Shown here: positions 1 to 64,000 of the stretch, piece after piece
Layout: each line of letters begins with the position of its first letter
Numbering within the stretch: the stretch's first letter is position 1
From: Luteibaculum oceani
GTDB taxonomy: Bacteria > Bacteroidota > Bacteroidia > Flavobacteriales_D > Luteibaculaceae
DNA length: 64,000 nucleotides
Assembly: GCF_007995015.1 (NCBI RefSeq)
Contig: NZ_VORB01000002.1
Location: forward strand, 1-64,000
Direction of reading: 5' to 3'
Notes under the pieces: model-generated
The model's database searches: none
What the model was told of the DNA's origin: nothing
The model's input: the letters and a program-made list of their open reading frames with translations, nothing else
Made by a program: the position numbers and the translations under genes

Positions 1-66
1 TACTTGGATATAAAAAGAGCGGGGATTAACTATGTTGACGTGCTCGAAGCACTATGGCTATATTAA
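1..66 (+). CDS. C-terminal end of an unknown gene (partial)
   Basis: Frame 1 is open from the first base to a TAA at 64-66 and would encode only the last 21 residues of a protein that begins upstream of the window. The tail ends in DVLEALWLY. This is too short to assign a family. It is called as coding only because it is open to the window edge and ends just before a clearly non-coding, AT-rich stretch. It could equally be a chance reading frame. Confidence 0.25.
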   Translation, partial: YLDIKRAGINYVDVLEALWLY

Positions 67-241
67 ACTTAGTCCGCTCTTTTGTTCTTTCTGTTTATTT
101 GAGAATATAATCTTTTGCAAGCTTAGGATGCCTATAAATAATGCGGGAAATGTTCGCTAAACAAAGTTTTTCGCCTGGTGTTTCCGCCGTGTTTTTATTT
201 TCCAGTTTTTAAAGGGTATTTTAACCTCCAAATAAAAGTCG

Positions 242-301
242 CGGCTAACCTTCGTGCGGATTAAAGACTAAACGCCTTTAATCCCGCACTATTCATAGCC
301 G
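242..301. repeat. Nested imperfect inverted repeats (cruciform-like)
   Basis: The inner arms are GTGCGGATTAAAG (254-266) and CTTTAATCCCGCAC (276-289), complementary except for one bulged base, around a 9-nt loop. Outer arms CGGCTA (242-247) and TAGCCG (296-301) also pair, so the whole segment can fold into one long stem. There is no terminal T-run, so it does not look like an ordinary terminator. It sits immediately outside the left inverted repeat flanking the Fic gene and may belong to the same mobile unit (inference). Confidence 0.6.
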
Positions 302-306
302 AGGCC

Positions 307-320
307 GTTGTACACCATAT
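307..320. repeat. Left 14-bp inverted repeat flanking the Fic gene
   Basis: GTTGTACACCATAT matches the reverse complement of 1344-1357 at 13 of 14 positions. The two copies face each other across the Fic gene, about 1 kb apart. Confidence 0.6.
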
Positions 321-351
321 AAAATATCGCTTCGAAATTAGGGGATTCCAC

Positions 352-359
352 TATCTTTG
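352..359 (+). promoter_or_regulatory. Possible -7 promoter box of the Fic gene
   Basis: TATCTTTG fits the Bacteroidota -7 consensus TAnnTTTG, but no good -33 TTG is seen at the usual distance. It lies 21 nt before the ATG at 381. A 9-nt direct repeat, GATACTATC, occurs at 359-367 and 372-380, between the box and the start codon, and might be an operator. Confidence 0.4.
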
Positions 360-380
360 ATACTATCAAATGATACTATC

Positions 381-1340
381 ATGAAGCCGCCCTATGAGAT
401 AAACACCAAAATCCTAAAGCTCGTTACTTCCATCTCTGAGAAAATAGGTGAAGTAAATGCCTCTTTTCTGGTCAAGTCTTCGCCAAGCTTAAGAAAACAG
501 AATCAAATAAAAACCATCCACTCTTCTCTTAAGATTGAGGGTAATACTCTAACGGAACAGCAAATAACTGCTATTCTAGAGAACAAAAGGGTGATAGGAC
601 CAGAAAAGGACATTAAGGAGGTTCATAACGCGATTAAGGTCTATGAACAGATTGAAAATTTCAAGTTTGATTCATTAAACTCATTTCTTGATGCTCATAA
701 GACCTTAATGGATGGCTTAATCTCTGATCCCGGAGTCTTTAGAAAAGAAGGTGTGGGTATCGTTAAAGGATCAAAAATTGAACATATGGCTCCACCTGCC
801 CAGAATGTTCGGTATTTAATGTCTGATCTCTTTAAATACTTAAAATCAGATGATGAAATCACTTTAGTAAAAAGCTGTGTATTTCACTATGAAATGGAGT
901 TTATACATCCGTTCACTGATGGAAATGGGCGAATGGGGCGTTTATGGCAGACTATTATTTTGATGTCCAAATACCCTGTCTTTCAGTTTATACCTTTTGA
1001 AACTTTGATTTCAGAGACTCAAGAAGACTACTACAATGTGCTTTCGATTTGTGATAAGACCGGTAAATCCACCCTTTTTATAGAGTATATGCTATCCGTA
1101 GTTAATGATGCTTTGGAGGCGTTACTTAACAATACGGTCTCAATCATTATGAATCAAGATGATCGACTAAAACACTTTTACTCCTTGAACATAAATTCAT
1201 TCACACGGAAAGACTATATGCAGGTTTTTAAACATCTAAGTAGTGCCTCCGCCAGCAGAGACTTAAAGGCTGGGCTAGAGATTGGATTATTCACAAAGTC
1301 AGGCGACAAAAGGCTTACCACCTACCATTTAAAGGAGTAA
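381..1340 (+). CDS. Fic family AMP-transferase-like protein
   Basis: This is a 319-aa Fic/DOC protein. Fic enzymes usually transfer AMP from ATP to a hydroxyl group of a target protein. The full catalytic motif HPFTDGNGRMGR is present near residue 177, with the His, the acidic residue, and the Asn and Arg needed for ATP and metal binding. Near residue 51 the sequence SSLKIEGN fits the inhibitory-helix motif (S/T)xxx(E)(G/N), so this is a self-inhibited form with the inhibitory helix N-terminal to the Fic core. The length and N-terminal Fic_N-like region match the widespread single-gene bacterial Fic proteins, and the C-terminal part looks like a winged-helix tail. ATG 381 is preferred over an upstream in-frame TTG (357), which overlaps a possible promoter box. 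No partner antitoxin is adjacent. Inverted repeats on both sides suggest it was acquired as a unit. The target is unknown. Confidence 0.92.
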   Translation: MKPPYEINTKILKLVTSISEKIGEVNASFLVKSSPSLRKQNQIKTIHSSLKIEGNTLTEQQITAILENKRVIGPEKDIKEVHNAIKVYEQIENFKFDSLNSFLDAHKTLMDGLISDPGVFRKEGVGIVKGSKIEHMAPPAQNVRYLMSDLFKYLKSDDEITLVKSCVFHYEMEFIHPFTDGNGRMGRLWQTIILMSKYPVFQFIPFETLISETQEDYYNVLSICDKTGKSTLFIEYMLSVVNDALEALLNNTVSIIMNQDDRLKHFYSLNINSFTRKDYMQVFKHLSSASASRDLKAGLEIGLFTKSGDKRLTTYHLKE

Positions 1341-1343
1341 AAA

Positions 1344-1357
1344 ATACGGTGTACAAC
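1344..1357. repeat. Right 14-bp inverted repeat flanking the Fic gene
   Basis: This is the reverse complement of 307-320 with one mismatch. It starts 3 nt after the Fic stop codon. See the left copy. Confidence 0.6.
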
Positions 1358-1464
1358 AATGATCTGAGCTGAAATCCTAGCTTTGAAAAAATTTTTAATA
1401 CACCTGAATGGATTATGAAGGGTTTAGTTCCGTTTTTATACGATCAATTGATACTATTTAAAAC

Positions 1465-2052
1465 ATGATTTTCAGGCAGTTAATACTTCTTTTTGCATTT
1501 CTCGCATTCATATGCAGCCTTTCGGCTCAAGACAATGACACCCTTATCATTTACCCCAATCCATTTACCGATACTGCACATTTTGAAATTAAGAACCTCG
1601 AGCAGGATACTATTACCCTTCGGGTTTTTAATCGCTGGGGAGAAACAATCCAGTCCTTTTACGTTAATACCGTACTAAGTGGAAATGTAAAAGATACACT
1701 AGTTGCCAATTCTCTGGAGCAGGGAACCTACTTCGTTGAATATCGTGTTAACTCCGGGGAAAAAAATAGGCTCATTACTAAAACCCAAACAACAACCATA
1801 GAAGATCTTTACTCTAATGATGAGGTCCTTTCTATCTTTCCTAATCCTACACAAGATGAGCTAAGCATACAAGCCAAGGAGCCAATACATTCCGTGGAGC
1901 TCATGGATTTAGTTGGGAAAAAGCTGTTGTTTAGAGATGGTATGCGGGGAAATACAGTTAAGATGGAGCTATATAATTTTATTCCTGGGACCTATGTGGT
2001 AAGGGTTTATTTGTGGAACTCAAAAATTTCGAAGCGGATAATTTTACATTAA
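1465..2052 (+). CDS. Small secreted protein made of two T9SS type A sorting-domain-like repeats
   Basis: This 195-aa protein starts with a signal peptide (about residues 1-21, ending in LSAQ). It then has two copies of the pattern seen in T9SS type A C-terminal domains. The first has YPNPFTD near residue 30, an NRWGE-type turn and a GTYFVEY strand. The second has FPNPTQDEL near residue 121, LMDLVGKK, then GTYVVRVY and a basic KRIILH end. The second copy is in the proper C-terminal position to direct outer-membrane export and surface anchoring. There is no room for a separate functional domain, which is odd because these tails normally follow a large cargo. ATG 1465 leads directly into the signal peptide. 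The function is unknown: it could be a surface filler, a relic of a larger protein, or a structural Ig-like pair. Confidence 0.8.
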   Translation: MIFRQLILLFAFLAFICSLSAQDNDTLIIYPNPFTDTAHFEIKNLEQDTITLRVFNRWGETIQSFYVNTVLSGNVKDTLVANSLEQGTYFVEYRVNSGEKNRLITKTQTTTIEDLYSNDEVLSIFPNPTQDELSIQAKEPIHSVELMDLVGKKLLFRDGMRGNTVKMELYNFIPGTYVVRVYLWNSKISKRIILH

Positions 2053-2172
2053 TTACTTAAAAGCTAAGTAATCTATGAGCATATCGGTTTGTTAGGGTTT
2101 CAGCAGGGCTTAAATCTTTACTTTGTGCGAAGAAAGTTGGGTATAATCATTTTTCGAATTTTGCTAATCCCG

Positions 2173-3033
2173 ATGGCTGTTTTTAGATTTTTAGTTTTTC
2201 AGTTTTTATTAATTACCGTCCTTTCCTGTAATAATCGCGAGGTCACTAAAATTGAGGTCACCTATCTTGATTGGTTTAAAATTCCATTTTCGGATTTGAA
2301 TGTTCCAGTCGGAACAAGATTCTTTGTTGAAGGAAATGCCATCTGTAAAGAAAAAGACAGTACTCTTTTTATATTGGCCATAGACACATCAGATTTTCAA
2401 CTGCTAAGCCTCGATGGAGAAGTTGCAGTCAAGGTAAATTCAAATCCTCATTTCAATAACAATTGGAGGAAAATTCCTCCAGGGACCATACCAACTCCAA
2501 TGTCGGCTGAGCAATTTGATGTTTTCCAGAATTACTTTAAATATCATTTAATTGGTAAATCGGTTTTACCTCTTCTTAATAATGACTCTTTGAATCTTGT
2601 AAACCTGATAGAGGGTAGGGTTGTTCTCTTAAACTTTTGGTATTATGGATGTATTCCGTGTATGGCAGAAATTCCGGCACTTAATATGTTGGACTCCATA
2701 TATAGGGGCGACAAAAATTTTAAAATTTACTCTCTTTTTAGGGATAGTGTGAAAAGTAAGGCCGGTAAGCTATATTTTGAATCTACTGCGAAGAGTTCGG
2801 TCAATTATGAAAATTATTTGCCAGTAGATATTGATCTCGAGATAATTCCTAATTCTGCAAATGTTGCAAAAACTCTTTCAATTTTTGGTTACCCCACGAA
2901 TTTGTTGATAGATGAAAAAGGAATCGTGAGAAAAATTTATGCCGGTGCATCGGTAAATACTGAAGAAAATATTAAATCCATCCAGCAAATTCAATTCGAT
3001 ATCAAAAAACTTCTGGCAGAAAAAAAGGGGTAG
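2173..3033 (+). CDS. TlpA/thioredoxin-fold lipoprotein
   Basis: This 286-aa lipoprotein probably reduces or shuttles disulfides in the cell envelope. ATG 2173 gives a clean lipoprotein signal (hydrophobic run, then LSC at residue 16). The longer frame from 2089 puts extra basic and hydrophobic sequence in front and is less likely. The C-terminal half is a thioredoxin fold of the TlpA/AhpC-TSA type: VVLLNFWYYGC leads into the redox motif CIPC near residue 160, and a cis-Pro region, FGYPTNLLIDEKG, lies near residue 240. The N-terminal 130 residues have no recognisable domain. It is followed by another lipoprotein gene about 100 nt downstream. The redox partner is not evident. Confidence 0.85.
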   Translation: MAVFRFLVFQFLLITVLSCNNREVTKIEVTYLDWFKIPFSDLNVPVGTRFFVEGNAICKEKDSTLFILAIDTSDFQLLSLDGEVAVKVNSNPHFNNNWRKIPPGTIPTPMSAEQFDVFQNYFKYHLIGKSVLPLLNNDSLNLVNLIEGRVVLLNFWYYGCIPCMAEIPALNMLDSIYRGDKNFKIYSLFRDSVKSKAGKLYFESTAKSSVNYENYLPVDIDLEIIPNSANVAKTLSIFGYPTNLLIDEKGIVRKIYAGASVNTEENIKSIQQIQFDIKKLLAEKKG

Positions 3034-3129
3034 TAAATAACCATAGTAGGCGGTAGATGTGTGAAAACAATTTCTATTAAGTTTACCTCCGTAATTACCA
3101 CCAATTCTCATACCTAACAATTGATATCG

Positions 3130-3912
3130 ATGATTCGTATTCTTAGTCTTTTCCTGGTTTTATTTTGCTTGGCTTGTAATAACGCTATTCCAAGGTTTCA
3201 AGATCATGTTCGAATTGCACTTATTCCATTTGCATCTGGAGATACGGCCTACGCTATGCCAGAATTAGTCAAATCAGAGGGGTTAGCGCCTTATCATTGG
3301 CGTTTATCCTACCTGCTTACCGGAGTGCCCAAACTGCATGCTCCCGAGAATAGGTATAAAATGGATTCCATCGGTTCCCATTACCCTGATTCCAATCGAG
3401 TGATTAGAATGTTCTTGGAGGAGTATTCCAAAGATGAAAGAATGGTAAATGCTTTTGAGACCTCTATAGCTGCAATTATGGACCCCAATTTTAGAAAGGA
3501 GAAGATTTATACGATGGACGAAGCGCTAGAAGTTGCATCTGTGTTCTTCTACGCGGATCAGGTAAATCCAGACTCTACCGTTAGAACAAAAGTTTGCATA
3601 GGGATAAATGGGGTGGAAGAAGCAAAATGGATGGATGACAGGCTGCTTTTGGAAGCTTTTTGCTATGAGGCAATTTTTACTGAAGTAATAAAGGATTCCT
3701 CGGCCCTGGATAATATGTACGACCTACATAAAAGGGCAGTTGTAAAAGCTGCTAAAGATTCTCTTGAAAACCTAGACCAATATTTGTTGGATGTTAGGAA
3801 GAACCTGATGGTAGAAATGAGGAGAGAACCGGAGTTAAGAAAAAGACTTCGGGAGTACTATGCTCTACATGAAAAAAGTTTGGCCTTTCAATTAACCGGG
3901 GAGAGTGAATAG
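3130..3912 (+). CDS. Lipoprotein of unknown function
   Basis: This is a 260-aa protein with a lipoprotein signal: a short basic start, a hydrophobic run, then LFCLAC with the Cys at about residue 16. The mature part is mostly helical and charged in its last third (DLHKRAVVKAAKDSLE onward), possibly a coiled coil. No family was recognised. ATG 3130 is preferred over the in-frame TTG at 3121 because it gives a compact signal peptide. It lies about 100 nt after the thioredoxin-fold lipoprotein, and its last codons are followed by a long non-coding stretch. Confidence 0.75.
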   Translation: MIRILSLFLVLFCLACNNAIPRFQDHVRIALIPFASGDTAYAMPELVKSEGLAPYHWRLSYLLTGVPKLHAPENRYKMDSIGSHYPDSNRVIRMFLEEYSKDERMVNAFETSIAAIMDPNFRKEKIYTMDEALEVASVFFYADQVNPDSTVRTKVCIGINGVEEAKWMDDRLLLEAFCYEAIFTEVIKDSSALDNMYDLHKRAVVKAAKDSLENLDQYLLDVRKNLMVEMRREPELRKRLREYYALHEKSLAFQLTGESE

Positions 3913-4408
3913 GCTGAGTAAACTTGCGTTTGAAAATGGAGAGGTAGCGGGATTGAACTGGATGTAGAAAAGTACAAGCGCAGCTGTATCACAATCGTAG
4001 GTCATATTGGGTAGACTTTGGTTTTTAACTCCAAAACATTTGATTATAACCCCAAGAGCATGGAATTGAGGAGGTTAGGGGGGCGGTAGCGCTGTTTCCA
4101 TTAAATTTTTTCGAAAAGTATTTTGCTCTTCGATCCAAACAGACAATGACCCTAGAAATAGTTCTGCAATGTTCTAGGAACTGTGACTGGGGGCACCCGA
4201 TTTTATAGCGGGTCACTGAGGTCCGTGCACAGGTAGGGCGAGACTGATGGATGCTTGTGATTTTGGGATAAAACCTGTTTTTTTAAAAAAGTATGAGGCT
4301 ATTAGTATAAATAAGAATCTGAGCTATTTCTTTGACGCTCAATAATGACTGATGGTAATTAACAAGAAATTGTTGACTTTACTACTATGCAGGAAGGGGA
4401 AGTGAGAG
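3913..4408. other. Non-coding spacer upstream of the NRPS operon
   Basis: About 500 nt contain no credible gene; a 63-codon minus-strand frame at 4025-4216 lacks any recognisable feature. Short inverted repeats can be found, but no clear terminator for the preceding gene. The length suggests room for regulation of the operon downstream. Confidence 0.5.
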
Positions 4409-4440
4409 TTGACTTGTACTTTCTATTTTAACTACTTTTG
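4409..4440 (+). promoter_or_regulatory. Promoter of the NRPS-PKS operon
   Basis: TTG at 4409-4411 (within TTGAC) and TACTTTTG at 4433-4440 are separated by 21 nt. This fits the Bacteroidota consensus of a -33 TTG and a -7 TAnnTTTG with a 19-21 nt spacer. It predicts transcription from about 4447 and a leader of about 64 nt before the ATG at 4511. Confidence 0.65.
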
Positions 4441-4510
4441 CGCAAAAGGGCAAAGCCTTAATTGTTACCAGCAATAATCCAACCAACCTCTACCCGCCAG
4501 CCAATTGAAA

Positions 4511-7500
4511 ATGAAGACATTAACTAGTAACCAAAAAGCCATTTGGTTTGATCAACTTGTTCATTACAATTCCTCATTATATAACCTCGGCGGGTATGTG
4601 CGCATAGCCGGCGATTTAAATTTGAATCTGCTTGAAAAGGCAATTTCGGAAACCATTGCTTCTGCGGATATTTTCCAACAATCCATTCAACTTGTGGAGG
4701 GAGAGCCTCAATTTGGTTCGGAAATAGATTCAAGTGCTTTTCAGGTTCATGATTTACGAGGAACGCACAAAACGGAATCTGAGTTAAAAGCACAATTAAA
4801 AAACGAGCATAAAATCCCGTTAAATTGGAACGAGGGTGAATTGTTTTCTTTTGGCTTGTTTATCCTTTCCGATGACCTCAGCTATTGGCATATAAAAGTG
4901 CATCATGTGCTTATGGATGGTTGGGCTGTTTCGGTGCTGGTAAAAAAGGCCAGTGAAAATTACAACCAACTTTTATTAAAGGGAACCCTTTCGAGTCCGC
5001 TTCCCCTATTTGAGGCGGCCGTTCGAGAGGATCTGGAATATGTAGAGAGCGATGAGTACGAAAACGATAAAAGGTATTGGCTAAAGCAATTTGAGACGCT
5101 ACCCAGTAGTGTTAAATTTCCAGAGCCCACGCCTGCTGCACCAGAAATTGAAGGAAGTTTTAGAAAATCATTTTCTCTGTCATGGAAATCCTATAGTGCG
5201 CTCAACGAATTGGCTAGAGCGCATAACCAAAGTACTTTTCATCTTTTTCTTGCGGCTCTATACGCCTACTTTTCAAAGTCCTATCAAATCGATGATTTAT
5301 GTATGGGTACGCCGATACTGAATCGGCCAAGTAAAGCTTTTAAAAATACGGTTGGTCTATTTACCGGGATAAGCCCCCTTAGAATTCAAGGACCTAAACA
5401 CCTAAGCATTTCGGAAATAGGGCAAAACCTTCGCAAGCAACTTCGTCAGAATTTCCGTCATCAACGATTTCCTTTAAGCCATTTGGTGCAGGAACTCAAG
5501 AAGACTTATCCCAAGACAAACCGGTTATTTGACGCGGTGTTGTCCTTTGAAAAGCACGACTATCAGGTTCGGTTTGGAGCTGCAACAACACAACAAGAGG
5601 CCCTTCCACATGGGGATGAGCAAACTCCACTGGCATTATATGTTCGTGAATATGGCGCTGGTGAGCCGGTTACTATCGACTTGGATTTTAGGGGCGAAAT
5701 ATGGGATGATTTCCATTCCAGTCAGTTTGTGAATCAATTCCAGAGCGTGCTTGCGCGTATGGATCAATTGATTGAACAACCGATATCCGAGCTAAACTTG
5801 TTGACGCCTGACGATCTCGATCAACAATTAAAGGAATGGAATTATGCCGATAATGCACTGGGCAAGACTGTAGTAGAAATGTTTTCTAATGCGGTTGATC
5901 AATTTCCAAATCAATTAGCCGTAGCAGATGGGGAGGAAGAAATTTCCTACGAAGTGCTGGATAAAAGAAGCAATCAATTATCGCATTTACTGGCTGCTAA
6001 TCACATTTCAAAAGGGGATATTGTAGGGATTAGAACCGATAGAAAGGTTCACACCATAATTTCAATTTTAGCCATTCTAAAGGCGGGTGGTGCCTATTTG
6101 CCCATAGATTCTAATTACCCTGTTGAACGACAAAGGTATATGGTTGAAGATGCCCAAATTAAAAGCTTGATTACAGCGGGTGATGAGCAGGTGGATTTGG
6201 GTGTACCCGCTTTGAAAATCCAAGATGAAGTACTGGATAGTTATCCTACTACGGCGTTAAATTTAACTATAAACCCTTCCGATTCTGCCTACTTAATATA
6301 CACTTCGGGATCAACCGGGCAACCCAAGGGTGTTGTTGTAACGCACCGAGGAACGGTGAATCAAAGTTTGGAGCAAGTCAAGGCCTTCGAGGTAAGTCCA
6401 TCAGATCGCTGCATGCTTTTTTCCTCTTTGTCCTTTGATTCCTCTGTTGCGGAGATCTTCATGGCCTTATTTTCTGGGTCTAGTCTGCATATTTGTCCAG
6501 AAGATACCAGGAAAAACCCATCGGATTTTGAAGCCTTTTTAGCACAAGAGCGCATCAGTTACCTAACAGTAACGCCTTCGTTTTTAAGCTTACTGCGTCC
6601 AGAAGCTTTTAAGGGAGTTCGTGCGCTATTAACAGGAGGAGAGGCCGTTAAACGCAAGGATATAAGACGCATTGCACAATATTGTAGGCATTTTAATGTG
6701 TATGGGCCAACGGAAAACTCAGTTACCTCTACTTTTTACGAATTCGACGAGCGGATTCCAACCGGTATAAATATGCCCATTGGAAAGCCGGTGCCCAATA
6801 CCCAAGTTTATATACTAGATGCAGATTTAAGCCTGCTGCCGATAGGAAGTGTTGGTGAAATATATTTGGGAGGAGCCCAGTTGTCTAAGGGGTACATACA
6901 CCGCCCTGAGATTACAGCCGAACGTTTTATTGCCTCGCCCTTTGCCAAGGGAGAAAAACTGTACAAAACAGGGGATCTTGGTAAATTCTTGCCCGATGGA
7001 AATATTGTTTACCTGGGAAGAACAGATAATCAGATAAAGCTTCGTGGATTTAGGATTGAAATAGGGGAGATTGAAAATGGACTGATAGAGCACCCCGAAA
7101 TAAGCAACGCAGGGGTGCTTTTAAAAACCGATCATTCTGGGGAGGGCTACCTCCTTGCTTTCTATGTTTCTAATAAGGAACTCAGCGAAACTGAATTAAA
7201 AGAGCATTTGGGGGCCTTCCTACCCGAATTTATGGTACCTAGCTTTTTTCATCGGCTGGAAAAAATGCCTTTATCGGTAAATGGTAAGGTGGACCGGGAT
7301 GTACTGCATAAAATTGAGTATAGAAAATTATCGAATCCGAAGGAGTGTCAAAATTTAGAAACGGATTTTGAATTTTGGATTGCTGAAAAGTGGAAAACAC
7401 TTCTTGGAGTTGAAATAGTAGGAAAAGAATCAAATTTTTTCCAATTAGGTGGACACAGTCTAAAAGCAGCTAAGTTTATTGGTCTTTTAGAAAAGGAACA

Positions 7501-10500
7501 AGGTATCAAAGTGCCTCTAGCGGTACTTTTCGAGCATCCACAATTAGGCTCCTTAGCACAAACCCTGGAAAATGCAGCTCCTGTACTTCAGAAGAACACT
7601 CCAAAAAATTTAGGTGCAATTAAAACCATAGCCCTTACGCCTAGTCAAAAAAATATTTGGTTGGCAGAGCAGCTAAATGAAGGAGCAGCTGCTTTTAATA
7701 TTCCGGTTGGGATAGTCATTAAAGGCGATTTAGATACCCATCTTTTTCAGCAGAGTTTAAATAAGCTGGTTCAAAAACACGAGGTTCTTCGTGCTTATTT
7801 TATAGAGGCAGACGGAGAGCTTGAACAAGGATTTAGTGAAAACGTAGAAGTTGCGGTTAACCTTCATAATGATGAGGAACTATCCGCCCTGGTAAAGCAG
7901 TACATTCACTATAAATTCGATTTAACCCAGGCACCACTGTTAAAGGCAGGATTGGTGCCTCTTGCATCAGGGGAGCATTTATTTCTCTTATCCATTCATC
8001 ACCTTATTTCAGATGGCTGGTCGATGAATCTCTTTTTAGAGGATTTGGAATCTTTGTATAGGGGAGAAGAAGGGGTTAAGATAGAAGCAGGGTTTAAAGA
8101 ATATGCCTTTGCTCTTAATTCGGGAATTGAAAACAAGGCTAATGCACTGGCTTGGAAGTATTGGCAAAATCAGCTGAAGGGACTACGTCCATTGGAGCTG
8201 CCATACGATGGATCTCCCCATACAGCTAAATCTTTTGAGGGTAAGGTGCAACGTCTAACCCTGTCTGCAACCATCAATGAAAAGATAAAACGCATTTGCG
8301 AGCAACATCAGTTGAGTCGCTTTATGTTGGTTCAAGCCATTACAAAATTGATGCTACACAAGTTGTGTAAGTCCACCGATTTTGCATTGGGTGCACCGGT
8401 TTCTGGAAGGGAGACCGTGCAATACCACAACACCATGGGATTATTTGTACAAACGATTCCATTTAGGACTAAAATTGATGCAGAAGCTCCCGTGGGAGAC
8501 TTTTTACAGCAAATCAAAACTGAAACCCTGGATGCACTGAAGTATCAAGACTTTCCAGTGGACGCCCTTCCGGAAGCTAACCGTCCTGCTTTCAATGTTT
8601 TGGTGAGTATGGATGATCAAAACCTAAATAAATCCAGTTCCTGGTACCATCACGATCACCCTCTCATTAAAGCGTTAGAATTAGATTATGGAGTGAGTAA
8701 GTTCGATCTGTCGTTTTCTTTCCAAGAAGTGGCGGGGGAGTTACAAACCCATTTGATCTACAACACCCATTTGTTTGAGGACCAAACGGCTAGGTTGATG
8801 CTCAAATATTGGGAGAATGTGTTGCTGGAAGTGCTTAGTAAGGATGCTTTTGAATGCACCATTTTGGACTTAAAGTTAGCGGATGGTTCTGAAGCAGAAA
8901 CCCTAAAATACCTAGGGCTACCAGAAACCCAATACGAAAGGGCTTTTCCTTTAACTGCGGTGCAACGCGATATGTATCTAACCTCGGAGTTGGCTCCCAA
9001 TGAGGGGGCGTTGAGGACTTTGGGGTACCTATTTGTAAGAGAAAAAATAGATGCTCCAATTTGGCAACAAGCACTTGAAGATCTTACAAAACAAGAAGCC
9101 ATTTTGAGGACGACTACGGTCGAAAAAAATGGAAAGGTTTATCAAGCCGTTCGGAGGTCCAAGAAAACCAACTTCAAATACATAGATTTCTCGTCTCAGA
9201 ACCTTTTGGAAAGTGATGTGAAGTCATTGGTGATCGAATACTGTGAAATATCACAAGATGTTCATCAGGAACTTGTAAATCATTGGCTTTTTAAGCTAAA
9301 TGACACCTGTTATGTGTCGGTCTTGAGTGCACATCACATGCTTTTAGACGGGAGTTCTTTCTCTTATTTTTATGAATTACTAGATGGTTTTTACACTGCG
9401 CGAGCGAAACAGCAGGAGCATGTGAAAAACCCCTATACCAGTCCGTTTTACCGTTTCGCCAACGATATAGAGCATCGTTTCGATCGCCCTCAAATGATTA
9501 ATTTTTGGGAGCAGCATCTAAAAGGGGTAGAACCGCTCAATTACCGAGGGGTAGTACAAAGGAACGCAGAGTATAGAACGGATCATATTAATATGAGCTC
9601 TGAGTTATCCGATGGAGTTAAAAAGTTTTGCAAGGAAAATAGAATCCGCCCCGACCTTTATTTCAAAGGATTAGTCGCCCTTATTGTAAGGGGAGTTTGT
9701 GCCACCGATACCGACTTTTGTTTGCGCGAAAATCTTTTTGGTCGTTCCAAAAGTAATCTGAACACGCTAGGGTGTTTTATGTCTACCAAACCCTTGCGTA
9801 TTTATCAAGATGAATGTGACTCCGATAAAGAGTTTGCAGATTTTTGTAAGGCTATTAAGAAGGAGGGGATCCGCACAAAAGACGCTGGAAACATATCGGT
9901 TTCGGCACAAAATAAAATTATTGGAAATGAACCGCTATCCTTTTACTTCAATTTCCAAAAATTCTTAGAGCCCGATTCCGCATTAAAGATGAGTTATCTC
10001 TACCAGGTATTTCATGTTATGAAAGAGCAGGTAGAGATACGCGTTGGAGAGAATAATACAGGTTTCGACTTTAGATTGGATTACGACCTAAGCGTGTTCA
10101 ATGGTAGGGATTTCATGCAGCGTTTGATATACCTATCGGAGCAGTTGGTGAATGGGGTTACCACTATTGGCGCCTTAAAATGGACTCTTCCCGAGGAGGA
10201 ACGTGAATTGGATTTATGGGCTCAAAATCCAGCCGATTTTAATTTTCAAAGCATTACCAGCCTTTACCATAGGAATCTAGATTCGGTAAAGAACAGCAGG
10301 GCTTTGGTGTACAAAGATCAAGCTTGGACCTATGGTGAATTGGAGAAGCTAAGTAATCAGCTGGCGCATTATTTAGCAAATAGTGGAGTGAACAAAGGAG
10401 ACCGTATAGCCCTAATTTGCGATCGCGGTCCCTGGATGTTAACGGGCGTTTTGGCTTGTTTAAAATCGGGTGCAGTATACATACCGATAGCCGCAGATCT

Positions 10501-13500
10501 TCCAGAGCAAAGAATAGCATACATTTTAGAAGATGCGCAACCAAAATTGGTACTGAGTGATGTTGAAGATTGGAGAAATACGTTTGAAGCAAGCTCCTTC
10601 GATGTGGTCTTGCAAGAAAAAGAGGACTTTGTTCCCGTAGCTTTAAACCCAGAGGATAGCGCCTATATTATATACACTTCTGGAACTACTGGTGTGCCAA
10701 AAGGGGTGGAGGTTCAACACAAAGCCTTATCTAACATTTCTCAGTCTTGGACACAGACTTACGGACTGGATAAAGAAAGGCCTAAATTATTGCAGTTGGC
10801 CAGTTTTTCCTTTGATGTTTGCACGGGAGATTTTGTACGAAGCTTGGCAAATGGAGGGAATTTAATCATTTGTCCTTCTGATATTCGCCTCGATCCAGCA
10901 TCTATGTATCAATTGTTGGAGGAACACGAAATTAATGTGTTTGAGGGAACTCCTGGGTTAGTGGAACCCTTAATGCGATATGTATCCGAAAACGGAAAGT
11001 CGCTTAGCTATTTAAAACTTCTTATCATTGGCTCTGATACCCTGCAGATAGCAACCTATAAATGGTTAAGAGCAGAATTTTCGAAGGATATCAGAATTAT
11101 TAATAGCTACGGGGTAACAGAAGCATGTATCGATTCTGCGTGTTTTGAGGACGAAATCCCAGAAAAGCTGTACTGCAAAACTACCCCCATTGGAAAACCT
11201 TTGCATAACTCCAAAATGTTGGTTTTGGATTATCGCAAACAAAAGGTTCCGGTGGGTATTCCGGGTACACTTTACATTGGTGGAACGGGCTTAGCAAAAG
11301 GATATGTGAACCAAGACCTTTTAACGCGCGAAAGGTTCGTTCAAATTAATGATGAAAAGTACTATGCCACGGGAGATCAAGTTAGGTGGCTTCCGAATGG
11401 GGATGTGGAATTTTTAGAAAGAACCGATAACCAAGTTAAGGTAAGAGGTTATCGCATTGAACTGGCCGAGATTGAGTATCAGCTTAATCGGATTTCGGAA
11501 ATCGAAAAAGCCATTGTTTCCGCTCCGAAATTAGACGGAGATAGACAATTGGTAGCCTATTTAAAAGCAGCTAAGGAAATAAAGCCACAAAGAATTAAGG
11601 AAGTTCTTTCTGCAATGCTTCCAGAGTACATGGTTCCCCAACACTTTATTTTTATTGAAACCTTCCCCTTAACTCCAAACGGTAAAATCGATTACCCTGC
11701 ATTACCCGGAATTGAACAGTCTGAGTTGTCTTCCACCTTTGTCGAACCGAGAAATGATCTCGAGGAGCAAATGTGCGCCATTTGGGCCAGTGTTTTAAAT
11801 AGAGAAAGGGTTGGAATTGCAGATAACTTTTTTGAGCTAGGTGGCCACTCGTTAAGGGCCACGGAATTGGTTTCCCGGATAAAAAAGGAGCTGAAGGTAA
11901 AGCTGCCTTTAAATAGAATCTTTAATGCTCCAAGGATTATTGATTTTGTGTTAGACTGGCCAGATAAATCAAAAAATGATTTGGGTCTGGCTAAGGCTCC
12001 AGTTCGGCGCTTTTACCCTTTGTCCAGTGCTCAATTGCGGACTTATTTGCTCCAGGCTATGGATCTTGAGGCAACTACCTACAACATGCCTGCTGGTTTT
12101 GAATTGAAAGGCAAGTTGGATCTGGAAAAACTGAAACAGGCATTCTTTCAACTCAGTGTATTGCACGAGGTACTGCGAACTTCTTTTCACTTGGAGAACG
12201 GGTTGCCGGTGCAGCAAGTGCACGATCAAATTGAAATACAAATAGATCGTTCTTACGAGAAAAATGCTCAGTTAAACGAAGTTCTTCAAACCTTTGTTCA
12301 ACCCTTCGATTTAAGTAAGGCCCCTCTGTTCCGTTTGCATGTGAATAGTTTCACAGCAACCCATCATTTATTAATGATGGATATACACCATATTATCTCG
12401 GATGGGGTTACAGTTCAGGTTCTGGTTAGAGACTTGATGAACTTGTACGCTGGGATTTCGAGAAGCAAACCCACTTTTCAATACAAGGATTTCGCTTGGT
12501 TCCAACATCAAGAGGATAATGCACAACAACAGGTTCTGAGAAACTATTGGTTGAGTCAATTTTCGGATGGAGTTCCAACTCTGGATTTTCCAAGCTCCTT
12601 CCCTCGACCAAAATCTCTTTCGGGCAAGGGAAAAAGACATACAGAAATTTGGGACGAAGCAGTATTACAGAGGCTTAGAAGTTTCTCAAAAAGCCATAAT
12701 TGTACGCTCCAGCAAGTACTTAATGCGGCTTGGATAGTTCTAGTACATAGATACACTGGTAAGTCGGATTTGGTGATTGGACAACCGGTTTCTGGAAGAA
12801 CACTTTCCGAAACGCAAGATATGGCTGGTATGTTTGTAAATACTCTCGCGCACCGATATCAAATAAATCCAAATGACGACTTTTTATCTTTTATAAAAAG
12901 AGCTTCAGACCGACAACTTGAGGGACTTGACCACCAAGATTTTCCTTTCGAAAAACTGGTGGATGCATTAAAACTTCAACACGATAGAAGTCGACATCCC
13001 ATTTTTGATGTGGCATTCTCCTATTTAAAACCAGATATACAGGAGTTTAAGTTGTCTGGTTTAGACATTAAGCAACTTAAGCTGGAACACCGGTCTGCCA
13101 AGTTCGATCTCCTGGCAGAGGTGGTCGAAATGAACAACCACTTACAGTTAGAACTGGAATACTCTACGGACCTGTTTGATGCTGAATTTATGGAGCAAGT
13201 AGCCCGTGATTACCAATCGTTGTTATGCGAATTAATAGCGGCTCCTGAACAGCAAGTTGGGACCATTCCTTTCCTTAACCAAGAGGAAATTGAAAGGATA
13301 ATAAATGCGACAGACTATACGAACGTAGCTTTCGATCACGGGGAGCTAATTCACACGTATTTTGAAAAACAGGTAGCGCAATATCCAGACAAAACAGCAC
13401 TAGTTTACCAAGGAGAAACATTATCGTACCGCGACTTAAACAAACGCGCAGAGCTAATTGCAAGTCATTTGCCCCAGGGAGGCGAAAGAATAGCCTTGTT

Positions 13501-16500
13501 ATTTGATAAGGGCTTTGAGATGATTGCTTCTATTTTGGCCGTTTTAAAATCTGGAAACTGCTACGTTCCTATAGATCCAAACTACCCTGAAGAAAGAATA
13601 AACTTTACCATAAAAGACTCCGAAGCAAGCCTATTGTTGTGCGATCATGCGATACTTGGAAATTATGGAACAAAACTTATCGCTACCTCTGCGTTAAAAG
13701 AGCGCGGAAACAATCCCCTAGATTACGCTATTTCTTCTGATTCTGAAGCCTATGTTATATATACTTCAGGCTCTACGGGTAAGCCGAAAGGGGTTCCTAT
13801 AACCCATCAAAATGTAAGTCGCTTGTTTTTTAACCAAGAACAATTGTTCGATTTCTCAGAAAAAGATGTTTGGACATTGTTTCACTCCTATTGTTTCGAT
13901 TTTAGTGTATGGGAAATGTATGGGGCGCTGTTGTTTGGGGGGAAGCTAATTATTGTAGACAAGGCACTTGCCCAAGATTCAGGAGCTTTTGCTTCGGTGG
14001 TGGAAAAGGAAAAGGTTAGCGTTCTTAATCAAACCCCGAGTGCTTTCTTCAATTTTGCGGATTTTGCGATTGCCAAAAAATTAAATCTATCCCATCTTAA
14101 GCAGGTTATTTTTGGAGGAGAAGCCTTAGCGGTAAAGCAATTAAAGCCCTGGTTCAATCAATTCCCCGATGTGCAGCTCATTAATATGTATGGTATTACG
14201 GAAACTACAGTTCACGTTACCTACAAAGAGATTGGGAAAGCAGAAATTGAGGCGGGATGGAGTAATATAGGAAAGCCCATTCCTACGCTGGGTATGCTAA
14301 TTTTAGATAATCAGCTCAACATCGTTCCAGAAGGTGTTGTGGGTGAAATGTGCATTTATGGAGCGGGCCTTTCTAAAGGGTATCTAAATCGACCGAAACT
14401 AACAAAAGAGAAATTTACGCATATAACTGCTCCTGTCAGCAGGTATATATACCGCTCTGGAGATTTGGCACGCCTAAAAAAGAATGGTGAGGTAGAATAT
14501 ATCGGTAGAGCAGACAGCCAAGTAAAAATAAGAGGATACCGCATAGAAATAGGAGAGATTAACAATGTTCTTTTGAACCTAGATCAAATAAAGCAATCTA
14601 CCGTTCTGGCCCACAAAGATGCTAGGGGAGAATCGTATTTGGCAGCTTATTATATCGGGGAAATATCAGAACAAGAAGTTAAACGTTCACTTTCAGCTGC
14701 CCTGCCTGCACACATGATTCCCTCTTGGTTTGTTCCAATGGATGTTTTTCCACTTACCAAAAACGGTAAACTTGATGTAAAAGCGTTTCCGATTCCTCAT
14801 CTAGATCGGTTAACAACCGAAAACATAGTCCTGCCGCATACGCCAACAGAAAAGCAGTTGCAATCTATTTGGTCGGAAGTACTGGGGATTGAGGAATTTG
14901 GTGCGGATCAGGGCTTTTTTGAGGTAGGTGGGCACTCGCTTGCAGCGGCTAAAGTGGTTGGAAAAATACACGAGTCCTTTGGAAAGCAAATTGAACTGTC
15001 GTTTTTATTTGCTAATCCCAGTATACAAAGGCTAGCTCAGAAATTAGACGAGCAGCAGTCAGCTAAGGCAAAACGGATACCTAAAGTTGCAAAATCGGAG
15101 TTTTACCCATGTTCCTCTGCCGAGCAACGGATATTTGTAATTCACCAAATGCATACTGAGGATACGACCTACAATATTCCTGGAGTATTTGAGGTTGATG
15201 GTGCGTTGAACCTGGAAAGGCTTCAAAAAGCCGTAAACGATCTGGTAGAAAGGCATGATGTATTACGGACCAACTTTTTCATGCAAAACAATGCGGTTCA
15301 CCGAACAGTCCACGATCAACGGGAGGTACCCATATCGGTAAAATCGAGTGAACGCGCACTTTCTGAAGAAATTGGTGAATTTGTACGACCATTTGATTTG
15401 GAAAAAGAGGCTTTATTCCGAATACAAATTACCTACATAGGCCAGCATATTTATTTGCTTTTCGATATACATCACATCATCTGTGATGGCATATCCATGG
15501 AAATTCTTATTTCCGAGTTAAACGATTTATATCAAGGAACTCGGTTATCGCCTCTTGATATCGGATACAAGGATTTTGCCAGTTGGCAAAAACAATGGGT
15601 TAAAGGAGCCGATTATCAGAAGGAGAAAGCATATTGGCTTGAGCAGTTCGAGGAGGAAGTTCCCGTATTAAACCTTCCAACGGACTTTGTAAGGCCAGCG
15701 GTGAAATCAAACGAGGGAGCTCGTTATCACTTTCAAATCCCAGCGGAGTTGGGAAATAAAATTCGCACGCTTGCAAAGGAGGTGGAAGCAAGCCCATTTA
15801 CGGTGTTTTTAACGGGACTTAAACTCCTTCTGGCAAAGTATAGCGGTCAAACAGATCTCATAATTGGAACACCGGTTTCGGGTAGGACACACCCTGAATT
15901 GGATGCGATTATGGGGATGATGGTGAATACCCTCGCCATTCGAAGTCAGCTCAACTGGAATACCCCCTTAATTAAAGCCTTGGAGGAGGTACGCTTATCC
16001 AGCTATAACGCCTTGTCGAACCAAAACTATCCTTTCGAAGATCTTTTGGATGCATTGAATGTGCACAGGGATATGAGTCGAAATCCCTTGTTCGATGTGA
16101 TGTTTTCTTACCAGCATGATGGGACCGAAACCATTCGTTTTTCGGAATCTAATTTTACTCCGATAAACTTCGAGCATCCCATTTCCAAAATGGATTTAAC
16201 CCTCGACGTTGCCGGAAAGGATAATGGTGGATTTAACTTAAGCATTGAATATGCTACTAAGCTCTTTAAAAAGAGTACAATAGAGCGGTTATCGCAACAC
16301 TTTACATATTTGCTTGAGCAATTTGTAATTACGCCAAACCAGGCGCTAGCTAGCTTTGAGTTGCCTACAAATGTTGAGAAACGGCAGTTGATCTACGGGT
16401 TTAATAATACCCTAATGGATTTCAGAAGAAGCGTGTGCATTGGTGGTATGTTCGAGGAAAGTGCCTTAAAATATCCCAACGATTATGCCGTGGTTGATGA

Positions 16501-19180
16501 CCGTAACTCCTGGACCTATGCCCAACTTGCAGCGTATACCGGAAGAATTGCAGGAAAGCTGCAAAGCCTTGGTTTAAAGAAAAATGCTAAGGTGGCAATG
16601 ATGATGGAGCGGTCTGCTGCCTTAATTGCGGTGCAAATGGGAATTCTTAGGGCAGGCTATACCTACGTTTATTTAGATCCAAAATTACCCGAAGACCGCA
16701 TTGCTTACATTTTAAGTGACTGTAATGCTGGTTTGTTGGTTAGTCCCACTCCAGTTGCAGGGGTTGAGTGTGAACAACTTTCCTTTGATGCGCTCAATGC
16801 TCCTTGTGATGTAACCATTAAAAGCAACTCATCGCAAGATGATTTAGCCTACATCATATACACCTCAGGAACTACCGGAATGCCAAAAGGTGTTGCGGTG
16901 GAGCACAAATCCGTTTTAAATCTGGCGCATTGGTTCTCCAACGCGTATAATCTAAGGCAGCACCGAAATCTTATTCAAATGACGAACATGAGTTTCGATG
17001 TTGCGGTTGAGGAAACCTTGGTGCCCTTGATGTATGGAGCCTGTGTCCACATTGCGTCTAGGGAGGTTGTATTGGATAAAAAAGCGTTTTATGAGTTTGT
17101 GGAAAGCCGACAAATTGATATCGCTCAATTTGTACCCTCTACCCTGCAAAAGTTGGTCGTAGAGAACGAAAAAATGTCCTCTTTAAAGATTTTAATTTGC
17201 GGAGGCGAGCGCTTAAACAAGGAATTAAAAACGCAAGTATTAAATAAGGGCTACGAGTTGTATAACCACTATGGCCCCACAGAGACCACAGTAGATTCTC
17301 TAGTTTGGAAGTGCTCTGGACACAACGCAAGGTTAGTGCATAGAAGGGTAGGGGCAAATGCGCTTAAAAATCCTAACAAGATTGCAGTAGCCACTAAGAA
17401 CGATCAAATATCCTACAGCGAGCTTCAATTTAAATCCGAGCAATTAGCTGCCTTTTTACAACAAAATGGGGTGGGCAAAGGAGATGTGGTAGCAATTTCG
17501 TTGGAGCGAAGCGTAGACTTGGTTGTAAGTATCTTAGGAGTAATGATTGCAGGTGGAGCCTATTTACCTATTGATGCGACCGCACCAAAGGGCAGAGCCG
17601 AATACATGCTTAAAGACAGCAAAGCCAAGTTTATCATCGCTAGACCTGGTATTCACGAAAACCTAGAAGTAAGAACAAGCCGATTAAATATAGAAGATCC
17701 TAAACTTTTTAATCCGGAACAGCCTTTCTCCCCGGTTGGAATTACAACAGAGGATTTGGCCTATGTTATCTACACTTCGGGTTCTACAGGAAATCCTAAA
17801 GGCGTACAAATAGAGCATGCTTCGTTAAACAATTTCTTGCAAACCACCATGGCACAATATGCCAATGTCTTTAGTGATGAAGATGTTTGTTTGAGTTTAA
17901 CTAACATTTCCTTCGATGTTAGTGTCTGCGAGATTTTTATTTCCCTAGTGCATGGCGCAAAATTGTTCATGTTGGATAGGTTGGATATTTATGACATAAA
18001 CCTTTTAGCTCATACTATAATTGAGCAGGAGGTGAGTTTTGCTTACATCCCCCCCTCATTATTGCAAGATGTACATGCCAAACTGTTACCTCACAAGGGG
18101 AATCTAAAGTTTAATAAGTTGATGGTAGGGGTAGAACCTATTCGAGATCATGTGCTTCAATCCTTTAAGGCACTCCATCCGAATATGGTGGTTATGAATA
18201 GCTATGGACCAACTGAATCTACCATTTATTGTACCTCTTTAGATGTTCCCGTGCAGGAACCTAAGGGAGACATTGTTCCTATTGGTCGTCCAATATTCAA
18301 TACCCAGATCTACATCTTAAACGAGTTTGATCAGTTACAACCGGTGGGGGTACCTGGCGAGTTATGTATTTCTGGAGAAGGATTGGCCAGAGGTTATTTA
18401 AATCAGCCAGAATTAACCGCTGAGAAATTTACGATGAACCCGATTACTAAAAACGAGCGAATGTACCGAACAGGCGATATCGCGCGGTGGCTTCCGGACG
18501 GAACTATTGAGTTTGTGGGGAGAAAGGATTTTCAGGTAAAAATTCGCGGATTTAGAATAGAACCTGGCGAAATTGAGAACCAAATGCTGGCCATTCCAAA
18601 GATTAAACAAGTTTTGGTATTGGCCTTAGACGATAAGGAGGAGAAATATCTTTGTGCGTATTATACGGCAAAAGAGGAGCTGAAACAGGAAGAAATAAAG
18701 GCTCATTTATCGGCCTCACTTCCCGATTACATGATCCCAGAGCACTTTGTGGCTTTGGATTATTTTCCATTAACCAAAAACGAGAAGGTAGATCGCAAGG
18801 CATTACCAGTACCAGAGCGAAACCTAATGCATAGTGAGGAGGATTACGTAGCACCAAATACGGATACCGAAAAACTAATTCAATCTTGGTGGGAAGAAAC
18901 CTTAGAAACCAAGCCAATTGGTATTAACATGAATTTCTTCGAACTAGGAGGAAACTCGCTTAAAATCATTGGACTTTTTGGTAAAATGAAAGAGCAGTTC
19001 CCAAATCAAATTGCGGTAAACGACCTATTCGATAAACCCACAATTCAGCTTCAAGCAGCACATATCGATGCCCTAAAGCAGAAGAATGCGGAGTCAACAA
19101 AAGAGCAAAACGGTAACTCCGAGGAGCAAGAGCAACAATTACAATCCCAAAACAAGCGTCTGAGACGTGTAGAATTTTAA
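4511..19180 (+). CDS. Four-module non-ribosomal peptide synthetase (NRPS1)
   Basis: A 4889-aa assembly-line enzyme. Order: C1 (HHVLMDG at 131)-A1-T1 (Ser983); C2 (HHLISDG at 1163)-C3 (HHMLLDG at 1608)-A2-T2 (Ser2447); C4 (HHIISDG near 2626)-A3-T3 (Ser3476); C5 (HHIICDG at 3654)-truncated A4-A5-T4 (Ser4816); then a charged, Gln/Glu-rich 40-residue tail that may dock to the next protein. Specificity residues read by eye: A1 DSATLGVVTK (unassigned), A2 DVGEIGSIDK (canonical ornithine), A3 DFWNIGMVHK (canonical threonine), A4 DVEQIGHVD (incomplete domain), A5 DVCYMGSIYK (unassigned). It opens with a C domain and no loading A-T, so the first residue is probably N-acylated or receives a chain in trans. 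ATG 4511 is preferred to the TTG at 4505. It is the first gene of the operon, 8 nt before the next. No E or MT domain is present. Confidence 0.97.
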   Translation: MKTLTSNQKAIWFDQLVHYNSSLYNLGGYVRIAGDLNLNLLEKAISETIASADIFQQSIQLVEGEPQFGSEIDSSAFQVHDLRGTHKTESELKAQLKNEHKIPLNWNEGELFSFGLFILSDDLSYWHIKVHHVLMDGWAVSVLVKKASENYNQLLLKGTLSSPLPLFEAAVREDLEYVESDEYENDKRYWLKQFETLPSSVKFPEPTPAAPEIEGSFRKSFSLSWKSYSALNELARAHNQSTFHLFLAALYAYFSKSYQIDDLCMGTPILNRPSKAFKNTVGLFTGISPLRIQGPKHLSISEIGQNLRKQLRQNFRHQRFPLSHLVQELKKTYPKTNRLFDAVLSFEKHDYQVRFGAATTQQEALPHGDEQTPLALYVREYGAGEPVTIDLDFRGEIWDDFHSSQFVNQFQSVLARMDQLIEQPISELNLLTPDDLDQQLKEWNYADNALGKTVVEMFSNAVDQFPNQLAVADGEEEISYEVLDKRSNQLSHLLAANHISKGDIVGIRTDRKVHTIISILAILKAGGAYLPIDSNYPVERQRYMVEDAQIKSLITAGDEQVDLGVPALKIQDEVLDSYPTTALNLTINPSDSAYLIYTSGSTGQPKGVVVTHRGTVNQSLEQVKAFEVSPSDRCMLFSSLSFDSSVAEIFMALFSGSSLHICPEDTRKNPSDFEAFLAQERISYLTVTPSFLSLLRPEAFKGVRALLTGGEAVKRKDIRRIAQYCRHFNVYGPTENSVTSTFYEFDERIPTGINMPIGKPVPNTQVYILDADLSLLPIGSVGEIYLGGAQLSKGYIHRPEITAERFIASPFAKGEKLYKTGDLGKFLPDGNIVYLGRTDNQIKLRGFRIEIGEIENGLIEHPEISNAGVLLKTDHSGEGYLLAFYVSNKELSETELKEHLGAFLPEFMVPSFFHRLEKMPLSVNGKVDRDVLHKIEYRKLSNPKECQNLETDFEFWIAEKWKTLLGVEIVGKESNFFQLGGHSLKAAKFIGLLEKEQGIKVPLAVLFEHPQLGSLAQTLENAAPVLQKNTPKNLGAIKTIALTPSQKNIWLAEQLNEGAAAFNIPVGIVIKGDLDTHLFQQSLNKLVQKHEVLRAYFIEADGELEQGFSENVEVAVNLHNDEELSALVKQYIHYKFDLTQAPLLKAGLVPLASGEHLFLLSIHHLISDGWSMNLFLEDLESLYRGEEGVKIEAGFKEYAFALNSGIENKANALAWKYWQNQLKGLRPLELPYDGSPHTAKSFEGKVQRLTLSATINEKIKRICEQHQLSRFMLVQAITKLMLHKLCKSTDFALGAPVSGRETVQYHNTMGLFVQTIPFRTKIDAEAPVGDFLQQIKTETLDALKYQDFPVDALPEANRPAFNVLVSMDDQNLNKSSSWYHHDHPLIKALELDYGVSKFDLSFSFQEVAGELQTHLIYNTHLFEDQTARLMLKYWENVLLEVLSKDAFECTILDLKLADGSEAETLKYLGLPETQYERAFPLTAVQRDMYLTSELAPNEGALRTLGYLFVREKIDAPIWQQALEDLTKQEAILRTTTVEKNGKVYQAVRRSKKTNFKYIDFSSQNLLESDVKSLVIEYCEISQDVHQELVNHWLFKLNDTCYVSVLSAHHMLLDGSSFSYFYELLDGFYTARAKQQEHVKNPYTSPFYRFANDIEHRFDRPQMINFWEQHLKGVEPLNYRGVVQRNAEYRTDHINMSSELSDGVKKFCKENRIRPDLYFKGLVALIVRGVCATDTDFCLRENLFGRSKSNLNTLGCFMSTKPLRIYQDECDSDKEFADFCKAIKKEGIRTKDAGNISVSAQNKIIGNEPLSFYFNFQKFLEPDSALKMSYLYQVFHVMKEQVEIRVGENNTGFDFRLDYDLSVFNGRDFMQRLIYLSEQLVNGVTTIGALKWTLPEEERELDLWAQNPADFNFQSITSLYHRNLDSVKNSRALVYKDQAWTYGELEKLSNQLAHYLANSGVNKGDRIALICDRGPWMLTGVLACLKSGAVYIPIAADLPEQRIAYILEDAQPKLVLSDVEDWRNTFEASSFDVVLQEKEDFVPVALNPEDSAYIIYTSGTTGVPKGVEVQHKALSNISQSWTQTYGLDKERPKLLQLASFSFDVCTGDFVRSLANGGNLIICPSDIRLDPASMYQLLEEHEINVFEGTPGLVEPLMRYVSENGKSLSYLKLLIIGSDTLQIATYKWLRAEFSKDIRIINSYGVTEACIDSACFEDEIPEKLYCKTTPIGKPLHNSKMLVLDYRKQKVPVGIPGTLYIGGTGLAKGYVNQDLLTRERFVQINDEKYYATGDQVRWLPNGDVEFLERTDNQVKVRGYRIELAEIEYQLNRISEIEKAIVSAPKLDGDRQLVAYLKAAKEIKPQRIKEVLSAMLPEYMVPQHFIFIETFPLTPNGKIDYPALPGIEQSELSSTFVEPRNDLEEQMCAIWASVLNRERVGIADNFFELGGHSLRATELVSRIKKELKVKLPLNRIFNAPRIIDFVLDWPDKSKNDLGLAKAPVRRFYPLSSAQLRTYLLQAMDLEATTYNMPAGFELKGKLDLEKLKQAFFQLSVLHEVLRTSFHLENGLPVQQVHDQIEIQIDRSYEKNAQLNEVLQTFVQPFDLSKAPLFRLHVNSFTATHHLLMMDIHHIISDGVTVQVLVRDLMNLYAGISRSKPTFQYKDFAWFQHQEDNAQQQVLRNYWLSQFSDGVPTLDFPSSFPRPKSLSGKGKRHTEIWDEAVLQRLRSFSKSHNCTLQQVLNAAWIVLVHRYTGKSDLVIGQPVSGRTLSETQDMAGMFVNTLAHRYQINPNDDFLSFIKRASDRQLEGLDHQDFPFEKLVDALKLQHDRSRHPIFDVAFSYLKPDIQEFKLSGLDIKQLKLEHRSAKFDLLAEVVEMNNHLQLELEYSTDLFDAEFMEQVARDYQSLLCELIAAPEQQVGTIPFLNQEEIERIINATDYTNVAFDHGELIHTYFEKQVAQYPDKTALVYQGETLSYRDLNKRAELIASHLPQGGERIALLFDKGFEMIASILAVLKSGNCYVPIDPNYPEERINFTIKDSEASLLLCDHAILGNYGTKLIATSALKERGNNPLDYAISSDSEAYVIYTSGSTGKPKGVPITHQNVSRLFFNQEQLFDFSEKDVWTLFHSYCFDFSVWEMYGALLFGGKLIIVDKALAQDSGAFASVVEKEKVSVLNQTPSAFFNFADFAIAKKLNLSHLKQVIFGGEALAVKQLKPWFNQFPDVQLINMYGITETTVHVTYKEIGKAEIEAGWSNIGKPIPTLGMLILDNQLNIVPEGVVGEMCIYGAGLSKGYLNRPKLTKEKFTHITAPVSRYIYRSGDLARLKKNGEVEYIGRADSQVKIRGYRIEIGEINNVLLNLDQIKQSTVLAHKDARGESYLAAYYIGEISEQEVKRSLSAALPAHMIPSWFVPMDVFPLTKNGKLDVKAFPIPHLDRLTTENIVLPHTPTEKQLQSIWSEVLGIEEFGADQGFFEVGGHSLAAAKVVGKIHESFGKQIELSFLFANPSIQRLAQKLDEQQSAKAKRIPKVAKSEFYPCSSAEQRIFVIHQMHTEDTTYNIPGVFEVDGALNLERLQKAVNDLVERHDVLRTNFFMQNNAVHRTVHDQREVPISVKSSERALSEEIGEFVRPFDLEKEALFRIQITYIGQHIYLLFDIHHIICDGISMEILISELNDLYQGTRLSPLDIGYKDFASWQKQWVKGADYQKEKAYWLEQFEEEVPVLNLPTDFVRPAVKSNEGARYHFQIPAELGNKIRTLAKEVEASPFTVFLTGLKLLLAKYSGQTDLIIGTPVSGRTHPELDAIMGMMVNTLAIRSQLNWNTPLIKALEEVRLSSYNALSNQNYPFEDLLDALNVHRDMSRNPLFDVMFSYQHDGTETIRFSESNFTPINFEHPISKMDLTLDVAGKDNGGFNLSIEYATKLFKKSTIERLSQHFTYLLEQFVITPNQALASFELPTNVEKRQLIYGFNNTLMDFRRSVCIGGMFEESALKYPNDYAVVDDRNSWTYAQLAAYTGRIAGKLQSLGLKKNAKVAMMMERSAALIAVQMGILRAGYTYVYLDPKLPEDRIAYILSDCNAGLLVSPTPVAGVECEQLSFDALNAPCDVTIKSNSSQDDLAYIIYTSGTTGMPKGVAVEHKSVLNLAHWFSNAYNLRQHRNLIQMTNMSFDVAVEETLVPLMYGACVHIASREVVLDKKAFYEFVESRQIDIAQFVPSTLQKLVVENEKMSSLKILICGGERLNKELKTQVLNKGYELYNHYGPTETTVDSLVWKCSGHNARLVHRRVGANALKNPNKIAVATKNDQISYSELQFKSEQLAAFLQQNGVGKGDVVAISLERSVDLVVSILGVMIAGGAYLPIDATAPKGRAEYMLKDSKAKFIIARPGIHENLEVRTSRLNIEDPKLFNPEQPFSPVGITTEDLAYVIYTSGSTGNPKGVQIEHASLNNFLQTTMAQYANVFSDEDVCLSLTNISFDVSVCEIFISLVHGAKLFMLDRLDIYDINLLAHTIIEQEVSFAYIPPSLLQDVHAKLLPHKGNLKFNKLMVGVEPIRDHVLQSFKALHPNMVVMNSYGPTESTIYCTSLDVPVQEPKGDIVPIGRPIFNTQIYILNEFDQLQPVGVPGELCISGEGLARGYLNQPELTAEKFTMNPITKNERMYRTGDIARWLPDGTIEFVGRKDFQVKIRGFRIEPGEIENQMLAIPKIKQVLVLALDDKEEKYLCAYYTAKEELKQEEIKAHLSASLPDYMIPEHFVALDYFPLTKNEKVDRKALPVPERNLMHSEEDYVAPNTDTEKLIQSWWEETLETKPIGINMNFFELGGNSLKIIGLFGKMKEQFPNQIAVNDLFDKPTIQLQAAHIDALKQKNAESTKEQNGNSEEQEQQLQSQNKRLRRVEF
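8935..10215 (+). other. Second of two tandem condensation-type domains (C3) in NRPS1 module 2
   Basis: After a complete C2 domain the protein does not pass to an A domain but to a second C-fold of about 420 residues. It starts at PLTAVQRDMYL and keeps the catalytic HHMLLDG. It is clearly more divergent than the other C domains (for example LRENLFGRSKSNLNTLGCFM where others have the GxPxxGR region). It has no E-domain signature (DSVSW). It lies directly before the ornithine-type A2. Confidence 0.8.
16432..17320 (+). other. Truncated adenylation domain (A4) fused to a complete A5
   Basis: This 295-residue segment carries adenylation core motifs up to A5: YIIYTSGTTGMPKG, FDVAVEE and NHYGPTETTVD. 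It then breaks off at LVWKC, and at about residue 4274 the start of a new, complete A domain follows (LVHRRVGANALKNPNKIAV). Motifs A6-A10, the carrier domain and a C domain are all missing between the two. The frame is continuous, so this is a fusion and not a frameshift. Confidence 0.88.
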
Positions 19181-19188
19181 AATATATC

Positions 19189-20028
19189 ATGAAAAAACTA
19201 GCAGTTATAGGAGCTGGGGTAATGGGACAGGGTGTCTCTTACCAATTTGCAAAATTTGGATATCAGGTAACACTTATCGATCTGTCTGATGAAGTGCTGG
19301 AGGATGCAAAAAAGAAAATTAAAAATATCGAGCGCTTGGATAAACTGTTGCATAAGTCGAAAAGCACTTATGTAGCGCTTGATCAAATTACATGTACTAC
19401 GGATTTATCGTCCATTTCATCTGCCGATTTTATCATTGAAAACGTTACCGAAAACATAAAAATTAAAGAAACCCTTTATCAAGAGATCGCCAAGTACATC
19501 TCGAATGATGCCCTCCTTGCGGTTAATACATCGGCAGTTTCCATAACTCGTTTGGCTTCTTTTCTTCCTCAACCAAAGAATATAATGGGTATACACTTTA
19601 TGAACCCCGTGCATTTAAAACCAACTGTTGAGGTTATCAGAGGTTTCCATACAACCGAGGAAACGATTAACACAACCCAAACCCTGCTTCAATCTGTTGA
19701 AATGGAGGGGGTAGTGGTAAACGATTATCCAGGGTTTATTTCCAATCGAGTTTTAATGCTAACGGTAAATGAGGCCATATTCTCCCTGCAAGATGGCGTG
19801 GCAGATGCAAAATCGATAGATAAAATATTTAAGCAGTGCTTTGGCCATACCATGGGGCCATTAGAAACGGCCGATCTTATCGGTTTAGACACCATCCTTT
19901 ACACACTAGATGTGCTAGTAGAAAGCTATCAGGATACAAAATTTAGACCCGCACCACTTTTAAAAAAAATGGTAGACGCCGGTTTACATGGCCGCAAGAG
20001 CGGAGAAGGATTTTTTAAATACAATTAG
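19189..20028 (+). CDS. 3-hydroxyacyl-CoA dehydrogenase-like enzyme (FkbK type)
   Basis: This 279-aa NAD-dependent dehydrogenase has an N-terminal Rossmann motif, GAGVMGQG (residue 8 on), an acidic residue ending beta2 (TLIDLS), the catalytic His136 in GIHFMNPVH, and the typical C-terminal helical domain (FISNRVLMLTVNEA). In the known methoxymalonyl and hydroxymalonyl pathways (FkbK of FK520, ZmaG of zwittermicin) such an enzyme oxidises glyceryl-ACP to the 2-hydroxy-3-oxo form. It sits 8 nt after NRPS1 and next to the ACP, acyl-CoA dehydrogenase and FkbH-like genes, which supports that role over beta-oxidation. The assignment to hydroxymalonyl-ACP is inference from context; the enzyme class is certain. 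Confidence 0.92.
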   Translation: MKKLAVIGAGVMGQGVSYQFAKFGYQVTLIDLSDEVLEDAKKKIKNIERLDKLLHKSKSTYVALDQITCTTDLSSISSADFIIENVTENIKIKETLYQEIAKYISNDALLAVNTSAVSITRLASFLPQPKNIMGIHFMNPVHLKPTVEVIRGFHTTEETINTTQTLLQSVEMEGVVVNDYPGFISNRVLMLTVNEAIFSLQDGVADAKSIDKIFKQCFGHTMGPLETADLIGLDTILYTLDVLVESYQDTKFRPAPLLKKMVDAGLHGRKSGEGFFKYN

Positions 20029-20053
20029 GCAACCCCACAAATTAATTACAACT

Positions 20054-20305
20054 ATGTCAACACCAATTATTGATGTTCAACAAACGGTAAAAACCTTCCT
20101 ACAGAAAAGAATAGGAGAAGATATTTCATTCGAAGTTACAGACGATATTTTCGAGTTGGGTCTGGTAAACTCATTGTTCGCTTTAGAGCTTGTGGTTTTT
20201 TTGGAGAATACTTTTGGTTTTACCGTGGAAAACGAGGATCTCGACTTGAACAATTTTAGTTCTGTGGCCAACATTGAAAAATTCGTTGTTCGCAAAAAAG
20301 CATAA
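20054..20305 (+). CDS. Stand-alone acyl carrier protein (FkbJ type)
   Basis: This 83-aa carrier protein has its phosphopantetheine Ser40 in LGLVNSLFALELV. The GLVNSLFA wording is typical of the discrete ACPs that carry glyceryl-, hydroxymalonyl- or methoxymalonyl units (FkbJ and ZmaD types), rather than the DSL of fatty-acid ACPs. The upstream in-frame ATG at 19988 would overlap the previous gene and add a sequence unlike any ACP, so ATG 20054 is chosen. It should be loaded by the FkbH-like protein and activated by the PPTase at the operon end. It lies 25 nt after the dehydrogenase and 5 nt before the acyl-CoA dehydrogenase. Confidence 0.93.
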   Translation: MSTPIIDVQQTVKTFLQKRIGEDISFEVTDDIFELGLVNSLFALELVVFLENTFGFTVENEDLDLNNFSSVANIEKFVVRKKA

Positions 20306-20310
20306 TTCCT

Positions 20311-21462
20311 ATGTCATTTCAATTAACGGATGAACAGGAGCATTTTCGCAAATCGGTCCAGGACTTTGTGAAGTCGGAAATTCTGCCCTATGCAGAGCAG
20401 TGGGATAGACAAGAGAGTACTCCTCGTGAAATCGTAAAAAAGCTGAGCGATAAAGGCTTGCTTTGTCCTACCATTCCCAAAAAGTACGGGGGATTAGAAT
20501 TAGATCAGGTGCGCTATGGTATTCTTCATGAGGAAATAGGCAGAGGCTGTTCGTCGGTTCGTTCTTTACTTACGGTACATTCTTCTCTTACGGCCGAAAC
20601 CATTTCAAGATGGGGGAATGAGGCCCAAAAGCAGCAATGGTTACCTAAATTGTGTAAGGGAGAAAAGGTGGCTGCCTTTGGCTTATCGGAACCCACAACG
20701 GGTAGCGATGCACAAAACGTGCAAACTACATATACCCAGGTTGATGGCGGTTATGTATTAAACGGCCACAAAAAGTGGATTACGTTCTCTCAAATGGCCG
20801 ATTTATTTGTAATCGTTGCTAAGGGAGACCAAGGGGTTTGTGCCTTTCTAGTGGAGAGTGTTACGGAAGGATGCACGGTAAATCCGTTAACCGGAATGCT
20901 GGGAACCAAGGCTTCAATGCTTGGAGAAATCATACTTGAGGATTGCTTTGTACCCGAAGCCCATCTGCTGGGACGTCCAGGTTTTGGTTTTGCCCAAATT
21001 GTAAATACCGCATTGGATAACGGTAGATTTAGTGTGGCCTGTGGTTCGCTTGGAATTGCTCGTGCCTGTTTAGAAGATAGCGTTGCCTATGCTAAAGAGC
21101 GTCAACAATTTGGATCTCCTATAAAGGATCACCAGTTGATTAAACAGAAAATTACAAATATGATAACCGAGGTAAAGGCTGCCCGATTATTGTGTTATAA
21201 TGCGGCACACCTAAGAGCTACAAAAAACCCCGATTCTTTTATTCAGACCACCGTAGCGAAATATTATACCACACAAGCTGCGAACAGAATTGCCAGCGAG
21301 GCGGTGCAGCTTCATGGAGCAGCTGGATGCCACGATAGCAGACCCATTCAGCGTTATTTCCGAGATGCTAAGATCATGGAGATTATCGAAGGCTCCTCGG
21401 AAATTCAACAAATTTTAATTGCCAATCAAGGACTAGCTAGTTTGTCCTCTATACTTTCCTAA
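20311..21462 (+). CDS. Acyl-CoA (acyl-ACP) dehydrogenase, FkbI type
   Basis: This 383-aa flavoprotein is of full acyl-CoA dehydrogenase length. The FAD-binding signature FGLSEPTTGSDA, the WITF segment, the C-terminal QLHGAAG and RDAKIMEIIEGSSEIQ with the catalytic-base Glu360 are all present. In the FkbI and ZmaE route this family oxidises the ACP-bound three-carbon unit to the malonyl level, in concert with the FkbK-type dehydrogenase. Its stop codon is followed directly by the ATG of the KASIII-like gene, with no intervening base, so translation is likely coupled. The specific substrate is inferred from neighbours. Confidence 0.92.
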   Translation: MSFQLTDEQEHFRKSVQDFVKSEILPYAEQWDRQESTPREIVKKLSDKGLLCPTIPKKYGGLELDQVRYGILHEEIGRGCSSVRSLLTVHSSLTAETISRWGNEAQKQQWLPKLCKGEKVAAFGLSEPTTGSDAQNVQTTYTQVDGGYVLNGHKKWITFSQMADLFVIVAKGDQGVCAFLVESVTEGCTVNPLTGMLGTKASMLGEIILEDCFVPEAHLLGRPGFGFAQIVNTALDNGRFSVACGSLGIARACLEDSVAYAKERQQFGSPIKDHQLIKQKITNMITEVKAARLLCYNAAHLRATKNPDSFIQTTVAKYYTTQAANRIASEAVQLHGAAGCHDSRPIQRYFRDAKIMEIIEGSSEIQQILIANQGLASLSSILS

Positions 21463-22431
21463 ATGATCGGAATAAAATCCATACAATCCTTTACACCAGG
21501 CACTCCAATTGCCGTTCATGAATCCAATGAGTTTAAAAACCTCAATGCTGTTGAGCGTGAATATTTCGAAACCGTTGGTATTGACACGGTTTACGATTCG
21601 GGAAACCTGCAAAGCTATGATTTGGCCAAAGGTGCTAGTGAACAACTCTTAGAACAAAACGGACTGGAGGGAAAAGATTTAGATTTTATCATCTACATCC
21701 AAAGCAGAACCCCAGAGCATTTTATTTCTTCCGAAGCAACGAGATTACAGCACGATCTTGGAGCAAATTCTGCCATGGCTTTTGCAATTTCTAATTTGGG
21801 TTGTGCCGATTCTTCTATGGCCATTAAGTTGGCTATGGACCTTTTAAAAGCCAATAAAAAGGCGAAAAACGTGCTCATTTGTTACGGTAACAAGTTGTAC
21901 TCTAATTATCGTTTTAGATATCCTGTTACGGTTATGGGGGATGGAGGAATTGCCGCGCTTATTGGAAGAACGGAGAACAACCAAATCCTAGACATTCAAA
22001 TGCAATCTAATGGTGCGTATTGGGATTTATTTAAAATGGAATATCGAGGTAAAAAGGATGAGGAGTTTAAGGAGACCTGCTCCAATTTGCGCAAATATGG
22101 ATTTGAGTTGGCGATAGAAAGTAAGAACAGGTTTCAGGAATTAAACCAAAAAGTTTTAGACCATAACGGTCTTACATCCTCTGAAATAGACCATTACATG
22201 CTTCAAAATATATCGAGCAGGGCCTATGAATATTACGAGCAAGCTTTCGATATAAAGCTCTCTCCCATTTGCCAGATGAACCTGAGCAAATATGGACATC
22301 TTGGATCTGGAGATGTGTTTCTGAATTTTAAAACTGGTGTGGATTCGGGGCTTTTTCAGGAAGGACAAAACGTATTAATTATGAATAATAGCCCCGCGGC
22401 TGCCTGGAGTACCGTACTCCTCGAAATTTAA
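21463..22431 (+). CDS. KASIII-like protein, candidate trans-acyltransferase
   Basis: This 322-aa thiolase-fold protein is of FabH length. The nucleophile Cys114 lies in NLGCADSS, at the same place as in FabH. The other two FabH active-site residues are not conserved: the HQAN motif is replaced by MLQNISS, and the Asn of YGNT is replaced by His in YGHLGSGD. Loss or swap of these residues is a feature of KASIII relatives that transfer acyl groups instead of condensing them (the CerJ/ChlB3 kind). In this operon the PKS lacks a working AT. The protein could therefore move hydroxymalonyl from its ACP to the PKS, or it could condense glyceryl-ACP as in tetronate pathways. The first is favoured because FkbI- and FkbK-type genes are present. 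The family call is firm; the role is inference. Confidence 0.88.
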   Translation: MIGIKSIQSFTPGTPIAVHESNEFKNLNAVEREYFETVGIDTVYDSGNLQSYDLAKGASEQLLEQNGLEGKDLDFIIYIQSRTPEHFISSEATRLQHDLGANSAMAFAISNLGCADSSMAIKLAMDLLKANKKAKNVLICYGNKLYSNYRFRYPVTVMGDGGIAALIGRTENNQILDIQMQSNGAYWDLFKMEYRGKKDEEFKETCSNLRKYGFELAIESKNRFQELNQKVLDHNGLTSSEIDHYMLQNISSRAYEYYEQAFDIKLSPICQMNLSKYGHLGSGDVFLNFKTGVDSGLFQEGQNVLIMNNSPAAAWSTVLLEI

Positions 22432-22441
22432 AATCGTGCAC

Positions 22442-23503
22442 ATGAAAACACCAAGCTCATCAACCAAAAAACCAGTGATCAAATGTGTCGTTTGGGACCT
22501 GGATAACACCTTGTGGAACGGCGTGCTTTTGGAGCATGATGAACTGCAATTGCGAGATGGAATAAAAGAAATTATTCAAACTCTAGACCAATGGGGAATA
22601 ATCAATAGTATTTCTAGTAAAAATAATTTTGATGATGCCAAGGCGAAGTTGGAATCATACGGATTGTGGGAATACTTTCTGTACCCACAAATTTCATGGG
22701 ATTTAAAATCCAATGCTATTTCTACGATACAGGAAAAATTAAACATAGGATTCGATGCAATCGCATTTATTGATGATCAAGCATTTGAGCGCGAAGAAGT
22801 GAATTTCGTTCACCATAAGGTACACTGCTACGATATAGATATTATACCTCAAATACTCCATCAGTTTAAGCCTCGGTTTATTACACCAGAATCTTCGTTG
22901 AGGAGAAAAATGTATCTAGATGATGAGGTTCGTAACAACGAGGAAAAAGAAATAGGTAATAACCAAGCATTTCTAAAATCCTTAGACCTAGATTTTCGTA
23001 TTACACGCGCTACTGTTGACGATTTACAGCGCGTTGAGGAACTGACCATTAGAACTAATCAGTTAAATGCCACTGGGTATTCCTACTCCTACGATGAACT
23101 TGAAACTTTAATTCATTCTCCAAACCATATGTTGCTTGTTGCCGAGCTTACCGATCGATATGGTAGCTACGGAAAAATAGGTGTTGCAATGGCTGAGTTT
23201 AACCAAGGAATCTGGAATTTAAAGCTTTTGTTAATGAGCTGCCGGGTGATGTCGCGTGGTGTGGGAGGCGTTTTGCTTTCGTATATCATGCACAAAGCAA
23301 AGTCCCAAAATACGAGACTGCAAGCCGAATTCCTACCCACGGATAGAAACAGACTGATGTATGTAACCTACAAATTCTCGGGTTTTACAGAGGCTGGGAA
23401 GTTAGAAAATGGAGGAGTAGTACTGGAACATAACCTAGAGAAGATTCCAGCATACCCCGAATATATAAAAGTGCAAACTCCTGATTTACAAGCTACATCA
23501 TGA
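22442..23503 (+). CDS. FkbH-like HAD protein, glyceryl-ACP formation
   Basis: This 353-aa protein has the two-part FkbH build. The N-terminal HAD phosphatase-like domain carries WDLDNTLWNG near residue 16 and FIDDQAFEREE near residue 108. The C-terminal GNAT-like domain has RTNQLNATG and the Cys267 motif LLMSCRVMSRG. FkbH proteins take 1,3-bisphosphoglycerate, remove a phosphate and load the glyceryl group on an ACP, the first step of the hydroxymalonyl-ACP route. ATG 22442 is chosen over the in-frame GTG 22436; it lies 10 nt after the KASIII-like gene. The stop overlaps the ATG of the PKS gene by 4 nt. No O-methyltransferase gene (FkbG) is nearby, so the unit should stay as hydroxymalonyl. 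Confidence 0.93.
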   Translation: MKTPSSSTKKPVIKCVVWDLDNTLWNGVLLEHDELQLRDGIKEIIQTLDQWGIINSISSKNNFDDAKAKLESYGLWEYFLYPQISWDLKSNAISTIQEKLNIGFDAIAFIDDQAFEREEVNFVHHKVHCYDIDIIPQILHQFKPRFITPESSLRRKMYLDDEVRNNEEKEIGNNQAFLKSLDLDFRITRATVDDLQRVEELTIRTNQLNATGYSYSYDELETLIHSPNHMLLVAELTDRYGSYGKIGVAMAEFNQGIWNLKLLLMSCRVMSRGVGGVLLSYIMHKAKSQNTRLQAEFLPTDRNRLMYVTYKFSGFTEAGKLENGGVVLEHNLEKIPAYPEYIKVQTPDLQATS

Positions 23504-26500
23504 AAGATATTGCAATAATTGGAATGGCTGGAAGGTTTCCGGAGGCCAAAAACATTCAGGAATTTCGACAAAATTTAATCGAGGGAGTTGATAGCGTTAG
23601 AGAACCCGATCACCATCGATTAGCCAATACCAGTTGTGATTTATCAAAATCCTATATGCCACTTGGATTTGTCGACGATATAGATCGTTTTGATCACAAA
23701 TTCTTTAATATCTCCAAGTCTGAGGCCATTCACATGGATCCACATCAACGGTTGTTGTTAGAAGTGGCGTACGAGGCGTTGGAGAACACTGGATATCCGA
23801 TGGAGCATTTCCACGGTTCAGAAACAGCAGTTTTCATAGGAGATACCGATCAGGAGTACTATAGGTTGGCTACAGTTTTCGACCCGACCCTGGTAACTGG
23901 AAGTTCAAGCGCAACCACGGCAGGCCGCATATCTCGACACTTTAATTTAAGAGGAGTTGCAACCATGTTGGATACTGCTTGTTCCTCTTCCTTATTGGCC
24001 GTGCACATGGGCTGTAAGGAAATTATAAACGGAGATGCATCCATGAGTTTAGCTTGTGGAGTGCGACTCATTATTCAACCCGAGGAAAAAAAGGAGGGCG
24101 TTGATTTAGGCATAATGTCTTCCGATGGAAAAACGAGAAGCTTTTCCGAGGATGCCAATGGAACGGGTGCAGGTGAGGCCGTTGGAGCTGTATTGCTTAA
24201 ATCCTTGGAAAAAGCCGAAGCTGATGGGGATATCATTTATGCAGTTATTAAGGGTTCTGCGGCCAATCAAGACGCTCAGTTATCGGGTAGTTTAACCGCC
24301 CCCAGTTCTCAAGCGCAGGCAGAAGTCATAAAAAAAGCTTGGGACAAGGCACAGATAGATCCGACCAACATAGATTTTATTGAAACTCATGGGTCGGGAA
24401 CAAAATTAGGCGACCCTATTGAGGTTGGAGGAATAGATCAGGCCTTTGCTGATATGGATAAACCGCTAAACAGCGTAAAAATCTCCTCTGTAAAGTCAAA
24501 TATAGCTCATACCGGCGGTGCTGCAGGGATCAGTGGCCTGATTAAAGCGGTTTTAGCGCTGCAGTTTGGTGAGCATTACCCCTCTTTGCACTACCATAAA
24601 CCCAATCCTTTTATCAATTTCGATGCGTCGGTTTGCCAGGTGCAAACAAAGTACGAAAAGTGGGAGGTGTCTCAAAACCTTCGCCAGTGTGGCGTTAGCT
24701 CTTTCGGTCTCAGCGGCACCAACGTTCACGTGGTTGTTGAACAAGCACCTGAAATAAAATGGCCGAAAGCCAAAAATTGTATTCTTGCTTTTTCGGCTAA
24801 AAGCCAAGAAAATTTAATGCTTTTGGATGAGGAAATCAGAGCCCGCCTTGGGGATAAATCTCCAGAAGAAAAAACAGCTGCAGCATATACAGCTTGTACG
24901 GCGCGAACCCAATTGCCAACTAAAGGTTATTTTACCATCTCTGCTACGGGAACTCTTTCAGAATCAAGATATGCTCCTGAGGATCAACTTCCGGCAGAAA
25001 AAATTCTCTTTCTCTTTTCCCCTGATTCTGAAATAACGTCAACTGCTTTTCAACAGCTATGTTCAACTGAAGAAGAAATTTCGATGCTGGCGCAAAAAGC
25101 AATGAAGGTAGTGGGTGAACTTAACCACAATTCAAGAAGGTTTGTAATGCAGCTTGGGCTTTTTAATGCGCTAAAAAGCCGCGCGATTTTATCTGAGAAT
25201 CTACTAGGACTTGGAACTGGAGATTTAGTGGTGGCTTGTATTTTGGAAGAAATGACTTTTGAAGAAGCAATTTCAGAAGCCCACGGATTGGAAGCATGGG
25301 AAGCGCAAAACCTGAAAAAGAAACTTAGATCTCTGATACAAAGAGAAACCGAAGCGCAGAAAACCCTTTTTGTTGAATTGGGAACTACAGGTTGCTTGAG
25401 CAGGCAATTGAATGAATTACCCTATCCCGACAAAGATGAGTCATTGGACCTGATTTGGTTGGACGATGAAGCGTCAGTGGATGAGTTAATGGGGAAAATT
25501 TTCCTGGCTGGTTATCCCGTGAAATGGACAGAAGTATACCATCAACCGCTGCAGAAATATCCCCTTCCTTCTACGCCTTTAGAAAAAATAAGGTGCTGGC
25601 TCAAGCCGGTAAGCACAGGGCAGCATAAAAAGGAAATAGACTCGGTAGATGAAGCTTCCATTGAACTACAACCAAAGGAAGACTTAAGTGCTGTAAATGA
25701 AGAAAAACATAGGGATTTAATACCGGAGTCTTGGACGAAAACGGAACAAAAGGTGGCCGCCATTTGGATTGAGGTTTTAAGTCTGGACTCCATCAGCTTA
25801 ACAGACGATTTCTTTGAATTGGGAGGGCATTCGCTAATGGCCACTCGGGTAATTTCGCGAATAGAAAGTACCTATGGAATTAAGCTAGTTTTTAAAGATA
25901 TATTCACGTTTGCAACGGTAAAAACGCTTGCTCAGGGGATAGATGAGTTGCTGGAATCGGGACAAAAATCCAACCACAAACACCCTATGACAAAGCAACC
26001 GAGACGGCAGGAGTACCCCTTATCTGAAGCCCAAAGAAGACTTTGGCAAATTCATGAAATGAGCCAAGGCAGTAACTTGGCCTATAATCTTCCTGCAGCA
26101 CTAAAAATTAAAGGAAAGTTTGACCTCAATAAAGCGGAGGAAACCCTCAGATTATTGGTGGCAAGACATGATTCCCTTCGCACCATTTTTGACGAAGATA
26201 AAGGGACGCCATTTCAGCGTGTATTAACGGAAGTTGATTTTCAAATGGAAAAGTCTTCTGGGTCCCTCCAAGATTTGGAAAAAATAAAGTCGGATTTTCT
26301 AAGACCCTTCGATCTTAAAAACGCTCCGTTATGGCGAGTGAGGTGTGTGGAAGTGGCTGAAAATGAATATCTGCTGCTATTCGATATGCATCATATTATC
26401 TCTGACGGGGTATCCTTAGGAATGATTACTTCGGAATTTCTAGAGGCATATCAAGGCAATGAGCTGAATGAATTGGAGTTTCAGTATAGCGATTACGCCC

Positions 26501-27321
26501 TTTGGCAGGAGGCTGCTTTCAGTAATGGTTATATGCAGCAGCAAGAAAGCTATTGGACATCGGTTTTTGAACGTGCTCCAGAGCTTTTGGCATTGCCTTA
26601 TGATTTTAAATCAGAAACTTCAGTTGCTCCAAAGGGGGCGACCTATTCATTTGAAATATCCGAAGAACAGGTTAAGCAGATTAAAAAAACCAGTAATGAA
26701 ATGGGGGGGACTCCATTTATGCATTTACTCGCTTGTTACCATTTAATGCTTAGCAAGTATAGTGGCCAACAAGACTTTACAGTTGGTGTCCCTATTGCAG
26801 GAAGGTCGCAGCAGGCGATGGAGAAAATAGTTGGGATGTTTGTAAACACCCTCCCTTTGAGAAATAGCACGGCGGAAACGGGAAATTTTCAAGCGTTTTT
26901 CGAAACAGTTAAAGTAAACGCGCTCCGAGCTTTTGAGCATCAGGACTACCCATTCGAAAGGGTGGTAGAAAAACTTGGTATGCAAAATGCAAAACTATTC
27001 AATACCCTTTTTGTGTTGCAAAACTTGGGGAAAAAGAAGGTTGAATTGGAGGATATTGAGATTTCATCTTTGCCTTTTTCCAATCAAACGGCTCAATTCG
27101 ATTTGACCATGGAAATCAATGAAAATGGTGCTAATTACCTAGTAAACCTCTATTACAACGCCGAATTATTTGATTCGGTTACAATGGAGCTTATGGCCCA
27201 GAAGTACCTGAAGATTGTTGATCAGACGGTAGATAGCGTGGCCATTGAGATTCATGAAATAGGAGAAGAAAGCAATGAAATATCTGGGAATAGTGCTCCT
27301 GATTTCGAACTAAACTTTTAA
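23500..27321 (+). CDS. PKS-NRPS hybrid protein: KS, inactive AT remnant, T, C
   Basis: This is a 1273-aa protein. The ketosynthase (residues 1 to about 420) keeps its triad: Cys161 in DTACSSS, His297 in ETHGSGT and His337 in NIAHTGG. Residues about 424-703 align with an acyltransferase but are degenerate and short. A carrier domain follows (Ser778 in LGGHSL), then a complete C domain (PLSEAQRRLW near 842, HHIISDG at 964). There is no KR, DH, MT or working AT. The KS should extend the chain from NRPS1 with a two-carbon unit, most likely hydroxymalonyl supplied in trans; without a KR the product would be an alpha-hydroxy-beta-keto thioester. The terminal C domain would join this to the amino acid on the first module of NRPS2, whose own C domain is incomplete. 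The gene starts inside the FkbH-like stop and ends 10 nt before NRPS2. Confidence 0.95.
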   Translation: MKDIAIIGMAGRFPEAKNIQEFRQNLIEGVDSVREPDHHRLANTSCDLSKSYMPLGFVDDIDRFDHKFFNISKSEAIHMDPHQRLLLEVAYEALENTGYPMEHFHGSETAVFIGDTDQEYYRLATVFDPTLVTGSSSATTAGRISRHFNLRGVATMLDTACSSSLLAVHMGCKEIINGDASMSLACGVRLIIQPEEKKEGVDLGIMSSDGKTRSFSEDANGTGAGEAVGAVLLKSLEKAEADGDIIYAVIKGSAANQDAQLSGSLTAPSSQAQAEVIKKAWDKAQIDPTNIDFIETHGSGTKLGDPIEVGGIDQAFADMDKPLNSVKISSVKSNIAHTGGAAGISGLIKAVLALQFGEHYPSLHYHKPNPFINFDASVCQVQTKYEKWEVSQNLRQCGVSSFGLSGTNVHVVVEQAPEIKWPKAKNCILAFSAKSQENLMLLDEEIRARLGDKSPEEKTAAAYTACTARTQLPTKGYFTISATGTLSESRYAPEDQLPAEKILFLFSPDSEITSTAFQQLCSTEEEISMLAQKAMKVVGELNHNSRRFVMQLGLFNALKSRAILSENLLGLGTGDLVVACILEEMTFEEAISEAHGLEAWEAQNLKKKLRSLIQRETEAQKTLFVELGTTGCLSRQLNELPYPDKDESLDLIWLDDEASVDELMGKIFLAGYPVKWTEVYHQPLQKYPLPSTPLEKIRCWLKPVSTGQHKKEIDSVDEASIELQPKEDLSAVNEEKHRDLIPESWTKTEQKVAAIWIEVLSLDSISLTDDFFELGGHSLMATRVISRIESTYGIKLVFKDIFTFATVKTLAQGIDELLESGQKSNHKHPMTKQPRRQEYPLSEAQRRLWQIHEMSQGSNLAYNLPAALKIKGKFDLNKAEETLRLLVARHDSLRTIFDEDKGTPFQRVLTEVDFQMEKSSGSLQDLEKIKSDFLRPFDLKNAPLWRVRCVEVAENEYLLLFDMHHIISDGVSLGMITSEFLEAYQGNELNELEFQYSDYALWQEAAFSNGYMQQQESYWTSVFERAPELLALPYDFKSETSVAPKGATYSFEISEEQVKQIKKTSNEMGGTPFMHLLACYHLMLSKYSGQQDFTVGVPIAGRSQQAMEKIVGMFVNTLPLRNSTAETGNFQAFFETVKVNALRAFEHQDYPFERVVEKLGMQNAKLFNTLFVLQNLGKKKVELEDIEISSLPFSNQTAQFDLTMEINENGANYLVNLYYNAELFDSVTMELMAQKYLKIVDQTVDSVAIEIHEIGEESNEISGNSAPDFELNF
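24770..25610 (+). other. Degenerate acyltransferase (pseudo-AT) in the PKS
   Basis: The order of AT landmarks is still visible but each is broken. LFLFSPDS (near residue 503) stands where the FPGQG motif belongs. GLGTGDLVVA (570-579) stands where GHSLGEYAAA belongs, so the catalytic Ser is Gly572. VELGTTG (near 625) replaces VEIGPG. The segment holding the catalytic His is missing, and the whole region is only about 280 residues including the linker. It cannot act as an acyltransferase and may survive as a structural spacer. Confidence 0.85.
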
Positions 27322-27331
27322 TAACCGAAGC

Positions 27332-30300
27332 ATGCGCGAGGACCTACTGCAATCTAAAAAAGCTGTCGATTATTGGTTCAATAAACTCAAAACCCCTATC
27401 GACCCCTTAAGATTAGGAGTTTATACCAATGAGGATAGAACCAGGATAGAACATAAGGAGAAACTTAATTTGGCCATTGGCAAGTTGATAGATCAGCGAA
27501 GCAATAACAAGGATTTTTCGAAATTCATCTTGTTTCAAGCTCCCCTGTTTCTTTTGGGTTCTAAACTGTCGAACTCCGACTTTATTCGAAGCCTTTCTCC
27601 TGCATTGAACGACAATAACCCCAATGGTTTTCTTTTTACGGAGGCCGAAATTTCGGGGGATATGAAGGTGAAAGAATTGTTCAGACATTTGCAAGAGGAC
27701 CTAAAAAAAGCATGGTCTCAGCAATCGGCTGCTGTTGCTGAGCTCAAAACAAAGTTAGAAGCCAATAACTGCGGGTTCGAAGACAATTTTCATTTTGGGT
27801 ATGCGTATGAAAATCTGGCGCCGATTAATGAAACATCCAACTTTGATGTGCAGGTGGCTAGCGAAGGAGGAAACTACTTTATTACGTTTAGGGCCTTTAC
27901 TCAAAATCACAATGAATTTGTTTTAAAGGAGTTGGCATGGTCTTATCAGGAGTTACTGGGTGCTATGCTCCAAAACCCCGAAGCTTCTTTGGGATCTTTA
28001 TCCTTGCTCAGTAAGGATCAATTGAGCCACCTAGATGCATTTAATGAAACCACAAGTAATCTGCCATTTCGATCATTATTAGACTACTTTTTAGAGCAGG
28101 CAGAAAAAACACCAGAAAAAATAGCTCTGGAGGATGCAGTCTGTACCCTAACTTTTGAGCAAACGCTTCGGCAAATTCAGATCCTGCAGAATGAAATGGT
28201 GGCAAGTGATGTTAAGGCTGGGGATGTTGTTGCCGTTTGTGCTCCGAGGTCTGTTCTACAACCCTTAACTCTGTTGGCATGCCAGTCGGTTGGCGCCATC
28301 TATTTACCTATAGACTTCAACAATCCACCGGATAGAACCAATTTTATCGTAGAAGATGCCAATACTAAGCTGGTTATCTCTTCAAAGGATTTTAAAGTAG
28401 ATGTTGACGCTTCCGTTTACCAATGGTCTTTAAACAAATCGCTACCAGAAAAAGAATACCCCTTTGAGCCCATTGCACCTGAAGCCCCCTGTTATATAAT
28501 TTATACGTCGGGCTCTACGGGAAAACCTAAGGGAGTAGTAATCCGCCACGATGCACTTGGAAACTATATTCATAGTATACAAGATCGGCACGACGAGTGG
28601 TTTGCAGAGGAAGATCGTTGCTTAAGTATGGCCAATCCAGCCTTTGATGTTGCCTTATACGAGTATGCTCTTGCTTTTCACACTGGGTGCACGCTTTATG
28701 TTTTAGAGGAAGAACGCGTGGTGAACCCAGAAAAAGTAGCCGAATGTTTACGAAATGAAAAAATCGCGTTTTGTTATCTGCCGCCTATTTATTTGCAGGA
28801 AATTGGTGAGATAATAGCCAATAATCCGCAAGATTTCGTTTTAAAAAAATTGCACGTTGGTTTAGAGGCCATCCTGGATGAAAAACTGCAAAGATTTTTA
28901 GATGCACTACCACAATTAGAGATTTTAAATGGATATGGTCCCAGTGAAATAACAGTGGGATCTAATTATTTTAGGGTTACTTCTCAAGAACCCAAAAAAC
29001 GCGTAGTACCTATTGGTACAGCCATTTTAAATACGCAACTATTTGTATTAGATCGGCACGGACAAAGGGCTCCGGTTGGTGTTGCAGGAGAGCTCTTCGT
29101 CGGGGGAATAGGTTTGGCTATTGAATATTTGAATAGACCCGAATTAACTCGGGAAAAATTCGCTATTCATAAGCACATTCATCCTCATAAAATTTATGCT
29201 ACCGGCGATCGAGTTGTGATGGACAAAGAGGGGAATGTTCATTTTATTGGGAGAATAGATAATCAGCTTAAAATTAGAGGATACCGGGTAGAGCCTGGTG
29301 AAATAGAAAAGGTGTTGATGCAACACGAGGCGGTTTCCGAAGCTCTTGTTGTAGCAGCAAGAAAAGATGGCCAGTTGGAGTTATGTGCCTACTTGGTAAG
29401 TACAGAAACATCACAAACGGTTTTACGTGAATATTTGGGCAGTACCTTACCTGCATATATGATTCCATCGAGTTGGAATTTTATCCCAAGAATCCCTTTA
29501 ACTAGAAATGGAAAACCGGATAGGAAGAATCTCCCTGAGCCTAAATTTTTTATTGAATCTGCCCAAGTTGCCACAGCAGAGACCGAGTTACAAAAACAAA
29601 TTCTAGCTTCGTTCGAAGCGGTTCTCCATTGTAAAATGGGTATTAACGATTCCTTCTTTGATTATGGAGGAAACTCGCTTAAAGCGGCAAAATTGGTGGC
29701 TCACCTTTTTGACAATCACAAGATATCGGTTCCATTTAGATCTGTTTTTCAGTTTTATACGGTTGCAGGATTGGCGGCCTCATTGAGTGCTGATGACCAT
29801 TCTAAATCTATTTATGAAATAGAGAAAGCACCTTCCCTAGCATACTACCCATTATCTCATGCCCAAAAGCGCATGTATTTAACCCAGGCTGTAGATCCTA
29901 AGAGCACCATTTATAACATGCCTGGAGCCTTCTTTATTAACGGAAGGGTAGATTTTGAACGGTTCGAGGATGCCTTTTTAAACCTGATTCAAAGACACGA
30001 AGGACTGCGGACTAGGTTTGTGCAAAAGGAAGGGAGTACTGTTCAAGAAATCATTGATAAAAACGAATTTAAGATCGAGTGGTTAAGCCGTAACGAGGAA
30101 ACTATTGAAGAAGTCTTAACCCGCTTTATACGCCCCTTTGATCTGGCCTCTGGAAATTTACTGAGAATTGGATGTTGCAAATGGTCTACAGATAAATATC
30201 TGATGCTGATAGATATGCATCATATTGTTTCTGATGGAGTTTCAGCCAGTCAGTTTTTACGCGAATTTGATGCCATATACAAAGGCAAACACCTGAAAAC

Positions 30301-33300
30301 TCAGGCCTACCACTATAAGGATTTTGCCTATTGGCTCAATAATCTTTCAGAAAGTACGGTTCAAAAACAGGAGCAATTTTGGAAGGATCAATTACAGGGA
30401 TTGCAACCCTTAGAGCTTCCCTTTGACAAAATACCCGCCGAAGAGGATCATAGCAGGGGTGAAAATTTCGAAGTCCATTTGCCTGCCAAGATTTCCGAAG
30501 ACCTTTTTAACAAAGCGAAAGCATTAAAATCTACTCCATATACACTGGTTCTTAGTGCCTATCAGCTTTTGATAAGTCAATGGGCTAATAAAAAGGATGT
30601 TTCTATAGGGACTGTGTATGCCGGACGACTTAATCCAAAAATGGAAGAGGTTTTGGGGATGTTTGTCAACACTTTGCCCCACCGTTTGGACCTTTCCGAA
30701 GTAGATAGCATAGATGAGTTGATTGAAAAAAATAATCGACTCAGACTTCAGATATATGAGAATCAATGTTATCCTACTGAGGATTTGGCCGAAGTACTGG
30801 AAATTGAAGTTCCCAGACATAAACATCCCTACTTCCAAACCCTCTTTGTATATCAAAACATTGAATTTGATGAGTTCGCATTTGAAGGGTTAGAAATAGA
30901 ACCTATTGCATCAAACGAGAGGGTAGCTAAGTTTGATTTGACCCTGGAGGTAGAAGAAAAAGAAAAGGCCTTTGTACTGCGATTTAATTATCCTGCTTCG
31001 GCATTTCAAAAAACTACAATGGAGCGTTTGGGAGATGGGTTGGTTACCATCCTGAAGAAAATAGCAGATAATTCCCAGTTATCTATTGGCGACGTTTCTT
31101 TTATCCCAGAAAAAGAAGCCGAATTAATGGAGCGGTTTTCTTTTGGAGAAGATATTCCAGCGCCGCCTTTTGCTTCTATTGTAGAGGCTTTTTCCAGTCA
31201 AGTTCTAAAAAATGGAGATCGCATTTGTGTAGAAGACGATACCACCGCACTCAGTTACAAGGAGGTGGATGCAAAATCTAACCAGTTAGCAGCACTTCTA
31301 ATCGAGAGTGGTATAGCACCAGAAGAGTGTGTGGGAATATTACTGCCAAGAAGTATTGATTATCTCATTTGCATTCTAGGGATAATGAAGGCGGGAGGCT
31401 GCTTTGTTCCTTTCGATGTAAATCATCCGAGTAAGCGGATAAAAAACCTTATGAACGATGCGGGTATAAAAAAGATGCTTGCTAACCAAGAGCAAATAGA
31501 AAACCGTAAGAAGGATCAGCTCGAGCTATTAAACCTTTCTGTACTGCCAGAAAAAGAGTACAAGTACCAATTACCAAAAGGAAATCAATTGGCTTATGTG
31601 CTCTATACATCGGGGTCAACGGGGCAGCCTAAAGGTGTGGAGATAGAGCATGCTTCCCTAATGCACACGCTTTGGTCGGAACGAGATATATTAAGATTGA
31701 GTGAAAGTACGGTAACCCTTCAACAAACAAATCCTGTTTTTGATGTAGCCCTTTTGGAGTTCTTTCTTCCGCTTTTGGTAGGTGGAAAATTATTCATCCC
31801 AAACCATGAAAAAGTGTTGGATTTTGAATACCTCATTCCACTTATTAAGAATAAGAAGGTTACCAATTTCCAAGGTACGCCCAGTCTGTACCGAAGCATG
31901 ATTGAGAGCGGGGTAAGGTTGGAAGAAGATCACCATTTATCCGTGATATGTGTGGGAGGAGAATCTCTAGATCCTGCTTTATTCAAATCGCTCAGATCCT
32001 TTGTTGGGGATCGTGTTTTTATCGATAATCACTATGGTCCCACAGAGGCCTCCATTGATGTGATCTGTAACCAGAATCTTCGATCTTTTAACGAAAATAT
32101 TATTGGTAGACCCTATCCCAATACGGAGATTAGAATTTTAAACTGGCAGGATGCCATTTGTGGTGTGGGTACCCCAGGGGAACTATGCATTAGTTCACCA
32201 GGCCTTGCAAGGGGCTATAGAAACGATCCAGAAAAAACGCAAAAGGCCTTTAAATATCATCAACATCTTGGAGGAAAACGATATTACCATACAGGCGATC
32301 TTGCTAAATGGACTAAAGAAGGTGAAATCCACTTTTTAGGCAGAATAGATGATCAGATAAAAATTAGGGGACAGCGAGTAGAGCTGGGAGAAATTTCATC
32401 TCAAATGCGGTCTTTAAATGGAGTTCGGTATAGTCAGGTTCTTCTGCATCAAGATGGAAATGATAAGTTTTTGGTGGGTTATTATAAAGCCGATCGAAAT
32501 GTTGCTTGGAGGGAAGAGCTTTTGGAAATTTTACCTGAGGCAATTGTCCCATGGCACTTTGTTGAAGTAAAAGATTGGCCTTTAACCAGCAACGGGAAAA
32601 CCGATACTCAAAAATTACGCCGTTTAGGACAAAATGTTCTAGTTAGCAAAAAGGGCGAGGTAGTTCTGCCTAAAAATGAGTTGCAGTCTCAGTTATTGGT
32701 GATTTGGAAAGACCTGCTGGATAGAAATAATTTAGGAATAACCGATAATTTTTTTGAGGTAGGCGGGCATAGCTTAAAAGCAACTCAGGTCATATCAAGA
32801 GTGCACAAAGAACTCAAACTCGACTTAAAATTGGCCGATCTTTTTCAGAATCCTACTATTGAAGGGTTGAGTAAAATACTGGAAAAAGGGCAAGCCTTCG
32901 AGACCGAGCAACTAAAGCCCATTGAAAAAGCCGATAGTTATCCGCTATCAGCCGCACAAAGAAGGCTTTTTGTTTTGCATCAATTTCAAGAACAACAATC
33001 TGCCTATAACCTTCCTGCGGCCTTTAAATTAATTGGAGATCTTAACATCAAGGCCCTAGAAAAGGCATACCAGCAATTGGTAGACCGCCATGAGGCACTT
33101 CGAACTTCCTTCCATGTCAAAGATCAACTTCCTGTTCAGGTAATTCACGATAACTTAAAGGTTAATATTCAATTAGAACGCCATCCAACCAAAAGCCCTT
33201 CAGAAATTGAGCGCATAGCTGCTAAGGATGCTGTGGATCCCTTCGACTTGGGGAAAGCACCTCTTATTCGATTAAAGGTGCTGGAGCAACAAGCAAATGA

Positions 33301-36300
33301 ATTTATTTGCTTATTCAATATGCACCATATCATTTCTGATGGATGGTCTATTAATATTTTAATTCAAGAACTACTTGCATTCTATCATGCCGAGCTAGAA
33401 GGGGAGGAGTTAAGGTTAGCAGATCTTTCCATTCAGTACAAGGATTTTGGTGCATGGCAAAACAACCTTTTAGAAAGCGAGGCTGGTAAGAAAATGGCTG
33501 CTTATTGGATGCATCAGTTTAGCGGAGAAATTCCAATGCTGGACTTGCCTACAGATCGATCCAGACCAAAAATTAAAACCAACGTTGGAACCGCAATTTC
33601 TTTTAATTTTAATGGCAAACTAAGTAGCGAAATCCAAGCCTATTGTCAACAAAAAGAAGTGAGCCCTTTTATGTTTGTTTTGGCCCTTACAAAGGTGCTA
33701 CTGTACAAACAGAGTGGACAAAAAGAAATTGTTATTGGTACCCCGGTTGCAGGAAGAGAGCAGCTTGAGACAGAAAATTTAATTGGTTGTTTTGTAAATA
33801 CCCTAGCCCTAAAAAGTGCAATTCCAAGCGAAAGTCTTTTCGAACAGTTTCTTCAAGTGTTAAAAGAAAGCACGCTTGAAGCATTCGCTCATCAACAATA
33901 TCCCTTCGATCGTTTGGTAGATGAGGTAGTTGTGGATAGAGACACCAGTAGATCGCCTCTTTTCGATGTAATGGTGGTAATGGAAAATTACGATGAGACC
34001 GATGCGCAGTTTTCCGGGCTAAAAATGGAGGGCATTGAGGTGGAAAGACAAGTAAGCAAATTTGATCTTTCTTTCTATTTCAAGGAAAAAACAGAGGGCC
34101 TTCATGTGTTGCTGGAGTACAATACGGATTTATTCGACCGCTGGAGAATGGATTCATTGTTAGAACAATTGCAAACCCTGGCATCTCAGGTAATCCATCG
34201 TCCCGATGTTCCAATAAATCAGCTGAAAGCCACTTCACCAAAGGACATAGATACTATTAGGGAATTCAATAACACCCAAACTGCACCCTATCCAGAAACA
34301 ACCCTTTTGTCAAAAATGGATGAGGGTCGAGCTTCCTATGCAGGATTACCAGCGCTTGAGTTTCAGGGGAAAATATATAGCCACCAAGAGGCTCATGAAT
34401 TAAGCGATAAAATTGCAGCAGGTCTTATCGACCGATTAAAGATTAAAGCCAATGACATTGTAGCGCTGGCCATAGAGCGTAGCGAATGGATGCCTATAGC
34501 AATATTGGGGATTTTAAAATCGGGAGCTGCCTATTTACCTATAGATCCAAACACGCCAGAATCTAGGCTTAATTTCATTTTAGAAGACAGTAAGGCAAAA
34601 GGCTTAATATCAGATTTGCATCCAAATGGGCTTAGAATTGAGGATCTGATACAAACGAAAAGTAAACTTCCGGCTGTGTCCCACTCTGCCAAAAACTTGG
34701 CCTATGTTATCTACACTTCTGGGTCCACAGGCGCCCCAAAGGGGGTGATGATAGAGCATGGAGCTTTGTTGAATCGATTAAATTGGATGCTAGAGGCCTA
34801 CCCTATAAGTACTTCTGATGTTATCCTTCAGAAAACCAACTACACGTTTGATGTTTCTGTCTGGGAAATGCTTTTGTGGTGTATTTCTGGAACTAAACTA
34901 AGTATCCTAAACCCCGGAGGAGAAAAGGATCCCACCGAAATTAACAGGGCTATTGAGAATGGGGTTAGTGTGCTCCACTTTGTACCTTCCATGCTTTCGG
35001 TTTGGTTAGAATATTTAGAGTCCATGACGGAAAAACCAATTCTGGAATCACTTCGATTGGTTTATGTGTCAGGCGAGGCTTTAAATAAAAATCAGGTAGA
35101 TCGATTCCAAAACCTATTCGGAAGCAGGGTACAACTGGTGAATAAATATGGTCCAACAGAAGCCGCCATAGATGTAACTCATTTTGATTGTGCAAGAGCC
35201 AGCGAATTCTCCGCGATTCCTATCGGACGACCTATTTCTAATATCAGGATTTATGTATTGAACAAAAATCTGCAAGAACAGCCAATTGGAACCCCTGGAG
35301 AGCTATGCATAGCTGGAGACGGATTGGCGAGAGGCTATTTAAATAGGGAGGATTTAAACCGACAGAAATTTGTTGCCGCACCACACTTAAATGAAGAGAA
35401 AATATACCGGACAGGCGACCTGGTTTCTTGGCTTCCTCAGGGCGAAATTGCCTACCACGGGCGACTGGATTTTCAAGTGAAAATAAGAGGTTTTAGAATA
35501 GAACTCGGCGAAATTGAACAACAACTGTTATCCATGGATAAGGTGGATAATGCCGCGGTAATTACCATTAAGGATGAATCCGGTCAGGATCAAGTTATCG
35601 GGTATTTCACGGGCAAAAATACAATTGATGTAAACGAAATTACCACGGCCCTTGGCAAGAATTTGCCAGCATATATGCTTCCTAATCAGTTGATACAACT
35701 GGAAACCATTCCAACAACAGCCAATGGAAAACTAAATAGGAAGGAACTGCCATTGCGTTTGGATAAGCAATTTTCTCAGGAAAAATGGTCTTCACCTATT
35801 GGGGCTGCCGAAAATGAACTTGCCGAAATATGGAAAGGGTTGCTTGGCCTAGACCAGGTATATAGAGAAAATAATTTTTTCCATTGCGGAGGAGATTCCA
35901 TAAAGGCCATTCAGTTAAGTGCACGTCTGCTAAAGATGGGCCGCAGTATTGAAATTGGACAGATATTTCAATACCCTACACTCCAAGCAATGGCTGCTGC
36001 AATGGAAAATGGGCTTATCGATATTCCACAAGATCCATTGGAAGGAGCATTGCCATTGTCACCAATTCAGAAGCGCTTTTTTAGAAAGAACTTCGAAAAC
36101 ATAAACCACTACAACCAAGCCGTTTTACTTGAGCTGCCCGATAATTATGAGGAAAAAACACTTGAAAAAGCGCTAACCTTACTTTTGCAAAAGCACGATG
36201 GATTAAGGGCGCAGTTCAAAAAACAAGGCAAGGAATGGTTACAGACTATAGTCCCGGCATCGGAGTTTAATTTCCCTGAAATTATTGGGCGTAATGCTGC

Positions 36301-38047
36301 CTTGTCGCTTACTGATGAGTTGCTTAATAGTTGGCAGGCCAGCTTAGATATCGAAAAGGGTAAATTAATGAACTTGGGGGTGGTCAACCATAACCAACGA
36401 AATTATCTTCATTGGGTTTGCCACCATCTCATTATTGATTCTGTTTCTTGGCGAATACTCTCCGAAGATCTGGCTGCCACCTATACTCAACTTGCCCTGG
36501 GTAGTTCCGTACAATTACCGCCAAGAACCCACAGCATTAAAGATTGGTTAAATGGATACAATAGCCTCTTAGAGGCTGGAGACAACGATTGGGCAAACTT
36601 TTGGCAAGAAAAGATAGCGATAGAAAATCTTGAAGTTCCCAAGACCAAAAACGCGAAATCGGATTCTTTCAGAGTATCAATATCTCCAGAACAAACCCAG
36701 ATTATTATTAAGGACTACGCTGGTAAGGGGTATAACGTTAATGATGTATTGTTGGCAGCATTGTCCAAAAGTGTACAGCATTGGAAAGGAAAGAGTAGCG
36801 TTAAAATTCTGCTGGAAGGACACGGCCGAAATGGACATCCAGCTTTAAACCTTTCTCAAACTGTTGGTTGGTTTACCAGTGTGTATCCCTATGAATTAAA
36901 AAATGAGCAATTCTGGAATTTAAGTGACTTACTGGAATTTCATAAAAACCAAAGATCATTACTGCCACACGAAGGGGCTAGTTATGATTTTTGGGTGGAC
37001 AAATTGGATAAAGAATTAAATGAACCTGAAGTAGAGTTTAATTATTTAGGTCATTTAAATAACGCAACAAAAGATAGAACCGATTTTGGTTTAGCCCCCT
37101 TAGATACCGGGTTAAGTGTGGCAGTATCTAATATAGATCGTATTCGCCTTTCTATAACTGCGGCGATTGCACAAGGAATACTCCATATCCAGTTCGAGAG
37201 TAGAACTGGGGTGGATAATGAGGCAATAGGACAGTTGGCGTCGATTTTCGAAGCAAATCTGCAACAAATGTTGAATGCTTTTGCTGAGGTTAGAACCTTC
37301 GAATCCGAAAACCAAGAAGTTTTAATGGAATTGGAAAAGCCTTTCCATTGTTTGACCAAAGGAAAGAAGCAATCTATATTTTTCATGCCGCCTGCGTTAG
37401 GTGCTTATTTTGCCTTTAGAGAGGTAGCAGATCAATTGCATGATTTTAATGTCTATGCAGCCAACTACTTAAATGACGAAAATCGATTTGAAAAGTATTT
37501 CAATTACATTTCTAAGGTTCAACCAGCTGGGGAACTTATTCTAGGGGGATACTCTGGAGGGGCGAATCTTAGTTACGAGCTTGCTGTATACCTGGAACAA
37601 AAAGGAAGAAGGGTTTCTCAGTTAATTTTTATTGATGGTAAATGTGCTGAAAAAGAAGAGCGTTTTGAGGAAAAAGACCTGGAAAAACAGGTGATTTCTT
37701 TAATTGGAGCTCCCGATGAAAAACCGGTGCATCCGCTGCTTTCCGATCCCAAAGTAAGGGAATCCATATCCGCTAAGATAAAATCATACGACGCCTTGTT
37801 ATATCGAATGGTTCACAGTACTCAATTGGCAAAAACTACCATTTATCAAATCAGTTCAGAAGAGTCTCGAAGCAATGGAATTGCTACGCAGGGCTGGGAG
37901 AAGCTATGTGAAAAATTTATCCATTTTAATGGATATGGTTTGCATCGTGAGATGCTTCAAGGAGAGCATTTAGTTAAAAACTGTGAGTGGATTGTTGAGG
38001 CTATTAACCAGGAAATAACATCTACTAAAAATCTTCTTGCCCATTGA
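27332..38047 (+). CDS. Three-module terminating non-ribosomal peptide synthetase (NRPS2)
   Basis: A 3571-aa enzyme. Order: partial C (residues about 10-240, no HHxxxDG)-A6-T5 (Ser782); C (HHIVSDG at 963)-A7-T6 (Ser1814); C (HHIISDG at 1998)-A8-T7 (GGDS, Ser2856)-E-TE. The epimerase has HHLIIDSVSW at 3031, EGHGRNGH and FNYLGH; a GGDS carrier in front of it is typical. The thioesterase (from about 3335) has GGYSGG with Ser3408 and a late His in LHREML. Codes read by eye: A6 DVLYHGGVGK and A7 DVLQCGHIDK (both unassigned), A8 DVWHYSKIDK, close to the serine code DVWHLSLIDK. The last residue is thus probably D-serine or a relative, followed by hydrolysis or cyclisation by the TE. It begins 10 nt after the PKS gene, and its stop overlaps the transporter frame. 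Confidence 0.97.
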   Translation: MREDLLQSKKAVDYWFNKLKTPIDPLRLGVYTNEDRTRIEHKEKLNLAIGKLIDQRSNNKDFSKFILFQAPLFLLGSKLSNSDFIRSLSPALNDNNPNGFLFTEAEISGDMKVKELFRHLQEDLKKAWSQQSAAVAELKTKLEANNCGFEDNFHFGYAYENLAPINETSNFDVQVASEGGNYFITFRAFTQNHNEFVLKELAWSYQELLGAMLQNPEASLGSLSLLSKDQLSHLDAFNETTSNLPFRSLLDYFLEQAEKTPEKIALEDAVCTLTFEQTLRQIQILQNEMVASDVKAGDVVAVCAPRSVLQPLTLLACQSVGAIYLPIDFNNPPDRTNFIVEDANTKLVISSKDFKVDVDASVYQWSLNKSLPEKEYPFEPIAPEAPCYIIYTSGSTGKPKGVVIRHDALGNYIHSIQDRHDEWFAEEDRCLSMANPAFDVALYEYALAFHTGCTLYVLEEERVVNPEKVAECLRNEKIAFCYLPPIYLQEIGEIIANNPQDFVLKKLHVGLEAILDEKLQRFLDALPQLEILNGYGPSEITVGSNYFRVTSQEPKKRVVPIGTAILNTQLFVLDRHGQRAPVGVAGELFVGGIGLAIEYLNRPELTREKFAIHKHIHPHKIYATGDRVVMDKEGNVHFIGRIDNQLKIRGYRVEPGEIEKVLMQHEAVSEALVVAARKDGQLELCAYLVSTETSQTVLREYLGSTLPAYMIPSSWNFIPRIPLTRNGKPDRKNLPEPKFFIESAQVATAETELQKQILASFEAVLHCKMGINDSFFDYGGNSLKAAKLVAHLFDNHKISVPFRSVFQFYTVAGLAASLSADDHSKSIYEIEKAPSLAYYPLSHAQKRMYLTQAVDPKSTIYNMPGAFFINGRVDFERFEDAFLNLIQRHEGLRTRFVQKEGSTVQEIIDKNEFKIEWLSRNEETIEEVLTRFIRPFDLASGNLLRIGCCKWSTDKYLMLIDMHHIVSDGVSASQFLREFDAIYKGKHLKTQAYHYKDFAYWLNNLSESTVQKQEQFWKDQLQGLQPLELPFDKIPAEEDHSRGENFEVHLPAKISEDLFNKAKALKSTPYTLVLSAYQLLISQWANKKDVSIGTVYAGRLNPKMEEVLGMFVNTLPHRLDLSEVDSIDELIEKNNRLRLQIYENQCYPTEDLAEVLEIEVPRHKHPYFQTLFVYQNIEFDEFAFEGLEIEPIASNERVAKFDLTLEVEEKEKAFVLRFNYPASAFQKTTMERLGDGLVTILKKIADNSQLSIGDVSFIPEKEAELMERFSFGEDIPAPPFASIVEAFSSQVLKNGDRICVEDDTTALSYKEVDAKSNQLAALLIESGIAPEECVGILLPRSIDYLICILGIMKAGGCFVPFDVNHPSKRIKNLMNDAGIKKMLANQEQIENRKKDQLELLNLSVLPEKEYKYQLPKGNQLAYVLYTSGSTGQPKGVEIEHASLMHTLWSERDILRLSESTVTLQQTNPVFDVALLEFFLPLLVGGKLFIPNHEKVLDFEYLIPLIKNKKVTNFQGTPSLYRSMIESGVRLEEDHHLSVICVGGESLDPALFKSLRSFVGDRVFIDNHYGPTEASIDVICNQNLRSFNENIIGRPYPNTEIRILNWQDAICGVGTPGELCISSPGLARGYRNDPEKTQKAFKYHQHLGGKRYYHTGDLAKWTKEGEIHFLGRIDDQIKIRGQRVELGEISSQMRSLNGVRYSQVLLHQDGNDKFLVGYYKADRNVAWREELLEILPEAIVPWHFVEVKDWPLTSNGKTDTQKLRRLGQNVLVSKKGEVVLPKNELQSQLLVIWKDLLDRNNLGITDNFFEVGGHSLKATQVISRVHKELKLDLKLADLFQNPTIEGLSKILEKGQAFETEQLKPIEKADSYPLSAAQRRLFVLHQFQEQQSAYNLPAAFKLIGDLNIKALEKAYQQLVDRHEALRTSFHVKDQLPVQVIHDNLKVNIQLERHPTKSPSEIERIAAKDAVDPFDLGKAPLIRLKVLEQQANEFICLFNMHHIISDGWSINILIQELLAFYHAELEGEELRLADLSIQYKDFGAWQNNLLESEAGKKMAAYWMHQFSGEIPMLDLPTDRSRPKIKTNVGTAISFNFNGKLSSEIQAYCQQKEVSPFMFVLALTKVLLYKQSGQKEIVIGTPVAGREQLETENLIGCFVNTLALKSAIPSESLFEQFLQVLKESTLEAFAHQQYPFDRLVDEVVVDRDTSRSPLFDVMVVMENYDETDAQFSGLKMEGIEVERQVSKFDLSFYFKEKTEGLHVLLEYNTDLFDRWRMDSLLEQLQTLASQVIHRPDVPINQLKATSPKDIDTIREFNNTQTAPYPETTLLSKMDEGRASYAGLPALEFQGKIYSHQEAHELSDKIAAGLIDRLKIKANDIVALAIERSEWMPIAILGILKSGAAYLPIDPNTPESRLNFILEDSKAKGLISDLHPNGLRIEDLIQTKSKLPAVSHSAKNLAYVIYTSGSTGAPKGVMIEHGALLNRLNWMLEAYPISTSDVILQKTNYTFDVSVWEMLLWCISGTKLSILNPGGEKDPTEINRAIENGVSVLHFVPSMLSVWLEYLESMTEKPILESLRLVYVSGEALNKNQVDRFQNLFGSRVQLVNKYGPTEAAIDVTHFDCARASEFSAIPIGRPISNIRIYVLNKNLQEQPIGTPGELCIAGDGLARGYLNREDLNRQKFVAAPHLNEEKIYRTGDLVSWLPQGEIAYHGRLDFQVKIRGFRIELGEIEQQLLSMDKVDNAAVITIKDESGQDQVIGYFTGKNTIDVNEITTALGKNLPAYMLPNQLIQLETIPTTANGKLNRKELPLRLDKQFSQEKWSSPIGAAENELAEIWKGLLGLDQVYRENNFFHCGGDSIKAIQLSARLLKMGRSIEIGQIFQYPTLQAMAAAMENGLIDIPQDPLEGALPLSPIQKRFFRKNFENINHYNQAVLLELPDNYEEKTLEKALTLLLQKHDGLRAQFKKQGKEWLQTIVPASEFNFPEIIGRNAALSLTDELLNSWQASLDIEKGKLMNLGVVNHNQRNYLHWVCHHLIIDSVSWRILSEDLAATYTQLALGSSVQLPPRTHSIKDWLNGYNSLLEAGDNDWANFWQEKIAIENLEVPKTKNAKSDSFRVSISPEQTQIIIKDYAGKGYNVNDVLLAALSKSVQHWKGKSSVKILLEGHGRNGHPALNLSQTVGWFTSVYPYELKNEQFWNLSDLLEFHKNQRSLLPHEGASYDFWVDKLDKELNEPEVEFNYLGHLNNATKDRTDFGLAPLDTGLSVAVSNIDRIRLSITAAIAQGILHIQFESRTGVDNEAIGQLASIFEANLQQMLNAFAEVRTFESENQEVLMELEKPFHCLTKGKKQSIFFMPPALGAYFAFREVADQLHDFNVYAANYLNDENRFEKYFNYISKVQPAGELILGGYSGGANLSYELAVYLEQKGRRVSQLIFIDGKCAEKEERFEEKDLEKQVISLIGAPDEKPVHPLLSDPKVRESISAKIKSYDALLYRMVHSTQLAKTTIYQISSEESRSNGIATQGWEKLCEKFIHFNGYGLHREMLQGEHLVKNCEWIVEAINQEITSTKNLLAH
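27362..28060 (+). other. C-domain remnant at the N-terminus of NRPS2
   Basis: The first 240 residues resemble only the second half of a condensation domain, from the AxxYWxxKL element to the linker before the A domain. The N-terminal subdomain with HHxxxDG is missing. The complete C domain that this module needs lies at the end of the preceding PKS protein. The remnant may be a docking or scaffold piece. Confidence 0.75.
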
Positions 38048-39309
38048 AAAATCAATCTACAATTCCTATGTACACATTGATAGGAGGAAGACTTATTTCT
38101 GGGTTGGGGTCTGGGATATTTAGTTTTGCCCTTAGCCTACACGTGCTCGACGTGAGTGGGTCTGCTTTTTTGTTTTCTGTTGTTTTGGGCTTCGCCCTGA
38201 TTCCAGGGGTCTTAGTGAATTTGTTTGCTGGGGCTTTGGTAGATAAATGGAACAAGAAAAGCATCATTATCGCCACAGATGTACTCTCTGCTTTGTGCAT
38301 TTTTTTGATGTTGCCCTTGTGGACACAGTTTCAGGAATCTATTCCTTTTATCGTGTTGTATTCTGCCTTTTTGAGCATGATACAAGCATTGAACAATTTG
38401 GCGGTGCTAAGTATTATCCCCGAATTGGTCGAAGAGGAAAAGGTGAATGCCACCAACTCTATTTTACAAGTGGTTAATACCCTTATTTCTTTTGTTGGCC
38501 CCATGTTAGGAGCATTGTGCTATGCTATTTTTAGCATGGAGTTTATCCTAATTTTAGATGCCATTTCTTTTTTGGCCGCCGGTTTGCTTGAAATTACTCT
38601 AAAGCCTATTCGGGTACTTGCTCAGGCTCAATCCTACGGATATTGGAGCGAAATGAAGGATGGATACCAGTTTTTGGTGAAAAAGCCGGTATTGAGATTG
38701 TTTATTGGTTTGGCAATTGTGATCAATGGATTATACATGCCCTTAATTTTATTGGTAATTCCATTTGTCAGTTATGAAATCATGCAGGTTTCCAGTTATC
38801 AACTCTCTGTTATAGAGGCCGCTTGGGCTATTGGGGGTGCTTTAGGTGGGATATTTATTGCCACCCAAAAAAACACCATTCCCTACATCCAAAAACTTTT
38901 TTATTTGCTGGCCATTCAAGCTATTTTAATCCTGCTATGGGTTCTTCCCGAACAACTGCATTTTGAACACTTAAAGTGGGCAGTATGCATATTCTTGTCC
39001 GCCAATTTACTCATCATTGGCTTACTTAACGTTATTCAGAACGTACCGCTATTTTCATACATACAGTTAACCATCCCAGATAACTTAAGGGGAAAAGTAC
39101 TAGGGTTTGTAAGCGTTTTTATGATGGTGTCTACCCCGGTTGGAATGTTTTTATTTGGAAGTTTCCTGCAATCTTTCGAATGGAGATACATATGCCTGGT
39201 TTCGGCAATTATTATTCTGGGACTTTGCGTTTATGCCAATTACTCTAAAACTTTTCTGGCCTTTAAAATGGAATTGAGTTTATCGGATAAAAATCAAAAA
39301 CACGGCTAA
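38044..39309 (+). CDS. MFS exporter (EntS-like) of the peptide product
   Basis: A 421-aa major facilitator with about 12 membrane segments. The loop after segment 2 reads NLFAGALVDKWNKK, matching the G-x-x-x-D-R/K motif of the family, and the layout resembles the MFS_3/enterobactin exporter group often found in NRPS clusters. Its position between NRPS2 and the type II thioesterase suggests that it exports the product or gives self-resistance. The start is either TTG 38044, which overlaps the NRPS2 stop (TTGA) and would couple translation, or ATG 38068; the sequence does not decide. Confidence 0.9.
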   Translation: MKNQSTIPMYTLIGGRLISGLGSGIFSFALSLHVLDVSGSAFLFSVVLGFALIPGVLVNLFAGALVDKWNKKSIIIATDVLSALCIFLMLPLWTQFQESIPFIVLYSAFLSMIQALNNLAVLSIIPELVEEEKVNATNSILQVVNTLISFVGPMLGALCYAIFSMEFILILDAISFLAAGLLEITLKPIRVLAQAQSYGYWSEMKDGYQFLVKKPVLRLFIGLAIVINGLYMPLILLVIPFVSYEIMQVSSYQLSVIEAAWAIGGALGGIFIATQKNTIPYIQKLFYLLAIQAILILLWVLPEQLHFEHLKWAVCIFLSANLLIIGLLNVIQNVPLFSYIQLTIPDNLRGKVLGFVSVFMMVSTPVGMFLFGSFLQSFEWRYICLVSAIIILGLCVYANYSKTFLAFKMELSLSDKNQKHG

Positions 39310-39313
39310 CAAT

Positions 39314-40003
39314 ATGCCAAAAATTATATGTCTTCCTTTTGCTGGAGCCTCTAAGTATGCGTACAACCAGTTTAATAATATGGGTGTTGGTTCCTTAGAT
39401 TTTATTGGATTAGATCTACCTGGAAGAGGAATGCGTTTTAATGAGCCTTTGTTGAGGTCGATAGACGAAATGACCCATGATCTGTATAATCAAATACTTC
39501 CCTTTACTAACGAACCTTATTACCTGTTTGGCCACAGTATGGGAGCAATTCTAGGTCAGCGCATATGCGAAAAATTGCACGAGCTCGATAAGCCCTTACC
39601 AAAAAAACTACTGCTATCAGGAAGAGGGGGGCCAGATACGGAGATTACCCACAGAGAATGGCATAAATTACCCCCGAATGATTTCAAGAAAAAGGTATTT
39701 GAGCTAGGCGGTAGCCCTAAGGAAGTATTAGATAATCCTGAGTTAATGGAGTTAATGGAACCCATTTTAAGAGCTGATTTTGAGGCGGTGGAGACTTACC
39801 TTTATCCGAAGATTAACAAATTAGATATCCCAGTTTCTGTTTACTACGGATCGCATGATAAGTGTACTAAAGAGGAGTGCGAAAATTGGCAGGTTATCTC
39901 GGATAAAAAAATAACCTTAACTGAAATAAGTGGCAACCACTTTTTTATTTTCTCTAATGCTCAGCAATTTTTGAACTGCCTTAAACAAGATATTGATGCA
40001 TGA
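39314..40003 (+). CDS. Type II thioesterase
   Basis: A 229-aa alpha/beta hydrolase of the GrsT/SrfAD editing type. The N-terminus has LPFAGASKYAY, then LDLPGRGMR, the nucleophile motif FGHSMGA (Ser near residue 75) and a late GNHFFIF with the catalytic His. Such enzymes clear wrongly loaded or misprimed carrier domains. It lies 4 nt after the transporter and overlaps the PPTase start by 4 nt. Both point to its being part of the operon. Confidence 0.95.
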   Translation: MPKIICLPFAGASKYAYNQFNNMGVGSLDFIGLDLPGRGMRFNEPLLRSIDEMTHDLYNQILPFTNEPYYLFGHSMGAILGQRICEKLHELDKPLPKKLLLSGRGGPDTEITHREWHKLPPNDFKKKVFELGGSPKEVLDNPELMELMEPILRADFEAVETYLYPKINKLDIPVSVYYGSHDKCTKEECENWQVISDKKITLTEISGNHFFIFSNAQQFLNCLKQDIDA

Positions 40004-40596
40004 TCTTTAAGCATGCTTTTAATAGAGATAAGTGGAGTGATCAGGAAACGAACTCTCGATTAACGGCTCTGCCTCTTGAAATAAAACAAAAAGCCTTGCG
40101 ATACAAAAAATGGCAAGACCGCCAGGCTTGCATAATATCGCGAGAGTTGCTCCAAGCATCTCTTCAAGAGTTTTATGGAAATAATGATGATTATTTGGCC
40201 AGAGTACAGGTGGATAGATTTGGAAAACCCTTTTTAAACGAGGAAATCAATTTTAGTATTTCCCATACCGAAGAATTGGTTGTTTGTGCGGTTGCAAAAG
40301 ATGTAATTGGGGTAGATGTAGAAAAAATAAGGGAAGTAGAATTTATAGATTTTCAGCAGTTTTTTACCACCCAGGAATGGAATGAGATCCAGTGTAGTGA
40401 GGAGCCAAAACACACTTTTTACAGGAAGTGGACCATAAAAGAGGCCGTGTTGAAAGCCGATGGTAGGGGATTGAGTGTGCCACTGAATAAAGTTGCTATT
40501 AGCAACCATTCCGCAAATCTCGATGGTAAATTTTTTCATGTTGAAACTCGCTTCTTATCTGAGGATCATCTTTGTGCGGTTGCTTACCAGTCCTAA
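40000..40596 (+). CDS. Sfp-type 4'-phosphopantetheinyl transferase
   Basis: A 198-aa enzyme of the Sfp/Gsp type. It has the CoA- and metal-binding motif VIGVDVEKIRE near residue 104 and FYRKWTIKEAVLKADGRGL near 139-157, plus NFSISHTEE near 83. It converts the apo carrier domains of the NRPS and PKS proteins and the stand-alone ACP to their active forms. It is the last gene of the operon; its ATG overlaps the thioesterase stop (ATGA). Confidence 0.95.
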   Translation: MIFKHAFNRDKWSDQETNSRLTALPLEIKQKALRYKKWQDRQACIISRELLQASLQEFYGNNDDYLARVQVDRFGKPFLNEEINFSISHTEELVVCAVAKDVIGVDVEKIREVEFIDFQQFFTTQEWNEIQCSEEPKHTFYRKWTIKEAVLKADGRGLSVPLNKVAISNHSANLDGKFFHVETRFLSEDHLCAVAYQS

Positions 40597-40716
40597 TGAA
40601 GAATTATTTTGCCAATTTTGGGCTTTTTAACCGACTTTGTGTTTGCTGTTATTAGTTACCCAATCAGGTGGATATTGCAATGAATATAAATTCACTTAGC
40701 CTTAACCCTATATGCC

Positions 40717-41985
40717 ATGTTAGCTAAAAAATATACTAGAATAGCTTTTGGGTTACTATACCTTTTGTTGGCCGTTTACTTTATTAAAGAAGCGATGGGC
40801 AATGGTGATTTTAAAGTGTTTTTGGAAGCGGCCAAAATGCTTAGAAATGGTGAAAACCCATATAATAAATGGATTTTTGTAAGTGAAGGAAACTATTGCT
40901 TGTACTACTACAGCCCTCTTTGGGCCACCCTGCTGATTCCCTTTTCATACTTACCCAACTTTGTACCTAACCTACTTTGGTTAACGCTAAACTTCCTTCT
41001 TCTTTTACGCTGCTTTCGGCTTATGGGCAACTACCTTAATTTACAGGAGTTGTCTCAGAAAAAGGTGTTTTGGATTCAGTTCCTGTGCGTAGTCATGACC
41101 GTGAGGTTTTTACTGTACAACTTTGGAATGATCCAAATGACTGTCTTTTTGCTGTGGGGAATATTAGAGGGATTGGATCTTATAAGAAAAGGGCGGTTTG
41201 GATTAGGGGGATTACTGATTGCTTTCGTTATTAATGTTAAGATTCTCCCCATCGTAATTCTTCCATATTTGTTGTACAGGGCTTATTACAAAGGCTTTTT
41301 GTCCAGTCTCTTTTTTCTAATGGTTTTACTCCTTTTACCATCAATTTATTTAGGATGGTCGGTTAATTATATCCTTTTGCAGGATTGGTGGATGGTAATT
41401 AATCCTAGCAATCCGGAACATACTATTGAAACTGATTTGGGAGTACATAGCTTAACTGCGCTTATACCAAATTTGTTGACGGAAACAGATGGGAAATTAG
41501 ATTTAAAGCGCAATCTTTTTAACCTAGATGAATATTGGGCCTTGAGCATATCCAACGCCATTAGATTTTCCTTAGTTGCATTCACCATTTACTTTCTATC
41601 GTCGTTACCCTTTAAGAAAGCAAAAAATGCTTTTTACGACTTTAGGGCTATTGCATACATCATCCTGCTAATTCCCCTAATTTTTCCGCATCAACTGAAA
41701 TATGCCTTCACGCTGATTCTGCCAGCATGTTTTTATCTTCTACATTTTGTTTTTTCCCAATATGCTAATAGAAATCAAGCGATAGGGAAATTCCGATGGG
41801 TTGCAATACTGGTGTTTATGGGAATTGGATTTGTACTAATGACCCTAACAACAGATGGAGTAATAGGCAGGGAGCTTAGCAATATTACACAACACTATAA
41901 GACCATAACCTGGGGGGCTTTATTCCTAATTGGGGCTCTGATCCTTGTGAAACCAAACCTTCAAATTTCGGAAGACAATGAGTAG
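40717..41985 (+). CDS. GT87-like membrane glycosyltransferase (DUF2029)
   Basis: A 422-aa multi-pass membrane protein with about 10 hydrophobic segments. The first loop has DFKVFLEAAKMLRNGENPYNKW and later YYYSPLWATLLIPFSYLP, the pattern of the GT87/DUF2029 family of polyprenyl-phosphate-dependent mannosyl- and related transferases. The second gene of the pair overlaps its end by 8 nt, so the two are probably coupled. It lies 120 nt after the PPTase, probably outside the biosynthetic operon. Whether it glycosylates the peptide, lipid or protein is not shown. Confidence 0.82.
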   Translation: MLAKKYTRIAFGLLYLLLAVYFIKEAMGNGDFKVFLEAAKMLRNGENPYNKWIFVSEGNYCLYYYSPLWATLLIPFSYLPNFVPNLLWLTLNFLLLLRCFRLMGNYLNLQELSQKKVFWIQFLCVVMTVRFLLYNFGMIQMTVFLLWGILEGLDLIRKGRFGLGGLLIAFVINVKILPIVILPYLLYRAYYKGFLSSLFFLMVLLLLPSIYLGWSVNYILLQDWWMVINPSNPEHTIETDLGVHSLTALIPNLLTETDGKLDLKRNLFNLDEYWALSISNAIRFSLVAFTIYFLSSLPFKKAKNAFYDFRAIAYIILLIPLIFPHQLKYAFTLILPACFYLLHFVFSQYANRNQAIGKFRWVAILVFMGIGFVLMTLTTDGVIGRELSNITQHYKTITWGALFLIGALILVKPNLQISEDNE

Positions 41986-43432
41986 TTCTTGGATTGGTAT
42001 GGATAAGCTATATAAGGTGGTGCTACCAATTTTGATCTTCTTTCTAAACCTGGGGCTTAAAATAATCTATCTTGATGCAGGCTCCATTTCGGGGGATGAA
42101 CCCTTTACCATTTTTTATTCCCAACAAAAGCTTGCCGATTTATTCGAGCTGTTCCGAAATGAAAACAATCCACCACTTCATTTTTTAATCCTGCATTTTT
42201 GGATAAAGTGCTTCGGGATTTCTGCATTTTCAACGCGCTTTCCATCGCTAATTTTTAGTTCCCTTACCGCAGTCTACCTGTTTAAATTGGGCAAACAGTT
42301 TTTTAATTTGCGGGTAGCGGTGTTAGGGACTTTGCTATTTACCTTTTCCAGCTTTCATTTTTATTTCGCCCACGAAACCAGGGTTTATGCTCTTTTCGCA
42401 TTGCTCACGGTACTCTCCATGTACGCTTTTTTAAATGCCAGAGAATCGAAAAGGTTCGGTGCTTATTTTACCCTGTTGGTGCTTAGCAATACCCTGCTTA
42501 TTTATGCGCATTTCTTTGGCTTTTTTATTATTGTTATTCAGGCTTTGGGGGTTTTGTTAATCTCGGATTATAGAAAACATTTTTTTAAGGCTTATTCGTA
42601 CAGCGTAGTATTGGTTTTTCTTACCTACATACCGTACTTAAAGATTTTTTTGGGTCGCTTTTTAGCTTCATCCGGGGGGACTTGGGTGGCAGCGCCTAAG
42701 TGGGAAAGTCTCTATAATCTTCTCTGGAAATTTAGTAACGCTCCAGTTAATACTTCAATTTTCCTTCTTCTGTTAATAACGGCGGGGGTAGCATTTGCAA
42801 TTCGGATGAAAATGGGAATTAAAAAGAGACATGCGGCAACTAAATTATTAACGCTATGGTTTTTCTTCCCTTTCCTTTTTATTTTCCTTATTTCCTTCTT
42901 GCTTCCCATGTTCCTAGATCGCTACCTAATTTTTATCTCTGTAGCTTTCTATATGTTATTGGCCATCTCGTTGGAAAGCCTTATTAATTCGAAAAAGGTG
43001 TATGCCATTGTAGGAGGGGGATTGGTTTTGATGATGATCCTTACCTGTAATTATCAAAATGCACCCGATGGGGATTTGGAAGAGGCTGTGCGCTACCTTA
43101 AAACAAAAAAAGACGATAACACTGTTATTTTGCTTTGTCCGCCTTGGCTAAATCACGGTTTTAGTTACCACCTCTACTCTAACATTTTTAAGGATTACAG
43201 GAATTTCGAGGAAGGATTAGCGCAAAAAAATGTATTGGCCCTGTATACGGCCCAGGATATAGATGTAGCCATGCTTACCAATGCTTCTAAATTAATTTTT
43301 GTAGCAGGATGGACAGAGTTGGTCGATCCTCAAAACAGTATTAAATCACATTTAGATCAACATTTCCATTTGGAGGAGGTAAATCAGGATTTTAAGGTAT
43401 TAACCATCAGCGAATACAGCGTTAACCAATAA
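41978..43432 (+). CDS. GT39-like (PMT/ArnT-type) membrane glycosyltransferase
   Basis: A 484-aa integral membrane protein. The N-terminal periplasmic loop has SISGDEPFTIFYSQ with the Asp-Glu pair that is catalytic in GT39/GT83 enzymes, followed by NNPPLHFLILHFWIKCFG and FSTRFPSLIFSSLTAVYLF. About 10 membrane segments follow, then a C-terminal soluble domain. Such enzymes use polyprenyl-phosphate sugars on the outer face of the inner membrane. The start overlaps the preceding GT87-like gene by 8 nt. The acceptor is unknown. Confidence 0.85.
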   Translation: MSSSWIGMDKLYKVVLPILIFFLNLGLKIIYLDAGSISGDEPFTIFYSQQKLADLFELFRNENNPPLHFLILHFWIKCFGISAFSTRFPSLIFSSLTAVYLFKLGKQFFNLRVAVLGTLLFTFSSFHFYFAHETRVYALFALLTVLSMYAFLNARESKRFGAYFTLLVLSNTLLIYAHFFGFFIIVIQALGVLLISDYRKHFFKAYSYSVVLVFLTYIPYLKIFLGRFLASSGGTWVAAPKWESLYNLLWKFSNAPVNTSIFLLLLITAGVAFAIRMKMGIKKRHAATKLLTLWFFFPFLFIFLISFLLPMFLDRYLIFISVAFYMLLAISLESLINSKKVYAIVGGGLVLMMILTCNYQNAPDGDLEEAVRYLKTKKDDNTVILLCPPWLNHGFSYHLYSNIFKDYRNFEEGLAQKNVLALYTAQDIDVAMLTNASKLIFVAGWTELVDPQNSIKSHLDQHFHLEEVNQDFKVLTISEYSVNQ

Positions 43433-43475
43433 ATCACAATTACTCCATCTGAATCAGTAACTAGGGTGATCTACT

Positions 43476-44129
43476 CTAGTTAAGCTTATGCAATCCGCAT
43501 TCTCTGTGCTCGAATACCTTCGTAGGGTCGTAATAGCGATTTTCAGAGGGTAGCTGATACTTCTGTAGGTAGGCATCTACTTCTTCATCCGTCCAAGATA
43601 TAAATGGGCAGATTTTGTAAATACCGTTTGGCCCCTTATTTATTGGGGATAAATTATTTCTCAGCGCAGTTTGACCTTTTCTAAGGTTGGTGAACCAAAA
43701 ATCTGGGTTCAATTCGGCTAATGCTCTTTTAAAGGGTTCTAATTTCACCTGTTCGGTAAAAATCTCATGTTCTTCTGTATCTGGTTGTGGGGTACCCAAA
43801 ACGCTATTCCTAAAAGCTGCAGTTTGCTTGGGCACAAAGATTTTTATGTTCAGTTTTAGTCTTTTAATAAGCTTAACCGCGTGTTTATAGGTGAACGAGG
43901 TGTTATAACCTGTGTCTATCCACACCACTGGAATATCAGGTTTAAGTTGTGTAACGCAATGAAGTAAAGAGGCGGCACGCGGACCAAAGTTGGTGGTTAT
44001 GATAGGATTTTTAGCGCGCTGAAGTACCCAAGCAACAATTTCAACTGGTTCTTTTCCTGCTAATTCAAGATTTACTAACTCGTCATTCATGCCGTAGAAT
44101 AGTTTTTTGATGAGGAAACCCTCGAGCAT
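43476..44129 (-). CDS. cysH: Phosphoadenylyl-sulfate reductase-like protein
   Basis: A 217-aa PAPS-reductase-fold protein. The P-loop-like PIITTNFGPRAASLLH (about residue 38), WIDTGYNT and WFTNLRKGQTALRNNLSP match the family, and the C-terminal ECGLH supplies the catalytic Cys211. The CC and CxxC pairs of iron-sulfur APS reductases are not seen, so PAPS reductase is the better call. It would reduce activated sulfate to sulfite for cysteine synthesis. An internal ATG at codon 14 (MNDELVN) could be the real start. It is convergent with the GT39-like gene. No other sulfate-assimilation genes are in the window. Confidence 0.88.
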   Translation of the reverse strand: MLEGFLIKKLFYGMNDELVNLELAGKEPVEIVAWVLQRAKNPIITTNFGPRAASLLHCVTQLKPDIPVVWIDTGYNTSFTYKHAVKLIKRLKLNIKIFVPKQTAAFRNSVLGTPQPDTEEHEIFTEQVKLEPFKRALAELNPDFWFTNLRKGQTALRNNLSPINKGPNGIYKICPFISWTDEEVDAYLQKYQLPSENRYYDPTKVFEHRECGLHKLN

Positions 44130-44194
44130 TAATTTCTGAGTACAAACATATGTAAATCCTATAGGTTAAGTAGGATTAAAGTGGAAAAAATATA

Positions 44195-44599
44195 TTACAA
44201 ATCCGCAAGTGTTTGGTTTTCAACTATTTCTAGAATGTTGTCCCGTACTTTTTCAAACATGCTATGCACCGAGCAGCTCTCTTCAGAAGCGCAATCGGTA
44301 CACTTTTCGTAATAATTTAAACTAACACAGGGAAGCCAAGCAATAGGCCCTTCTAAAATTCTAATCACCGAGGCTATACTTATTTCCTTAGACGGTTTCA
44401 TTAGGTAGCATCCACCTCCCTTACCTTTTTTAGAGGCAATGATGCCCTGCTTTTTAAGCTCTGCTAATATGCTTTCCAGAAATTTTGGTGAGATGTTCTC
44501 ATTCTTAGCAATTTCCGCGGTAGAAATGGGTTCGCCAGGAGGCGTTTTGGCAAGGTAGCCCAGCGCTTTTAATCCGTATTTAGTTTTCTTGGAAATCAC
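44195..44599 (-). CDS. Rrf2 family transcriptional regulator
   Basis: A 134-aa winged-helix regulator. The DNA-binding part has TKYGLKALGYLAK, then ISTAEIAKNENISPKFLESILAELKKQGII and the wing KGKGGGCYL. The C-terminal cluster has four cysteines within PCVSLNYYEKC, TDC and EESCSVH, more than the three needed by IscR to hold an iron-sulfur cluster. The cysH-like gene follows on the same strand after 65 nt, so it may sense iron-sulfur or cysteine status and control sulfur assimilation (inference). Its upstream side faces the metalloprotease gene. Confidence 0.92.
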   Translation of the reverse strand: MISKKTKYGLKALGYLAKTPPGEPISTAEIAKNENISPKFLESILAELKKQGIIASKKGKGGGCYLMKPSKEISIASVIRILEGPIAWLPCVSLNYYEKCTDCASEESCSVHSMFEKVRDNILEIVENQTLADL

Positions 44600-44732
44600 A
44601 ATTCAAATAACGCAATTAATCGCTTTTATCGGAAGTAGAATTCGGTGAAAATGTAAATGTTTTCTTGGATGCAACATGTGTTTTGTGAGTTGTGCCTAAT
44701 GGGAATTCAGGTACTCCAGTGGTAAAACGGGC

Positions 44733-44762
44733 TTGAAATATAGTTGTGAACCTGTAATTTTG
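44733..44762 (+). promoter_or_regulatory. Promoter of the secreted metalloprotease gene
   Basis: TTG at 44733-44735 and TAATTTTG at 44755-44762 are separated by 19 nt, matching the Bacteroidota -33/-7 pattern. It predicts a leader of about 135 nt before ATG 44903. The rest of the 300-nt gap from 44600 holds no gene. Confidence 0.55.
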
Positions 44763-44902
44763 TTTAATTCCATTTTAGGAATACTAAATATTTTCAATCA
44801 TCTGAATTTTATAAGGTTTCGATCCTTTTTTCTTTTATTCATAGACTGTTTAGTGATTTTTGTAATAAATGGAATATCTTGCCTCCTTTAAATTCAAATT
44901 CC

Positions 44903-47596
44903 ATGATCTTTTCAAAACTTAATTTGGCCTATCCTCAAAGGCATTTAAAACGATTTAGAGTGATTTTTGGTGGCGATATCAAGTTTATACTCTGTCTAGT
45001 GGTACTTGTTTTTACCACCAACCAAGCGGTTAATGCACAATTAAATTGTTCTGGTGCTGCAGAACTTGCCTTAAATCAAACCTATAGTGGAACCACCGTT
45101 GGCGGTAATAGTAATGTGTCCACTTACAATAACGACCCATGGTGGCAACTTACGGGTCCCGAAAAGGTACATGAGTTAAATTGGCCAGGAGGTAATGTGC
45201 TAATTTCGCTAACAAATAAATCTGCAGGATTAGATCTTATTTTATTAAACGCATGTGATAATAATGATTTTGCGTACTCTGGTGGAGGAAATTCAGGAAC
45301 TGCAGATTCTTATATAAACGCCTATTTAGACCAAGGTTTATATTACGTTATAGTAGATGGTTGGCAGGGTGCTAGTGGTACCTATGATTTGTTTGTTCAA
45401 CAAAAGATACCGGTAAACATAAATGGGGTAACCAGAACCTTCGTACTCAACAATGGCACATTATATGAGGAGGTTGGGCAGCAGCTTATTCCTATAGAGT
45501 CAAACGTGATATCGGTTGAAAAAGACTGGGGTTATGTGACTAATGTTTCAACGGGGGAAGGCGTAGATGCCAATGTTTTATCCATAATGAAACAAGGAGA
45601 AGAAAAACCTAGAATGTTTCTTAATGAAAATTTTAATACCCAGTACTTAAAGCAAAAATTAGACTGCCAACAGTTTCCAATATTTCTTTACGGGGATAAG
45701 GTCTATTATCAGGATGTACAAACCCTAGATAACTGTGATGTATTAAGATGTGAAAACGGAAATGCCCTTGTTCATACCCGAGAAGGTAAAATTAAATTGC
45801 ACACGCCTGCTGGGCAAGAAAAATGGGTAGATGTTGATCAAATAATTACTGTAGCTGGAATATCATACATCATTAAATCCAGTGATAAATCGGTTTGGGA
45901 ATTAACACGCCCGGGTAGTCAATCCAGGCAAATTTCTAATTCCGCCGTTTTGCTTCAAGACAACGACAATCAATTAATTAAAATTGATGCTGAGGGAAAA
46001 TATTCTAGATGGAATGGAGAAAACTGGAAATCAATCACCCCTTTATTTACAGGCGTAAGTCCAGAGGCTTCTGATGAAGGATTTTGGTGTTTTTGGCAAC
46101 CTAAAACCTTACTTGAAAGTAGCAACGTGCAACTTGATCACATTAAGGGTCTTAAGGTATCAAGTACTGGAGAGATAACAGTAGGAATTATCCCAAAAAC
46201 TGGAAATTGTGAGGAATTTCTCTGGCGAGTAGTTGATGCCGGCAATGGTAAAAAATACATTTTTAATAAAGCTAAGGGTGATACCATGCTTGCTCTTTCC
46301 AATCAAAATACTCTCATTTTTAGTAAAACTGAGGGTAAGAAATTATGGGATGTACAAGTTTCCAATAAAGAGGTTTACGGAACAAATGGCTACCAAGTAA
46401 TTGGAGATAATGGTAACAAGGCCTTAGAATATGTATTTGGTGTTGCTCTAGGAGATTTTGTTCAGTCTGGATCCACTCAAACTTGGTTGTTTCAATTTAA
46501 CCAAATGGTAAGGGATTATTTCCTACCTGTACCAACTCGTAGTAATTTGGAGACTCATTATACAGATAATCCAAATTTCAATTTAAGCACAGATGCCAGC
46601 GAAATTGAAAGTGCATATAACAAATTCCTTAAAGCGAGTAATGGGGTAACCATTTTCTCTACAAACACATGTTCTGATTGGGTTACGGTTAATTACTATT
46701 TAACCGTTGATAATATGATGAATGCCGTTAAAAAACCTAAGCCCGCCGATCCGAAAGTGAATCCTTCTCTTATTAATGAGCTTGATGTGATGGCAGGGCA
46801 GAGCTTGGTAATTATAGGGAAGAACGACTTAAACTATAGCGTACCTAATTACTATTTTACCAAGGGATTCAACTCTTTTAGCGTAGCTTCTTTAAGAGGC
46901 TCTGCGGGGTATCTAGCTCCTCGTAGATGGATATTGGTATCGGAGGAATTAACCTGTAAAACAGGTATTGTAAATAGACCTATGGACACTGGATTTAGAA
47001 GGTTCGATCACGGTGTACATGAATTTGGCCACGCGCTTCAAGAGTTGTGTAACTGGATAGCCATTGTAGATGCAAATGATATGTGTAACGATGAAAGAAA
47101 CGCGAGCTCTGAATGCTTTTGTTATGATATGCAAAACTGGTTTAATAGTAATGGAAATAGCAACTTATACCCTGGTTTAAGAGCAAGTAAATGGTGGACA
47201 CCACAATCTCAAGGTGTGAGTGCGGAACAAAGAGCAGAGGTGATGAAAAGAATCTTTGAGGAAGAAAACACCTGGATGCCACCAAAGGTGCTACGCCAAA
47301 ACGGCTATACGCCTTCTGGTCCAACAAAGGAATCTACATCGGTAGGGGTTTTAAATGTGGTTAAGTATAGCCTAAAGGTTTTTCCTAATCCGGCGGAAGA
47401 TTTTTTAACCATTGATGTAGCGCAAGCAAATGATTTAAAAGTAACGCTTATAGACTTTGGTGGAAAGCAGGTTTTTGAAAGTGATTTGAACCAAGGAATT
47501 AATAATATCCCTTGTAAAAATTGGGATTCAGGAGTTTATATGTTGCTGATTAATGGACCAAGGGGAACCCAGGTGAAAAAAGTAGTGATTAAGTAG
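44903..47596 (+). CDS. Secreted zinc metalloprotease-like protein with T9SS type A tail
   Basis: An 897-aa secreted protein. A long signal peptide ends near VNAQL (residue 43-47). A PPC-like beta domain follows, with the NDPWWQL start and GLYYVIVDGWQGASGTYDLFV end. The middle 400 residues contain several Trp-bearing beta repeats, possibly beta-propeller or lectin-like, not assigned. The C-terminal third has HGVHEFGHALQELC (about residue 704), an HExxH zinc site with a third ligand not identified. The last 80 residues are a T9SS type A sorting domain (FPNPAEDFLTIDV, then SGVYMLLINGP and QVKKVVIK). ATG 44903 is preferred over TTG 44879, which would extend the signal peptide unnaturally. It probably ends up on the cell surface or released. 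The substrate is unknown. Confidence 0.88.
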   Translation: MIFSKLNLAYPQRHLKRFRVIFGGDIKFILCLVVLVFTTNQAVNAQLNCSGAAELALNQTYSGTTVGGNSNVSTYNNDPWWQLTGPEKVHELNWPGGNVLISLTNKSAGLDLILLNACDNNDFAYSGGGNSGTADSYINAYLDQGLYYVIVDGWQGASGTYDLFVQQKIPVNINGVTRTFVLNNGTLYEEVGQQLIPIESNVISVEKDWGYVTNVSTGEGVDANVLSIMKQGEEKPRMFLNENFNTQYLKQKLDCQQFPIFLYGDKVYYQDVQTLDNCDVLRCENGNALVHTREGKIKLHTPAGQEKWVDVDQIITVAGISYIIKSSDKSVWELTRPGSQSRQISNSAVLLQDNDNQLIKIDAEGKYSRWNGENWKSITPLFTGVSPEASDEGFWCFWQPKTLLESSNVQLDHIKGLKVSSTGEITVGIIPKTGNCEEFLWRVVDAGNGKKYIFNKAKGDTMLALSNQNTLIFSKTEGKKLWDVQVSNKEVYGTNGYQVIGDNGNKALEYVFGVALGDFVQSGSTQTWLFQFNQMVRDYFLPVPTRSNLETHYTDNPNFNLSTDASEIESAYNKFLKASNGVTIFSTNTCSDWVTVNYYLTVDNMMNAVKKPKPADPKVNPSLINELDVMAGQSLVIIGKNDLNYSVPNYYFTKGFNSFSVASLRGSAGYLAPRRWILVSEELTCKTGIVNRPMDTGFRRFDHGVHEFGHALQELCNWIAIVDANDMCNDERNASSECFCYDMQNWFNSNGNSNLYPGLRASKWWTPQSQGVSAEQRAEVMKRIFEEENTWMPPKVLRQNGYTPSGPTKESTSVGVLNVVKYSLKVFPNPAEDFLTIDVAQANDLKVTLIDFGGKQVFESDLNQGINNIPCKNWDSGVYMLLINGPRGTQVKKVVIK

Positions 47597-47615
47597 TAGT
47601 TGATCTTAATATTAG

Positions 47616-47645
47616 AAAAAGCACGGTATTGGCCGTGCTTTTTTT
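47616..47645. terminator. Bidirectional hairpin terminator
   Basis: AAAAGCACGG and CCGTGCTTTT pair around a 6-nt loop (TATTGG), with A and T runs on the two sides. It lies between the convergent metalloprotease gene and the large type B protein gene and can serve both. Confidence 0.88.
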
Positions 47646-50600
47646 ATCTCAATACCCTTACCGACCCTGGCATTTTATAGAGTTGGTCTTCAAATACCGA
47701 TTTAATCTTTATCATGAAGGAATAAACTCCAGTTGGCACCTCTTTTCCGAGGTATTTACCATCCCAGCCATTATTGATATTCTGGGTTTTGAAAATCATT
47801 TCTCCCCAGCGATTATAAACCGTCATTTCAAAATATTCAAGGTCTGAATCAGGTATTACTGGGATAAAATAGTCGTTAATTCCATCTCCATCTGGGGTAA
47901 AAGAATTGGGGATAAATACATTTAATTTATCCGTTACAATAACTTTTTGCCACGATGAGTCTCTACAGCCTTTTGGTGTTTCACCTTTTAGCTCTACGAC
48001 ATAGGTTCCGGTGTCGTTTCTGGGAAAAATATAATCCGTCTGAAATTTCGGAATGGTGTCCAGTCCACCGATTACCCAAGTATATTTATTGCTTCTAGAT
48101 CCATGGTTGGTGAAAGTCACTCTAGGTGCAGTTCTGGTAACGCGTTTTGGACTTAGTGTAAAATCAACAATAGGGTCGGGGAATACATTAAACCGCCTGT
48201 AAATGGTTGTATCGCTCGAACAGTTGTTTTCACCCAAAACATCGATCTTAATGGGCATTAGTTCGCTGTTATATATCCGGCGCTTTATGGTATCGCAGGA
48301 GGTATATAAATGGTGATCGAATACAATTCGGCAGTTTTGTAAAGGGATGTCAGCGTTTACCACCAATTCTGCGTCGATATATGAACAGCTACTGTCGGAG
48401 TTTAACCATACATCTGTGCTTGGATTGGGCTTAACTAACACATTTATAGTATCTGGCAAACCTAAGGCCTCACACCCATTGTCCGATCTTATCGAGGTTA
48501 CTTCATAGATATTCTCTCCAAGCTTGGGGTTTATTGGAAATAGAGAATTATTTGAAGGATTAGATGTGATTTCGAAAGAATAAGTGGTGTCGTTATTTTC
48601 TTTTATTTCAAAAGAGACCGTATCGCCTCCAAAGCCAGAGATAGCCATCACTCTTGTTTCATCATTGCAAAAGTACTGAGGAGTTTCATAGGTTAAATAA
48701 GGCCTAGGCTTGGTCCATGCAGTGCTATATCTCCAGTGACCTGTACAGCCATCCCTGCTTACAATATCTTCAAAGTAAACTCCAGTCGTCTCGGACAGGG
48801 ATGGGAAGAAAAACTTAACATCTGGTCCATTTACATTGGTGTAGAGCGTATCGAAAAACTGATCACTAGATCGAATTCTAAATTGATAGGGAGCATTATT
48901 TCCAAGAATCTGGAAATCAATTTCCAATGGACCATCCTGACAAATGGGGTCATTAAATTTAATCCAATCTATCCTTGGTTCATCAAAAACCAATAAGCCA
49001 GCAATCCCATTTATGGTACCACTACATCCAGCTGATGTTAGGCCTGTAGCTTTTGTTCCCGTAATGGAGTAACTACCGCTAGGCAGTTTCATTGTGAAAA
49101 TGGAGTCGTTTTCATTTAAAAGGACTTGTTTCCACTCATCCGTTCCATCGGTTAAAGTTATTTCTACTGGAAAATCACCTTTTATATGCCTTACAATAAT
49201 CGCTGCGCTGTCACCAGCATCGGGGCAGATTTGATATTGACCTAAAACCTCAAATTCTGGCATTGGAATTCCATACATGCTCTTTTGCAAATCCACCTTG
49301 CTAAAGCATTTTGGGGTTTGGGTGTATTGGACAGAATCTATGTGAAGGATGAAATCTCCAAAGCCACTATGCGGCAGGATTTTATTAAAATTCAGCTGCC
49401 CAGCAGAAAAGGGGATAGTAAAGCTAGTATCTACCGACCCGCTCATTCTTCCTGTTACATAACCATCTAAAGCGGGAGTTTCCGATAGGGTAATATCCAG
49501 ATTAAAGGTATTTCCCTCACAAATCGAGTCCTTTTGGGTAGAAAAGTCGGCAATCCCAGGGTTTTTGTAGACGGTTAAGGTTATCCAGTTGCTCACACTT
49601 AAACAGGTGTCTGCTAGTTGAATGGAGTCCGATCCAATCGCATTTCCAACCATTCTAGAAATAAAATACTCCTGTCCAGAGATAAAATTGGAAACATCAA
49701 TTATCGAGGACAACTGAAAATCAATAACGGTATTGATATTATTGGAGTCTGTAGCTATTGCAAACAATACATTGTCATTGGGTTCGGCAACTGCAGGCGA
49801 GGATTCTGTTAACTGAATGGTTTCGCTTTCGCAAAACAGGCCTTTAGAAAGCGTATTGAGGTGTCCTGCATCGCTTCCACATGAACAAAAATGTTTTGTT
49901 CTTAAGGTGTCTTCTGGACAATGAGCAGTGCTGTAATTGAATATGGTATAGATTTCATTTCCGTTGGGAATGTCTTCACTCAAATACTCATTATTCCCCA
50001 AATCGGTAAAACTAGAGATGCCTCGTTGCTCCACAGTATAACCATCTGATTGGTCAATGCGAATACGCATTTTATAATTTTCGTTGTTAGCGTCGCAACT
50101 TATAGCAAGTATTGTATGATCTACCGGTTTGGTGGCGTTAACCGTAATGTTGATTAAGGTATCTGCTGGACATCCAATTTCATCCCTGAACTCACTTAGA
50201 AACACATTATTGGTTCCCTCAGAGCTAATGTTAATTCCAAAGGTTTCCCCACTTTCTATATCGTTTATGGTGTTTCCGTTGGCTTTAAAATTAAAGGTGT
50301 TGTCTCCTTTTTTGCTTTCTAATAAAAAGCGTACCTCAGAATTTACACAGCGTGGATTGCTAAAAAGTGGAGTTATAATAAGTTCGGGTTTGGGCGAAAA
50401 AGCAACTGAGTAGGTAGCGCTCTTAGCCATGCAACCACTTGGGTCATTTAAGTCTACCCCGTTAGCGTTTTTATCCCCAACTACTGTGGTTAAATAATAA
50501 GTGGTTCCAAAATTTAAATGGGGTTGGTAAAAAACTTTGGGGTTGGGATAAAAACTATACTGGGCAACTACTTCATTGGGGTTAAAAGTTGGGCTAGTAT

Positions 50601-53388
50601 GCAAATATTGCACTATGGTATCGTTAGCATCAAGGTGGTGGTCACCTAAATGGTTTAAGTCCAGCGTATCGTTATAACACAGTAATAAATCGCCTGGAGC
50701 ACCAGGAAAACTTCCAGCATCAGACATACAATCGCACGAAAATCTACCCTTAATGTTCGGCGATTTAAAATCCATGGGTGTACAATTGTATTGATCGGTT
50801 ACGGTATAGTTGTAATTCGATCCTGTTGGCATCCAGTCGCTAATAAAACGGTTGCCAACCAAAGTGCCAGTAGCGGGACTAACCGAATAGCTGTTTGGAT
50901 CTCCGCCAGAAATTGATGCGTAAATTCGGTAGGCGTTGTTCTCGCTATTGCATACAATGCTGTCTACAAATATTTCAGGGCTTTGGCGAACGGATACAGA
51001 AATAATCGCTTCAGATTCTGGGCAGTTGTTATTAGCCTGGTGCTTATACTTAAATCGGTATGTCCCGTTTAAAAACTCAGTTAAAACTTCGCCTCTCGCG
51101 GCATCTAGCTGACCGCTATTATCCATGTCTTCCCAAAGACCACCTAAATCTGCATCGGCACTCAACTCGTCTTCCAGTTTCAGACTGTCGGTAGAAGCGC
51201 ATACCGTAACTGTTTTATCCAATCCCGGTGAAGGTCTTTCTTCTAAGTAAATTTTTATGGTGGTTTGCTGCGGCGGGCAGGGAGCATTGGATGGTAGGGT
51301 ATAATCGTAGTGATAGGTTCCGGGAGGATTCGCAGTTAAATCTAATTCACCCGTATTAGGATTTAAGCCTAATGACGATTCTCTTCCATTCCAAATACCT
51401 CCCTTTTTGGGTTTCATTTGGTGCTGGTTATCCAGGTCTATGGTACCAAAACGACATAAATAAAGGGTGTCGCCTCTACCTTCATTTAATTTGTCAATCA
51501 CCGTAACTCGAATGGTATCTGTAGATCGGCATCCAATTTTGTCTTCTGCCAAAAAGGTTAGCAAATATTCCTGGTTGCCACCATTTGCTGAGAGATTAAC
51601 AGTTTGTGTGGGGTTGTTAGGATCCGAAAAATATCCAGGTGGCTGCCAAAGGGTAGTGGCTTTGTTTTCGTTTTTTATGTTTAAAAACCAATCATCTAAA
51701 TAACCCGTTTTGCCCGAAATATTATCTATTACCTGCAATACCCAAGTTCCATTTATATCTGTTCCTACTAGGTCGTTGAGGTTGTTTTTAGACTGGAAAC
51801 TACCTGTGTAGGGTGCGTTGGCAGTTGCTATAGAGGTGTTGGATAATAAAGTAAAACACGTGCCCTCATAATTTATACTGTCGGGCCCAACCTTGTCTAC
51901 CAGAGTTATAGATGAACCGTTTGGTGCCTTTAATTTAAGGGTTAAGTCACCTACGCTGGTGTGTGATAAATTCACGCAAACTCCAACCAAATCTCCCGCC
52001 GCTAGCTTACCAGCTCCGGTTATGTTAACGTCAATACCAGAGTTAATTCCGTTGAGGTTATTGTCTGGAATTACTCGGTCTTTTCTATTGCTGAATTGAA
52101 GGGGAGAAGCAAATTCGGTGAGCTTCACCTTGCCCGTTAGGTATAAGTCTTCATCCTCGCAAATGGTGGTGTCATTGTTGTTTATGGAGGCAATGGGTTT
52201 GGAAACGGTAACGACTTTAGATTTTACCGAGCTACATCCCGAAGCAATATCGTCTACCGATAAACTAATGATGTAATTTCCTGGTTCGGTGTATTTTTTG
52301 GATGGGGGATTGGGCCCAATATGGGATGTACCATCACCAAAATCCCAGGTGTAATTTAAATTGGTAGCGCTAGAGTGTGTAATGTTTACCTCAAGCGAGT
52401 CGCAACCTAAAAATTCATCAATCTCAAAGTCAGAGTTGACAATTTCAAAAGATCCACCCCATTCCAAAACAAAGCCATCGGTAGTTTTAGAGAAGTTATC
52501 AATGAGTAAGGCATAGGTTTTGCCTTTATCTACGGTAATAACAGGAGAAATTTCTCCTGGATTGGGATAGGATCCTGGGTTAGGAGCCATACCGGTTGGA
52601 GCTCCATCTTCACCTGCAAAGTTGTAATTGCACTGCTCTGCTACCGGCCTTGAAGAGGTGGACGGGCATCCGTTGGTAATATCTAAAAGTGCCCAGTCGT
52701 ATTCGCTATCTCCCTTTGGAGTTATTATAAATTCTAGCGTTCCCGTTTTGGAAACGGTAAACATGAGCCATACATCTCTCCTTACTTCAAAGGAAAAACA
52801 ATCTGGCCACATCCCAGATGATTGGTAATCTACGAGGTTTTCAAATTCCAGCGTGCTCTTATTGCAGACTCTTCCAGCATTATCGCATCGGTCTCCCGGG
52901 TCTTCGGTGTCAAAGTTGTTTGTGAAACACAATTGGTAATGTCCGAATTGTTCGGTTTTGGAGCTGATGATTACAAAATAATTCTCTCCCGCAGTAACGG
53001 TTGCATTAAGAGTAAGCTTGTTAAATCCGGGAGTGGATGAGCATTTTTCGATTGTATAATTATTGCAATCTCCAGAAAGGAGGAAAATTACGGGGTCTTT
53101 TATTGCTGAAGTCCCAGAGGGCGTTAATTCTATCGTTAAACTCGAAGCCTGCGCGGTAAACTTGTAGAAAAGATCTGGACCACTGGGTGTAAACGAACAA
53201 TTGGTAGTGGTGGTAAAGGTAAATCCAGACTCGGTTGGGGTTAGAGCATCGTGAAAAACGCAGGCACTTCCTTCACTATTAAAAACAATGGATTTAGCAT
53301 CGTCGCAAAGATTGTTTGGGGGAGACTGCGCCCAACCCGTTACTGCGAGGGCTAAAAAAAGTATACTATAAACGAGTCTAAGCGCCAT
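47644..53388 (-). CDS. Giant T9SS type B (CHU_C) surface protein with P-domain and PKD-like repeats
   Basis: A 1914-aa secreted protein. The signal peptide ends near TGWAQ (about residue 20). Repeated PPC-like beta domains follow (FTFTTTTNCSF and YFVIISSKTEQFGHYQLCF). A PKD domain has YTWDFGDGTSHIGP near residue 350. A proprotein-convertase P-domain follows near residues 440-580 (VCVNLSHTSVGDLTLKLKAP to WVLQVIDNISGKTGYLDDWF). After that come many Cys-containing Ig-like segments and a second PKD-like part. The C-terminal 90 residues are the gliding-motility-associated CHU_C tail: IPNSFTPDGDGINDYF, VYNRWGEMIF, NGWDGKYLGKEVPTGVYSF. No protease core is seen to go with the P-domain. Start: ATG 53388, rather than an upstream GTG. 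Likely adhesive or structural. Confidence 0.92.
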   Translation of the reverse strand: MALRLVYSILFLALAVTGWAQSPPNNLCDDAKSIVFNSEGSACVFHDALTPTESGFTFTTTTNCSFTPSGPDLFYKFTAQASSLTIELTPSGTSAIKDPVIFLLSGDCNNYTIEKCSSTPGFNKLTLNATVTAGENYFVIISSKTEQFGHYQLCFTNNFDTEDPGDRCDNAGRVCNKSTLEFENLVDYQSSGMWPDCFSFEVRRDVWLMFTVSKTGTLEFIITPKGDSEYDWALLDITNGCPSTSSRPVAEQCNYNFAGEDGAPTGMAPNPGSYPNPGEISPVITVDKGKTYALLIDNFSKTTDGFVLEWGGSFEIVNSDFEIDEFLGCDSLEVNITHSSATNLNYTWDFGDGTSHIGPNPPSKKYTEPGNYIISLSVDDIASGCSSVKSKVVTVSKPIASINNNDTTICEDEDLYLTGKVKLTEFASPLQFSNRKDRVIPDNNLNGINSGIDVNITGAGKLAAGDLVGVCVNLSHTSVGDLTLKLKAPNGSSITLVDKVGPDSINYEGTCFTLLSNTSIATANAPYTGSFQSKNNLNDLVGTDINGTWVLQVIDNISGKTGYLDDWFLNIKNENKATTLWQPPGYFSDPNNPTQTVNLSANGGNQEYLLTFLAEDKIGCRSTDTIRVTVIDKLNEGRGDTLYLCRFGTIDLDNQHQMKPKKGGIWNGRESSLGLNPNTGELDLTANPPGTYHYDYTLPSNAPCPPQQTTIKIYLEERPSPGLDKTVTVCASTDSLKLEDELSADADLGGLWEDMDNSGQLDAARGEVLTEFLNGTYRFKYKHQANNNCPESEAIISVSVRQSPEIFVDSIVCNSENNAYRIYASISGGDPNSYSVSPATGTLVGNRFISDWMPTGSNYNYTVTDQYNCTPMDFKSPNIKGRFSCDCMSDAGSFPGAPGDLLLCYNDTLDLNHLGDHHLDANDTIVQYLHTSPTFNPNEVVAQYSFYPNPKVFYQPHLNFGTTYYLTTVVGDKNANGVDLNDPSGCMAKSATYSVAFSPKPELIITPLFSNPRCVNSEVRFLLESKKGDNTFNFKANGNTINDIESGETFGINISSEGTNNVFLSEFRDEIGCPADTLINITVNATKPVDHTILAISCDANNENYKMRIRIDQSDGYTVEQRGISSFTDLGNNEYLSEDIPNGNEIYTIFNYSTAHCPEDTLRTKHFCSCGSDAGHLNTLSKGLFCESETIQLTESSPAVAEPNDNVLFAIATDSNNINTVIDFQLSSIIDVSNFISGQEYFISRMVGNAIGSDSIQLADTCLSVSNWITLTVYKNPGIADFSTQKDSICEGNTFNLDITLSETPALDGYVTGRMSGSVDTSFTIPFSAGQLNFNKILPHSGFGDFILHIDSVQYTQTPKCFSKVDLQKSMYGIPMPEFEVLGQYQICPDAGDSAAIIVRHIKGDFPVEITLTDGTDEWKQVLLNENDSIFTMKLPSGSYSITGTKATGLTSAGCSGTINGIAGLLVFDEPRIDWIKFNDPICQDGPLEIDFQILGNNAPYQFRIRSSDQFFDTLYTNVNGPDVKFFFPSLSETTGVYFEDIVSRDGCTGHWRYSTAWTKPRPYLTYETPQYFCNDETRVMAISGFGGDTVSFEIKENNDTTYSFEITSNPSNNSLFPINPKLGENIYEVTSIRSDNGCEALGLPDTINVLVKPNPSTDVWLNSDSSCSYIDAELVVNADIPLQNCRIVFDHHLYTSCDTIKRRIYNSELMPIKIDVLGENNCSSDTTIYRRFNVFPDPIVDFTLSPKRVTRTAPRVTFTNHGSRSNKYTWVIGGLDTIPKFQTDYIFPRNDTGTYVVELKGETPKGCRDSSWQKVIVTDKLNVFIPNSFTPDGDGINDYFIPVIPDSDLEYFEMTVYNRWGEMIFKTQNINNGWDGKYLGKEVPTGVYSFMIKIKSVFEDQLYKMPGSVRVLR

Positions 53389-53431
53389 GCGGAACACAAA
53401 TGTAGACGAATAAAAATCCCAAAGTTGCTAG

Positions 53432-53463
53432 TTGGGCGTCACTTTTAAACATTAATATCTTTG
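53432..53463 (+). promoter_or_regulatory. Promoter of miaE
   Basis: TTG at 53432-53434 and TATCTTTG at 53456-53463 with a 21-nt spacer fit the Bacteroidota consensus. The predicted start of transcription is about 12 nt before the ATG at 53481. Confidence 0.65.
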
Positions 53464-53480
53464 CACAAATTTATAACGCA

Positions 53481-54059
53481 ATGCTAGGGTTAAAATTAGA
53501 AACCGACCCACGGTGGGTAAACATCGTAGAAAAGAACATTTCCGAGATATTAACGGATCATGCATACTGTGAGCAAAAGGCCGCTAGCAATGCAATTACA
53601 ATTATTGTTAAGTACCCAGAATTTCCAGATTTAGTGAAAGAAATGTGTGCCATTGCCCAAGAGGAAATGCAACATTTTGAAATGGTTCATGATAAAATAC
53701 TAGAGCGCGGGTTTGAATTGGGCTTTGAGAGAAAAGACCCTTATGTAAATGATTTACGTGCCTTTCTCCCGAAAGGAGGGTCTAGAATGACCCAACTAAC
53801 ACATCGTTTGTTATTTGCAGCTATGATAGAAGCAAGAAGTTGTGAACGATTTAAGATTCTATCAGAAGAAATAAGTGATCCCGACCTAAAGTCTTTTTAT
53901 AGAGAACTAATGATTTCAGAGGCTAATCATTACACTACCTTCATAAGTTTCGCTCGTAAATATGGAGAAGGAGATGTAGATGCAATCTGGCAGCAATTTT
54001 TAGAATTTGAAGCCGGCTTAATGAGGAAATACGGTAAAAAGGAAACGATACACGGTTAA
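53481..54059 (+). CDS. miaE: tRNA 2-methylthio-N6-isopentenyladenosine hydroxylase-type diiron protein
   Basis: A 192-aa ferritin-like four-helix protein of the MiaE family, which hydroxylates the isopentenyl group of ms2i6A at position 37 of tRNAs. The diiron ligands are visible: DHAYCEQKAASNA, AQEEMQHFEMV (ExxH), IEARSCERFKI and ISEANHYTTF (ExxH). Family length and composition fit. It is divergent from the type B protein gene and convergent with the epimerase gene; the two stop codons overlap by 3 nt within GTTAAT. The family is firm; the tRNA substrate is by homology. Confidence 0.92.
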   Translation: MLGLKLETDPRWVNIVEKNISEILTDHAYCEQKAASNAITIIVKYPEFPDLVKEMCAIAQEEMQHFEMVHDKILERGFELGFERKDPYVNDLRAFLPKGGSRMTQLTHRLLFAAMIEARSCERFKILSEEISDPDLKSFYRELMISEANHYTTFISFARKYGEGDVDAIWQQFLEFEAGLMRKYGKKETIHG

Positions 54060-55909
54060 TCCAGCTTAGAGTACACCGAATTGTTGGATTTGAACTCTGG
54101 AATAATCCGTTTTAATTCTTTAATCAGCCCTTCATTGTCATTGTTGCTTACCAAATTTTCAATGCGGTCGAAATCTATGGTTAAGCTCGAAGGGGTTGGA
54201 TCTTTAAATATTTGAATTTTAGGGTGGTGGGTGTTTTCATTTACTTCACCATCCGCCAGAGTTTCTTCGTACAGCTTTTCCCCAGGTCTCAATCCGGTAT
54301 AGATAATAGAAATATCCTTTTCGGGTTCTAAACCATAAAGCCGGATCATGTTTCGAGCGAGGTCTACTATTTTTACTGACTCCCCCATATCAAAAACGAA
54401 AGTTTGATTTTTGTCGCCCATAAATCCAGCCTCGAGCACCAAGGAGCAGGCCTCTGGGATGGTCATGAAATACCGCGTTATCTCGGGATGAGTAATAGTT
54501 ACTGGACCTCCCGCTTCAATTTGTTTTTTAAAAAGCGGGATAACGCTTCCATTAGATCCCAATACATTTCCGAATCGGGTGGAAATGAAGTGACAATCGC
54601 CTCCTAAATTTTTAATTAGTAATTCACCAAAACGCTTGGAGGCGCCCATTACATTTGTTGGGTTTACCGCCTTATCAGTAGACACAAATACAAACTTTTC
54701 CACATTGCCAGCTTGAGCCAACTCAGCCAAATTTCTTGTGGCTAGGGCATTTACCTTTATGGCCTCAACTGGGTTGTTTTCCATTAGAGGGACATGCTTG
54801 TATGCCGCCGCATGAAAAATTATTTCGGGATTTATGGTGTTAAAAATGTACCTGATTCTATCAAATTGGGTGACATCGGCAATAATGGCCTCAAAATTTC
54901 TATGGCCTTTACCCAAAAGTTCCTGTTCTAGCTCGTAGAGGGGTGTTTCTGCCTGATCTAAAAGCCATAGTTTTTTACAACCAATTAGTGCTATTTGGCG
55001 GGCAATTTCGGATCCAATAGAACCTGCTGCACCTGTCACCAAAATCACCTTGTCACCTAAAAAGGATCTTAGTCTTTCTGGATCAAGTTTTATTTCTGTC
55101 CTATCCAGTAAATCTTCAATTTTTAAGTTTTTAATCTGGTTGACATTGAGTTCGCCGTTAATCCAATCGTTTACTGGCGGGACATGAAGCATTGCTACTC
55201 CTGTATTTAAACATTGATCTACAACCTTTTGCTGCTTACTTCTGGAAGGGTTTAAAATACTGAATATGACCTCGTCGGCATTAAATTTTGCAATGGTTTT
55301 ATCCAGATTTTTAGAGGAGTACACTTTTACTCCTTCAATACGCATACCAACCTTTTTTTGGTCATCGTCGATAAAACCAACTACCGATTTATTTCCACCT
55401 TTTTTTTGTTCTAAGGCTCTTTTGGTAACCAGCCCCATTTCACCGGCACCATAGATAATTACCTTCTTCTTTAACTGGGTGCCTTTCCTATCGTAATAGG
55501 CCATTTTAATGAATATCCTTCCCCCCATTAAGAATAAAACCGACTGGAATAGATCTATGAGTAAAACGGAAGTGGGAAAGACAAAAAGTCCGTCGATAAA
55601 AAGGTAGCGAACTAGGTTGGATAAAAATAGTACGATAGTGCCTAGAAAAATTACCTGTACAATGCGCTTACTGTCTTCAATACTCGTGTATCTAACGTAG
55701 GAGGCAAAGGTTCTACCTATTAAAAAGGAGATGGCACGCACCGCTATGTAGATGGGAAGAGCAATTTTCATCAATTCGATTTCTACCTCGGGAATGTTAA
55801 ATTCGAATCGCAATGTGTAGGATAACACAATGGATAACAGGCAAATAAAAATATCTGCGATAAAAATTATCCACCTAGGGCCCACCTGGTCTTTACTTAG
55901 TACAGCCAT
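54056..55909 (-). CDS. Membrane-bound nucleotide-sugar epimerase/dehydratase (CapD/WbpM type)
   Basis: A 617-aa two-part protein. The N-terminal 130 residues have four membrane helices. Then come a Rossmann CoA-binding-like domain (VIIYGAGEMGLVTKRALEQ near residue 149) and a catalytic SDR domain (VILVTGAAGSIGSEIARQ near residue 288). The catalytic segment contains FVFVSTDKAVNPTNVMGASKR, in which the usual Tyr of YxxxK is replaced by Met, as in the inverting 4,6-dehydratases of the FlaA1/WbpM group; family variants differ here. Such enzymes act on UDP-GlcNAc for surface polysaccharide. It is transcribed divergently from gcvT. The sugar product is unknown. Confidence 0.9.
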   Translation of the reverse strand: MAVLSKDQVGPRWIIFIADIFICLLSIVLSYTLRFEFNIPEVEIELMKIALPIYIAVRAISFLIGRTFASYVRYTSIEDSKRIVQVIFLGTIVLFLSNLVRYLFIDGLFVFPTSVLLIDLFQSVLFLMGGRIFIKMAYYDRKGTQLKKKVIIYGAGEMGLVTKRALEQKKGGNKSVVGFIDDDQKKVGMRIEGVKVYSSKNLDKTIAKFNADEVIFSILNPSRSKQQKVVDQCLNTGVAMLHVPPVNDWINGELNVNQIKNLKIEDLLDRTEIKLDPERLRSFLGDKVILVTGAAGSIGSEIARQIALIGCKKLWLLDQAETPLYELEQELLGKGHRNFEAIIADVTQFDRIRYIFNTINPEIIFHAAAYKHVPLMENNPVEAIKVNALATRNLAELAQAGNVEKFVFVSTDKAVNPTNVMGASKRFGELLIKNLGGDCHFISTRFGNVLGSNGSVIPLFKKQIEAGGPVTITHPEITRYFMTIPEACSLVLEAGFMGDKNQTFVFDMGESVKIVDLARNMIRLYGLEPEKDISIIYTGLRPGEKLYEETLADGEVNENTHHPKIQIFKDPTPSSLTIDFDRIENLVSNNDNEGLIKELKRIIPEFKSNNSVYSKLD

Positions 55910-55974
55910 TCTTCAAAATTAACCAATTGCGAATATGGCATTTTACTTACTTTAGCCGGCAATTAATTTTGATT

Positions 55975-57057
55975 ATGAAGAAAACGCCATTATACCAGAA
56001 GCACGTAGACTTAAATGCTAAAATCATTGATTTCGGAGGTTTTTTAATGCCTGTTCAATACGAAGGGGTTAATGCCGAACATGAAGCAGTAAGAACTGCC
56101 GCTGGTGTTTTTGATGTTTCGCACATGGGTGAATTTCTTCTCGAAGGTGAGGGGGCATTAGAAACCATTCAGGCCATTACTACTAACAATGCAGAGAAGT
56201 TAGTGGATGGAAAAGCCCAGTATACCTGTATGCCAAACGAACAAGGTGGAATCATCGATGACCTTTTGGTGTACAAAATGGCCGACCACAAGTATTTATT
56301 AGTAGTAAATGCCTCTAATATTGACAAAGATTTTAGCTGGATAGAAAAGAACCTAAAGGGTGATGCTAAGCTAACCAACGTTAGTGATTCTTATGCACTT
56401 TTAGCGGTTCAAGGACCCAAGGCTACTTTTGCGCTTCAATCGCTAACCGATGAAGATCTAGATGCTATTTCTTTCTATTCTTTTAAAGAAGGGAAATTTG
56501 CCGGCGTAGATAACGTAATTATCTCCGCAACGGGATACACCGGGGCCGGCGGGTTTGAGCTTTACATTCCAGCTGCTAAGGCAAGTGAGGTATGGGATGC
56601 TGTTATTGAATCGGGGAATAAGGTAGACCTAAAACCTTGTGGATTGGCTGCTCGTGATACCCTTAGGCTAGAAATGGGTTATTGTTTATACGGAAATGAC
56701 ATAACCGATGAAACGTCACCGCTAGAGGCTGGTTTAGGCTGGATTACCAAATTCCAAAAAGGAGACTTCACTGCTAAGGATATTATTCAAAAGCAGAAAG
56801 AAGAAGGGGTAAAGAGAAAACTAGTTGGATTTGAGCTAGTGGATAAAGGTGTGGCTAGACAAGGTTATGACATTGTTGACGCCAATGAAAACAAGATAGG
56901 TTTTATTACTTCTGGAACCATGTCTCCTTCTATGAAAAAGGCCATAGCCATGGGGTATGTTGCTACAGATTTTAGTTCCGAAGGTACCGAGGTTGGTATA
57001 AAGGTGAGAAATAAAATCTTAAAAGCGAAGACCGTTAAATTTCCATTTTTAAAATAA
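55975..57057 (+). CDS. gcvT: Aminomethyltransferase, T-protein of the glycine cleavage system
   Basis: A 360-aa enzyme that passes the methylene group from the H-protein to tetrahydrofolate. The family segments are clear: [11 protein letters not shown] near residue 45, [15 protein letters not shown] near residue 184, [19 protein letters not shown] near residue 222 and the C-terminal domain with [20 protein letters not shown] 55975 is chosen because it starts the usual KTPLYxxH sequence; the frame is open further upstream but that part is not family-like. comB follows after 3 nt. Confidence 0.96.
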
Positions 57058-57060
57058 GCG

Positions 57061-57783
57061 ATGGCAGATAAACCAAGTGTAGAAGTCTGTTTTAGCCCCG
57101 ATCGTTTCGATTTATATTATCAGGGCCAACCCATTGTAGTTGTAATTGATGTCTTACGTGCGACAACAGCTATGTGTGTTGCATTCGAATATGGAGTGGA
57201 GAAAATCATTCCTGTATCTAGCCTAGAAGAGGCGATTGAATACCAGCGAATGGGATTTTTAGTTGGGGCAGAGCGAAATGGGAAAATAGTGGATGGTTTC
57301 GATTTTGGTAACTCACCAACAGGATTTATGACAGATAAATTCAATGGTAAAACCATAGTCCTAACTACAACCAATGGAACCCGTGCCATAAACACAGCTA
57401 ACAAGGCCGAAACGGTTATTGCTGCTGGTTTTGTAAACCTCGACGCGGTAAACCAATATTTAAAAGAGCAGCAAAGGGATACCCTTATTCTTTGCTCTGG
57501 TTGGAAGGATAGATTTAATCTCGAAGATACCATTTGTGGAGGTGCAATTGTAGATTACCTCGTTGCAGAAGGTTCTCATATTTCGGACCACGATTCGTCG
57601 GTAGCGGCAAAGTATTTATACCAAAGTGCAAAGACTAACTATTTTGGTTTTCTTAAATCTTCATCCCACAGAAGGCGATTGAAAAAGTTAAACCTTCAAG
57701 AAGACATTAAATATAGCCTTACACCAAACAAAACTTCAGTAATACCATTTTTAAAAGAAGGAGAATTGATTAAATTGGGGTAA
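57061..57783 (+). CDS. comB: 2-phosphosulfolactate phosphatase-like protein
   Basis: A 240-aa protein of the ComB family. The family was defined by the coenzyme M enzyme that dephosphorylates 2-phosphosulfolactate, but it is widespread in bacteria that do not make coenzyme M. Seen: VVVIDVLRATTAMCVAFEYG near residue 26, GAERNGKIVDGFDFGNSP near 69, TTNGTRAI near 103 and LCSGWKDRFNLEDTICGG near 144. It starts 3 nt after gcvT and shares one base with the next start (TAATG), so it is probably in one transcript with both. The physiological substrate here is unknown. Confidence 0.92.
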   Translation: MADKPSVEVCFSPDRFDLYYQGQPIVVVIDVLRATTAMCVAFEYGVEKIIPVSSLEEAIEYQRMGFLVGAERNGKIVDGFDFGNSPTGFMTDKFNGKTIVLTTTNGTRAINTANKAETVIAAGFVNLDAVNQYLKEQQRDTLILCSGWKDRFNLEDTICGGAIVDYLVAEGSHISDHDSSVAAKYLYQSAKTNYFGFLKSSSHRRRLKKLNLQEDIKYSLTPNKTSVIPFLKEGELIKLG

Positions 57784-58691
57784 TGACCTCCACCCAACGC
57801 TATTCTTTTACGCTTTTAGCAGTTTTTATATTATGTATTTCAGTACAAGCCCTGAACAAAGTAAATGTTTGGGGCTTTTTTGCGCACAGAAAAATTAATG
57901 AATTGGCGGTTTATGCACTGCCCGATTCAATGCATATATATCTGCGTTCTCATATTGAATATTTAAGTGAACACGCAGTAGATCCTGATCGAAGAAGGCA
58001 TTCTACAAAAGGGGAAGCCGAAAAACATTACATAGATTTAGATTATTATCCCTACGATATAAAACAATTAGCAGATAGCTTTCCCAAAAGCTGGGAAATG
58101 GCCCTTAGCTGTTACCCCGAAGACACACTGCGAACCTATGGAATAGCTCCATGGAACCTGCAACAATATCACTATCGGCTTGTAAAACAGTTTCAGGGGA
58201 GAGACTTAAGCAAGTTGCTGAAAACCATGGCCGATTACGGGCATTATGTAGGGGATATACACGTGCCCTTACATACGACAATGAATTATAATGGGCAGCT
58301 CACTGGGCAAAAAGGAATTCATGGTTTGTGGGAAACACGCTTACCCGAATTGTTTTTCGATGAATATGATTTACTAGTTGAGGAAGTGAAATATATAGAT
58401 GATGTTCAGGAATTAATTTGGTCTGTGGTATTGGAATCACACCGCCTTATGCCTGAGGTTTTACACAAGGAAATGATGCTATCTAAAGCCAATTCTTCTT
58501 CAAAATATACATTCGAAGAAAGAGGGGAGAGAACCACTACTTCATATGCTAAAAGTTTTTCACAATTATATCATGATAACTTAAATGGCATGGTGGAACA
58601 AAGGATGCGCTGTGCTGTATCCTGCCTAGCATCGCTGTGGTATACCGCGTGGGTAGACGCGGGACAGCCTAGTTTAAAAGAGTTTGAATAA
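57783..58691 (+). CDS. S1/P1 nuclease / zinc-dependent phospholipase C-fold protein
   Basis: A 302-aa exported protein. After an N-terminal hydrophobic signal the mature part would begin around NVWGFFAHRKINELAVYALP, whose Trp and His fit the first zinc ligands of the family. Others follow in EKHYIDLDYYPYD, MADYGHYVGDIHVPLHTT and GIHGLWETRLPE, so the full trinuclear zinc set (His and Asp) is visible. The fold is shared by S1/P1 nucleases and phospholipases C, and the sequence does not decide which bond is cut. It starts on the last base of the comB stop codon. Confidence 0.85.
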   Translation: MTSTQRYSFTLLAVFILCISVQALNKVNVWGFFAHRKINELAVYALPDSMHIYLRSHIEYLSEHAVDPDRRRHSTKGEAEKHYIDLDYYPYDIKQLADSFPKSWEMALSCYPEDTLRTYGIAPWNLQQYHYRLVKQFQGRDLSKLLKTMADYGHYVGDIHVPLHTTMNYNGQLTGQKGIHGLWETRLPELFFDEYDLLVEEVKYIDDVQELIWSVVLESHRLMPEVLHKEMMLSKANSSSKYTFEERGERTTTSYAKSFSQLYHDNLNGMVEQRMRCAVSCLASLWYTAWVDAGQPSLKEFE

Positions 58692-58769
58692 GTTGTCCTA
58701 TGCAGTTCAAAAGATTCGAATTACTTGAAATGTAGGGGCTTAGATTATTCTTGTAGCCAACAATTCATC

Positions 58770-58799
58770 TTGCTTTTCTTGTGTTTTTTTATAGATTTG
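58770..58799 (+). promoter_or_regulatory. Promoter of the PorP-PorE-adhesin operon
   Basis: TTG at 58770-58772 and TAGATTTG at 58792-58799 with a 19-nt spacer match the Bacteroidota consensus. Transcription would begin near 58806, which excludes the upstream in-frame start at 58725 for the PorP-like gene and supports ATG 58836. Confidence 0.62.
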
Positions 58800-58835
58800 T
58801 CGATGTTGAAAACAGCTGTGTTTACGCATTATACA

Positions 58836-59861
58836 ATGGTTTCGAAACTTTTTAAAACAAGCGTTTTACTGCTTAGTCTATTGAGTGTTAGCTCATTGGC
58901 ATTTGGTCAGGAGGCTCATTTCTCCCAGTACAACCGCGCACCCCTACAGTTAAACCCCGCATTAACCGGAGCATTCTTTGGTGATTGGAAGGTGAGTAAT
59001 AACTATCGCTCTCAATGGAGTTCTCTATTGAGTAAGCCTGTAACTACTATCGGTCTTGGTTTCGAAAAGCCAATCTACCTTGATATTGACAAGGTAGCAG
59101 TTGGTGTTTTTGCCATGAAAGATGAGGCAGGTGGAGATAAAGGCTTTTCTACCACAAGGGTAGCTGTGTCAGGGGCCTATCACAAGCTTGTAGATTATTC
59201 CGAATTAAGATTTGGAGTTCAGTTGGCTTACACCACCAAAACCATCGATAAGAACTTGTCGTTTCCCGAAGGTTTTAATCGTGTTACCGGAGAGTTCGAT
59301 CCTGAACTTACCGAGCTGGAGCCCTTGGCTAGAGATCAGGTGAGTTACTTGGATGTAAACTTTGGTGTTAGTTGGGGTATGTATTTCGAGAACTTCAGAC
59401 CCGAGGTTGGTTTAGCGATGTTCCACCTGAACAAACCAACTGAAAGTTTCTATGGTACAGGAAATAAAAGAGAAACCCAGGTAGCGGCAAATGCGTCGTT
59501 CAAGTATTTTTTCAACAAAAACTTTTACCTAGATCCTAACTTCATGGTGCTTTCACAATCGAAAGCCAGAAACATGCTTGCAGGTTTGTCGGCCGGTATG
59601 AGATTTGATCCGAATAATGCAGGTGTTAACGACGCGTCATTTGGTTTCTTACTTCGTAACGGTTTTACAGATAACCCAGATGCGTTTATTGTTCTTGCAG
59701 GATTAGGTATCTCTAATTTTGACGCAGGAATTAGCTACGATTTTAATATCTCTCAATTGAAAGAGGGCCTGTCTAATAATGGTTCTTTCGAAATTTCAAT
59801 TAGTTACACCGCACCTAGTACTCGTTTAATTAAAACCAAGATCGATAGTGAAAGGCTATAA
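58836..59861 (+). CDS. PorP/SprF family type IX secretion membrane protein
   Basis: A 341-aa outer-membrane beta-barrel. A signal peptide ends at LAFGQ (about residue 24), followed by the family hallmark EAHFSQYNRAPLQLNPALTG and NNYRSQWSSL. Regular amphipathic strands run to a C-terminal strand (FEISISYTAPSTRLI). PorP/SprF proteins help the T9SS move or anchor substrates, and are often encoded beside a type B cargo, as here. The frame upstream of 58836 lacks a signal peptide and overlaps the promoter. The next gene overlaps its end by 14 nt. Confidence 0.93.
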   Translation: MVSKLFKTSVLLLSLLSVSSLAFGQEAHFSQYNRAPLQLNPALTGAFFGDWKVSNNYRSQWSSLLSKPVTTIGLGFEKPIYLDIDKVAVGVFAMKDEAGGDKGFSTTRVAVSGAYHKLVDYSELRFGVQLAYTTKTIDKNLSFPEGFNRVTGEFDPELTELEPLARDQVSYLDVNFGVSWGMYFENFRPEVGLAMFHLNKPTESFYGTGNKRETQVAANASFKYFFNKNFYLDPNFMVLSQSKARNMLAGLSAGMRFDPNNAGVNDASFGFLLRNGFTDNPDAFIVLAGLGISNFDAGISYDFNISQLKEGLSNNGSFEISISYTAPSTRLIKTKIDSERL

Positions 59862-61986
59862 TCTTTCTTCTCTTGTGAAATACGTTATGTTAATAACGAT
59901 ATTTCCAACTTTGTTGTGTGCCCAAAAACCAACTCCGGTTCAACGAGAAGCAGAGTTGAATATATTAGAGCGTAACTATGGTGACGCTAAATATGATCCC
60001 GATGCGGTAAGCATGGGTAGGGCGAAAAAGCTGGCGAAAAAGGCTTTTAAACTTGGAGACTACTATTCAAGCATCGATTACCTCGCGCGTTACTGTGAGG
60101 AAAATCCAGAAAATTGGAAATATGCTTGGATGCTTGCAGAGTCATATAGAAAGGCAAGAGATTATAAAAATGCTGAAGATTGGTACGCCAGAGTTGCAGC
60201 AAACAAGCCTGGGAAGTATCCTAAATCATCTTTCTACCAAGCTTTAATGCAAAAGTCGAATGGCTTTTACGAAGAAGCTCCTTCATTATTAAATGCCTTC
60301 AGGAAAGAATACGACAAAAGTGATGCTCGTATTTATAAGAAGCTGGTAAAATCCGAAGCGGCTGGTGCTGAAATGGCTAAGTCCCTTATCGATAACCCAG
60401 TTAAGGTAGCAATCACTAGGCTGGATAATAATATTAATAGGGAAACTATGGAGTCTTCTCCTATTATTATTAATAGAGATTACATCGCCTATGGTTCTTT
60501 AATCGCTGATGTTGAGGAATACTATTCTTTGGCAGGAGAAGATAGACCAGAAAGAAAGTTATATCTAGCGCATAGGGTAAAAGGTAACAACTGGGAAAAG
60601 GTAGGTGAACTTCCTGGGCCTTTTAATACCGAAGGATTTAATGTGAACTCGGGTGCGTACAGCTATGATGGAGCAAGATTTTACTTCACGCTTTGTCCTA
60701 AGAGAATTAAGAACAAGAATAAGTGTGCTATCTATGTTTCCAATTTCAAAGATGGTGAATGGCAATTCCCGGAGAAGCTAAACGAAGTAATTAACGATCC
60801 TTCGTACAACTCTACTCAACCTGCTGTTGGTTTTGCAATTGATAAAAAGTCGAAGAAAAAGGTAGACGTACTTTATTTTGTTTCCGACCGCGAGGATAGA
60901 AACAGAGGGGGGTACGATCTTTACTACTCGGAGTTTGACCCTAGAATTAACGACTTTAAAAAGGTGAAGAACTTAGGGTCTAAAGTAAATTCACCTGGAG
61001 ATGAGATAACTCCATTTTACGATACCGAGACCGGTACTTTGTATTTCTCATCTAATGGATTCCCTAACCTGGGAGGTTTCGATATTTTCAAATCGGAAGG
61101 AAATCCAAAGGATAAGTTTTTACCACCGGTAAATATTGGTTTCCCGTTGAATTCACCTGCTGACGATTTATTTTATACGTTAACTAAGGAGCACGACGAA
61201 GGTTTCTTTGTTTCAAATAGAATAGGTACAAACAGTACAATTAACGAGACCTGTTGTGATGATATCTTCACATTTATTTTTACGGACTTTATTAAAATTG
61301 GAATTAAAGGGGTAGTGTTTGAGATGGAGTCACCAAATGATCTTCCCAATGCGACCAATTTATTAGAGGATGTTACGGTTTCTCTTCTAGCTCGCGATGT
61401 AGCTGGAGCTGACACTGCTATGTTGCAAGAAGTTTTTCCTGCGGCAGGAGAGGAGTACTACTTTACCCTTCAGCATGGCAAAACTTATTTGCTAAAAGCA
61501 GAGGCTGATAATTATGAGCCTAGATACATTCCTATTTCAACTAAAAAAATCGCTTATTCTGATACCCTAATTCAGGATATCGGTTTAAAGAAAATTCCAC
61601 CTATAGAATTTGAGGTTCCAACAATTTATTTTGCAACAAACAAAGCAACAATTAGTAAGGAGCAACAGGAAGATTTAAAATCTGGGTTAATTCCATTTTT
61701 GAGAATGCATCCAGACCTAAAGCTACGTATCGTAGGGAACTCGGATGATGTTGGCTCGTCTAAATACAACGATAAGCTTTCTGAAAGAAGAGCCACAGCT
61801 GTTTATAAATTCTTAGTTGGGGAGGATCTTGAAAAAGAACGTTTCGAGGTGGTTGGAGTTGGTGAGTCTAAGCCAGCTGTAAATCCAAAAACTGGCGAAA
61901 TTCCAACTGAGGTAGCAAGAGAGAAGAACAGACGTGTGGAATTCGAAGTAATGGATAACCCACGTTACCTAATCAAAGTAAAATAA
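59848..61986 (+). CDS. PorE-like OmpA-family protein (TPR, PD40, CRD, OmpA)
   Basis: A 712-aa periplasmic protein. The signal peptide ends at LLCAQ (about residue 26). Next come TPR-like helices (LAKKAFKLGDYYSSIDYLARY and SYRKARDYKNAEDWYARVA) and about five PD40/beta-propeller blades (DLYYSEFDPRI, TLYFSSNGFPNLGGFDIF). A carboxypeptidase-regulatory-like beta domain covers about 490-580, and a C-terminal OmpA domain that binds peptidoglycan has ATNKATISKEQQEDL, DDVGSSKYNDKLSERRA and REKNRRVEFE. This is the domain order of PorE, which links the T9SS to the cell wall. The start is GTG 59848, overlapping the PorP-like gene; a later ATG would cut the signal. Confidence 0.92.
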   Translation: MKGYNLSSLVKYVMLITIFPTLLCAQKPTPVQREAELNILERNYGDAKYDPDAVSMGRAKKLAKKAFKLGDYYSSIDYLARYCEENPENWKYAWMLAESYRKARDYKNAEDWYARVAANKPGKYPKSSFYQALMQKSNGFYEEAPSLLNAFRKEYDKSDARIYKKLVKSEAAGAEMAKSLIDNPVKVAITRLDNNINRETMESSPIIINRDYIAYGSLIADVEEYYSLAGEDRPERKLYLAHRVKGNNWEKVGELPGPFNTEGFNVNSGAYSYDGARFYFTLCPKRIKNKNKCAIYVSNFKDGEWQFPEKLNEVINDPSYNSTQPAVGFAIDKKSKKKVDVLYFVSDREDRNRGGYDLYYSEFDPRINDFKKVKNLGSKVNSPGDEITPFYDTETGTLYFSSNGFPNLGGFDIFKSEGNPKDKFLPPVNIGFPLNSPADDLFYTLTKEHDEGFFVSNRIGTNSTINETCCDDIFTFIFTDFIKIGIKGVVFEMESPNDLPNATNLLEDVTVSLLARDVAGADTAMLQEVFPAAGEEYYFTLQHGKTYLLKAEADNYEPRYIPISTKKIAYSDTLIQDIGLKKIPPIEFEVPTIYFATNKATISKEQQEDLKSGLIPFLRMHPDLKLRIVGNSDDVGSSKYNDKLSERRATAVYKFLVGEDLEKERFEVVGVGESKPAVNPKTGEIPTEVAREKNRRVEFEVMDNPRYLIKVK

Positions 61987-62016
61987 TTAGTAGGAAATTA
62001 ATTATACGCATAAGGC

Positions 62017-64000
62017 ATGCACAAGTTTTATCACCGTTTTTTAACCGTTTTGGCCGTACTCTTAACCGGAGTATTATATGCGCAAAACCCTAATGTCACT
62101 GCCACCTATTCGGGGGGTGATATTTGTAGTGGAGAAAATGCAGTTTTTACCGTAGATGTAACAAAAAATGGGAGTTCTTTAGTAACTCCTTTCACTGTTT
62201 ATTACAACGTTAATAATGGCCCAGCTCTCTCCAAAAGTTATACCGCTTATGGTTCGCAAAATATTACAGTAACGAATGTTACTGGAGCAAGAACTTTAAC
62301 GGTAGACTCTATTATTGATAATAACAGTAACAAGTTTTTATCAACCGAATCTGCTAGTATTACTGCTGGACAGGTTAATCCAACCCCAACTAAGTCTTCT
62401 TTTACAATTGACAAGACCAATGTTGCTGAAGGAGATAATTTTGTGTTTAACTACACCTTTACGGGTACAGCGCCCTACAACGTTACTATAGAGATAGATA
62501 ATGTTGTTAAAAATCTAATTGCAAATACAAATAGCGGATCTCTTGCTTTTAACGAGGCAGGGATAAATGATGTGGTTGGTACATATCAGGTTGATTATGT
62601 TAAGATCGTTGATGATAATGGATGTGAGTCAACAGGCGGACAAGAGTTTGTGGGTAATGTAACGGTGAACCCCAAGCCAGAAGTTGTTGCCTATACCAGA
62701 AAAAATGGACCTAATGGTGGTCTTGTAGAATCTAATACATACTGTGAGGGAGACGATTATAAAGTTGACGTAGAATTTTCAGGAAATGGTTCTATTTCAG
62801 GAACTTATGATGTGATTTATTATGTTGCTGGAGCTCCAACCACCGTTGTAGATGATGCAACTGCTAATGCCATGAATGTTGGAGGGAAGCTTATTGCAAC
62901 CATTGTTTCTCCAACAAATACTATTTCAAATGATATCGACTCGGTTCGTATTGATTTCTCGCAGGTGGTTTCGGACCTTGGAGGTGGGACAACCGTGGAA
63001 AATAATAATCCAAAAGACTCCACAGATTTTTCAGTTGGAAAACCCGATATCTATCAGGAAAGAATTTTAACGCAAACTCAGTTCAATGATGCATCAGATG
63101 TATTTATAACTGAAATCTGCGAAGAAGAGGTTTTAAACATTGATTTTATTACAGCAAATACCCAGGGAACGGTTCAAATTTCATACGAATTTAATAACGT
63201 ACCGGGAGGGGTAAATGAAGCAGCTGGTGATGAATTGTTTAACGTTCAAAACTTTGCTAATTACACGGTAGCTGGCTTTAATACTATAGAAGTTACTTCT
63301 ATAGAGGATGACGTTTGTACCTATTCTCCAACTACCACTAATACCGACGCCGTTTACGTTAATCCAAAGCCTTCCATAGCACTTTCAGGAGATAATGCAC
63401 TTTGTGAAAATGATGTATACCAATTGAATGTACAGTACAACGGTACTGCGCCTTTCGATTTTACATTTAGAATAAAAGATGGAGGAGCTTTCTCATACGA
63501 CTCAACTATCACCAGTACTACACAACCTACTATTTCTATAGATCCAAATAACTACGATGGCAACGGTGGTAAATTGGTAGGAGGGACCAATTACGAAATT
63601 ATTGCGATAAGTCTTTCCGATAATAAGGGTTGTACCTCCGGAGAAGCTGATCTTAACCAATCGGTAAACTTCCTTTATAAAACTAGACCTACAGCAACTG
63701 CTAGCTTTGCCAATCCAAAGAAGGTTTGTTCTGATGGATCCATCGAGTTAGACTTTACCCTTACGGGGGCAGCTCCATTTACTATAACTCTTGATAGTAT
63801 ATCTAATATTAATGGAGCTGGTGCGCAAAATAGAGGACAAGTTTCTTATACGGTTCCTACTAATAACGGTAGCATTGTTTTAAGTCCAACTGTTTCTACA
63901 GTTACTGAATTCTTCTACCACATTCGAGAAATTCAGGATAATGATGCCTGTGGGAATACATATCCAGTTGATTCTGTAGTTACCGATACCCTAACTGCAT
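62017..64000 (+). CDS. Giant secreted repetitive surface protein, 5' end only
   Basis: The frame from ATG 62017 is open to the last base of the window (661 codons). A signal peptide ends at GVLYAQ (about residue 23). The rest is a series of Ig-like beta modules that recur about every 100-130 residues, with the pattern Cys-x(2-4)-E/D, then a strand, then a Pro-Phe or Pro-Tyr turn: CSGENAVFTV, CENDVYQLNVQYNGTAPFDF, CSDGSIELDFTLTGAAPFTI. Such proteins in Bacteroidota usually end in a CHU_C type B tail, which would lie outside the window. It begins 30 nt after the PorE-like gene and is likely the cargo handled by the PorP- and PorE-like pair. The function is probably adhesion; the ligand is unknown. 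Confidence 0.9.
   Translation, partial: MHKFYHRFLTVLAVLLTGVLYAQNPNVTATYSGGDICSGENAVFTVDVTKNGSSLVTPFTVYYNVNNGPALSKSYTAYGSQNITVTNVTGARTLTVDSIIDNNSNKFLSTESASITAGQVNPTPTKSSFTIDKTNVAEGDNFVFNYTFTGTAPYNVTIEIDNVVKNLIANTNSGSLAFNEAGINDVVGTYQVDYVKIVDDNGCESTGGQEFVGNVTVNPKPEVVAYTRKNGPNGGLVESNTYCEGDDYKVDVEFSGNGSISGTYDVIYYVAGAPTTVVDDATANAMNVGGKLIATIVSPTNTISNDIDSVRIDFSQVVSDLGGGTTVENNNPKDSTDFSVGKPDIYQERILTQTQFNDASDVFITEICEEEVLNIDFITANTQGTVQISYEFNNVPGGVNEAAGDELFNVQNFANYTVAGFNTIEVTSIEDDVCTYSPTTTNTDAVYVNPKPSIALSGDNALCENDVYQLNVQYNGTAPFDFTFRIKDGGAFSYDSTITSTTQPTISIDPNNYDGNGGKLVGGTNYEIIAISLSDNKGCTSGEADLNQSVNFLYKTRPTATASFANPKKVCSDGSIELDFTLTGAAPFTITLDSISNINGAGAQNRGQVSYTVPTNNGSIVLSPTVSTVTEFFYHIREIQDNDACGNTYPVDSVVTDTLTA

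Follow-up and report, generated by a model that had tools for sequence, protein, structure and literature searches.

The question

In polyketide synthesis, acyltransferases (ATs) select the extender unit for a module. In the window, the 64,000-nt stretch of Luteibaculum oceani DNA analyzed here, a hybrid operon encodes enzymes predicted to make an extender on a carrier protein together with a polyketide module whose own AT is dead. How, then, is this module loaded?

An eleven-gene NRPS-PKS operon

Eleven collinear genes run along the + strand between positions 4511 and 40596. The first starts with an ATG at 4511, with a TTG in frame at 4505, and the intergenic distances, in gene order, are 8, 25, 5, 0, 4, -4, 10, -4, 4, and -4 nt. 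Pfam and NCBIfam scans of the window matched two NRPS genes, a KS-containing gene, five stand-alone genes (3HCDH, ACP, acyl-CoA dehydrogenase, KASIII-like, and FkbH), an MFS exporter, a type II thioesterase, and a PPTase. These families and the spacing of -4 to +25 nt bear out a sequence-only reading of this DNA that had described a complete eleven-gene operon running in one direction. The features are as follows.

4511-19180, + strand: NRPS1, C(starter position)-A1-T / C-C*-A2-T / C-A3-T / C-half A-A4-T
4511-5815, + strand: first C domain of NRPS1, without a preceding carrier
7622-8842, + strand: ordinary C domain of module 2, with the motif HHLISDGWS
8939-10147, + strand: second, divergent C domain (C*), directly 5' of the ornithine-type A domain
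16394-17329, + strand: truncated A domain (half A) of module 4, ending shortly past core A5
19189-20028, + strand: 3-hydroxyacyl-CoA dehydrogenase family protein (FkbK type; 3HCDH or HCDH), with the motif HFMNP
20054-20305, + strand: stand-alone ACP (FkbJ type), with GLVNSLFALEL containing the attachment serine
20311-21462, + strand: acyl-CoA dehydrogenase family protein (FkbI type; ACDH), with the glutamate of IIEG conserved
21463-22431, + strand: KASIII-like protein, with Cys114 at 21802-21804, His279 at 22297-22299, and Asp284 at 22312-22314
22436-23503, + strand: FkbH-type HAD protein, with the motif DLDNTLW (HAD DxDxT)
23500-27321, + strand: PKS gene, KS-psiAT-T-C
24997-25449, + strand: psiAT, degenerate AT remnant, with the GHSxG site reading GLGTGD at 25207-25224
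27332-38047, + strand: NRPS2, half C-A5-T / C-A6-T / C-A7-T-E-TE
36044-37276, + strand: epimerization-type domain (HHLIIDSVSWRIL), 5' of the TE
38044-39309, + strand: MFS exporter (Pfam/NCBIfam)
39314-40003, + strand: type II thioesterase (Pfam/NCBIfam)
40000-40596, + strand: 4'-phosphopantetheinyl transferase (PPTase; Pfam/NCBIfam)

Condensation domains occur nowhere else in the 2.9 Mb genome, and the GC content of the operon is 41.3%, versus 39.1% in the remainder of the window. The flanking genes (Fic, a T9SS-tail protein, and redoxin on the 5' side; GT87- and PMT_2-type glycosyltransferases on the 3' side) look unrelated to the operon. A 1917-aa open frame on the - strand (47644-53397) adjoins the cluster region.

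The first C domain of NRPS1 is, from its position, probably a lipo-initiation domain. Adenylation codes were read at GrsA positions. The code of A2, DVGEIGSIDK, exactly matches an ornithine code, and that of A3, DFWNIGMVHK, exactly matches a threonine code; A7, with DVWHYSKIDK, is serine-like. A1, A4 (DVCYMGSIYK), A5, and A6 received no assignment. Because the modules are collinear, a product of seven residues and one C2 unit is predicted, in keeping with the earlier expectation of a peptide of about seven residues with one C2 insertion, which the family assignments and catalytic motifs support.

Module 2 of NRPS1 carries its C domains in tandem. The divergent C* also precedes an ornithine-type A domain in NRPS2 of Chitinophaga solisilvae (L053/L054, residues 1330 to 1730); the two copies are 32% identical, compared with about 22% against other C domains, and the side chain of ornithine is a possible target of C*. 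In module 4, the half A is joined in frame before the complete A4, with 30% identity between them; the fusion may be what an exchange of A domains left behind. About 235 aa at the N terminus of NRPS2 (27332-28036) resemble the C-terminal half of a C domain; this half C is present although the PKS gene already ends with a full C domain, and it has a weak counterpart in Chitinophaga.

Supply of the extender unit

The FkbH/I/J/K set gives hydroxymalonyl-ACP in the FK520, ansamitocin, and zwittermicin pathways, and the unit is methylated only where FkbG is present. In the window, the acyl-CoA dehydrogenase matches FkbI (1r2j; E value, 1.3e-55), the FkbH-type protein scores 247 bits against NCBIfam model TIGR01686 (cut-off, 147), and the ACP is 44% identical to that of a related Streptomyces californicus cluster. 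The HAD and dehydrogenase motifs were conserved in the alignments of 19/19 loci, and Pfam and NCBIfam scans of the operon genes found no methyltransferase, including the O-methyltransferase FkbG. Since the FkbH/I/J/K motifs are conserved and the operon has no methyltransferase, the set would supply hydroxymalonyl-ACP without O-methylation. Family assignment, catalytic motifs, and the established biochemistry together make this the likely product. The sequence-only reading had listed all four gene types, noted that FkbG is missing, and named the same product; the families and motifs found agree with the gene list and support the product.

A degenerate acyltransferase in the PKS module

Between the KS linker and the T domain of the PKS gene lie approximately 150 to 250 residues of degenerate AT. 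A Pfam scan of this stretch gave no AT match. Read directly, however, it keeps the AT order (KILFLF...GLGTGDLVVACILEEMTFEEAI...TLFVELGTTGCLSRQL...LPSTPLEKIRCWL), without the catalytic Ser and without the part that bears the catalytic histidine, and it is too short to hold the small subdomain. An AlphaFold model of the psiAT region, built from 19 homologues (pLDDT 86), retrieved KS-AT didomains in Foldseek, including ZmaA-AT (4qbu) at rank 6 and colibactin ClbK (8cjh) at rank 24; ClbK was also aligned over residues 2 to 591 in a sequence search with the PKS. The type I KS itself conserves its cysteine in DTACSSS and its histidines in ETHGSGT and KSNIAH, and the module has no KR. The gene had previously been described as KS-T-C, a description that overlooked the dead AT and left loading unaddressed; it is better written KS-psiAT-T-C.

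Every locus whose PKS module could be read (20, the window included) showed the same decay, with the GHSxG motif replaced by GLGTGD, GVGTGD, GLGAGD, SSGxSR, or GSGPGN. An intact GHSxG[EQ] site was found neither in the window nor in any fetched cluster locus. A trans-AT PKS would be marked by a free-standing AT carrying GHSxG, and none was seen inside the cluster or close to it. Nor was there what zwittermicin-type loading would call for, namely, an intact AT, with the GHSxG serine and small subdomain, that recognizes hydroxymalonyl-ACP. A single AT-family gene (PF00698) is present in the genome; it is FabD-like, intact, and on another contig.

A KASIII-like protein with an acyltransferase-type triad

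Alignment of the KASIII-like protein to FabH shows the cysteine conserved, with Gln248 in the place of the FabH His and His279 in the place of the FabH Asn, so the Cys-His-Asn triad of FabH is absent. The residues Cys114, His279, and Asp284 were invariant in 21/21 KASIII homologues (the window included), three of which (L037, L038, and L043) retain the His at the FabH position. In ChlB3 and in CerJ, which transfers malonyl, the triad is Cys113-His296-Asp301, with the Asp five residues after the His (PMC9573744). The triad of the protein in the window is spaced in the same way, Asp284 following His279 by five positions.

The predicted structure (pLDDT 90.6) has a KASIII/thiolase fold, and its best PDB match by TM-score was ChlB3 (up to 0.85); DpsC, NatS, AbyA1, and the CerJ structure whose cysteine carries malonyl (3t5y) were matched as well. 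In profile searches, the protein was slightly nearer FabH (2ebd; E value, 6e-22) than ChlB3 (E value, 1.7e-15). The Cys-His-Asp triad may therefore have arisen independently, and we have not filed the protein in the CerJ/ChlB3 clade because the profile scores do not favor ChlB3. Taken together, triad and modeled fold suggest that it works like a KSIII-like acyltransferase.

Relatives in two phyla

A cluster of Streptomyces californicus encodes a relative of the KASIII-like protein (39% identity) in the order KASIII-ACP-ACDH-FkbH-(A-T)-(KS-?-T-C)-HCDH-NRPS-NRPS. Its replicon is a linear plasmid of 265 kb, unnamed3 (L031/L033), which is a possible route of transfer. A scan of genome contigs with the single KASIII-like protein as the query gave no match, while an alignment of two sequences (window and S. 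californicus) led to 19 further loci: Chitinophaga solisilvae (61%), one MAG (53%), and 17 actinobacteria, mostly Streptomyces. The scan detects only loci that share two short conserved stretches, and the 20 related loci are thus a lower bound. The earlier reading had placed the set in Bacteroidota; it is not confined to that phylum, and most of the relatives found are from Streptomyces.

In nearly every locus, the KASIII-like gene adjoins the supply genes, and ACDH, FkbH, and KS lay inside the fetched flanks in 18 of the 20 related loci. Of the other two, L042 spans a contig of only 6 kb, and L044 (Streptomyces uncialis) has the KASIII-like gene and KS-psiAT-T-C but no FkbH or ACDH within 10 kb; three FkbH homologues are on other contigs of the S. 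uncialis genome. Pairwise identities of KASIII, uncorrected for shared ancestry, track those of ACDH (r, 0.99), FkbH (0.96), HCDH (0.94), and KS (0.86); within the actinobacteria alone, the values, likewise uncorrected, are 0.97, 0.91, 0.92, and 0.79. No close relative turned up in a KASIII search covering 60 relatives from the same order and 395 genomes across the phylum, so the sampled Bacteroidota are mostly without the suite. In 27 further sampled genomes of Bacteroidota, FkbH homologues reach at most 36% identity.

The C. solisilvae cluster (L034, L053, and L054) shares the order HCDH-ACDH-KASIII-FkbH-PKS-NRPS with the window at 60 to 73% identity; by position, its ACP would fall in the gap between HCDH and ACDH. 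It differs in its A-domain set (Thr-Thr-X-PK-X-Orn-X). A threonine-type residue stands two before the KS in all three Bacteroidota clusters, and the residue just before the KS varies.

How the module may be loaded

The architecture, the dead AT, the acyltransferase-type triad, the modeled fold, and the co-occurrence in two phyla were established directly. A dead AT, an extender available only on an ACP, and a neighboring acyltransferase triad on a KSIII fold lead us to propose, with a probability of roughly 0.7, that the KASIII-like protein loads the PKS T domain as a trans-acting hydroxymalonyl transferase in place of a cis-acting AT; its substrate, the direction of transfer, and the final product are what we infer. 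The slightly nearer profile match to FabH, the three homologues with His at the FabH position, the FabD of the genome as a conceivable trans loader, and locus L044 count against this proposal. In the proposed model, the FkbH-, 3HCDH-, and acyl-CoA-dehydrogenase-type enzymes would build hydroxymalonyl on the stand-alone ACP, as FkbH/I/J/K biochemistry suggests. Cys114 of the KASIII-like protein, activated by His279-Asp284 as in CerJ and ChlB3, would take hydroxymalonyl from the ACP, and the protein would hand it in trans to the T domain of the PKS. The KS would then condense the unit with the tetrapeptidyl chain by decarboxylation, leaving, because there is no KR, a 4-amino-2-hydroxy-3-oxo acyl unit. 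The C domain of the PKS gene would join residue 5, and the TE would free an N-acylated heptapeptide interrupted by one two-carbon unit after residue 4.

Loading might instead be of an ordinary, zwittermicin-like kind, with a normal AT (FabD or another, in trans) acting on hydroxymalonyl-ACP and the KASIII-like gene an unrelated accessory. The supply genes are the same as those of zwittermicin; the loading of modules without an AT by FabD-like enzymes in trans is known in principle, and the one FabD-type AT of the genome could in principle serve the module. We nevertheless consider this unlikely: FabD works with malonyl-CoA, the KASIII-like gene neighbors the supply genes nearly everywhere and encodes an acyltransferase-type triad, and ZmaA has a dedicated, intact AT for hydroxymalonyl-ACP that refuses CoA substrates (PMC4207774).

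Two further roles for the KASIII-like protein itself must be considered, and both appear very improbable. It could act as AbyA1 does, joining glyceryl, made as glyceryl-ACP by the FkbH-type enzyme, to a beta-ketoacyl chain. FkbH, an ACP, and a KASIII-like protein are the tetronate trio, all three are present, and AbyA1 is among the structural matches; 3HCDH and acyl-CoA dehydrogenase, however, would be superfluous for a tetronate, the PKS module is internal to a line that ends in E-TE, no chain-terminal beta-ketoacyl intermediate is available, and ChlB3 is a better structural match than AbyA1. Its KASIII fold and catalytic cysteine would also suit an enzyme that condenses, or one that decarboxylates and so primes the module with glycolyl/hydroxyacetyl, leaving the type I KS silent. 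Against such a role, the protein has other residues in place of the His and Asn that decarboxylative condensation by FabH needs, and the cysteine and histidine motifs of the type I KS are intact. Transfer of hydroxymalonyl in trans by the KASIII-like protein is thus the reading that we prefer.

If this reading is true, a KSIII-fold trans loader of a hydroxylated unit would be a new, portable engineering device for dead-AT modules. The decayed ATs also document a passage from a cis-AT to an AT-less module. A bolder proposal is tentative and, on balance, doubtful: that the suite is the origin of the vicinal tricarbonyl (4-amino-2,3-dioxo acid) warhead in inhibitors of serine proteases such as YM-47141, and that a KSIII-fold enzyme replaced the AT in two phyla as a third mode of loading beside cis-AT and FabD-like trans-AT. 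Should the unit be oxidized to the 2,3-dioxo acid, the suite would be a genomic marker for tricarbonyl protease inhibitors.

Comparison with known systems

No known cluster matching the operon was found in the open-access literature, nor was a KSIII-like acyltransferase linked to hydroxymalonyl loading, and the operon is apparently an undescribed variant of a hydroxymalonyl-using NRPS-PKS system. For its product, the elastase inhibitors YM-47141 and YM-47142 of Flexibacter sp. Q17897 contain 2,3-dioxo-4-amino-6-methylheptanoic acid (PMC8954713, PMC7291377). This vicinal tricarbonyl unit corresponds to Leu plus an oxidized C2 (PMC8954713) and is the oxidized form of the predicted 2-hydroxy-3-oxo unit of the window, a correspondence that we treat as a lead only. 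The A4 code is not a recognizable leucine code, and the operon has no oxidase gene. The YM-47141/2 formula fits 74 compositions of six further residues, too many to discriminate; four include Orn, Thr, and Ser. A gene cluster for YM-47141/47142 or another tricarbonyl peptide was not found described in the open-access literature. Two other candidates were set aside: chitinocin of Chitinophaga flava as the product, at about 16 to 18 residues (PMC10239826), and dityromycin as a tricarbonyl analogue, which the literature found did not support.

Colibactin resembles the window in having a degenerate AT in its module, and ClbK (8cjh) matches the KS and psiAT region. In colibactin, ClbD/E/F/G provide an ACP-bound oxidized malonyl from a 3HCDH, an ACP, and an ACDH, and the AT-deficient ClbC and ClbK are loaded in trans; loading, however, falls to ClbG, a true AT, and an NRPS that activates serine stands in place of FkbH. 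CerJ and ChlB3 share with the KASIII-like protein the thiolase fold and the Cys-His-(+5)-Asp triad, and the cysteine of CerJ carries malonyl (3t5y). The acceptor of CerJ is a sugar, ChlB3 transfers 6-methylsalicylate, and neither loads an assembly-line extender; their sequence identity to the protein in the window is about 14 to 20%. Zwittermicin A, to which the locus had been likened from the outset, is a sound comparison for the supply genes and fails for loading, as ZmaA-AT is intact (PMC4207774). The two systems have in common hydroxymalonyl on a stand-alone ACP, an FAD-dependent last oxidation, and an NRPS-PKS line (PMC4207774); in ZmaA, a KR accompanies the intact AT, whereas in the window the module has no KR, its AT is dead, and a KASIII-like protein occupies that place.

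Follow-up and report, generated by a model that had tools for sequence, protein, structure and literature searches.

A half adenylation domain fused in frame to a complete adenylation domain in a hybrid NRPS/PKS cluster

Two adenylation (A) domains in a row have been described in AulA, from the auriculamide pathway of Herpetosiphon, where the first one was judged inactive and its removal leaves adenylation by the second unchanged (PMC5238615). PyrG, of the pyridomycin pathway, is another NRPS with two consecutive A domains, as it is cited in that paper. Truncated A domains that do not adenylate, present in frame in a working NRPS, are reported for module 13 of the glidonin NRPS GdnB (PMC10587159) and for the dA domains of the fungal SidD and Nps6 (PMC10192304); in these, the C-terminal part is kept and the core, or its N-terminal ~290 residues, is absent. 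In addition, interrupted A domains carry an MT, Ox or KR domain at a8/a9 and sometimes at a2/a3, according to PMC11355689. Consecutive A domains of which the first is dispensable, as in AulA and PyrG, and partial A domains are therefore already known.

Here we analyze a window of 64 kb, the whole stretch of DNA under study, which holds a hybrid NRPS/PKS cluster. Its NRPS1 gene (4505..19180, + strand) has the order C-A-T-C-C-A-T-C-A-T-C-[half A]-A-T by ORF, Pfam and local A-domain profiles. We call the half domain A4h and the complete domain behind it domain A5, as distinct from motif A5. Like AulA and PyrG, NRPS1 has one carrier for two successive A domains, if the half is counted as one. However, the first A domain of AulA was lost through residue changes (Asp413 to Tyr, poor motifs), whereas that of NRPS1 is cut after motif A5 and its retained motifs are intact. 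A ketoreductase follows in AulA, while NRPS1 has none and domain A5 runs directly into T; the AulA/PyrG type has an alpha-keto-acid pocket without Asp at position 235, whereas the pockets of both A4h and the domain A5 core begin with FD; and the half A of NRPS1, unlike AulA, has a condensation domain in front. Compared with GdnB, SidD and Nps6, NRPS1 shows the opposite truncation, with the core kept, the C-terminal part lost and a complete A domain immediately next. With interrupted A domains it has in common that one frame places a second domain within or up against an A core, but its site is A5/A6, what comes second is an A core too and there is one A6-A10 set. In the literature covered, which takes in few subscription journals and a part of the papers that matched, we found no description of a core with motifs A1-A5 only fused to a complete A domain.

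The junction and the half domain in NRPS1

NRPS1 is a single frame, open throughout, of 4,891 aa. On its + strand the module in question starts with the condensation domain C5 (15095..16390; PF00668, 379 bits, profile 2-455/456), whose active motif HHIICDG lies at about 15470-15490. A4h follows at about 16421..17311 with motifs A1-A5 only; it matches PF00501 over positions 1-329 of 384 (229 bits, or 228.5 bits when scored over the common part) and the local A1-A5 profile with 271.7 bits, and by the latter it ends in ...NHYGPTETTVDSLVWK. Three residues, CSG (17312..17320), separate it from the A1-A5 core of domain A5 (about 17321..18244; local A1-A5 profile 282.6 bits, and alignment), whose first residues, HNARLVHRRV..., are the tail of a C-A linker. 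The A6-A10 part (18251..18814; local A6-A10 profile 253.5 bits, PF13193) carries YRTGD, GRKDFQVKIRGFRIE and NEKVDRKAL, and the thiolation domain (18890..19066; PF00550, 36.3 bits) has FFELGGNSL. Domain A5 is thus complete (PF00501 4-384/384 plus PF13193, then the PF00550 carrier), and C5, A5 and T all keep intact motifs.

Between A4h and the next core, Pfam and the local profiles gave no match to AMP-binding_C (PF13193), PP-binding or A6-A10. The gap of 3 residues compares with 727 and 730 aa for the other two core-to-core gaps in NRPS1, so that about 725 aa (2.2 kb) are missing. Judged from the domain order, the missing piece would be A6-A10, T, C and most of a linker; the downstream break spares just the final few C-A linker residues. 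These results bear out the architecture of the original prediction: a half A domain (with FDVAVEE and NHYGPTETTVD among its named motifs, all present) fused to a full A domain starting within about 20 residues, with A6-A10, T and C missing between them. The pocket code that it gave for A4h, DVEQIGHVD, is likewise correct by motif position; the mapping of code residues to GrsA 278, 299 and 301 is one that we assume.

The genome is a 42-contig assembly, and a collapse of two similar modules during assembly or binning could in principle yield such a joint. The two cores are about 30% identical to each other, and no near-identical stretch on which an assembler might collapse is therefore visible. 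Furthermore, the junction DNA occurs nowhere else in the 2.92-Mb assembly, even as a near copy (a 261-bp query matches elsewhere over 19 bp at best), the reading frame is unbroken, GC content stays level through the joint and an independent genome has the same type of junction (see below). An artefact is hence highly improbable, and the earlier concern over an assembly collapse is weakened by the uniqueness of the junction DNA. Recent duplication was also considered and rejected, since A4h shares 27-36% identity with the cluster's other A domains and is not a fresh copy.

A4h has the P-loop, the pocket and motifs A1-A5, and it is not decayed. Its Pfam score of 228.5 bits is the second among the eight A cores of the cluster (range 181.6-238.8), and it keeps 43 of 46 conserved columns, the same as domain A5, with the other six cores lower (33-40); the reference set for these columns was fetched mostly with A4h and A5 queries and leans towards both, while the Pfam score is unaffected. 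AlphaFold predicted A4h alone with a pLDDT of 89.2 and a pTM of 0.89, with its final strand complete (residues 293-298) and a disordered tail of five residues. Superposed on GrsA PheA (1amu_B) over 298 residues (Z 36.9, 2.2 A), the model spans GrsA 34-344, so that everything beyond GrsA residue ~340 is absent. The argument of the original prediction that A4h should be inactive is sound in this regard, as the domain ends at GrsA ~340, ahead of A6-A10. Without the end of the core that forms the beta-barrel, the A7 aspartate and the A10 lysine, A4h should not adenylate, judging from the family, and the absence of A6-A10 predicts that it is catalytically dead and dispensable. The absence of decay is unexpected for an old non-functional relic, and implies either that the event is recent or that the core is under selection or in use.

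Breaks just after motif A5 in other assembly lines

Among 65 consecutive pairs of full A cores in 74 stretches (1.25 Mb, window included), the gap between cores was 3 aa in NRPS1, 177 aa in the stretch L083 and at least 727 aa in the remaining 63. When the set was widened to 108 stretches (1.706 Mb with the window), motif A5 was reached by 282 A cores, of which 278 continue into A6-A10; two run straight into another A core (NRPS1 and L049) and two have a long insert before A6 (L053 and L137), rates that describe stretches chosen for holding A domains, mostly from the same phylum, and do not apply to all bacteria. Several further stretches were flagged by the order test and are not counted as scars. 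They have two A6-A10 pieces split near A8/A9 (L029, L030, L031, L033, L042 and L048, and likewise L108, L111, L112, L126 and L131), A2/A3 splits (L034, L078, L081, L086 and one ORF of L130) or splits between A4 and A5 (L039, L052, L158 and the other L130 ORF).

L049 (G172:C61), from the same class, has a C domain, a half A core ending just after motif A5 and a complete A-T. As in NRPS1, the half A ends right past A5 and a complete A-T comes next. L049 differs in a methyltransferase-like insert between A2 and A3 of the half core (named by eye from a SAM-binding-like motif), in eroded A3 and A5 motifs and in a full C-A linker between the cores, its downstream break lying at the linker start, unlike NRPS1. 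At the same site, L053 (G392:C23, 4678-6267) and L137 (G686:C33, 9710-11300) each have a PLP-dependent decarboxylase (PF00282, 153 and 129 bits, respectively) that splits an A domain between A5 and A6. These inserts are ~500 aa long and the A domain resumes at IPIG(K/R)P plus A6; in a search of 395 genomes of the phylum, one relative of the decarboxylase, of stand-alone size, passed E 1e-40. The break point right after A5 therefore recurs, and the NRPS1 scar is not the one-off that it was first taken for, given L049 as a further, independent case and the decarboxylases inserted at this site in L053 and L137. It is this recurrence that is worth following up.

Two other arrangements were seen in the survey. 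In L083 (G480:C85, ORF +5916, aa 2613-3658), a complete C-A linker and A domain lie inside another A domain at the A8/A9 site, with the outer A9-A10 and one carrier coming after. The stretches L028 and L035 (Mycetohabitans endofungorum B60, NZ_CP062169.1) carry a full A domain, then a second in-frame A6-A10 copy and then T, an arrangement that in its sequence reads as the mirror image of the NRPS1 scar; it may be a pseudogene or an error, the stretch being unannotated and its frame breaking further downstream.

NRPS engineers need to know where modules can be cut and joined. PMC7486941 describes a recombination hotspot that starts close to A5 and tests of boundaries at GrsA 322, 332 and 352; its own laboratory swaps with joints within the A domain did not work, and those made before it are reported there to have been inefficient at best. 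According to PMC8097286, exchanges of the A core dominate natural recombination, with the C-A linker and Asub usually retained, whereas NRPS1 instead lost Asub and most of one linker. The joint just after A5, which occurs in two assembly lines whose downstream ends differ and which decarboxylases have used as well, offers a concrete, testable fusion point and would show how an assembly line drops a residue while keeping frame.

Probable origin and working of the fused module

We consider it probable that the arrangement arose when a stretch was deleted in frame at a boundary where A domains naturally recombine, and that this gave a working C-[half A]-A-T module with one residue skipped. The ancestor would have had the module pair C5-A4-T4-C6-A5-T5, from which ~2.2 kb would have been lost in frame, starting just past motif A5 in A4 and stopping where the C-A linker ahead of domain A5 ends, leaving a remainder that acts as a single elongation module. 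In that module, C5 would still have its linker and still touch the A4 core, and A4h, whose core would fold without adenylating, would now be a spacer. The intact domain A5 would activate its amino acid and load the carrier behind it, and C5 would condense the upstream peptide onto the residue of A5, so that the product would be one residue shorter than the ancestral peptide. Since the C-A linker before A5 was lost, T is predicted to have to reach C5 across the extra core.

A deletion is the simplest reading because the missing length equals the normal spacing in NRPS1 and because the downstream break leaves just the end of a C-A linker. It is also supported by the open frame and by the motifs kept in C5, A5 and T. 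Further support comes from the modelled end of A4h, on a complete strand with a disordered tail, and from L049, which repeats the order of half A and then A with a different downstream break. Loss of modules and domains, also at non-canonical A-T-C boundaries, is described for cyanobacteria in PMC12184294. By analogy, a working fused module is consistent with AulA, where the inactive first A is dispensable (PMC5238615). The single in-frame deletion first proposed thus stands as the simplest account, and falls short of proof as the insertion of a core would give the same sequence.

Some observations count against the deletion. The ancestral order occurs in no relative among the genomes searched, and the relative keeping the missing A6-A10, T and C that the original prediction had looked to was not found among them. 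Close relatives of the cluster were absent from 60 relatives, from 399 genomes of the order (18 match at E 1e-30, own genome included; best non-self match 2.1e-46, 34% identity) and from 395 genomes of the phylum (three match at E 1e-45, own genome included). Genome contigs gave no close relative (five loci at 37-40% identity), nor did plasmids (every match below 60% identity), and none among the matches listed from 395 genomes of the class spans the junction. The undecayed state of A4h, in both Pfam rank and conserved columns, also counts against this reading. Furthermore, co-inheritance did not favour the A5 core over A4h as partner of the A6-A10 part (ranks 62/229 and 52/230, respectively, against a median own rank of 6/229 for the method; the ranks are from the double-centred version, the plain version being without power). 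Viewed as an A domain interrupted at A5/A6, the locus has this single A6-A10 part, which the test assigns to neither core; though it works in general, it does not tell the two histories apart for this domain.

The same test, which prefers neither core, is in line with another origin, namely that a C-A-T module of the usual kind took up a second A1-A5 core at its A5/A6 site, for instance through a failed subdomain swap. The two cores would then share one A6-A10 part, or lid, and it could be A4h that was there first and the A5 core that came in. That the A5/A6 site accepts inserts in nature, as with the PLP-decarboxylases of L053 and L137, that L083 has a complete linker plus A at A8/A9 of another A domain and that core swaps dominate natural recombination (PMC8097286) all point in this direction. 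However, an insertion needs one homologous and one non-homologous joint where a deletion needs a single joint, the C-A linker tail HNARLVHRRV ahead of the second core fits a former module start, and the A5 core, being contiguous with A6-A10, is the more likely to fold with it. We thus regard an insertion as unlikely. A broader reading takes the A5/A6 boundary (GrsA ~338-345) as a natural joint for both cuts (NRPS1, L049) and inserts (L053, L137), and NRPS1 as a two-core, one-lid unit in which selection maintains the first core for a structural or a specificity role; this seems to us decidedly improbable.

Alternatively, A4h could have retained a job, as a platform that holds C5 or by binding a substrate, nucleotide or partner and so modulating A5. 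The lack of decay in A4h and its confident stand-alone fold in AlphaFold would agree with this, and the half core of L049, which carries a methyltransferase (by eye) despite its eroded A3-A5, suggests that a half A can persist as a carrier of something else. On the other hand, the first A domain of AulA can be removed and the second keeps its activity (PMC5238615), and a recent event accounts equally well for the lack of decay, which makes a retained job quite unlikely.

Other features of the cluster and window

Upstream in NRPS1, two consecutive condensation domains (7622-10105; 272.7 and 135.8 bits) lie between T1 and A2, both with HHxxxDG (HHLISDG and HHMLLDG). From its domain order, NRPS1 seems to lack an A-T pair here as well. 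The NRPS2/PKS protein has ~270 aa between KS and ACP without any Pfam match (24919-25749), which by eye resemble an eroded acyltransferase. NRPS2 already ends with a full condensation domain, and NRPS3 opens (27332-28090) with ~230 aa that bear a weak resemblance to the C-terminal lobe of such a domain (15.6 bits, which does not reach the Pfam cut-off).

Just after NRPS1, a cassette at 19189-23503 codes for a 3-hydroxyacyl-CoA dehydrogenase, a small ACP-like ORF (by eye), an acyl-CoA dehydrogenase, a KAS III-like protein and FkbH (TIGR01686, 247 bits; cut-off 146.65), which we take to be a gene set for hydroxy- or methoxymalonyl-ACP. Lastly, proteins at 1465-2052 and 44879-47596 have sorting tails of the Por secretion system, pointing to Bacteroidota.

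Follow-up and report, generated by a model that had tools for sequence, protein, structure and literature searches.

Introduction

ChlB3 of chlorothricin biosynthesis (PDB 7eqi) and CerJ of cervimycin biosynthesis (3s3l) both have the KASIII fold and carry the catalytic triads Cys113/His296/Asp301 in ChlB3 and Cys116, His295 and an Asp in CerJ (PMC9573744), the activity of the former being abolished by C113A and that of the latter by mutation of C116 and H295 (PMC9573744). ChlB3 transfers its acyl group from one ACP to another, but it carries 6-methylsalicylyl, and CerJ places malonyl onto a sugar, so that neither handles a PKS extender unit. Two further KASIII-like transferases belong to assembly lines, SfaN (sanglifehrin A) and AfcL (AFC-BC11), the latter with a Cys/His/Asp set; their tasks are to load a starter and to release a chain, and neither supplies an AT-less module with extender units. 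The title of the sanglifehrin paper (cited in PMC12186527) concerns loading of a (2S)-2-ethylmalonamyl starter. ACP-bound rare units are brought to modules by the discrete trans-ATs ZmaF, OzmC and ClbG (PMC6164871, PMC5923317), of which ZmaF bears an AT-type GHSxG-like motif (PMC4207774). OzmC and ClbG have the AT fold. In zwittermicin biosynthesis hydroxymalonyl-ACP is recognised by the built-in ZmaA-AT (4qbu), which then loads the unit onto a downstream ACP (PMC4207774).

Here we analyse a KASIII-like protein encoded in a 64,000-nucleotide stretch of Luteibaculum oceani DNA (contig NZ_VORB01000002.1, positions 1 to 64,000; hereafter the window). We consider it likely that this protein is a dedicated trans-acyltransferase, which would move hydroxymalonyl from a free ACP to the T domain of a module that has lost its own AT, a role like the ACP-to-ACP transfer of ChlB3; substrate, donor, acceptor, direction and the transfer activity itself are all inferred, without biochemistry.

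The Luteibaculum oceani cluster and its AT-less module

The window cluster runs in the order NRPS, cassette, KS-[AT remnant]-T-C, NRPS with TE, MFS transporter, thioesterase and PPTase. The upstream NRPS (4505-19180, + strand, as are all features given here; five C and five A domains) is followed by a 3-hydroxyacyl-CoA-dehydrogenase-like (3HCDH-like) gene for an FkbK-type step (19189-20028; 3HCDH_N, 2.6e-52), a stand-alone ACP with its phosphopantetheine Ser40 at 20171, the proposed donor (20054-20305), and an acyl-CoA-dehydrogenase-like (ACAD) gene for an FkbI/ZmaE-type step (20311-21462). The ORF of the KASIII-like protein, the proposed trans-acyltransferase (21463-22431; 322 aa, ATG start), directly abuts the ACAD stop at 21462, and 4 bp downstream of it begins the FkbH-like glyceryl transferase/phosphatase gene (22436-23503; TIGR01686 247 bits, cut-off 146.65), which overlaps the PKS start. 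The hybrid module protein KS-[AT remnant]-T-C that follows (23500-27321; 1273 aa) has the KS Cys/His/His, and precedes the downstream NRPS with three C and three A domains and a TE (27332-38047). FkbH, ACP, 3HCDH-like and ACAD-like genes together make a full hydroxymalonyl-ACP set; in a search for an O-methyltransferase to go with this cassette, no methyltransferase family was matched among the cluster ORFs scanned.

The loss of the AT from this module is plain. PF00698 has no match in the KS-to-T stretch at E<=10, and in the region where an AT would lie (24775-25719) the GHSxG position reads GLGTGDL (25207-25227). The T domain (25747-25935) retains its GGHS serine and is the proposed acceptor. 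The AF2 model of the KS-to-T segment (pLDDT 84.2, pTM 0.64) partially matches truncated KS-AT didomains, with ZmaA-AT at rank 9 and TM by query of 0.26-0.51 over the 50 best rows; the counterpart of the built-in ZmaA-AT is in the window only a segment partly resembling it in predicted fold, most probably the remnant of a collapsed AT. Nor was a dedicated AT located elsewhere in the Luteibaculum genome, a candidate explanation we reject, as the single PF00698 protein found is FabD, outside the cluster; the Streptomyces bikiniensis genome likewise has one PF00698 protein only. Both the placement of the KASIII-like gene between the acyl-CoA dehydrogenase and FkbH-like genes and the AT-less state of the neighbouring PKS module had been proposed in a first-pass annotation made from sequence alone, and both held.

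Fold and active site of the KASIII-like protein

Pfam places both ACP_syn_III and ACP_syn_III_C above cut-off in the 322-residue protein, and the NCBIfam KASIII models fall far under theirs (fabH TIGR00747 81.5 bits, cut-off 292.1). An AF2 model (pLDDT 93.1, pTM 0.92, from a 20-sequence alignment) retrieves FabH enzymes at the top of a Foldseek search, and NatS, DpsC and ChlB3 first with VIA-align (Z 33.3-33.5), many other KASIII-fold chains lying within 1-2 Z. The PF00698/AT fold and a GHSxG serine, sought in the same protein, are absent, the Pfam matches being KASIII/thiolase-type and the model a KASIII fold, which distinguishes it from ZmaF, OzmC and ClbG.

Alignment to FabH structures in the PDB identifies Cys114 (21802-21804) as the nucleophile, and puts Gln248 at the His of HQAN and His279 at the Asn of YGNT. 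Conservation was counted over 58 family members, comprising the window protein, 43 of tier 1 and 14 of tier 2 (about 220-310 bits) or intermediate; as L022 and L078 are of equal length with identical KS, and so probably one contig, the true number may be 57. Cys114 is invariant (58/58), as are His279 and Asp284 in the His-x4-Asp motif (22297-22314), in exact register with the ChlB3 triad: GHLGSGD in the window protein aligns with GHLGASD of ChlB3, in which His296 and Asp301 were placed by counting along the chain. The two proteins are about 20% identical. The first-pass annotation's reading that the nucleophile is kept and the FabH His and Asn partners are absent is thus upheld, though the loss of the FabH His varies within the family, since residue 248 (22204-22209 together with Asn249) is Gln in 48, His in nine and Pro in one, Asn249 being present in all 58; it had overlooked the invariant Asp284, five residues past His279, and with it the match to ChlB3. 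Arg82 (21706-21708), also 58/58, has no counterpart in the aligned FabH, ChlB3 and DpsC sequences, among which the NNSPVAAW segment is similarly family-specific. This arginine is, by inference, possibly the residue that binds a free carboxylate.

A Cys-His-Asp triad cannot alone prove transfer, because the condensing enzyme DpsC (GHLGGGD at this position) and a tetronate-like KASIII from Burkholderia (L182) have His-x4-Asp too, and we dropped it as sufficient evidence. A condensing role of the FabH kind was separately rejected on the residues, the NCBIfam cut-offs and the intact KS domains beside the protein.

Phylogeny and distribution

In two trees the family members group together (100/100) on a long branch, distinct from FabH. 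The neighbour nearest to this clade varies: ChlB3 joins it at 89/51 in one tree and does not in the other. The trees bear on a rival explanation, that the protein is a tetronate-type condensing KASIII that joins glyceryl- or hydroxymalonyl-ACP to the chain by C-C or C-C/C-O bond formation. FkbH, ACP and KASIII also constitute the gene set of tetronate pathways. Such an FkbH/ACP/KASIII set is seen at L182, whose KASIII keeps the Cys and a GH-x4-D motif (GHMGAAD), and the His-x4-Asp of the condensing DpsC is a further point in favour. Against it, two oxidising genes (ACAD and 3HCDH) are present that would be superfluous in a glyceryl-ACP route; the Cys-His-His of the KS is kept in 53/53 full KS domains beside the KASIII-like protein, and condensation therefore needs no additional enzyme; and a condensing role would leave unexplained why the AT is absent exactly where the protein occurs. 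Grouping with tetronate KASIII enzymes had been named in the first-pass annotation as one outcome that would refute transfer. Only L182, one long-branched row called tetronate-like from its gene context, was available for this comparison, and the family clade excludes it at 100/100. We regard tetronate-type condensation as very improbable, and retain transfer to the T domain as the preferred reading.

A scan of GTDB contigs gave 74 pattern matches, which reduced to 19 loci, with relatives in Chitinophaga (61%), a MAG (53%) and actinomycetes (37-40%). On a Streptomyces californicus plasmid a 39% homologue lies in an operon KASIII-ACP-ACAD-FkbH; an NRPS comes next, with a KS module lacking an AT and a gene of the 3HCDH-like type. 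KASIII-like gene, cassette, AT-less KS module and NRPS recur together in Chitinophaga, the MAG and actinomycetes, which span two phyla and show two different gene orders. Whole-genome searches (E<=1e-60) found the family in 31/392 Streptomyces genomes, about 8%, and in 3/244 genomes of the taxonomic family to which the Chitinophaga locus belongs. It is rare in the phylum of Luteibaculum, where a scan of 395 genomes at E<=1e-25 returned one, Luteibaculum's own, and no close relatives were found in viral contigs. Among tier-2 loci FkbH and ACAD are present in 11/13, and their AT-less modules include KS-T-reductase, KS-KR-MT-T-C and KS-T-C-A-T-TE.

Other KASIII-like proteins were encountered beside these. 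Three tier-2 loci encode a second, distant one (L100 3530-5524, -; L101 13214-16522, +; L103 3451-4476, -) with Cys and His-x4-Asp, in a clade of its own (100/100). At three FkbH loci where the stretch read contains no KS, a DpsC/ChlB3-like KASIII is encoded in which Ser replaces Cys and His-x4-Asp is present (L149 3071-4351, L158 3305-4336, L160 15456-16718).

The KASIII-like protein and AT domains nearly exclude each other

PF00698 found no AT in six tier-1 modules scanned at E<=10 (the window included), or in six further modules, five of tier 2 and one of tier 1, at 0.01. We also built a local AT HMM from 15 intact ATs, which recovers them in leave-one-out at 141-435 bits, and with this model at E<=10 no AT was detected in 56/57 loci with the KASIII-like protein. 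The sole exception, L105, has its AT in a separate cis-AT protein, KS-AT-DH-KR-ACP. An AT hidden inside the module is rejected on the PF00698 scans and the local HMM together.

As a control, all FkbH places scoring >=230 bits in 246 Streptomyces genomes were collected (n=51), of which 12 lay in KASIII-like loci already known and the other 39 were all read. One of these (L146) proved to hold a distant family member, and is AT-less too; at 25 of the remaining 38 a KS lies within the stretch read, and all of those 25 loci also have an AT. Among loci with FkbH, ACAD and KS, the AT is missing from 44/45 with the KASIII-like protein and present in 25/25 without it (Fisher p 4e-18, the rows not being independent), a count that leaves out four KASIII-like loci with no KS in the stretch (L025, L088, L109, L111) and 13 KS-less control loci. 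Near mutual exclusion is shown by these counts. On the KS tree, from which the partial KS of L105 was excluded, the AT/KASIII-like label needs three changes, two of them forced by starred branches, and only two to three phylogenetically independent pairs can be drawn, which leaves a paired test without power. As the loci are related and the label changes only three times, the association reflects few events (two to three).

In two of the controls, L127 and L128, no AT adjoins the KS and the AT is encoded by an ORF of its own, an AT-fold solution to the same problem. Their FkbH proteins are among the closest to that of the window (about 51% identity).

The exclusion also bears on a second rival, in which FabD loads malonyl and the KASIII-like protein either edits, removing incorrect acyl groups by hydrolysis, or has the product as its acyl acceptor, in the manner of CerJ. 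In its favour, the Luteibaculum genome encodes a FabD, for which malonyl loading is conceivable; hydrolysis of SNAC thioesters is known for ChlB3, and CerJ attaches its acyl group to the hydroxyl of a sugar (PMC9573744). However, if malonyl were loaded, nothing would use the hydroxymalonyl made by the adjoining cassette, and the protein is absent from AT-bearing FkbH loci although editing would be needed there equally. What the loci have in common, we infer, is NRPS/PKS genes and not one acylated scaffold. This alternative is also held to be most unlikely, and loading of hydroxymalonyl by the KASIII-like protein remains the explanation we favour.

Loci that fit less well

Seven tier-1 KS-bearing loci (L027, L090, L091, L093, L094, L095, L098) have neither FkbH nor ACAD in the DNA read, L079 has ACAD without FkbH, and at L092 the cassette is situated farther upstream. 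Five of the seven lie in three genomes with more than one family member, some of them adjoining an AT-less KS, namely G503 (L091, L093), G515 (L090, L094) and G803 (L095), each of which carries a cassette-bearing tier-2 locus elsewhere, and for this reason one cassette may possibly serve several modules. In a further genome, G857 (L098), a second KASIII-like gene adjoins an ACP.

The seven loci are a point for a third rival, in which there is no transfer, the KS taking hydroxymalonyl straight from the stand-alone ACP and the KASIII-like protein serving another step. KS domains can sometimes accept extender units from separate ACPs. Against this stands the serine kept in the T domain of the window module; moreover some loader seems to be required, because L127 and L128, which lack both an adjoining AT and the KASIII-like protein, have a discrete AT. 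We give direct uptake by the KS little credence relative to loading of the T domain by the KASIII-like protein. One family member, at L111 (9099-10448, +; 219 bits), has no KS or FkbH match in about 30 kb on each side (about 60 kb) and is not explained by AT replacement.

Proposed mechanism and significance

In the assembly we propose, by inference from established FkbH-type pathways, the four cassette genes would place hydroxymalonyl on the free ACP. From this ACP the unit would be taken over as a thioester by Cys114, with His279 and Asp284 as the activating pair, and would then pass to the T-domain phosphopantetheine of KS-[AT remnant]-T-C, for condensation by the module's own KS with the peptidyl chain arriving from upstream. 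The KASIII-like protein would in this way substitute for the decayed AT domain. Acyl transfer from the stand-alone ACP to the PKS carrier, the central suggestion of the first-pass annotation, is supported by the triad, the co-occurrence with the cassette, the exclusion of ATs and the intact KS, the activity itself remaining inferred. Its further claim of a new use of the fold was too wide as put, because ChlB3, acting from ACP to ACP, and SfaN, loading a PKS starter (PMC12186527), are precedents.

In the open-access literature searched (subscription journals were mostly outside its scope) we found no KASIII-like protein that loads hydroxymalonyl or any other extender unit. What appears to be new is that these features are combined: an extender unit would be loaded by a protein of KASIII fold taking the place of an AT that has decayed, its function being inferred. 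A bolder reading, towards which the evidence leans without settling it, is that ATs gave way to an undescribed branch of the KASIII fold dedicated to loading an ACP-bound extender unit, and that AT decay came afterwards; this would have happened in no fewer than two independent lineages of KS, in two phyla, and would make the branch a second, unrelated fold among the extender-supplying trans-acyltransferases of modular PKS. The choice of extender unit in these systems is usually ascribed to AT-fold enzymes, and a KASIII-fold hydroxymalonyl loader, if confirmed, would be a second fold with this function. It would also allow correct annotation of AT-less modules with an FkbH cassette in the roughly 8% of sampled Streptomyces genomes that carry the family, and would offer an orthogonal part with which to install alpha-hydroxy groups in engineered polyketide-peptides.

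Product and surroundings of the cluster

YM-47141 and YM-47142 are vicinal-tricarbonyl elastase inhibitors of a Flexibacter (PMC7291377). Hydroxymalonyl extension could yield vicinal tricarbonyls such as these. It is possible that the window cluster makes a product of the YM-47141 kind, a lead that rests on general chemistry only and with no domain count matched. Downstream of the NRPS at 27332-38047, which has a TE of its own, lie genes for a free-standing thioesterase and a phosphopantetheinyl transferase (39314-40596). The cluster is flanked on either side by proteins with a type IX secretion C-terminal sorting domain, at 1465-2052 and 44879-47596 of the window.

Follow-up and report, generated by a model that had tools for sequence, protein, structure and literature searches.

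In polyketide synthases (PKSs), the choice of extender unit is usually controlled by acyltransferase (AT) domains or by discrete ATs. Inactive AT remnants in modules that are loaded in trans are known in kind from oxazolomycin and colibactin; for OzmQ and ClbK the trans loader is itself an AT-fold enzyme, ClbG in the case of colibactin. Acyl transfer enzymes outside these systems include CerJ and ChlB3. Extender units can also be made on a carrier protein. According to the available part of PMC7489565, FkbH and an acyl carrier protein (ACP) give glyceryl-ACP, which two dehydrogenases oxidize to hydroxymalonyl-ACP, and the accessible text on bafilomycin describes the same cassette chemistry (PMC3679948).

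Here we analyze a 64-kb stretch of the Luteibaculum oceani genome (NZ_VORB01000002.1, positions 1-64,000; the window), which carries an NRPS/PKS cluster. We lean towards the view that loading of an ACP-bound extender has passed from the AT to a thiolase-fold KASIII-like enzyme, whose active site is rebuilt as Cys/Gln/His, that the displaced AT is conserved in two phyla as a pseudo-domain, and that a sister KASIII subfamily serves modules devoid of AT.

Organization of the locus

The cluster opens with a 4891-aa NRPS (4505-19180), followed by a block of five genes, the PKS (23500-27321) and a second NRPS that includes a thioesterase (27332-38047). A transporter, a discrete thioesterase and a phosphopantetheinyl transferase complete it. 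The block and the PKS are read from the forward strand. The first gene of the block encodes a 3-hydroxyacyl-CoA-dehydrogenase-like protein (19189-20028; Pfam 3HCDH_N, 2.6e-52), to which we assign the FkbK/Mad11 role, the first oxidation of glyceryl-ACP, after the available part of PMC7489565. It is followed by a discrete ACP (19988-20305; Pfam PP-binding, 1.2e-6), whose real start is probably further inside the listed reading frame, and by an acyl-CoA-dehydrogenase-like protein (20311-21462; Pfam Acyl-CoA_dh domains), the candidate for the second oxidation. The last two genes specify the KASIII-like protein (21463-22431; Pfam ACP_syn_III_C, 1.6e-10), which we propose as the trans loader, and FkbH (22436-23503; NCBIfam TIGR01686, 247 bits, cut-off 147), predicted to form glyceryl-ACP.

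The 1273-aa PKS has the architecture KS, pseudo-AT, T and C. Pfam searches with E up to 10 detect its KS, KS/AT linker, PP-binding and Condensation domains, and find no PF00698. The KS domain (23500-24753; Pfam and motifs) retains Cys161, His297 and the His of the NIAHT motif. The KS-to-AT linker (24754-24999; Pfam KAsynt_C_assoc at 368-477, and AlphaFold2 models) leads into the pseudo-AT core (25000-25464), which is delimited by motifs, profile, model and fold matches; Gly572 (25213-25215) occupies its nucleophile position, and the small subdomain and His are missing. A post-AT linker (25477-25614) with Cys699 (25594-25596) precedes the T domain (25738-25935; Pfam PP-binding, 6.2e-15), in which Ser778 is encoded at 25831-25833, and the condensation domain (26005-27243; Pfam, 3.8e-103).

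Both NRPSs have unusual features of their own. In the first NRPS, the final module (16502-18877) contains tandem adenylation domains with no carrier between them, the first of which ends at profile position 329 of 384, without a C-terminal subdomain. At the start of the second NRPS (27332-28180), about 280 residues without a Pfam match resemble, by eye, a C-terminal condensation-domain lobe, even though a complete condensation domain already closes the PKS.

The pseudo-AT domain

From the sequence, the earlier note had described the region at 24770-25610 (residues 424-704 of the PKS reading frame) as a dead AT with its catalytic Ser replaced by Gly and its His segment deleted, downstream of an intact KS. 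All of this is borne out. FLFSPDS begins at residue 504 and GLGTGD at residue 570, which puts Gly572 in place of the GHSxG Ser. PF00698 is matched by none of 15 members of the pseudo-AT family, and a profile built from 15 relatives nonetheless places the GxGxG stretch on GHSVGE of the CurL AT (i-E 7e-6 for this stretch). In this alignment the short step from profile position 192 to 207 spans CurL residues 712 to 852. About 125 residues, corresponding to the small subdomain and the catalytic His, have thus been lost from the segment that links the nucleophile elbow to the C-terminal part of the AT. The profile also matches ZmaA-AT, an AT specific for hydroxymalonyl-ACP (E 1.1e-31), and its best stretch stops at ZmaA-AT residue 227. 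In ZmaA-AT, according to the accessible text of PMC4207774, the small subdomain spans A226-I292 and residue 297 is the catalytic His; the deletion therefore starts at the subdomain boundary.

The AlphaFold2 models are in agreement with this picture. Modeled alone, the AT-like region has a pLDDT of 84.2 and a pTM of 0.79; this model and that of KS-pseudoAT-T (pLDDT 87.6, pTM 0.85) both superpose on KS-AT structures. The AT-like model matches DEBS module 1 with Z of 21.7 and ZmaA-AT with Z of 20.1 (rmsd 3.9, 266/436 residues). The profile matches to the CurL and ZmaA ATs, together with Z of about 20 to AT structures, indicate an AT fold and common descent. The region lacks the features of an active PF00698 AT, namely the GHSxG Ser, the small subdomain with its catalytic His and a score above the Pfam cut-off. 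The comparison with PF00698 suggested in the earlier note, by HMM and by structure, thus gives no Pfam match and, through the profile and the predicted fold, reveals what is by these measures a degenerate AT fold. As judged from its residues, this AT is almost certainly catalytically dead.

The neighboring domains are preserved: the KS Cys and both His residues, as well as the T domain Ser, are kept in 15/15 aligned modules. By sequence, then, the module combines a working KS and T with no working cis-AT, the arrangement of a trans-AT module. The claim that the extender must arrive in trans is supported in the form that trans supply is very likely, as we infer from these features. The Luteibaculum oceani genome offers no discrete AT of AT fold dedicated to this task: FabD (GHSLG, on another contig) is its only PF00698 protein, and a second AT as loader is thereby ruled out.

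The post-AT linker holds a further peculiarity. The position of Cys699 is Cys in 26/26 pseudo-AT modules, versus the usual Tyr of the RYW motif. Among 15 active-AT controls, Tyr occupies this position in the 13 where the motif was found, and Ser stands at the nucleophile column in all 8 that align there.

Distribution and age of the pseudo-AT

The AT-like region occurs in 3/399 genomes of the order, Luteibaculum oceani included. Both relatives carry the same gene block. Their KSs are about 55% identical to that of Luteibaculum oceani and their AT-like regions just 24-25%, as expected for a domain freed from catalysis. A wider set of 28 loci with the KASIII-like gene comprises 16 in Bacteroidota and Actinomycetota from a search with the KASIII-like protein, 11 from a Streptomyces-group sample, and the window. 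At E <= 1e-40 the KASIII-like protein is found in 17/295 Streptomyces-group genomes, in which FkbH is present in 124/295; in the phylum sample it occurs in 1/395, Luteibaculum oceani itself, and FkbH in 30/395.

Whether related clusters keep an active AT, a check proposed in the earlier note, can be answered from these loci. Of the 28, 26 have a KS with a pseudo-AT, one (L013) has a KS without AT, and one (L015) ends before any KS. Each of the 26 pseudo-ATs has Gly at the nucleophile column, beyond chance expectation. A tree of 42 KS sequences, which took 25 of the 26 (without the later-added L079) and no reference trans-AT set, puts all 25 pseudo-AT KSs on one side of a branch with support of 95/87, and its Bacteroidota (7) and Actinomycetota (18) members separate at 100/99. 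Because the Ser-to-Gly change and the deletion are common to 26 modules in two phyla, and 25 of these form one KS group, the pseudo-AT is an old and stable state. This contradicts the suggestion that the module represents a transitional stage on the way from cis-AT to AT-less modules. Recent loss or an assembly error in this genome is likewise ruled out by the shared state of the 26 modules, and a frameshift by the reading frame, which is open across all 1273 aa.

The exceptional L013 locus, from Chryseolinea lacunae, has a different layout (9905-20964). The KASIII-like gene precedes a KS that lacks an AT, there is no FkbH cassette in the stretch fetched, and downstream of the KS visual inspection suggests an aminotransferase domain.

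The KASIII-like protein and the hydroxymalonyl cassette

The KASIII-like protein, at which the earlier note had hinted, proved a productive lead. Alignment with FabH structures shows that the Cys is kept (Cys114, 21802-21804), whereas the FabH His is replaced by Gln248 (22204-22206) and the FabH Asn by His279 (22297-22299), and the Cys-His-Asn triad of FabH is thus not present. The His at the Asn position is found in 47/47 KASIII-like rows, some of which come from overlapping loci and are not all independent; the Gln248 position is His in a minority of relatives. In FabH the His/Asn pair supports decarboxylation. A site that has lost this pair and kept the Cys and one His fits transfer, not condensation, as far as residues can indicate. 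The protein matches CerJ (3s3l, E 1.3e-4), ChlB3 (7eqi, 4.6e-12) and DpsC (4xs7, 1e-11), and in sequence it is related no more closely to the acyltransferase CerJ than to FabH.

FkbH, the discrete ACP and the two dehydrogenase-like proteins make up a complete four-gene cassette in the window, the product of which, by analogy, should be hydroxymalonyl-ACP. The O-methyltransferase needed for methoxymalonyl is absent from the 16 window proteins scanned with Pfam. The full cassette is present in 19/28 KASIII-like loci and a partial one in 3/28 (L017, with the ACP only, and L018 and G559, both at contig ends). It is absent from the stretches fetched in 5/28 (L013, two in G449 and two in G461), and L015 is unreadable in this respect. 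Gene order differs between the phyla, yet the set persists, which argues that the genes have been held together through rearrangement. G461 and G449 (L034-L041) each have two clusters with a KASIII-like gene and a pseudo-AT KS and no cassette in the stretches fetched; in both genomes a cassette lies elsewhere and adjoins a gene of a second KASIII subfamily.

This second subfamily comprises eight Streptomyces-group matches at 276-303 bits with the same Cys/Gln/His positions. Seven of the eight occur with FkbH and both dehydrogenases, and six of those seven loci adjoin KSs wholly without AT (10 KSs). Of the two other matches, G443 has no KS in view and an active AT about 7 kb away, and G414 is a short contig with no KS. 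A more distant match (G432, 219 bits to the KASIII-like protein) has no cassette. AT loss beside the KASIII family thus appears both half-way and complete.

For comparison, 20 FkbH regions were hand-picked, not drawn at random, from the Streptomyces-group matches listed, and 18 were usable; the two left out were L061, which lacks a cassette, and L062, which was assigned to the second KASIII subfamily. All 18 have FkbH and both dehydrogenases and are devoid of this KASIII-like family, their best KASIII-type score being 59 bits versus at least 427 for family members. A KS is found within the stretch in 10/18, and 14/14 of these KSs keep GHSxG. Fisher's test of the KASIII-like gene against AT state gives 4e-9 by locus and 2e-7 after thinning, values that are overstated and count kinship as well as function because the pseudo-AT KSs form one group. 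The association of the KASIII-like gene with the pseudo-AT may accordingly be inherited linkage.

Proposed mechanism and alternatives

We propose a cis-AT as the ancestor of the AT-like region: catalysis would have been lost through the change of Ser to Gly and deletion of the small subdomain and His, and the remnant would now have a structural role at most. The four-gene cassette would make hydroxymalonyl-ACP. Cys114 of the KASIII-like protein would accept the hydroxymalonyl group from the discrete ACP, with His279 as the likely base, and, in place of an AT, hand it on to the phosphopantetheine carried by Ser778 in the T domain of the PKS. The KS, loaded with peptide from the upstream NRPS, would add an alpha-hydroxy-beta-keto unit to the chain, which the C domain would then join to the next residue. 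The central step, loading of hydroxymalonyl onto the PKS carrier by the KASIII-like protein, is probably correct, with transfer, substrate and direction all suggested by co-occurrence. Weighing against it are the five loci without a cassette, L017 with its ACP only, the active AT about 7 kb away in G443 and the weak kinship to CerJ.

The carrier could also be charged in trans by FabD, with malonyl or hydroxymalonyl, leaving the KASIII-like protein employed otherwise. The lack of any other PF00698 protein in this genome is in keeping with such a role, as are the single AT of each of the L011 and L012 genomes (all three genomes have one PKS-type KS) and the existence of loci without a cassette. 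Since it accounts neither for the presence of a dedicated cassette nor for the linkage of the KASIII-like gene to modules that have no working AT, we consider this route unlikely. Cis loading by the pseudo-AT itself, using the invariant Cys699 as nucleophile, is far less credible. That residue is strictly conserved where all readable active-AT controls have Tyr, but its place is in the linker that follows the AT fold; the active-site cleft has lost the small subdomain and the His of which it is formed, and six loci of the second subfamily manage without any AT.

A different division of labor, in which the discrete ACP presents hydroxymalonyl directly to the KS, and the extended chain is then moved, or another bond formed, by the KASIII-like protein, finds a parallel in the tetronate FabH-like enzymes, which act on glyceryl-ACP according to the available part of PMC7489565. 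Here, however, oxidation of glyceryl-ACP is to be expected from the presence of both dehydrogenases, and the module keeps its own T domain with Ser in 15/15. The L014 species, named in the accessible portion of PMC7489565 as host of the tsn genes, is informative as well: its genome's other KASIII-type matches reach at most 38 bits versus 492 for the cluster's own protein. Direct use by the KS seems quite unlikely on these grounds, and the dehydrogenases and the low L014 scores also disfavor a tetronate-type role for the KASIII-like gene.

If loading by the KASIII-like protein is correct, a loader of unrelated fold that handles ACP-bound hydroxymalonyl for modules with no functional AT would offer a new means of introducing hydroxyls into hybrid peptides, and an example of how a module can outlive its AT. 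The prediction is directly testable with a handful of small proteins.

Comparison with known systems

Neither a KASIII-like hydroxymalonyl loader nor the conserved pseudo-AT family was found described in the literature searched, which covered few subscription journals. The nearest parallel for the extender is the zwittermicin pathway, which also uses hydroxymalonyl-ACP and whose ZmaA-AT (4qbu) aligns with the pseudo-AT by profile and fold. ZmaA-AT is an active enzyme with GYSFG and His297, as the available part of PMC4207774 describes, whereas the module studied here has neither the Ser nor the His and is accompanied by a KASIII-like gene. The methoxymalonyl-ACP cassettes of bafilomycin (PMC3679948) and tetromadurin (PMC7489565) have FkbH, an ACP and two dehydrogenases in common with the window; in the accessible portions of those reports they feed active cis-ATs and carry the O-methyltransferase missing from the window proteins scanned. 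Mad16, a tetronate FabH-like protein, is likewise encoded alongside FkbH and an ACP, and differs from the proposed loader in serving tetronate formation and chain release, according to the same part of PMC7489565.

With respect to the dead domain, OzmQ KS1 (PDB 4oqj) and colibactin ClbK (8cjh) are among the fold matches, and these proteins share a degenerate AT after a working KS. Unlike them, the Luteibaculum oceani module has no AT to call upon except FabD, and a KASIII-like gene is tied to it. The KASIII-like protein, finally, has the thiolase fold of CerJ, ChlB3 and DpsC, but is set apart by Gln and His at the FabH His and Asn positions, by a kinship to these enzymes no closer than to FabH, and by the proposed transfer of an extender unit from carrier to carrier.
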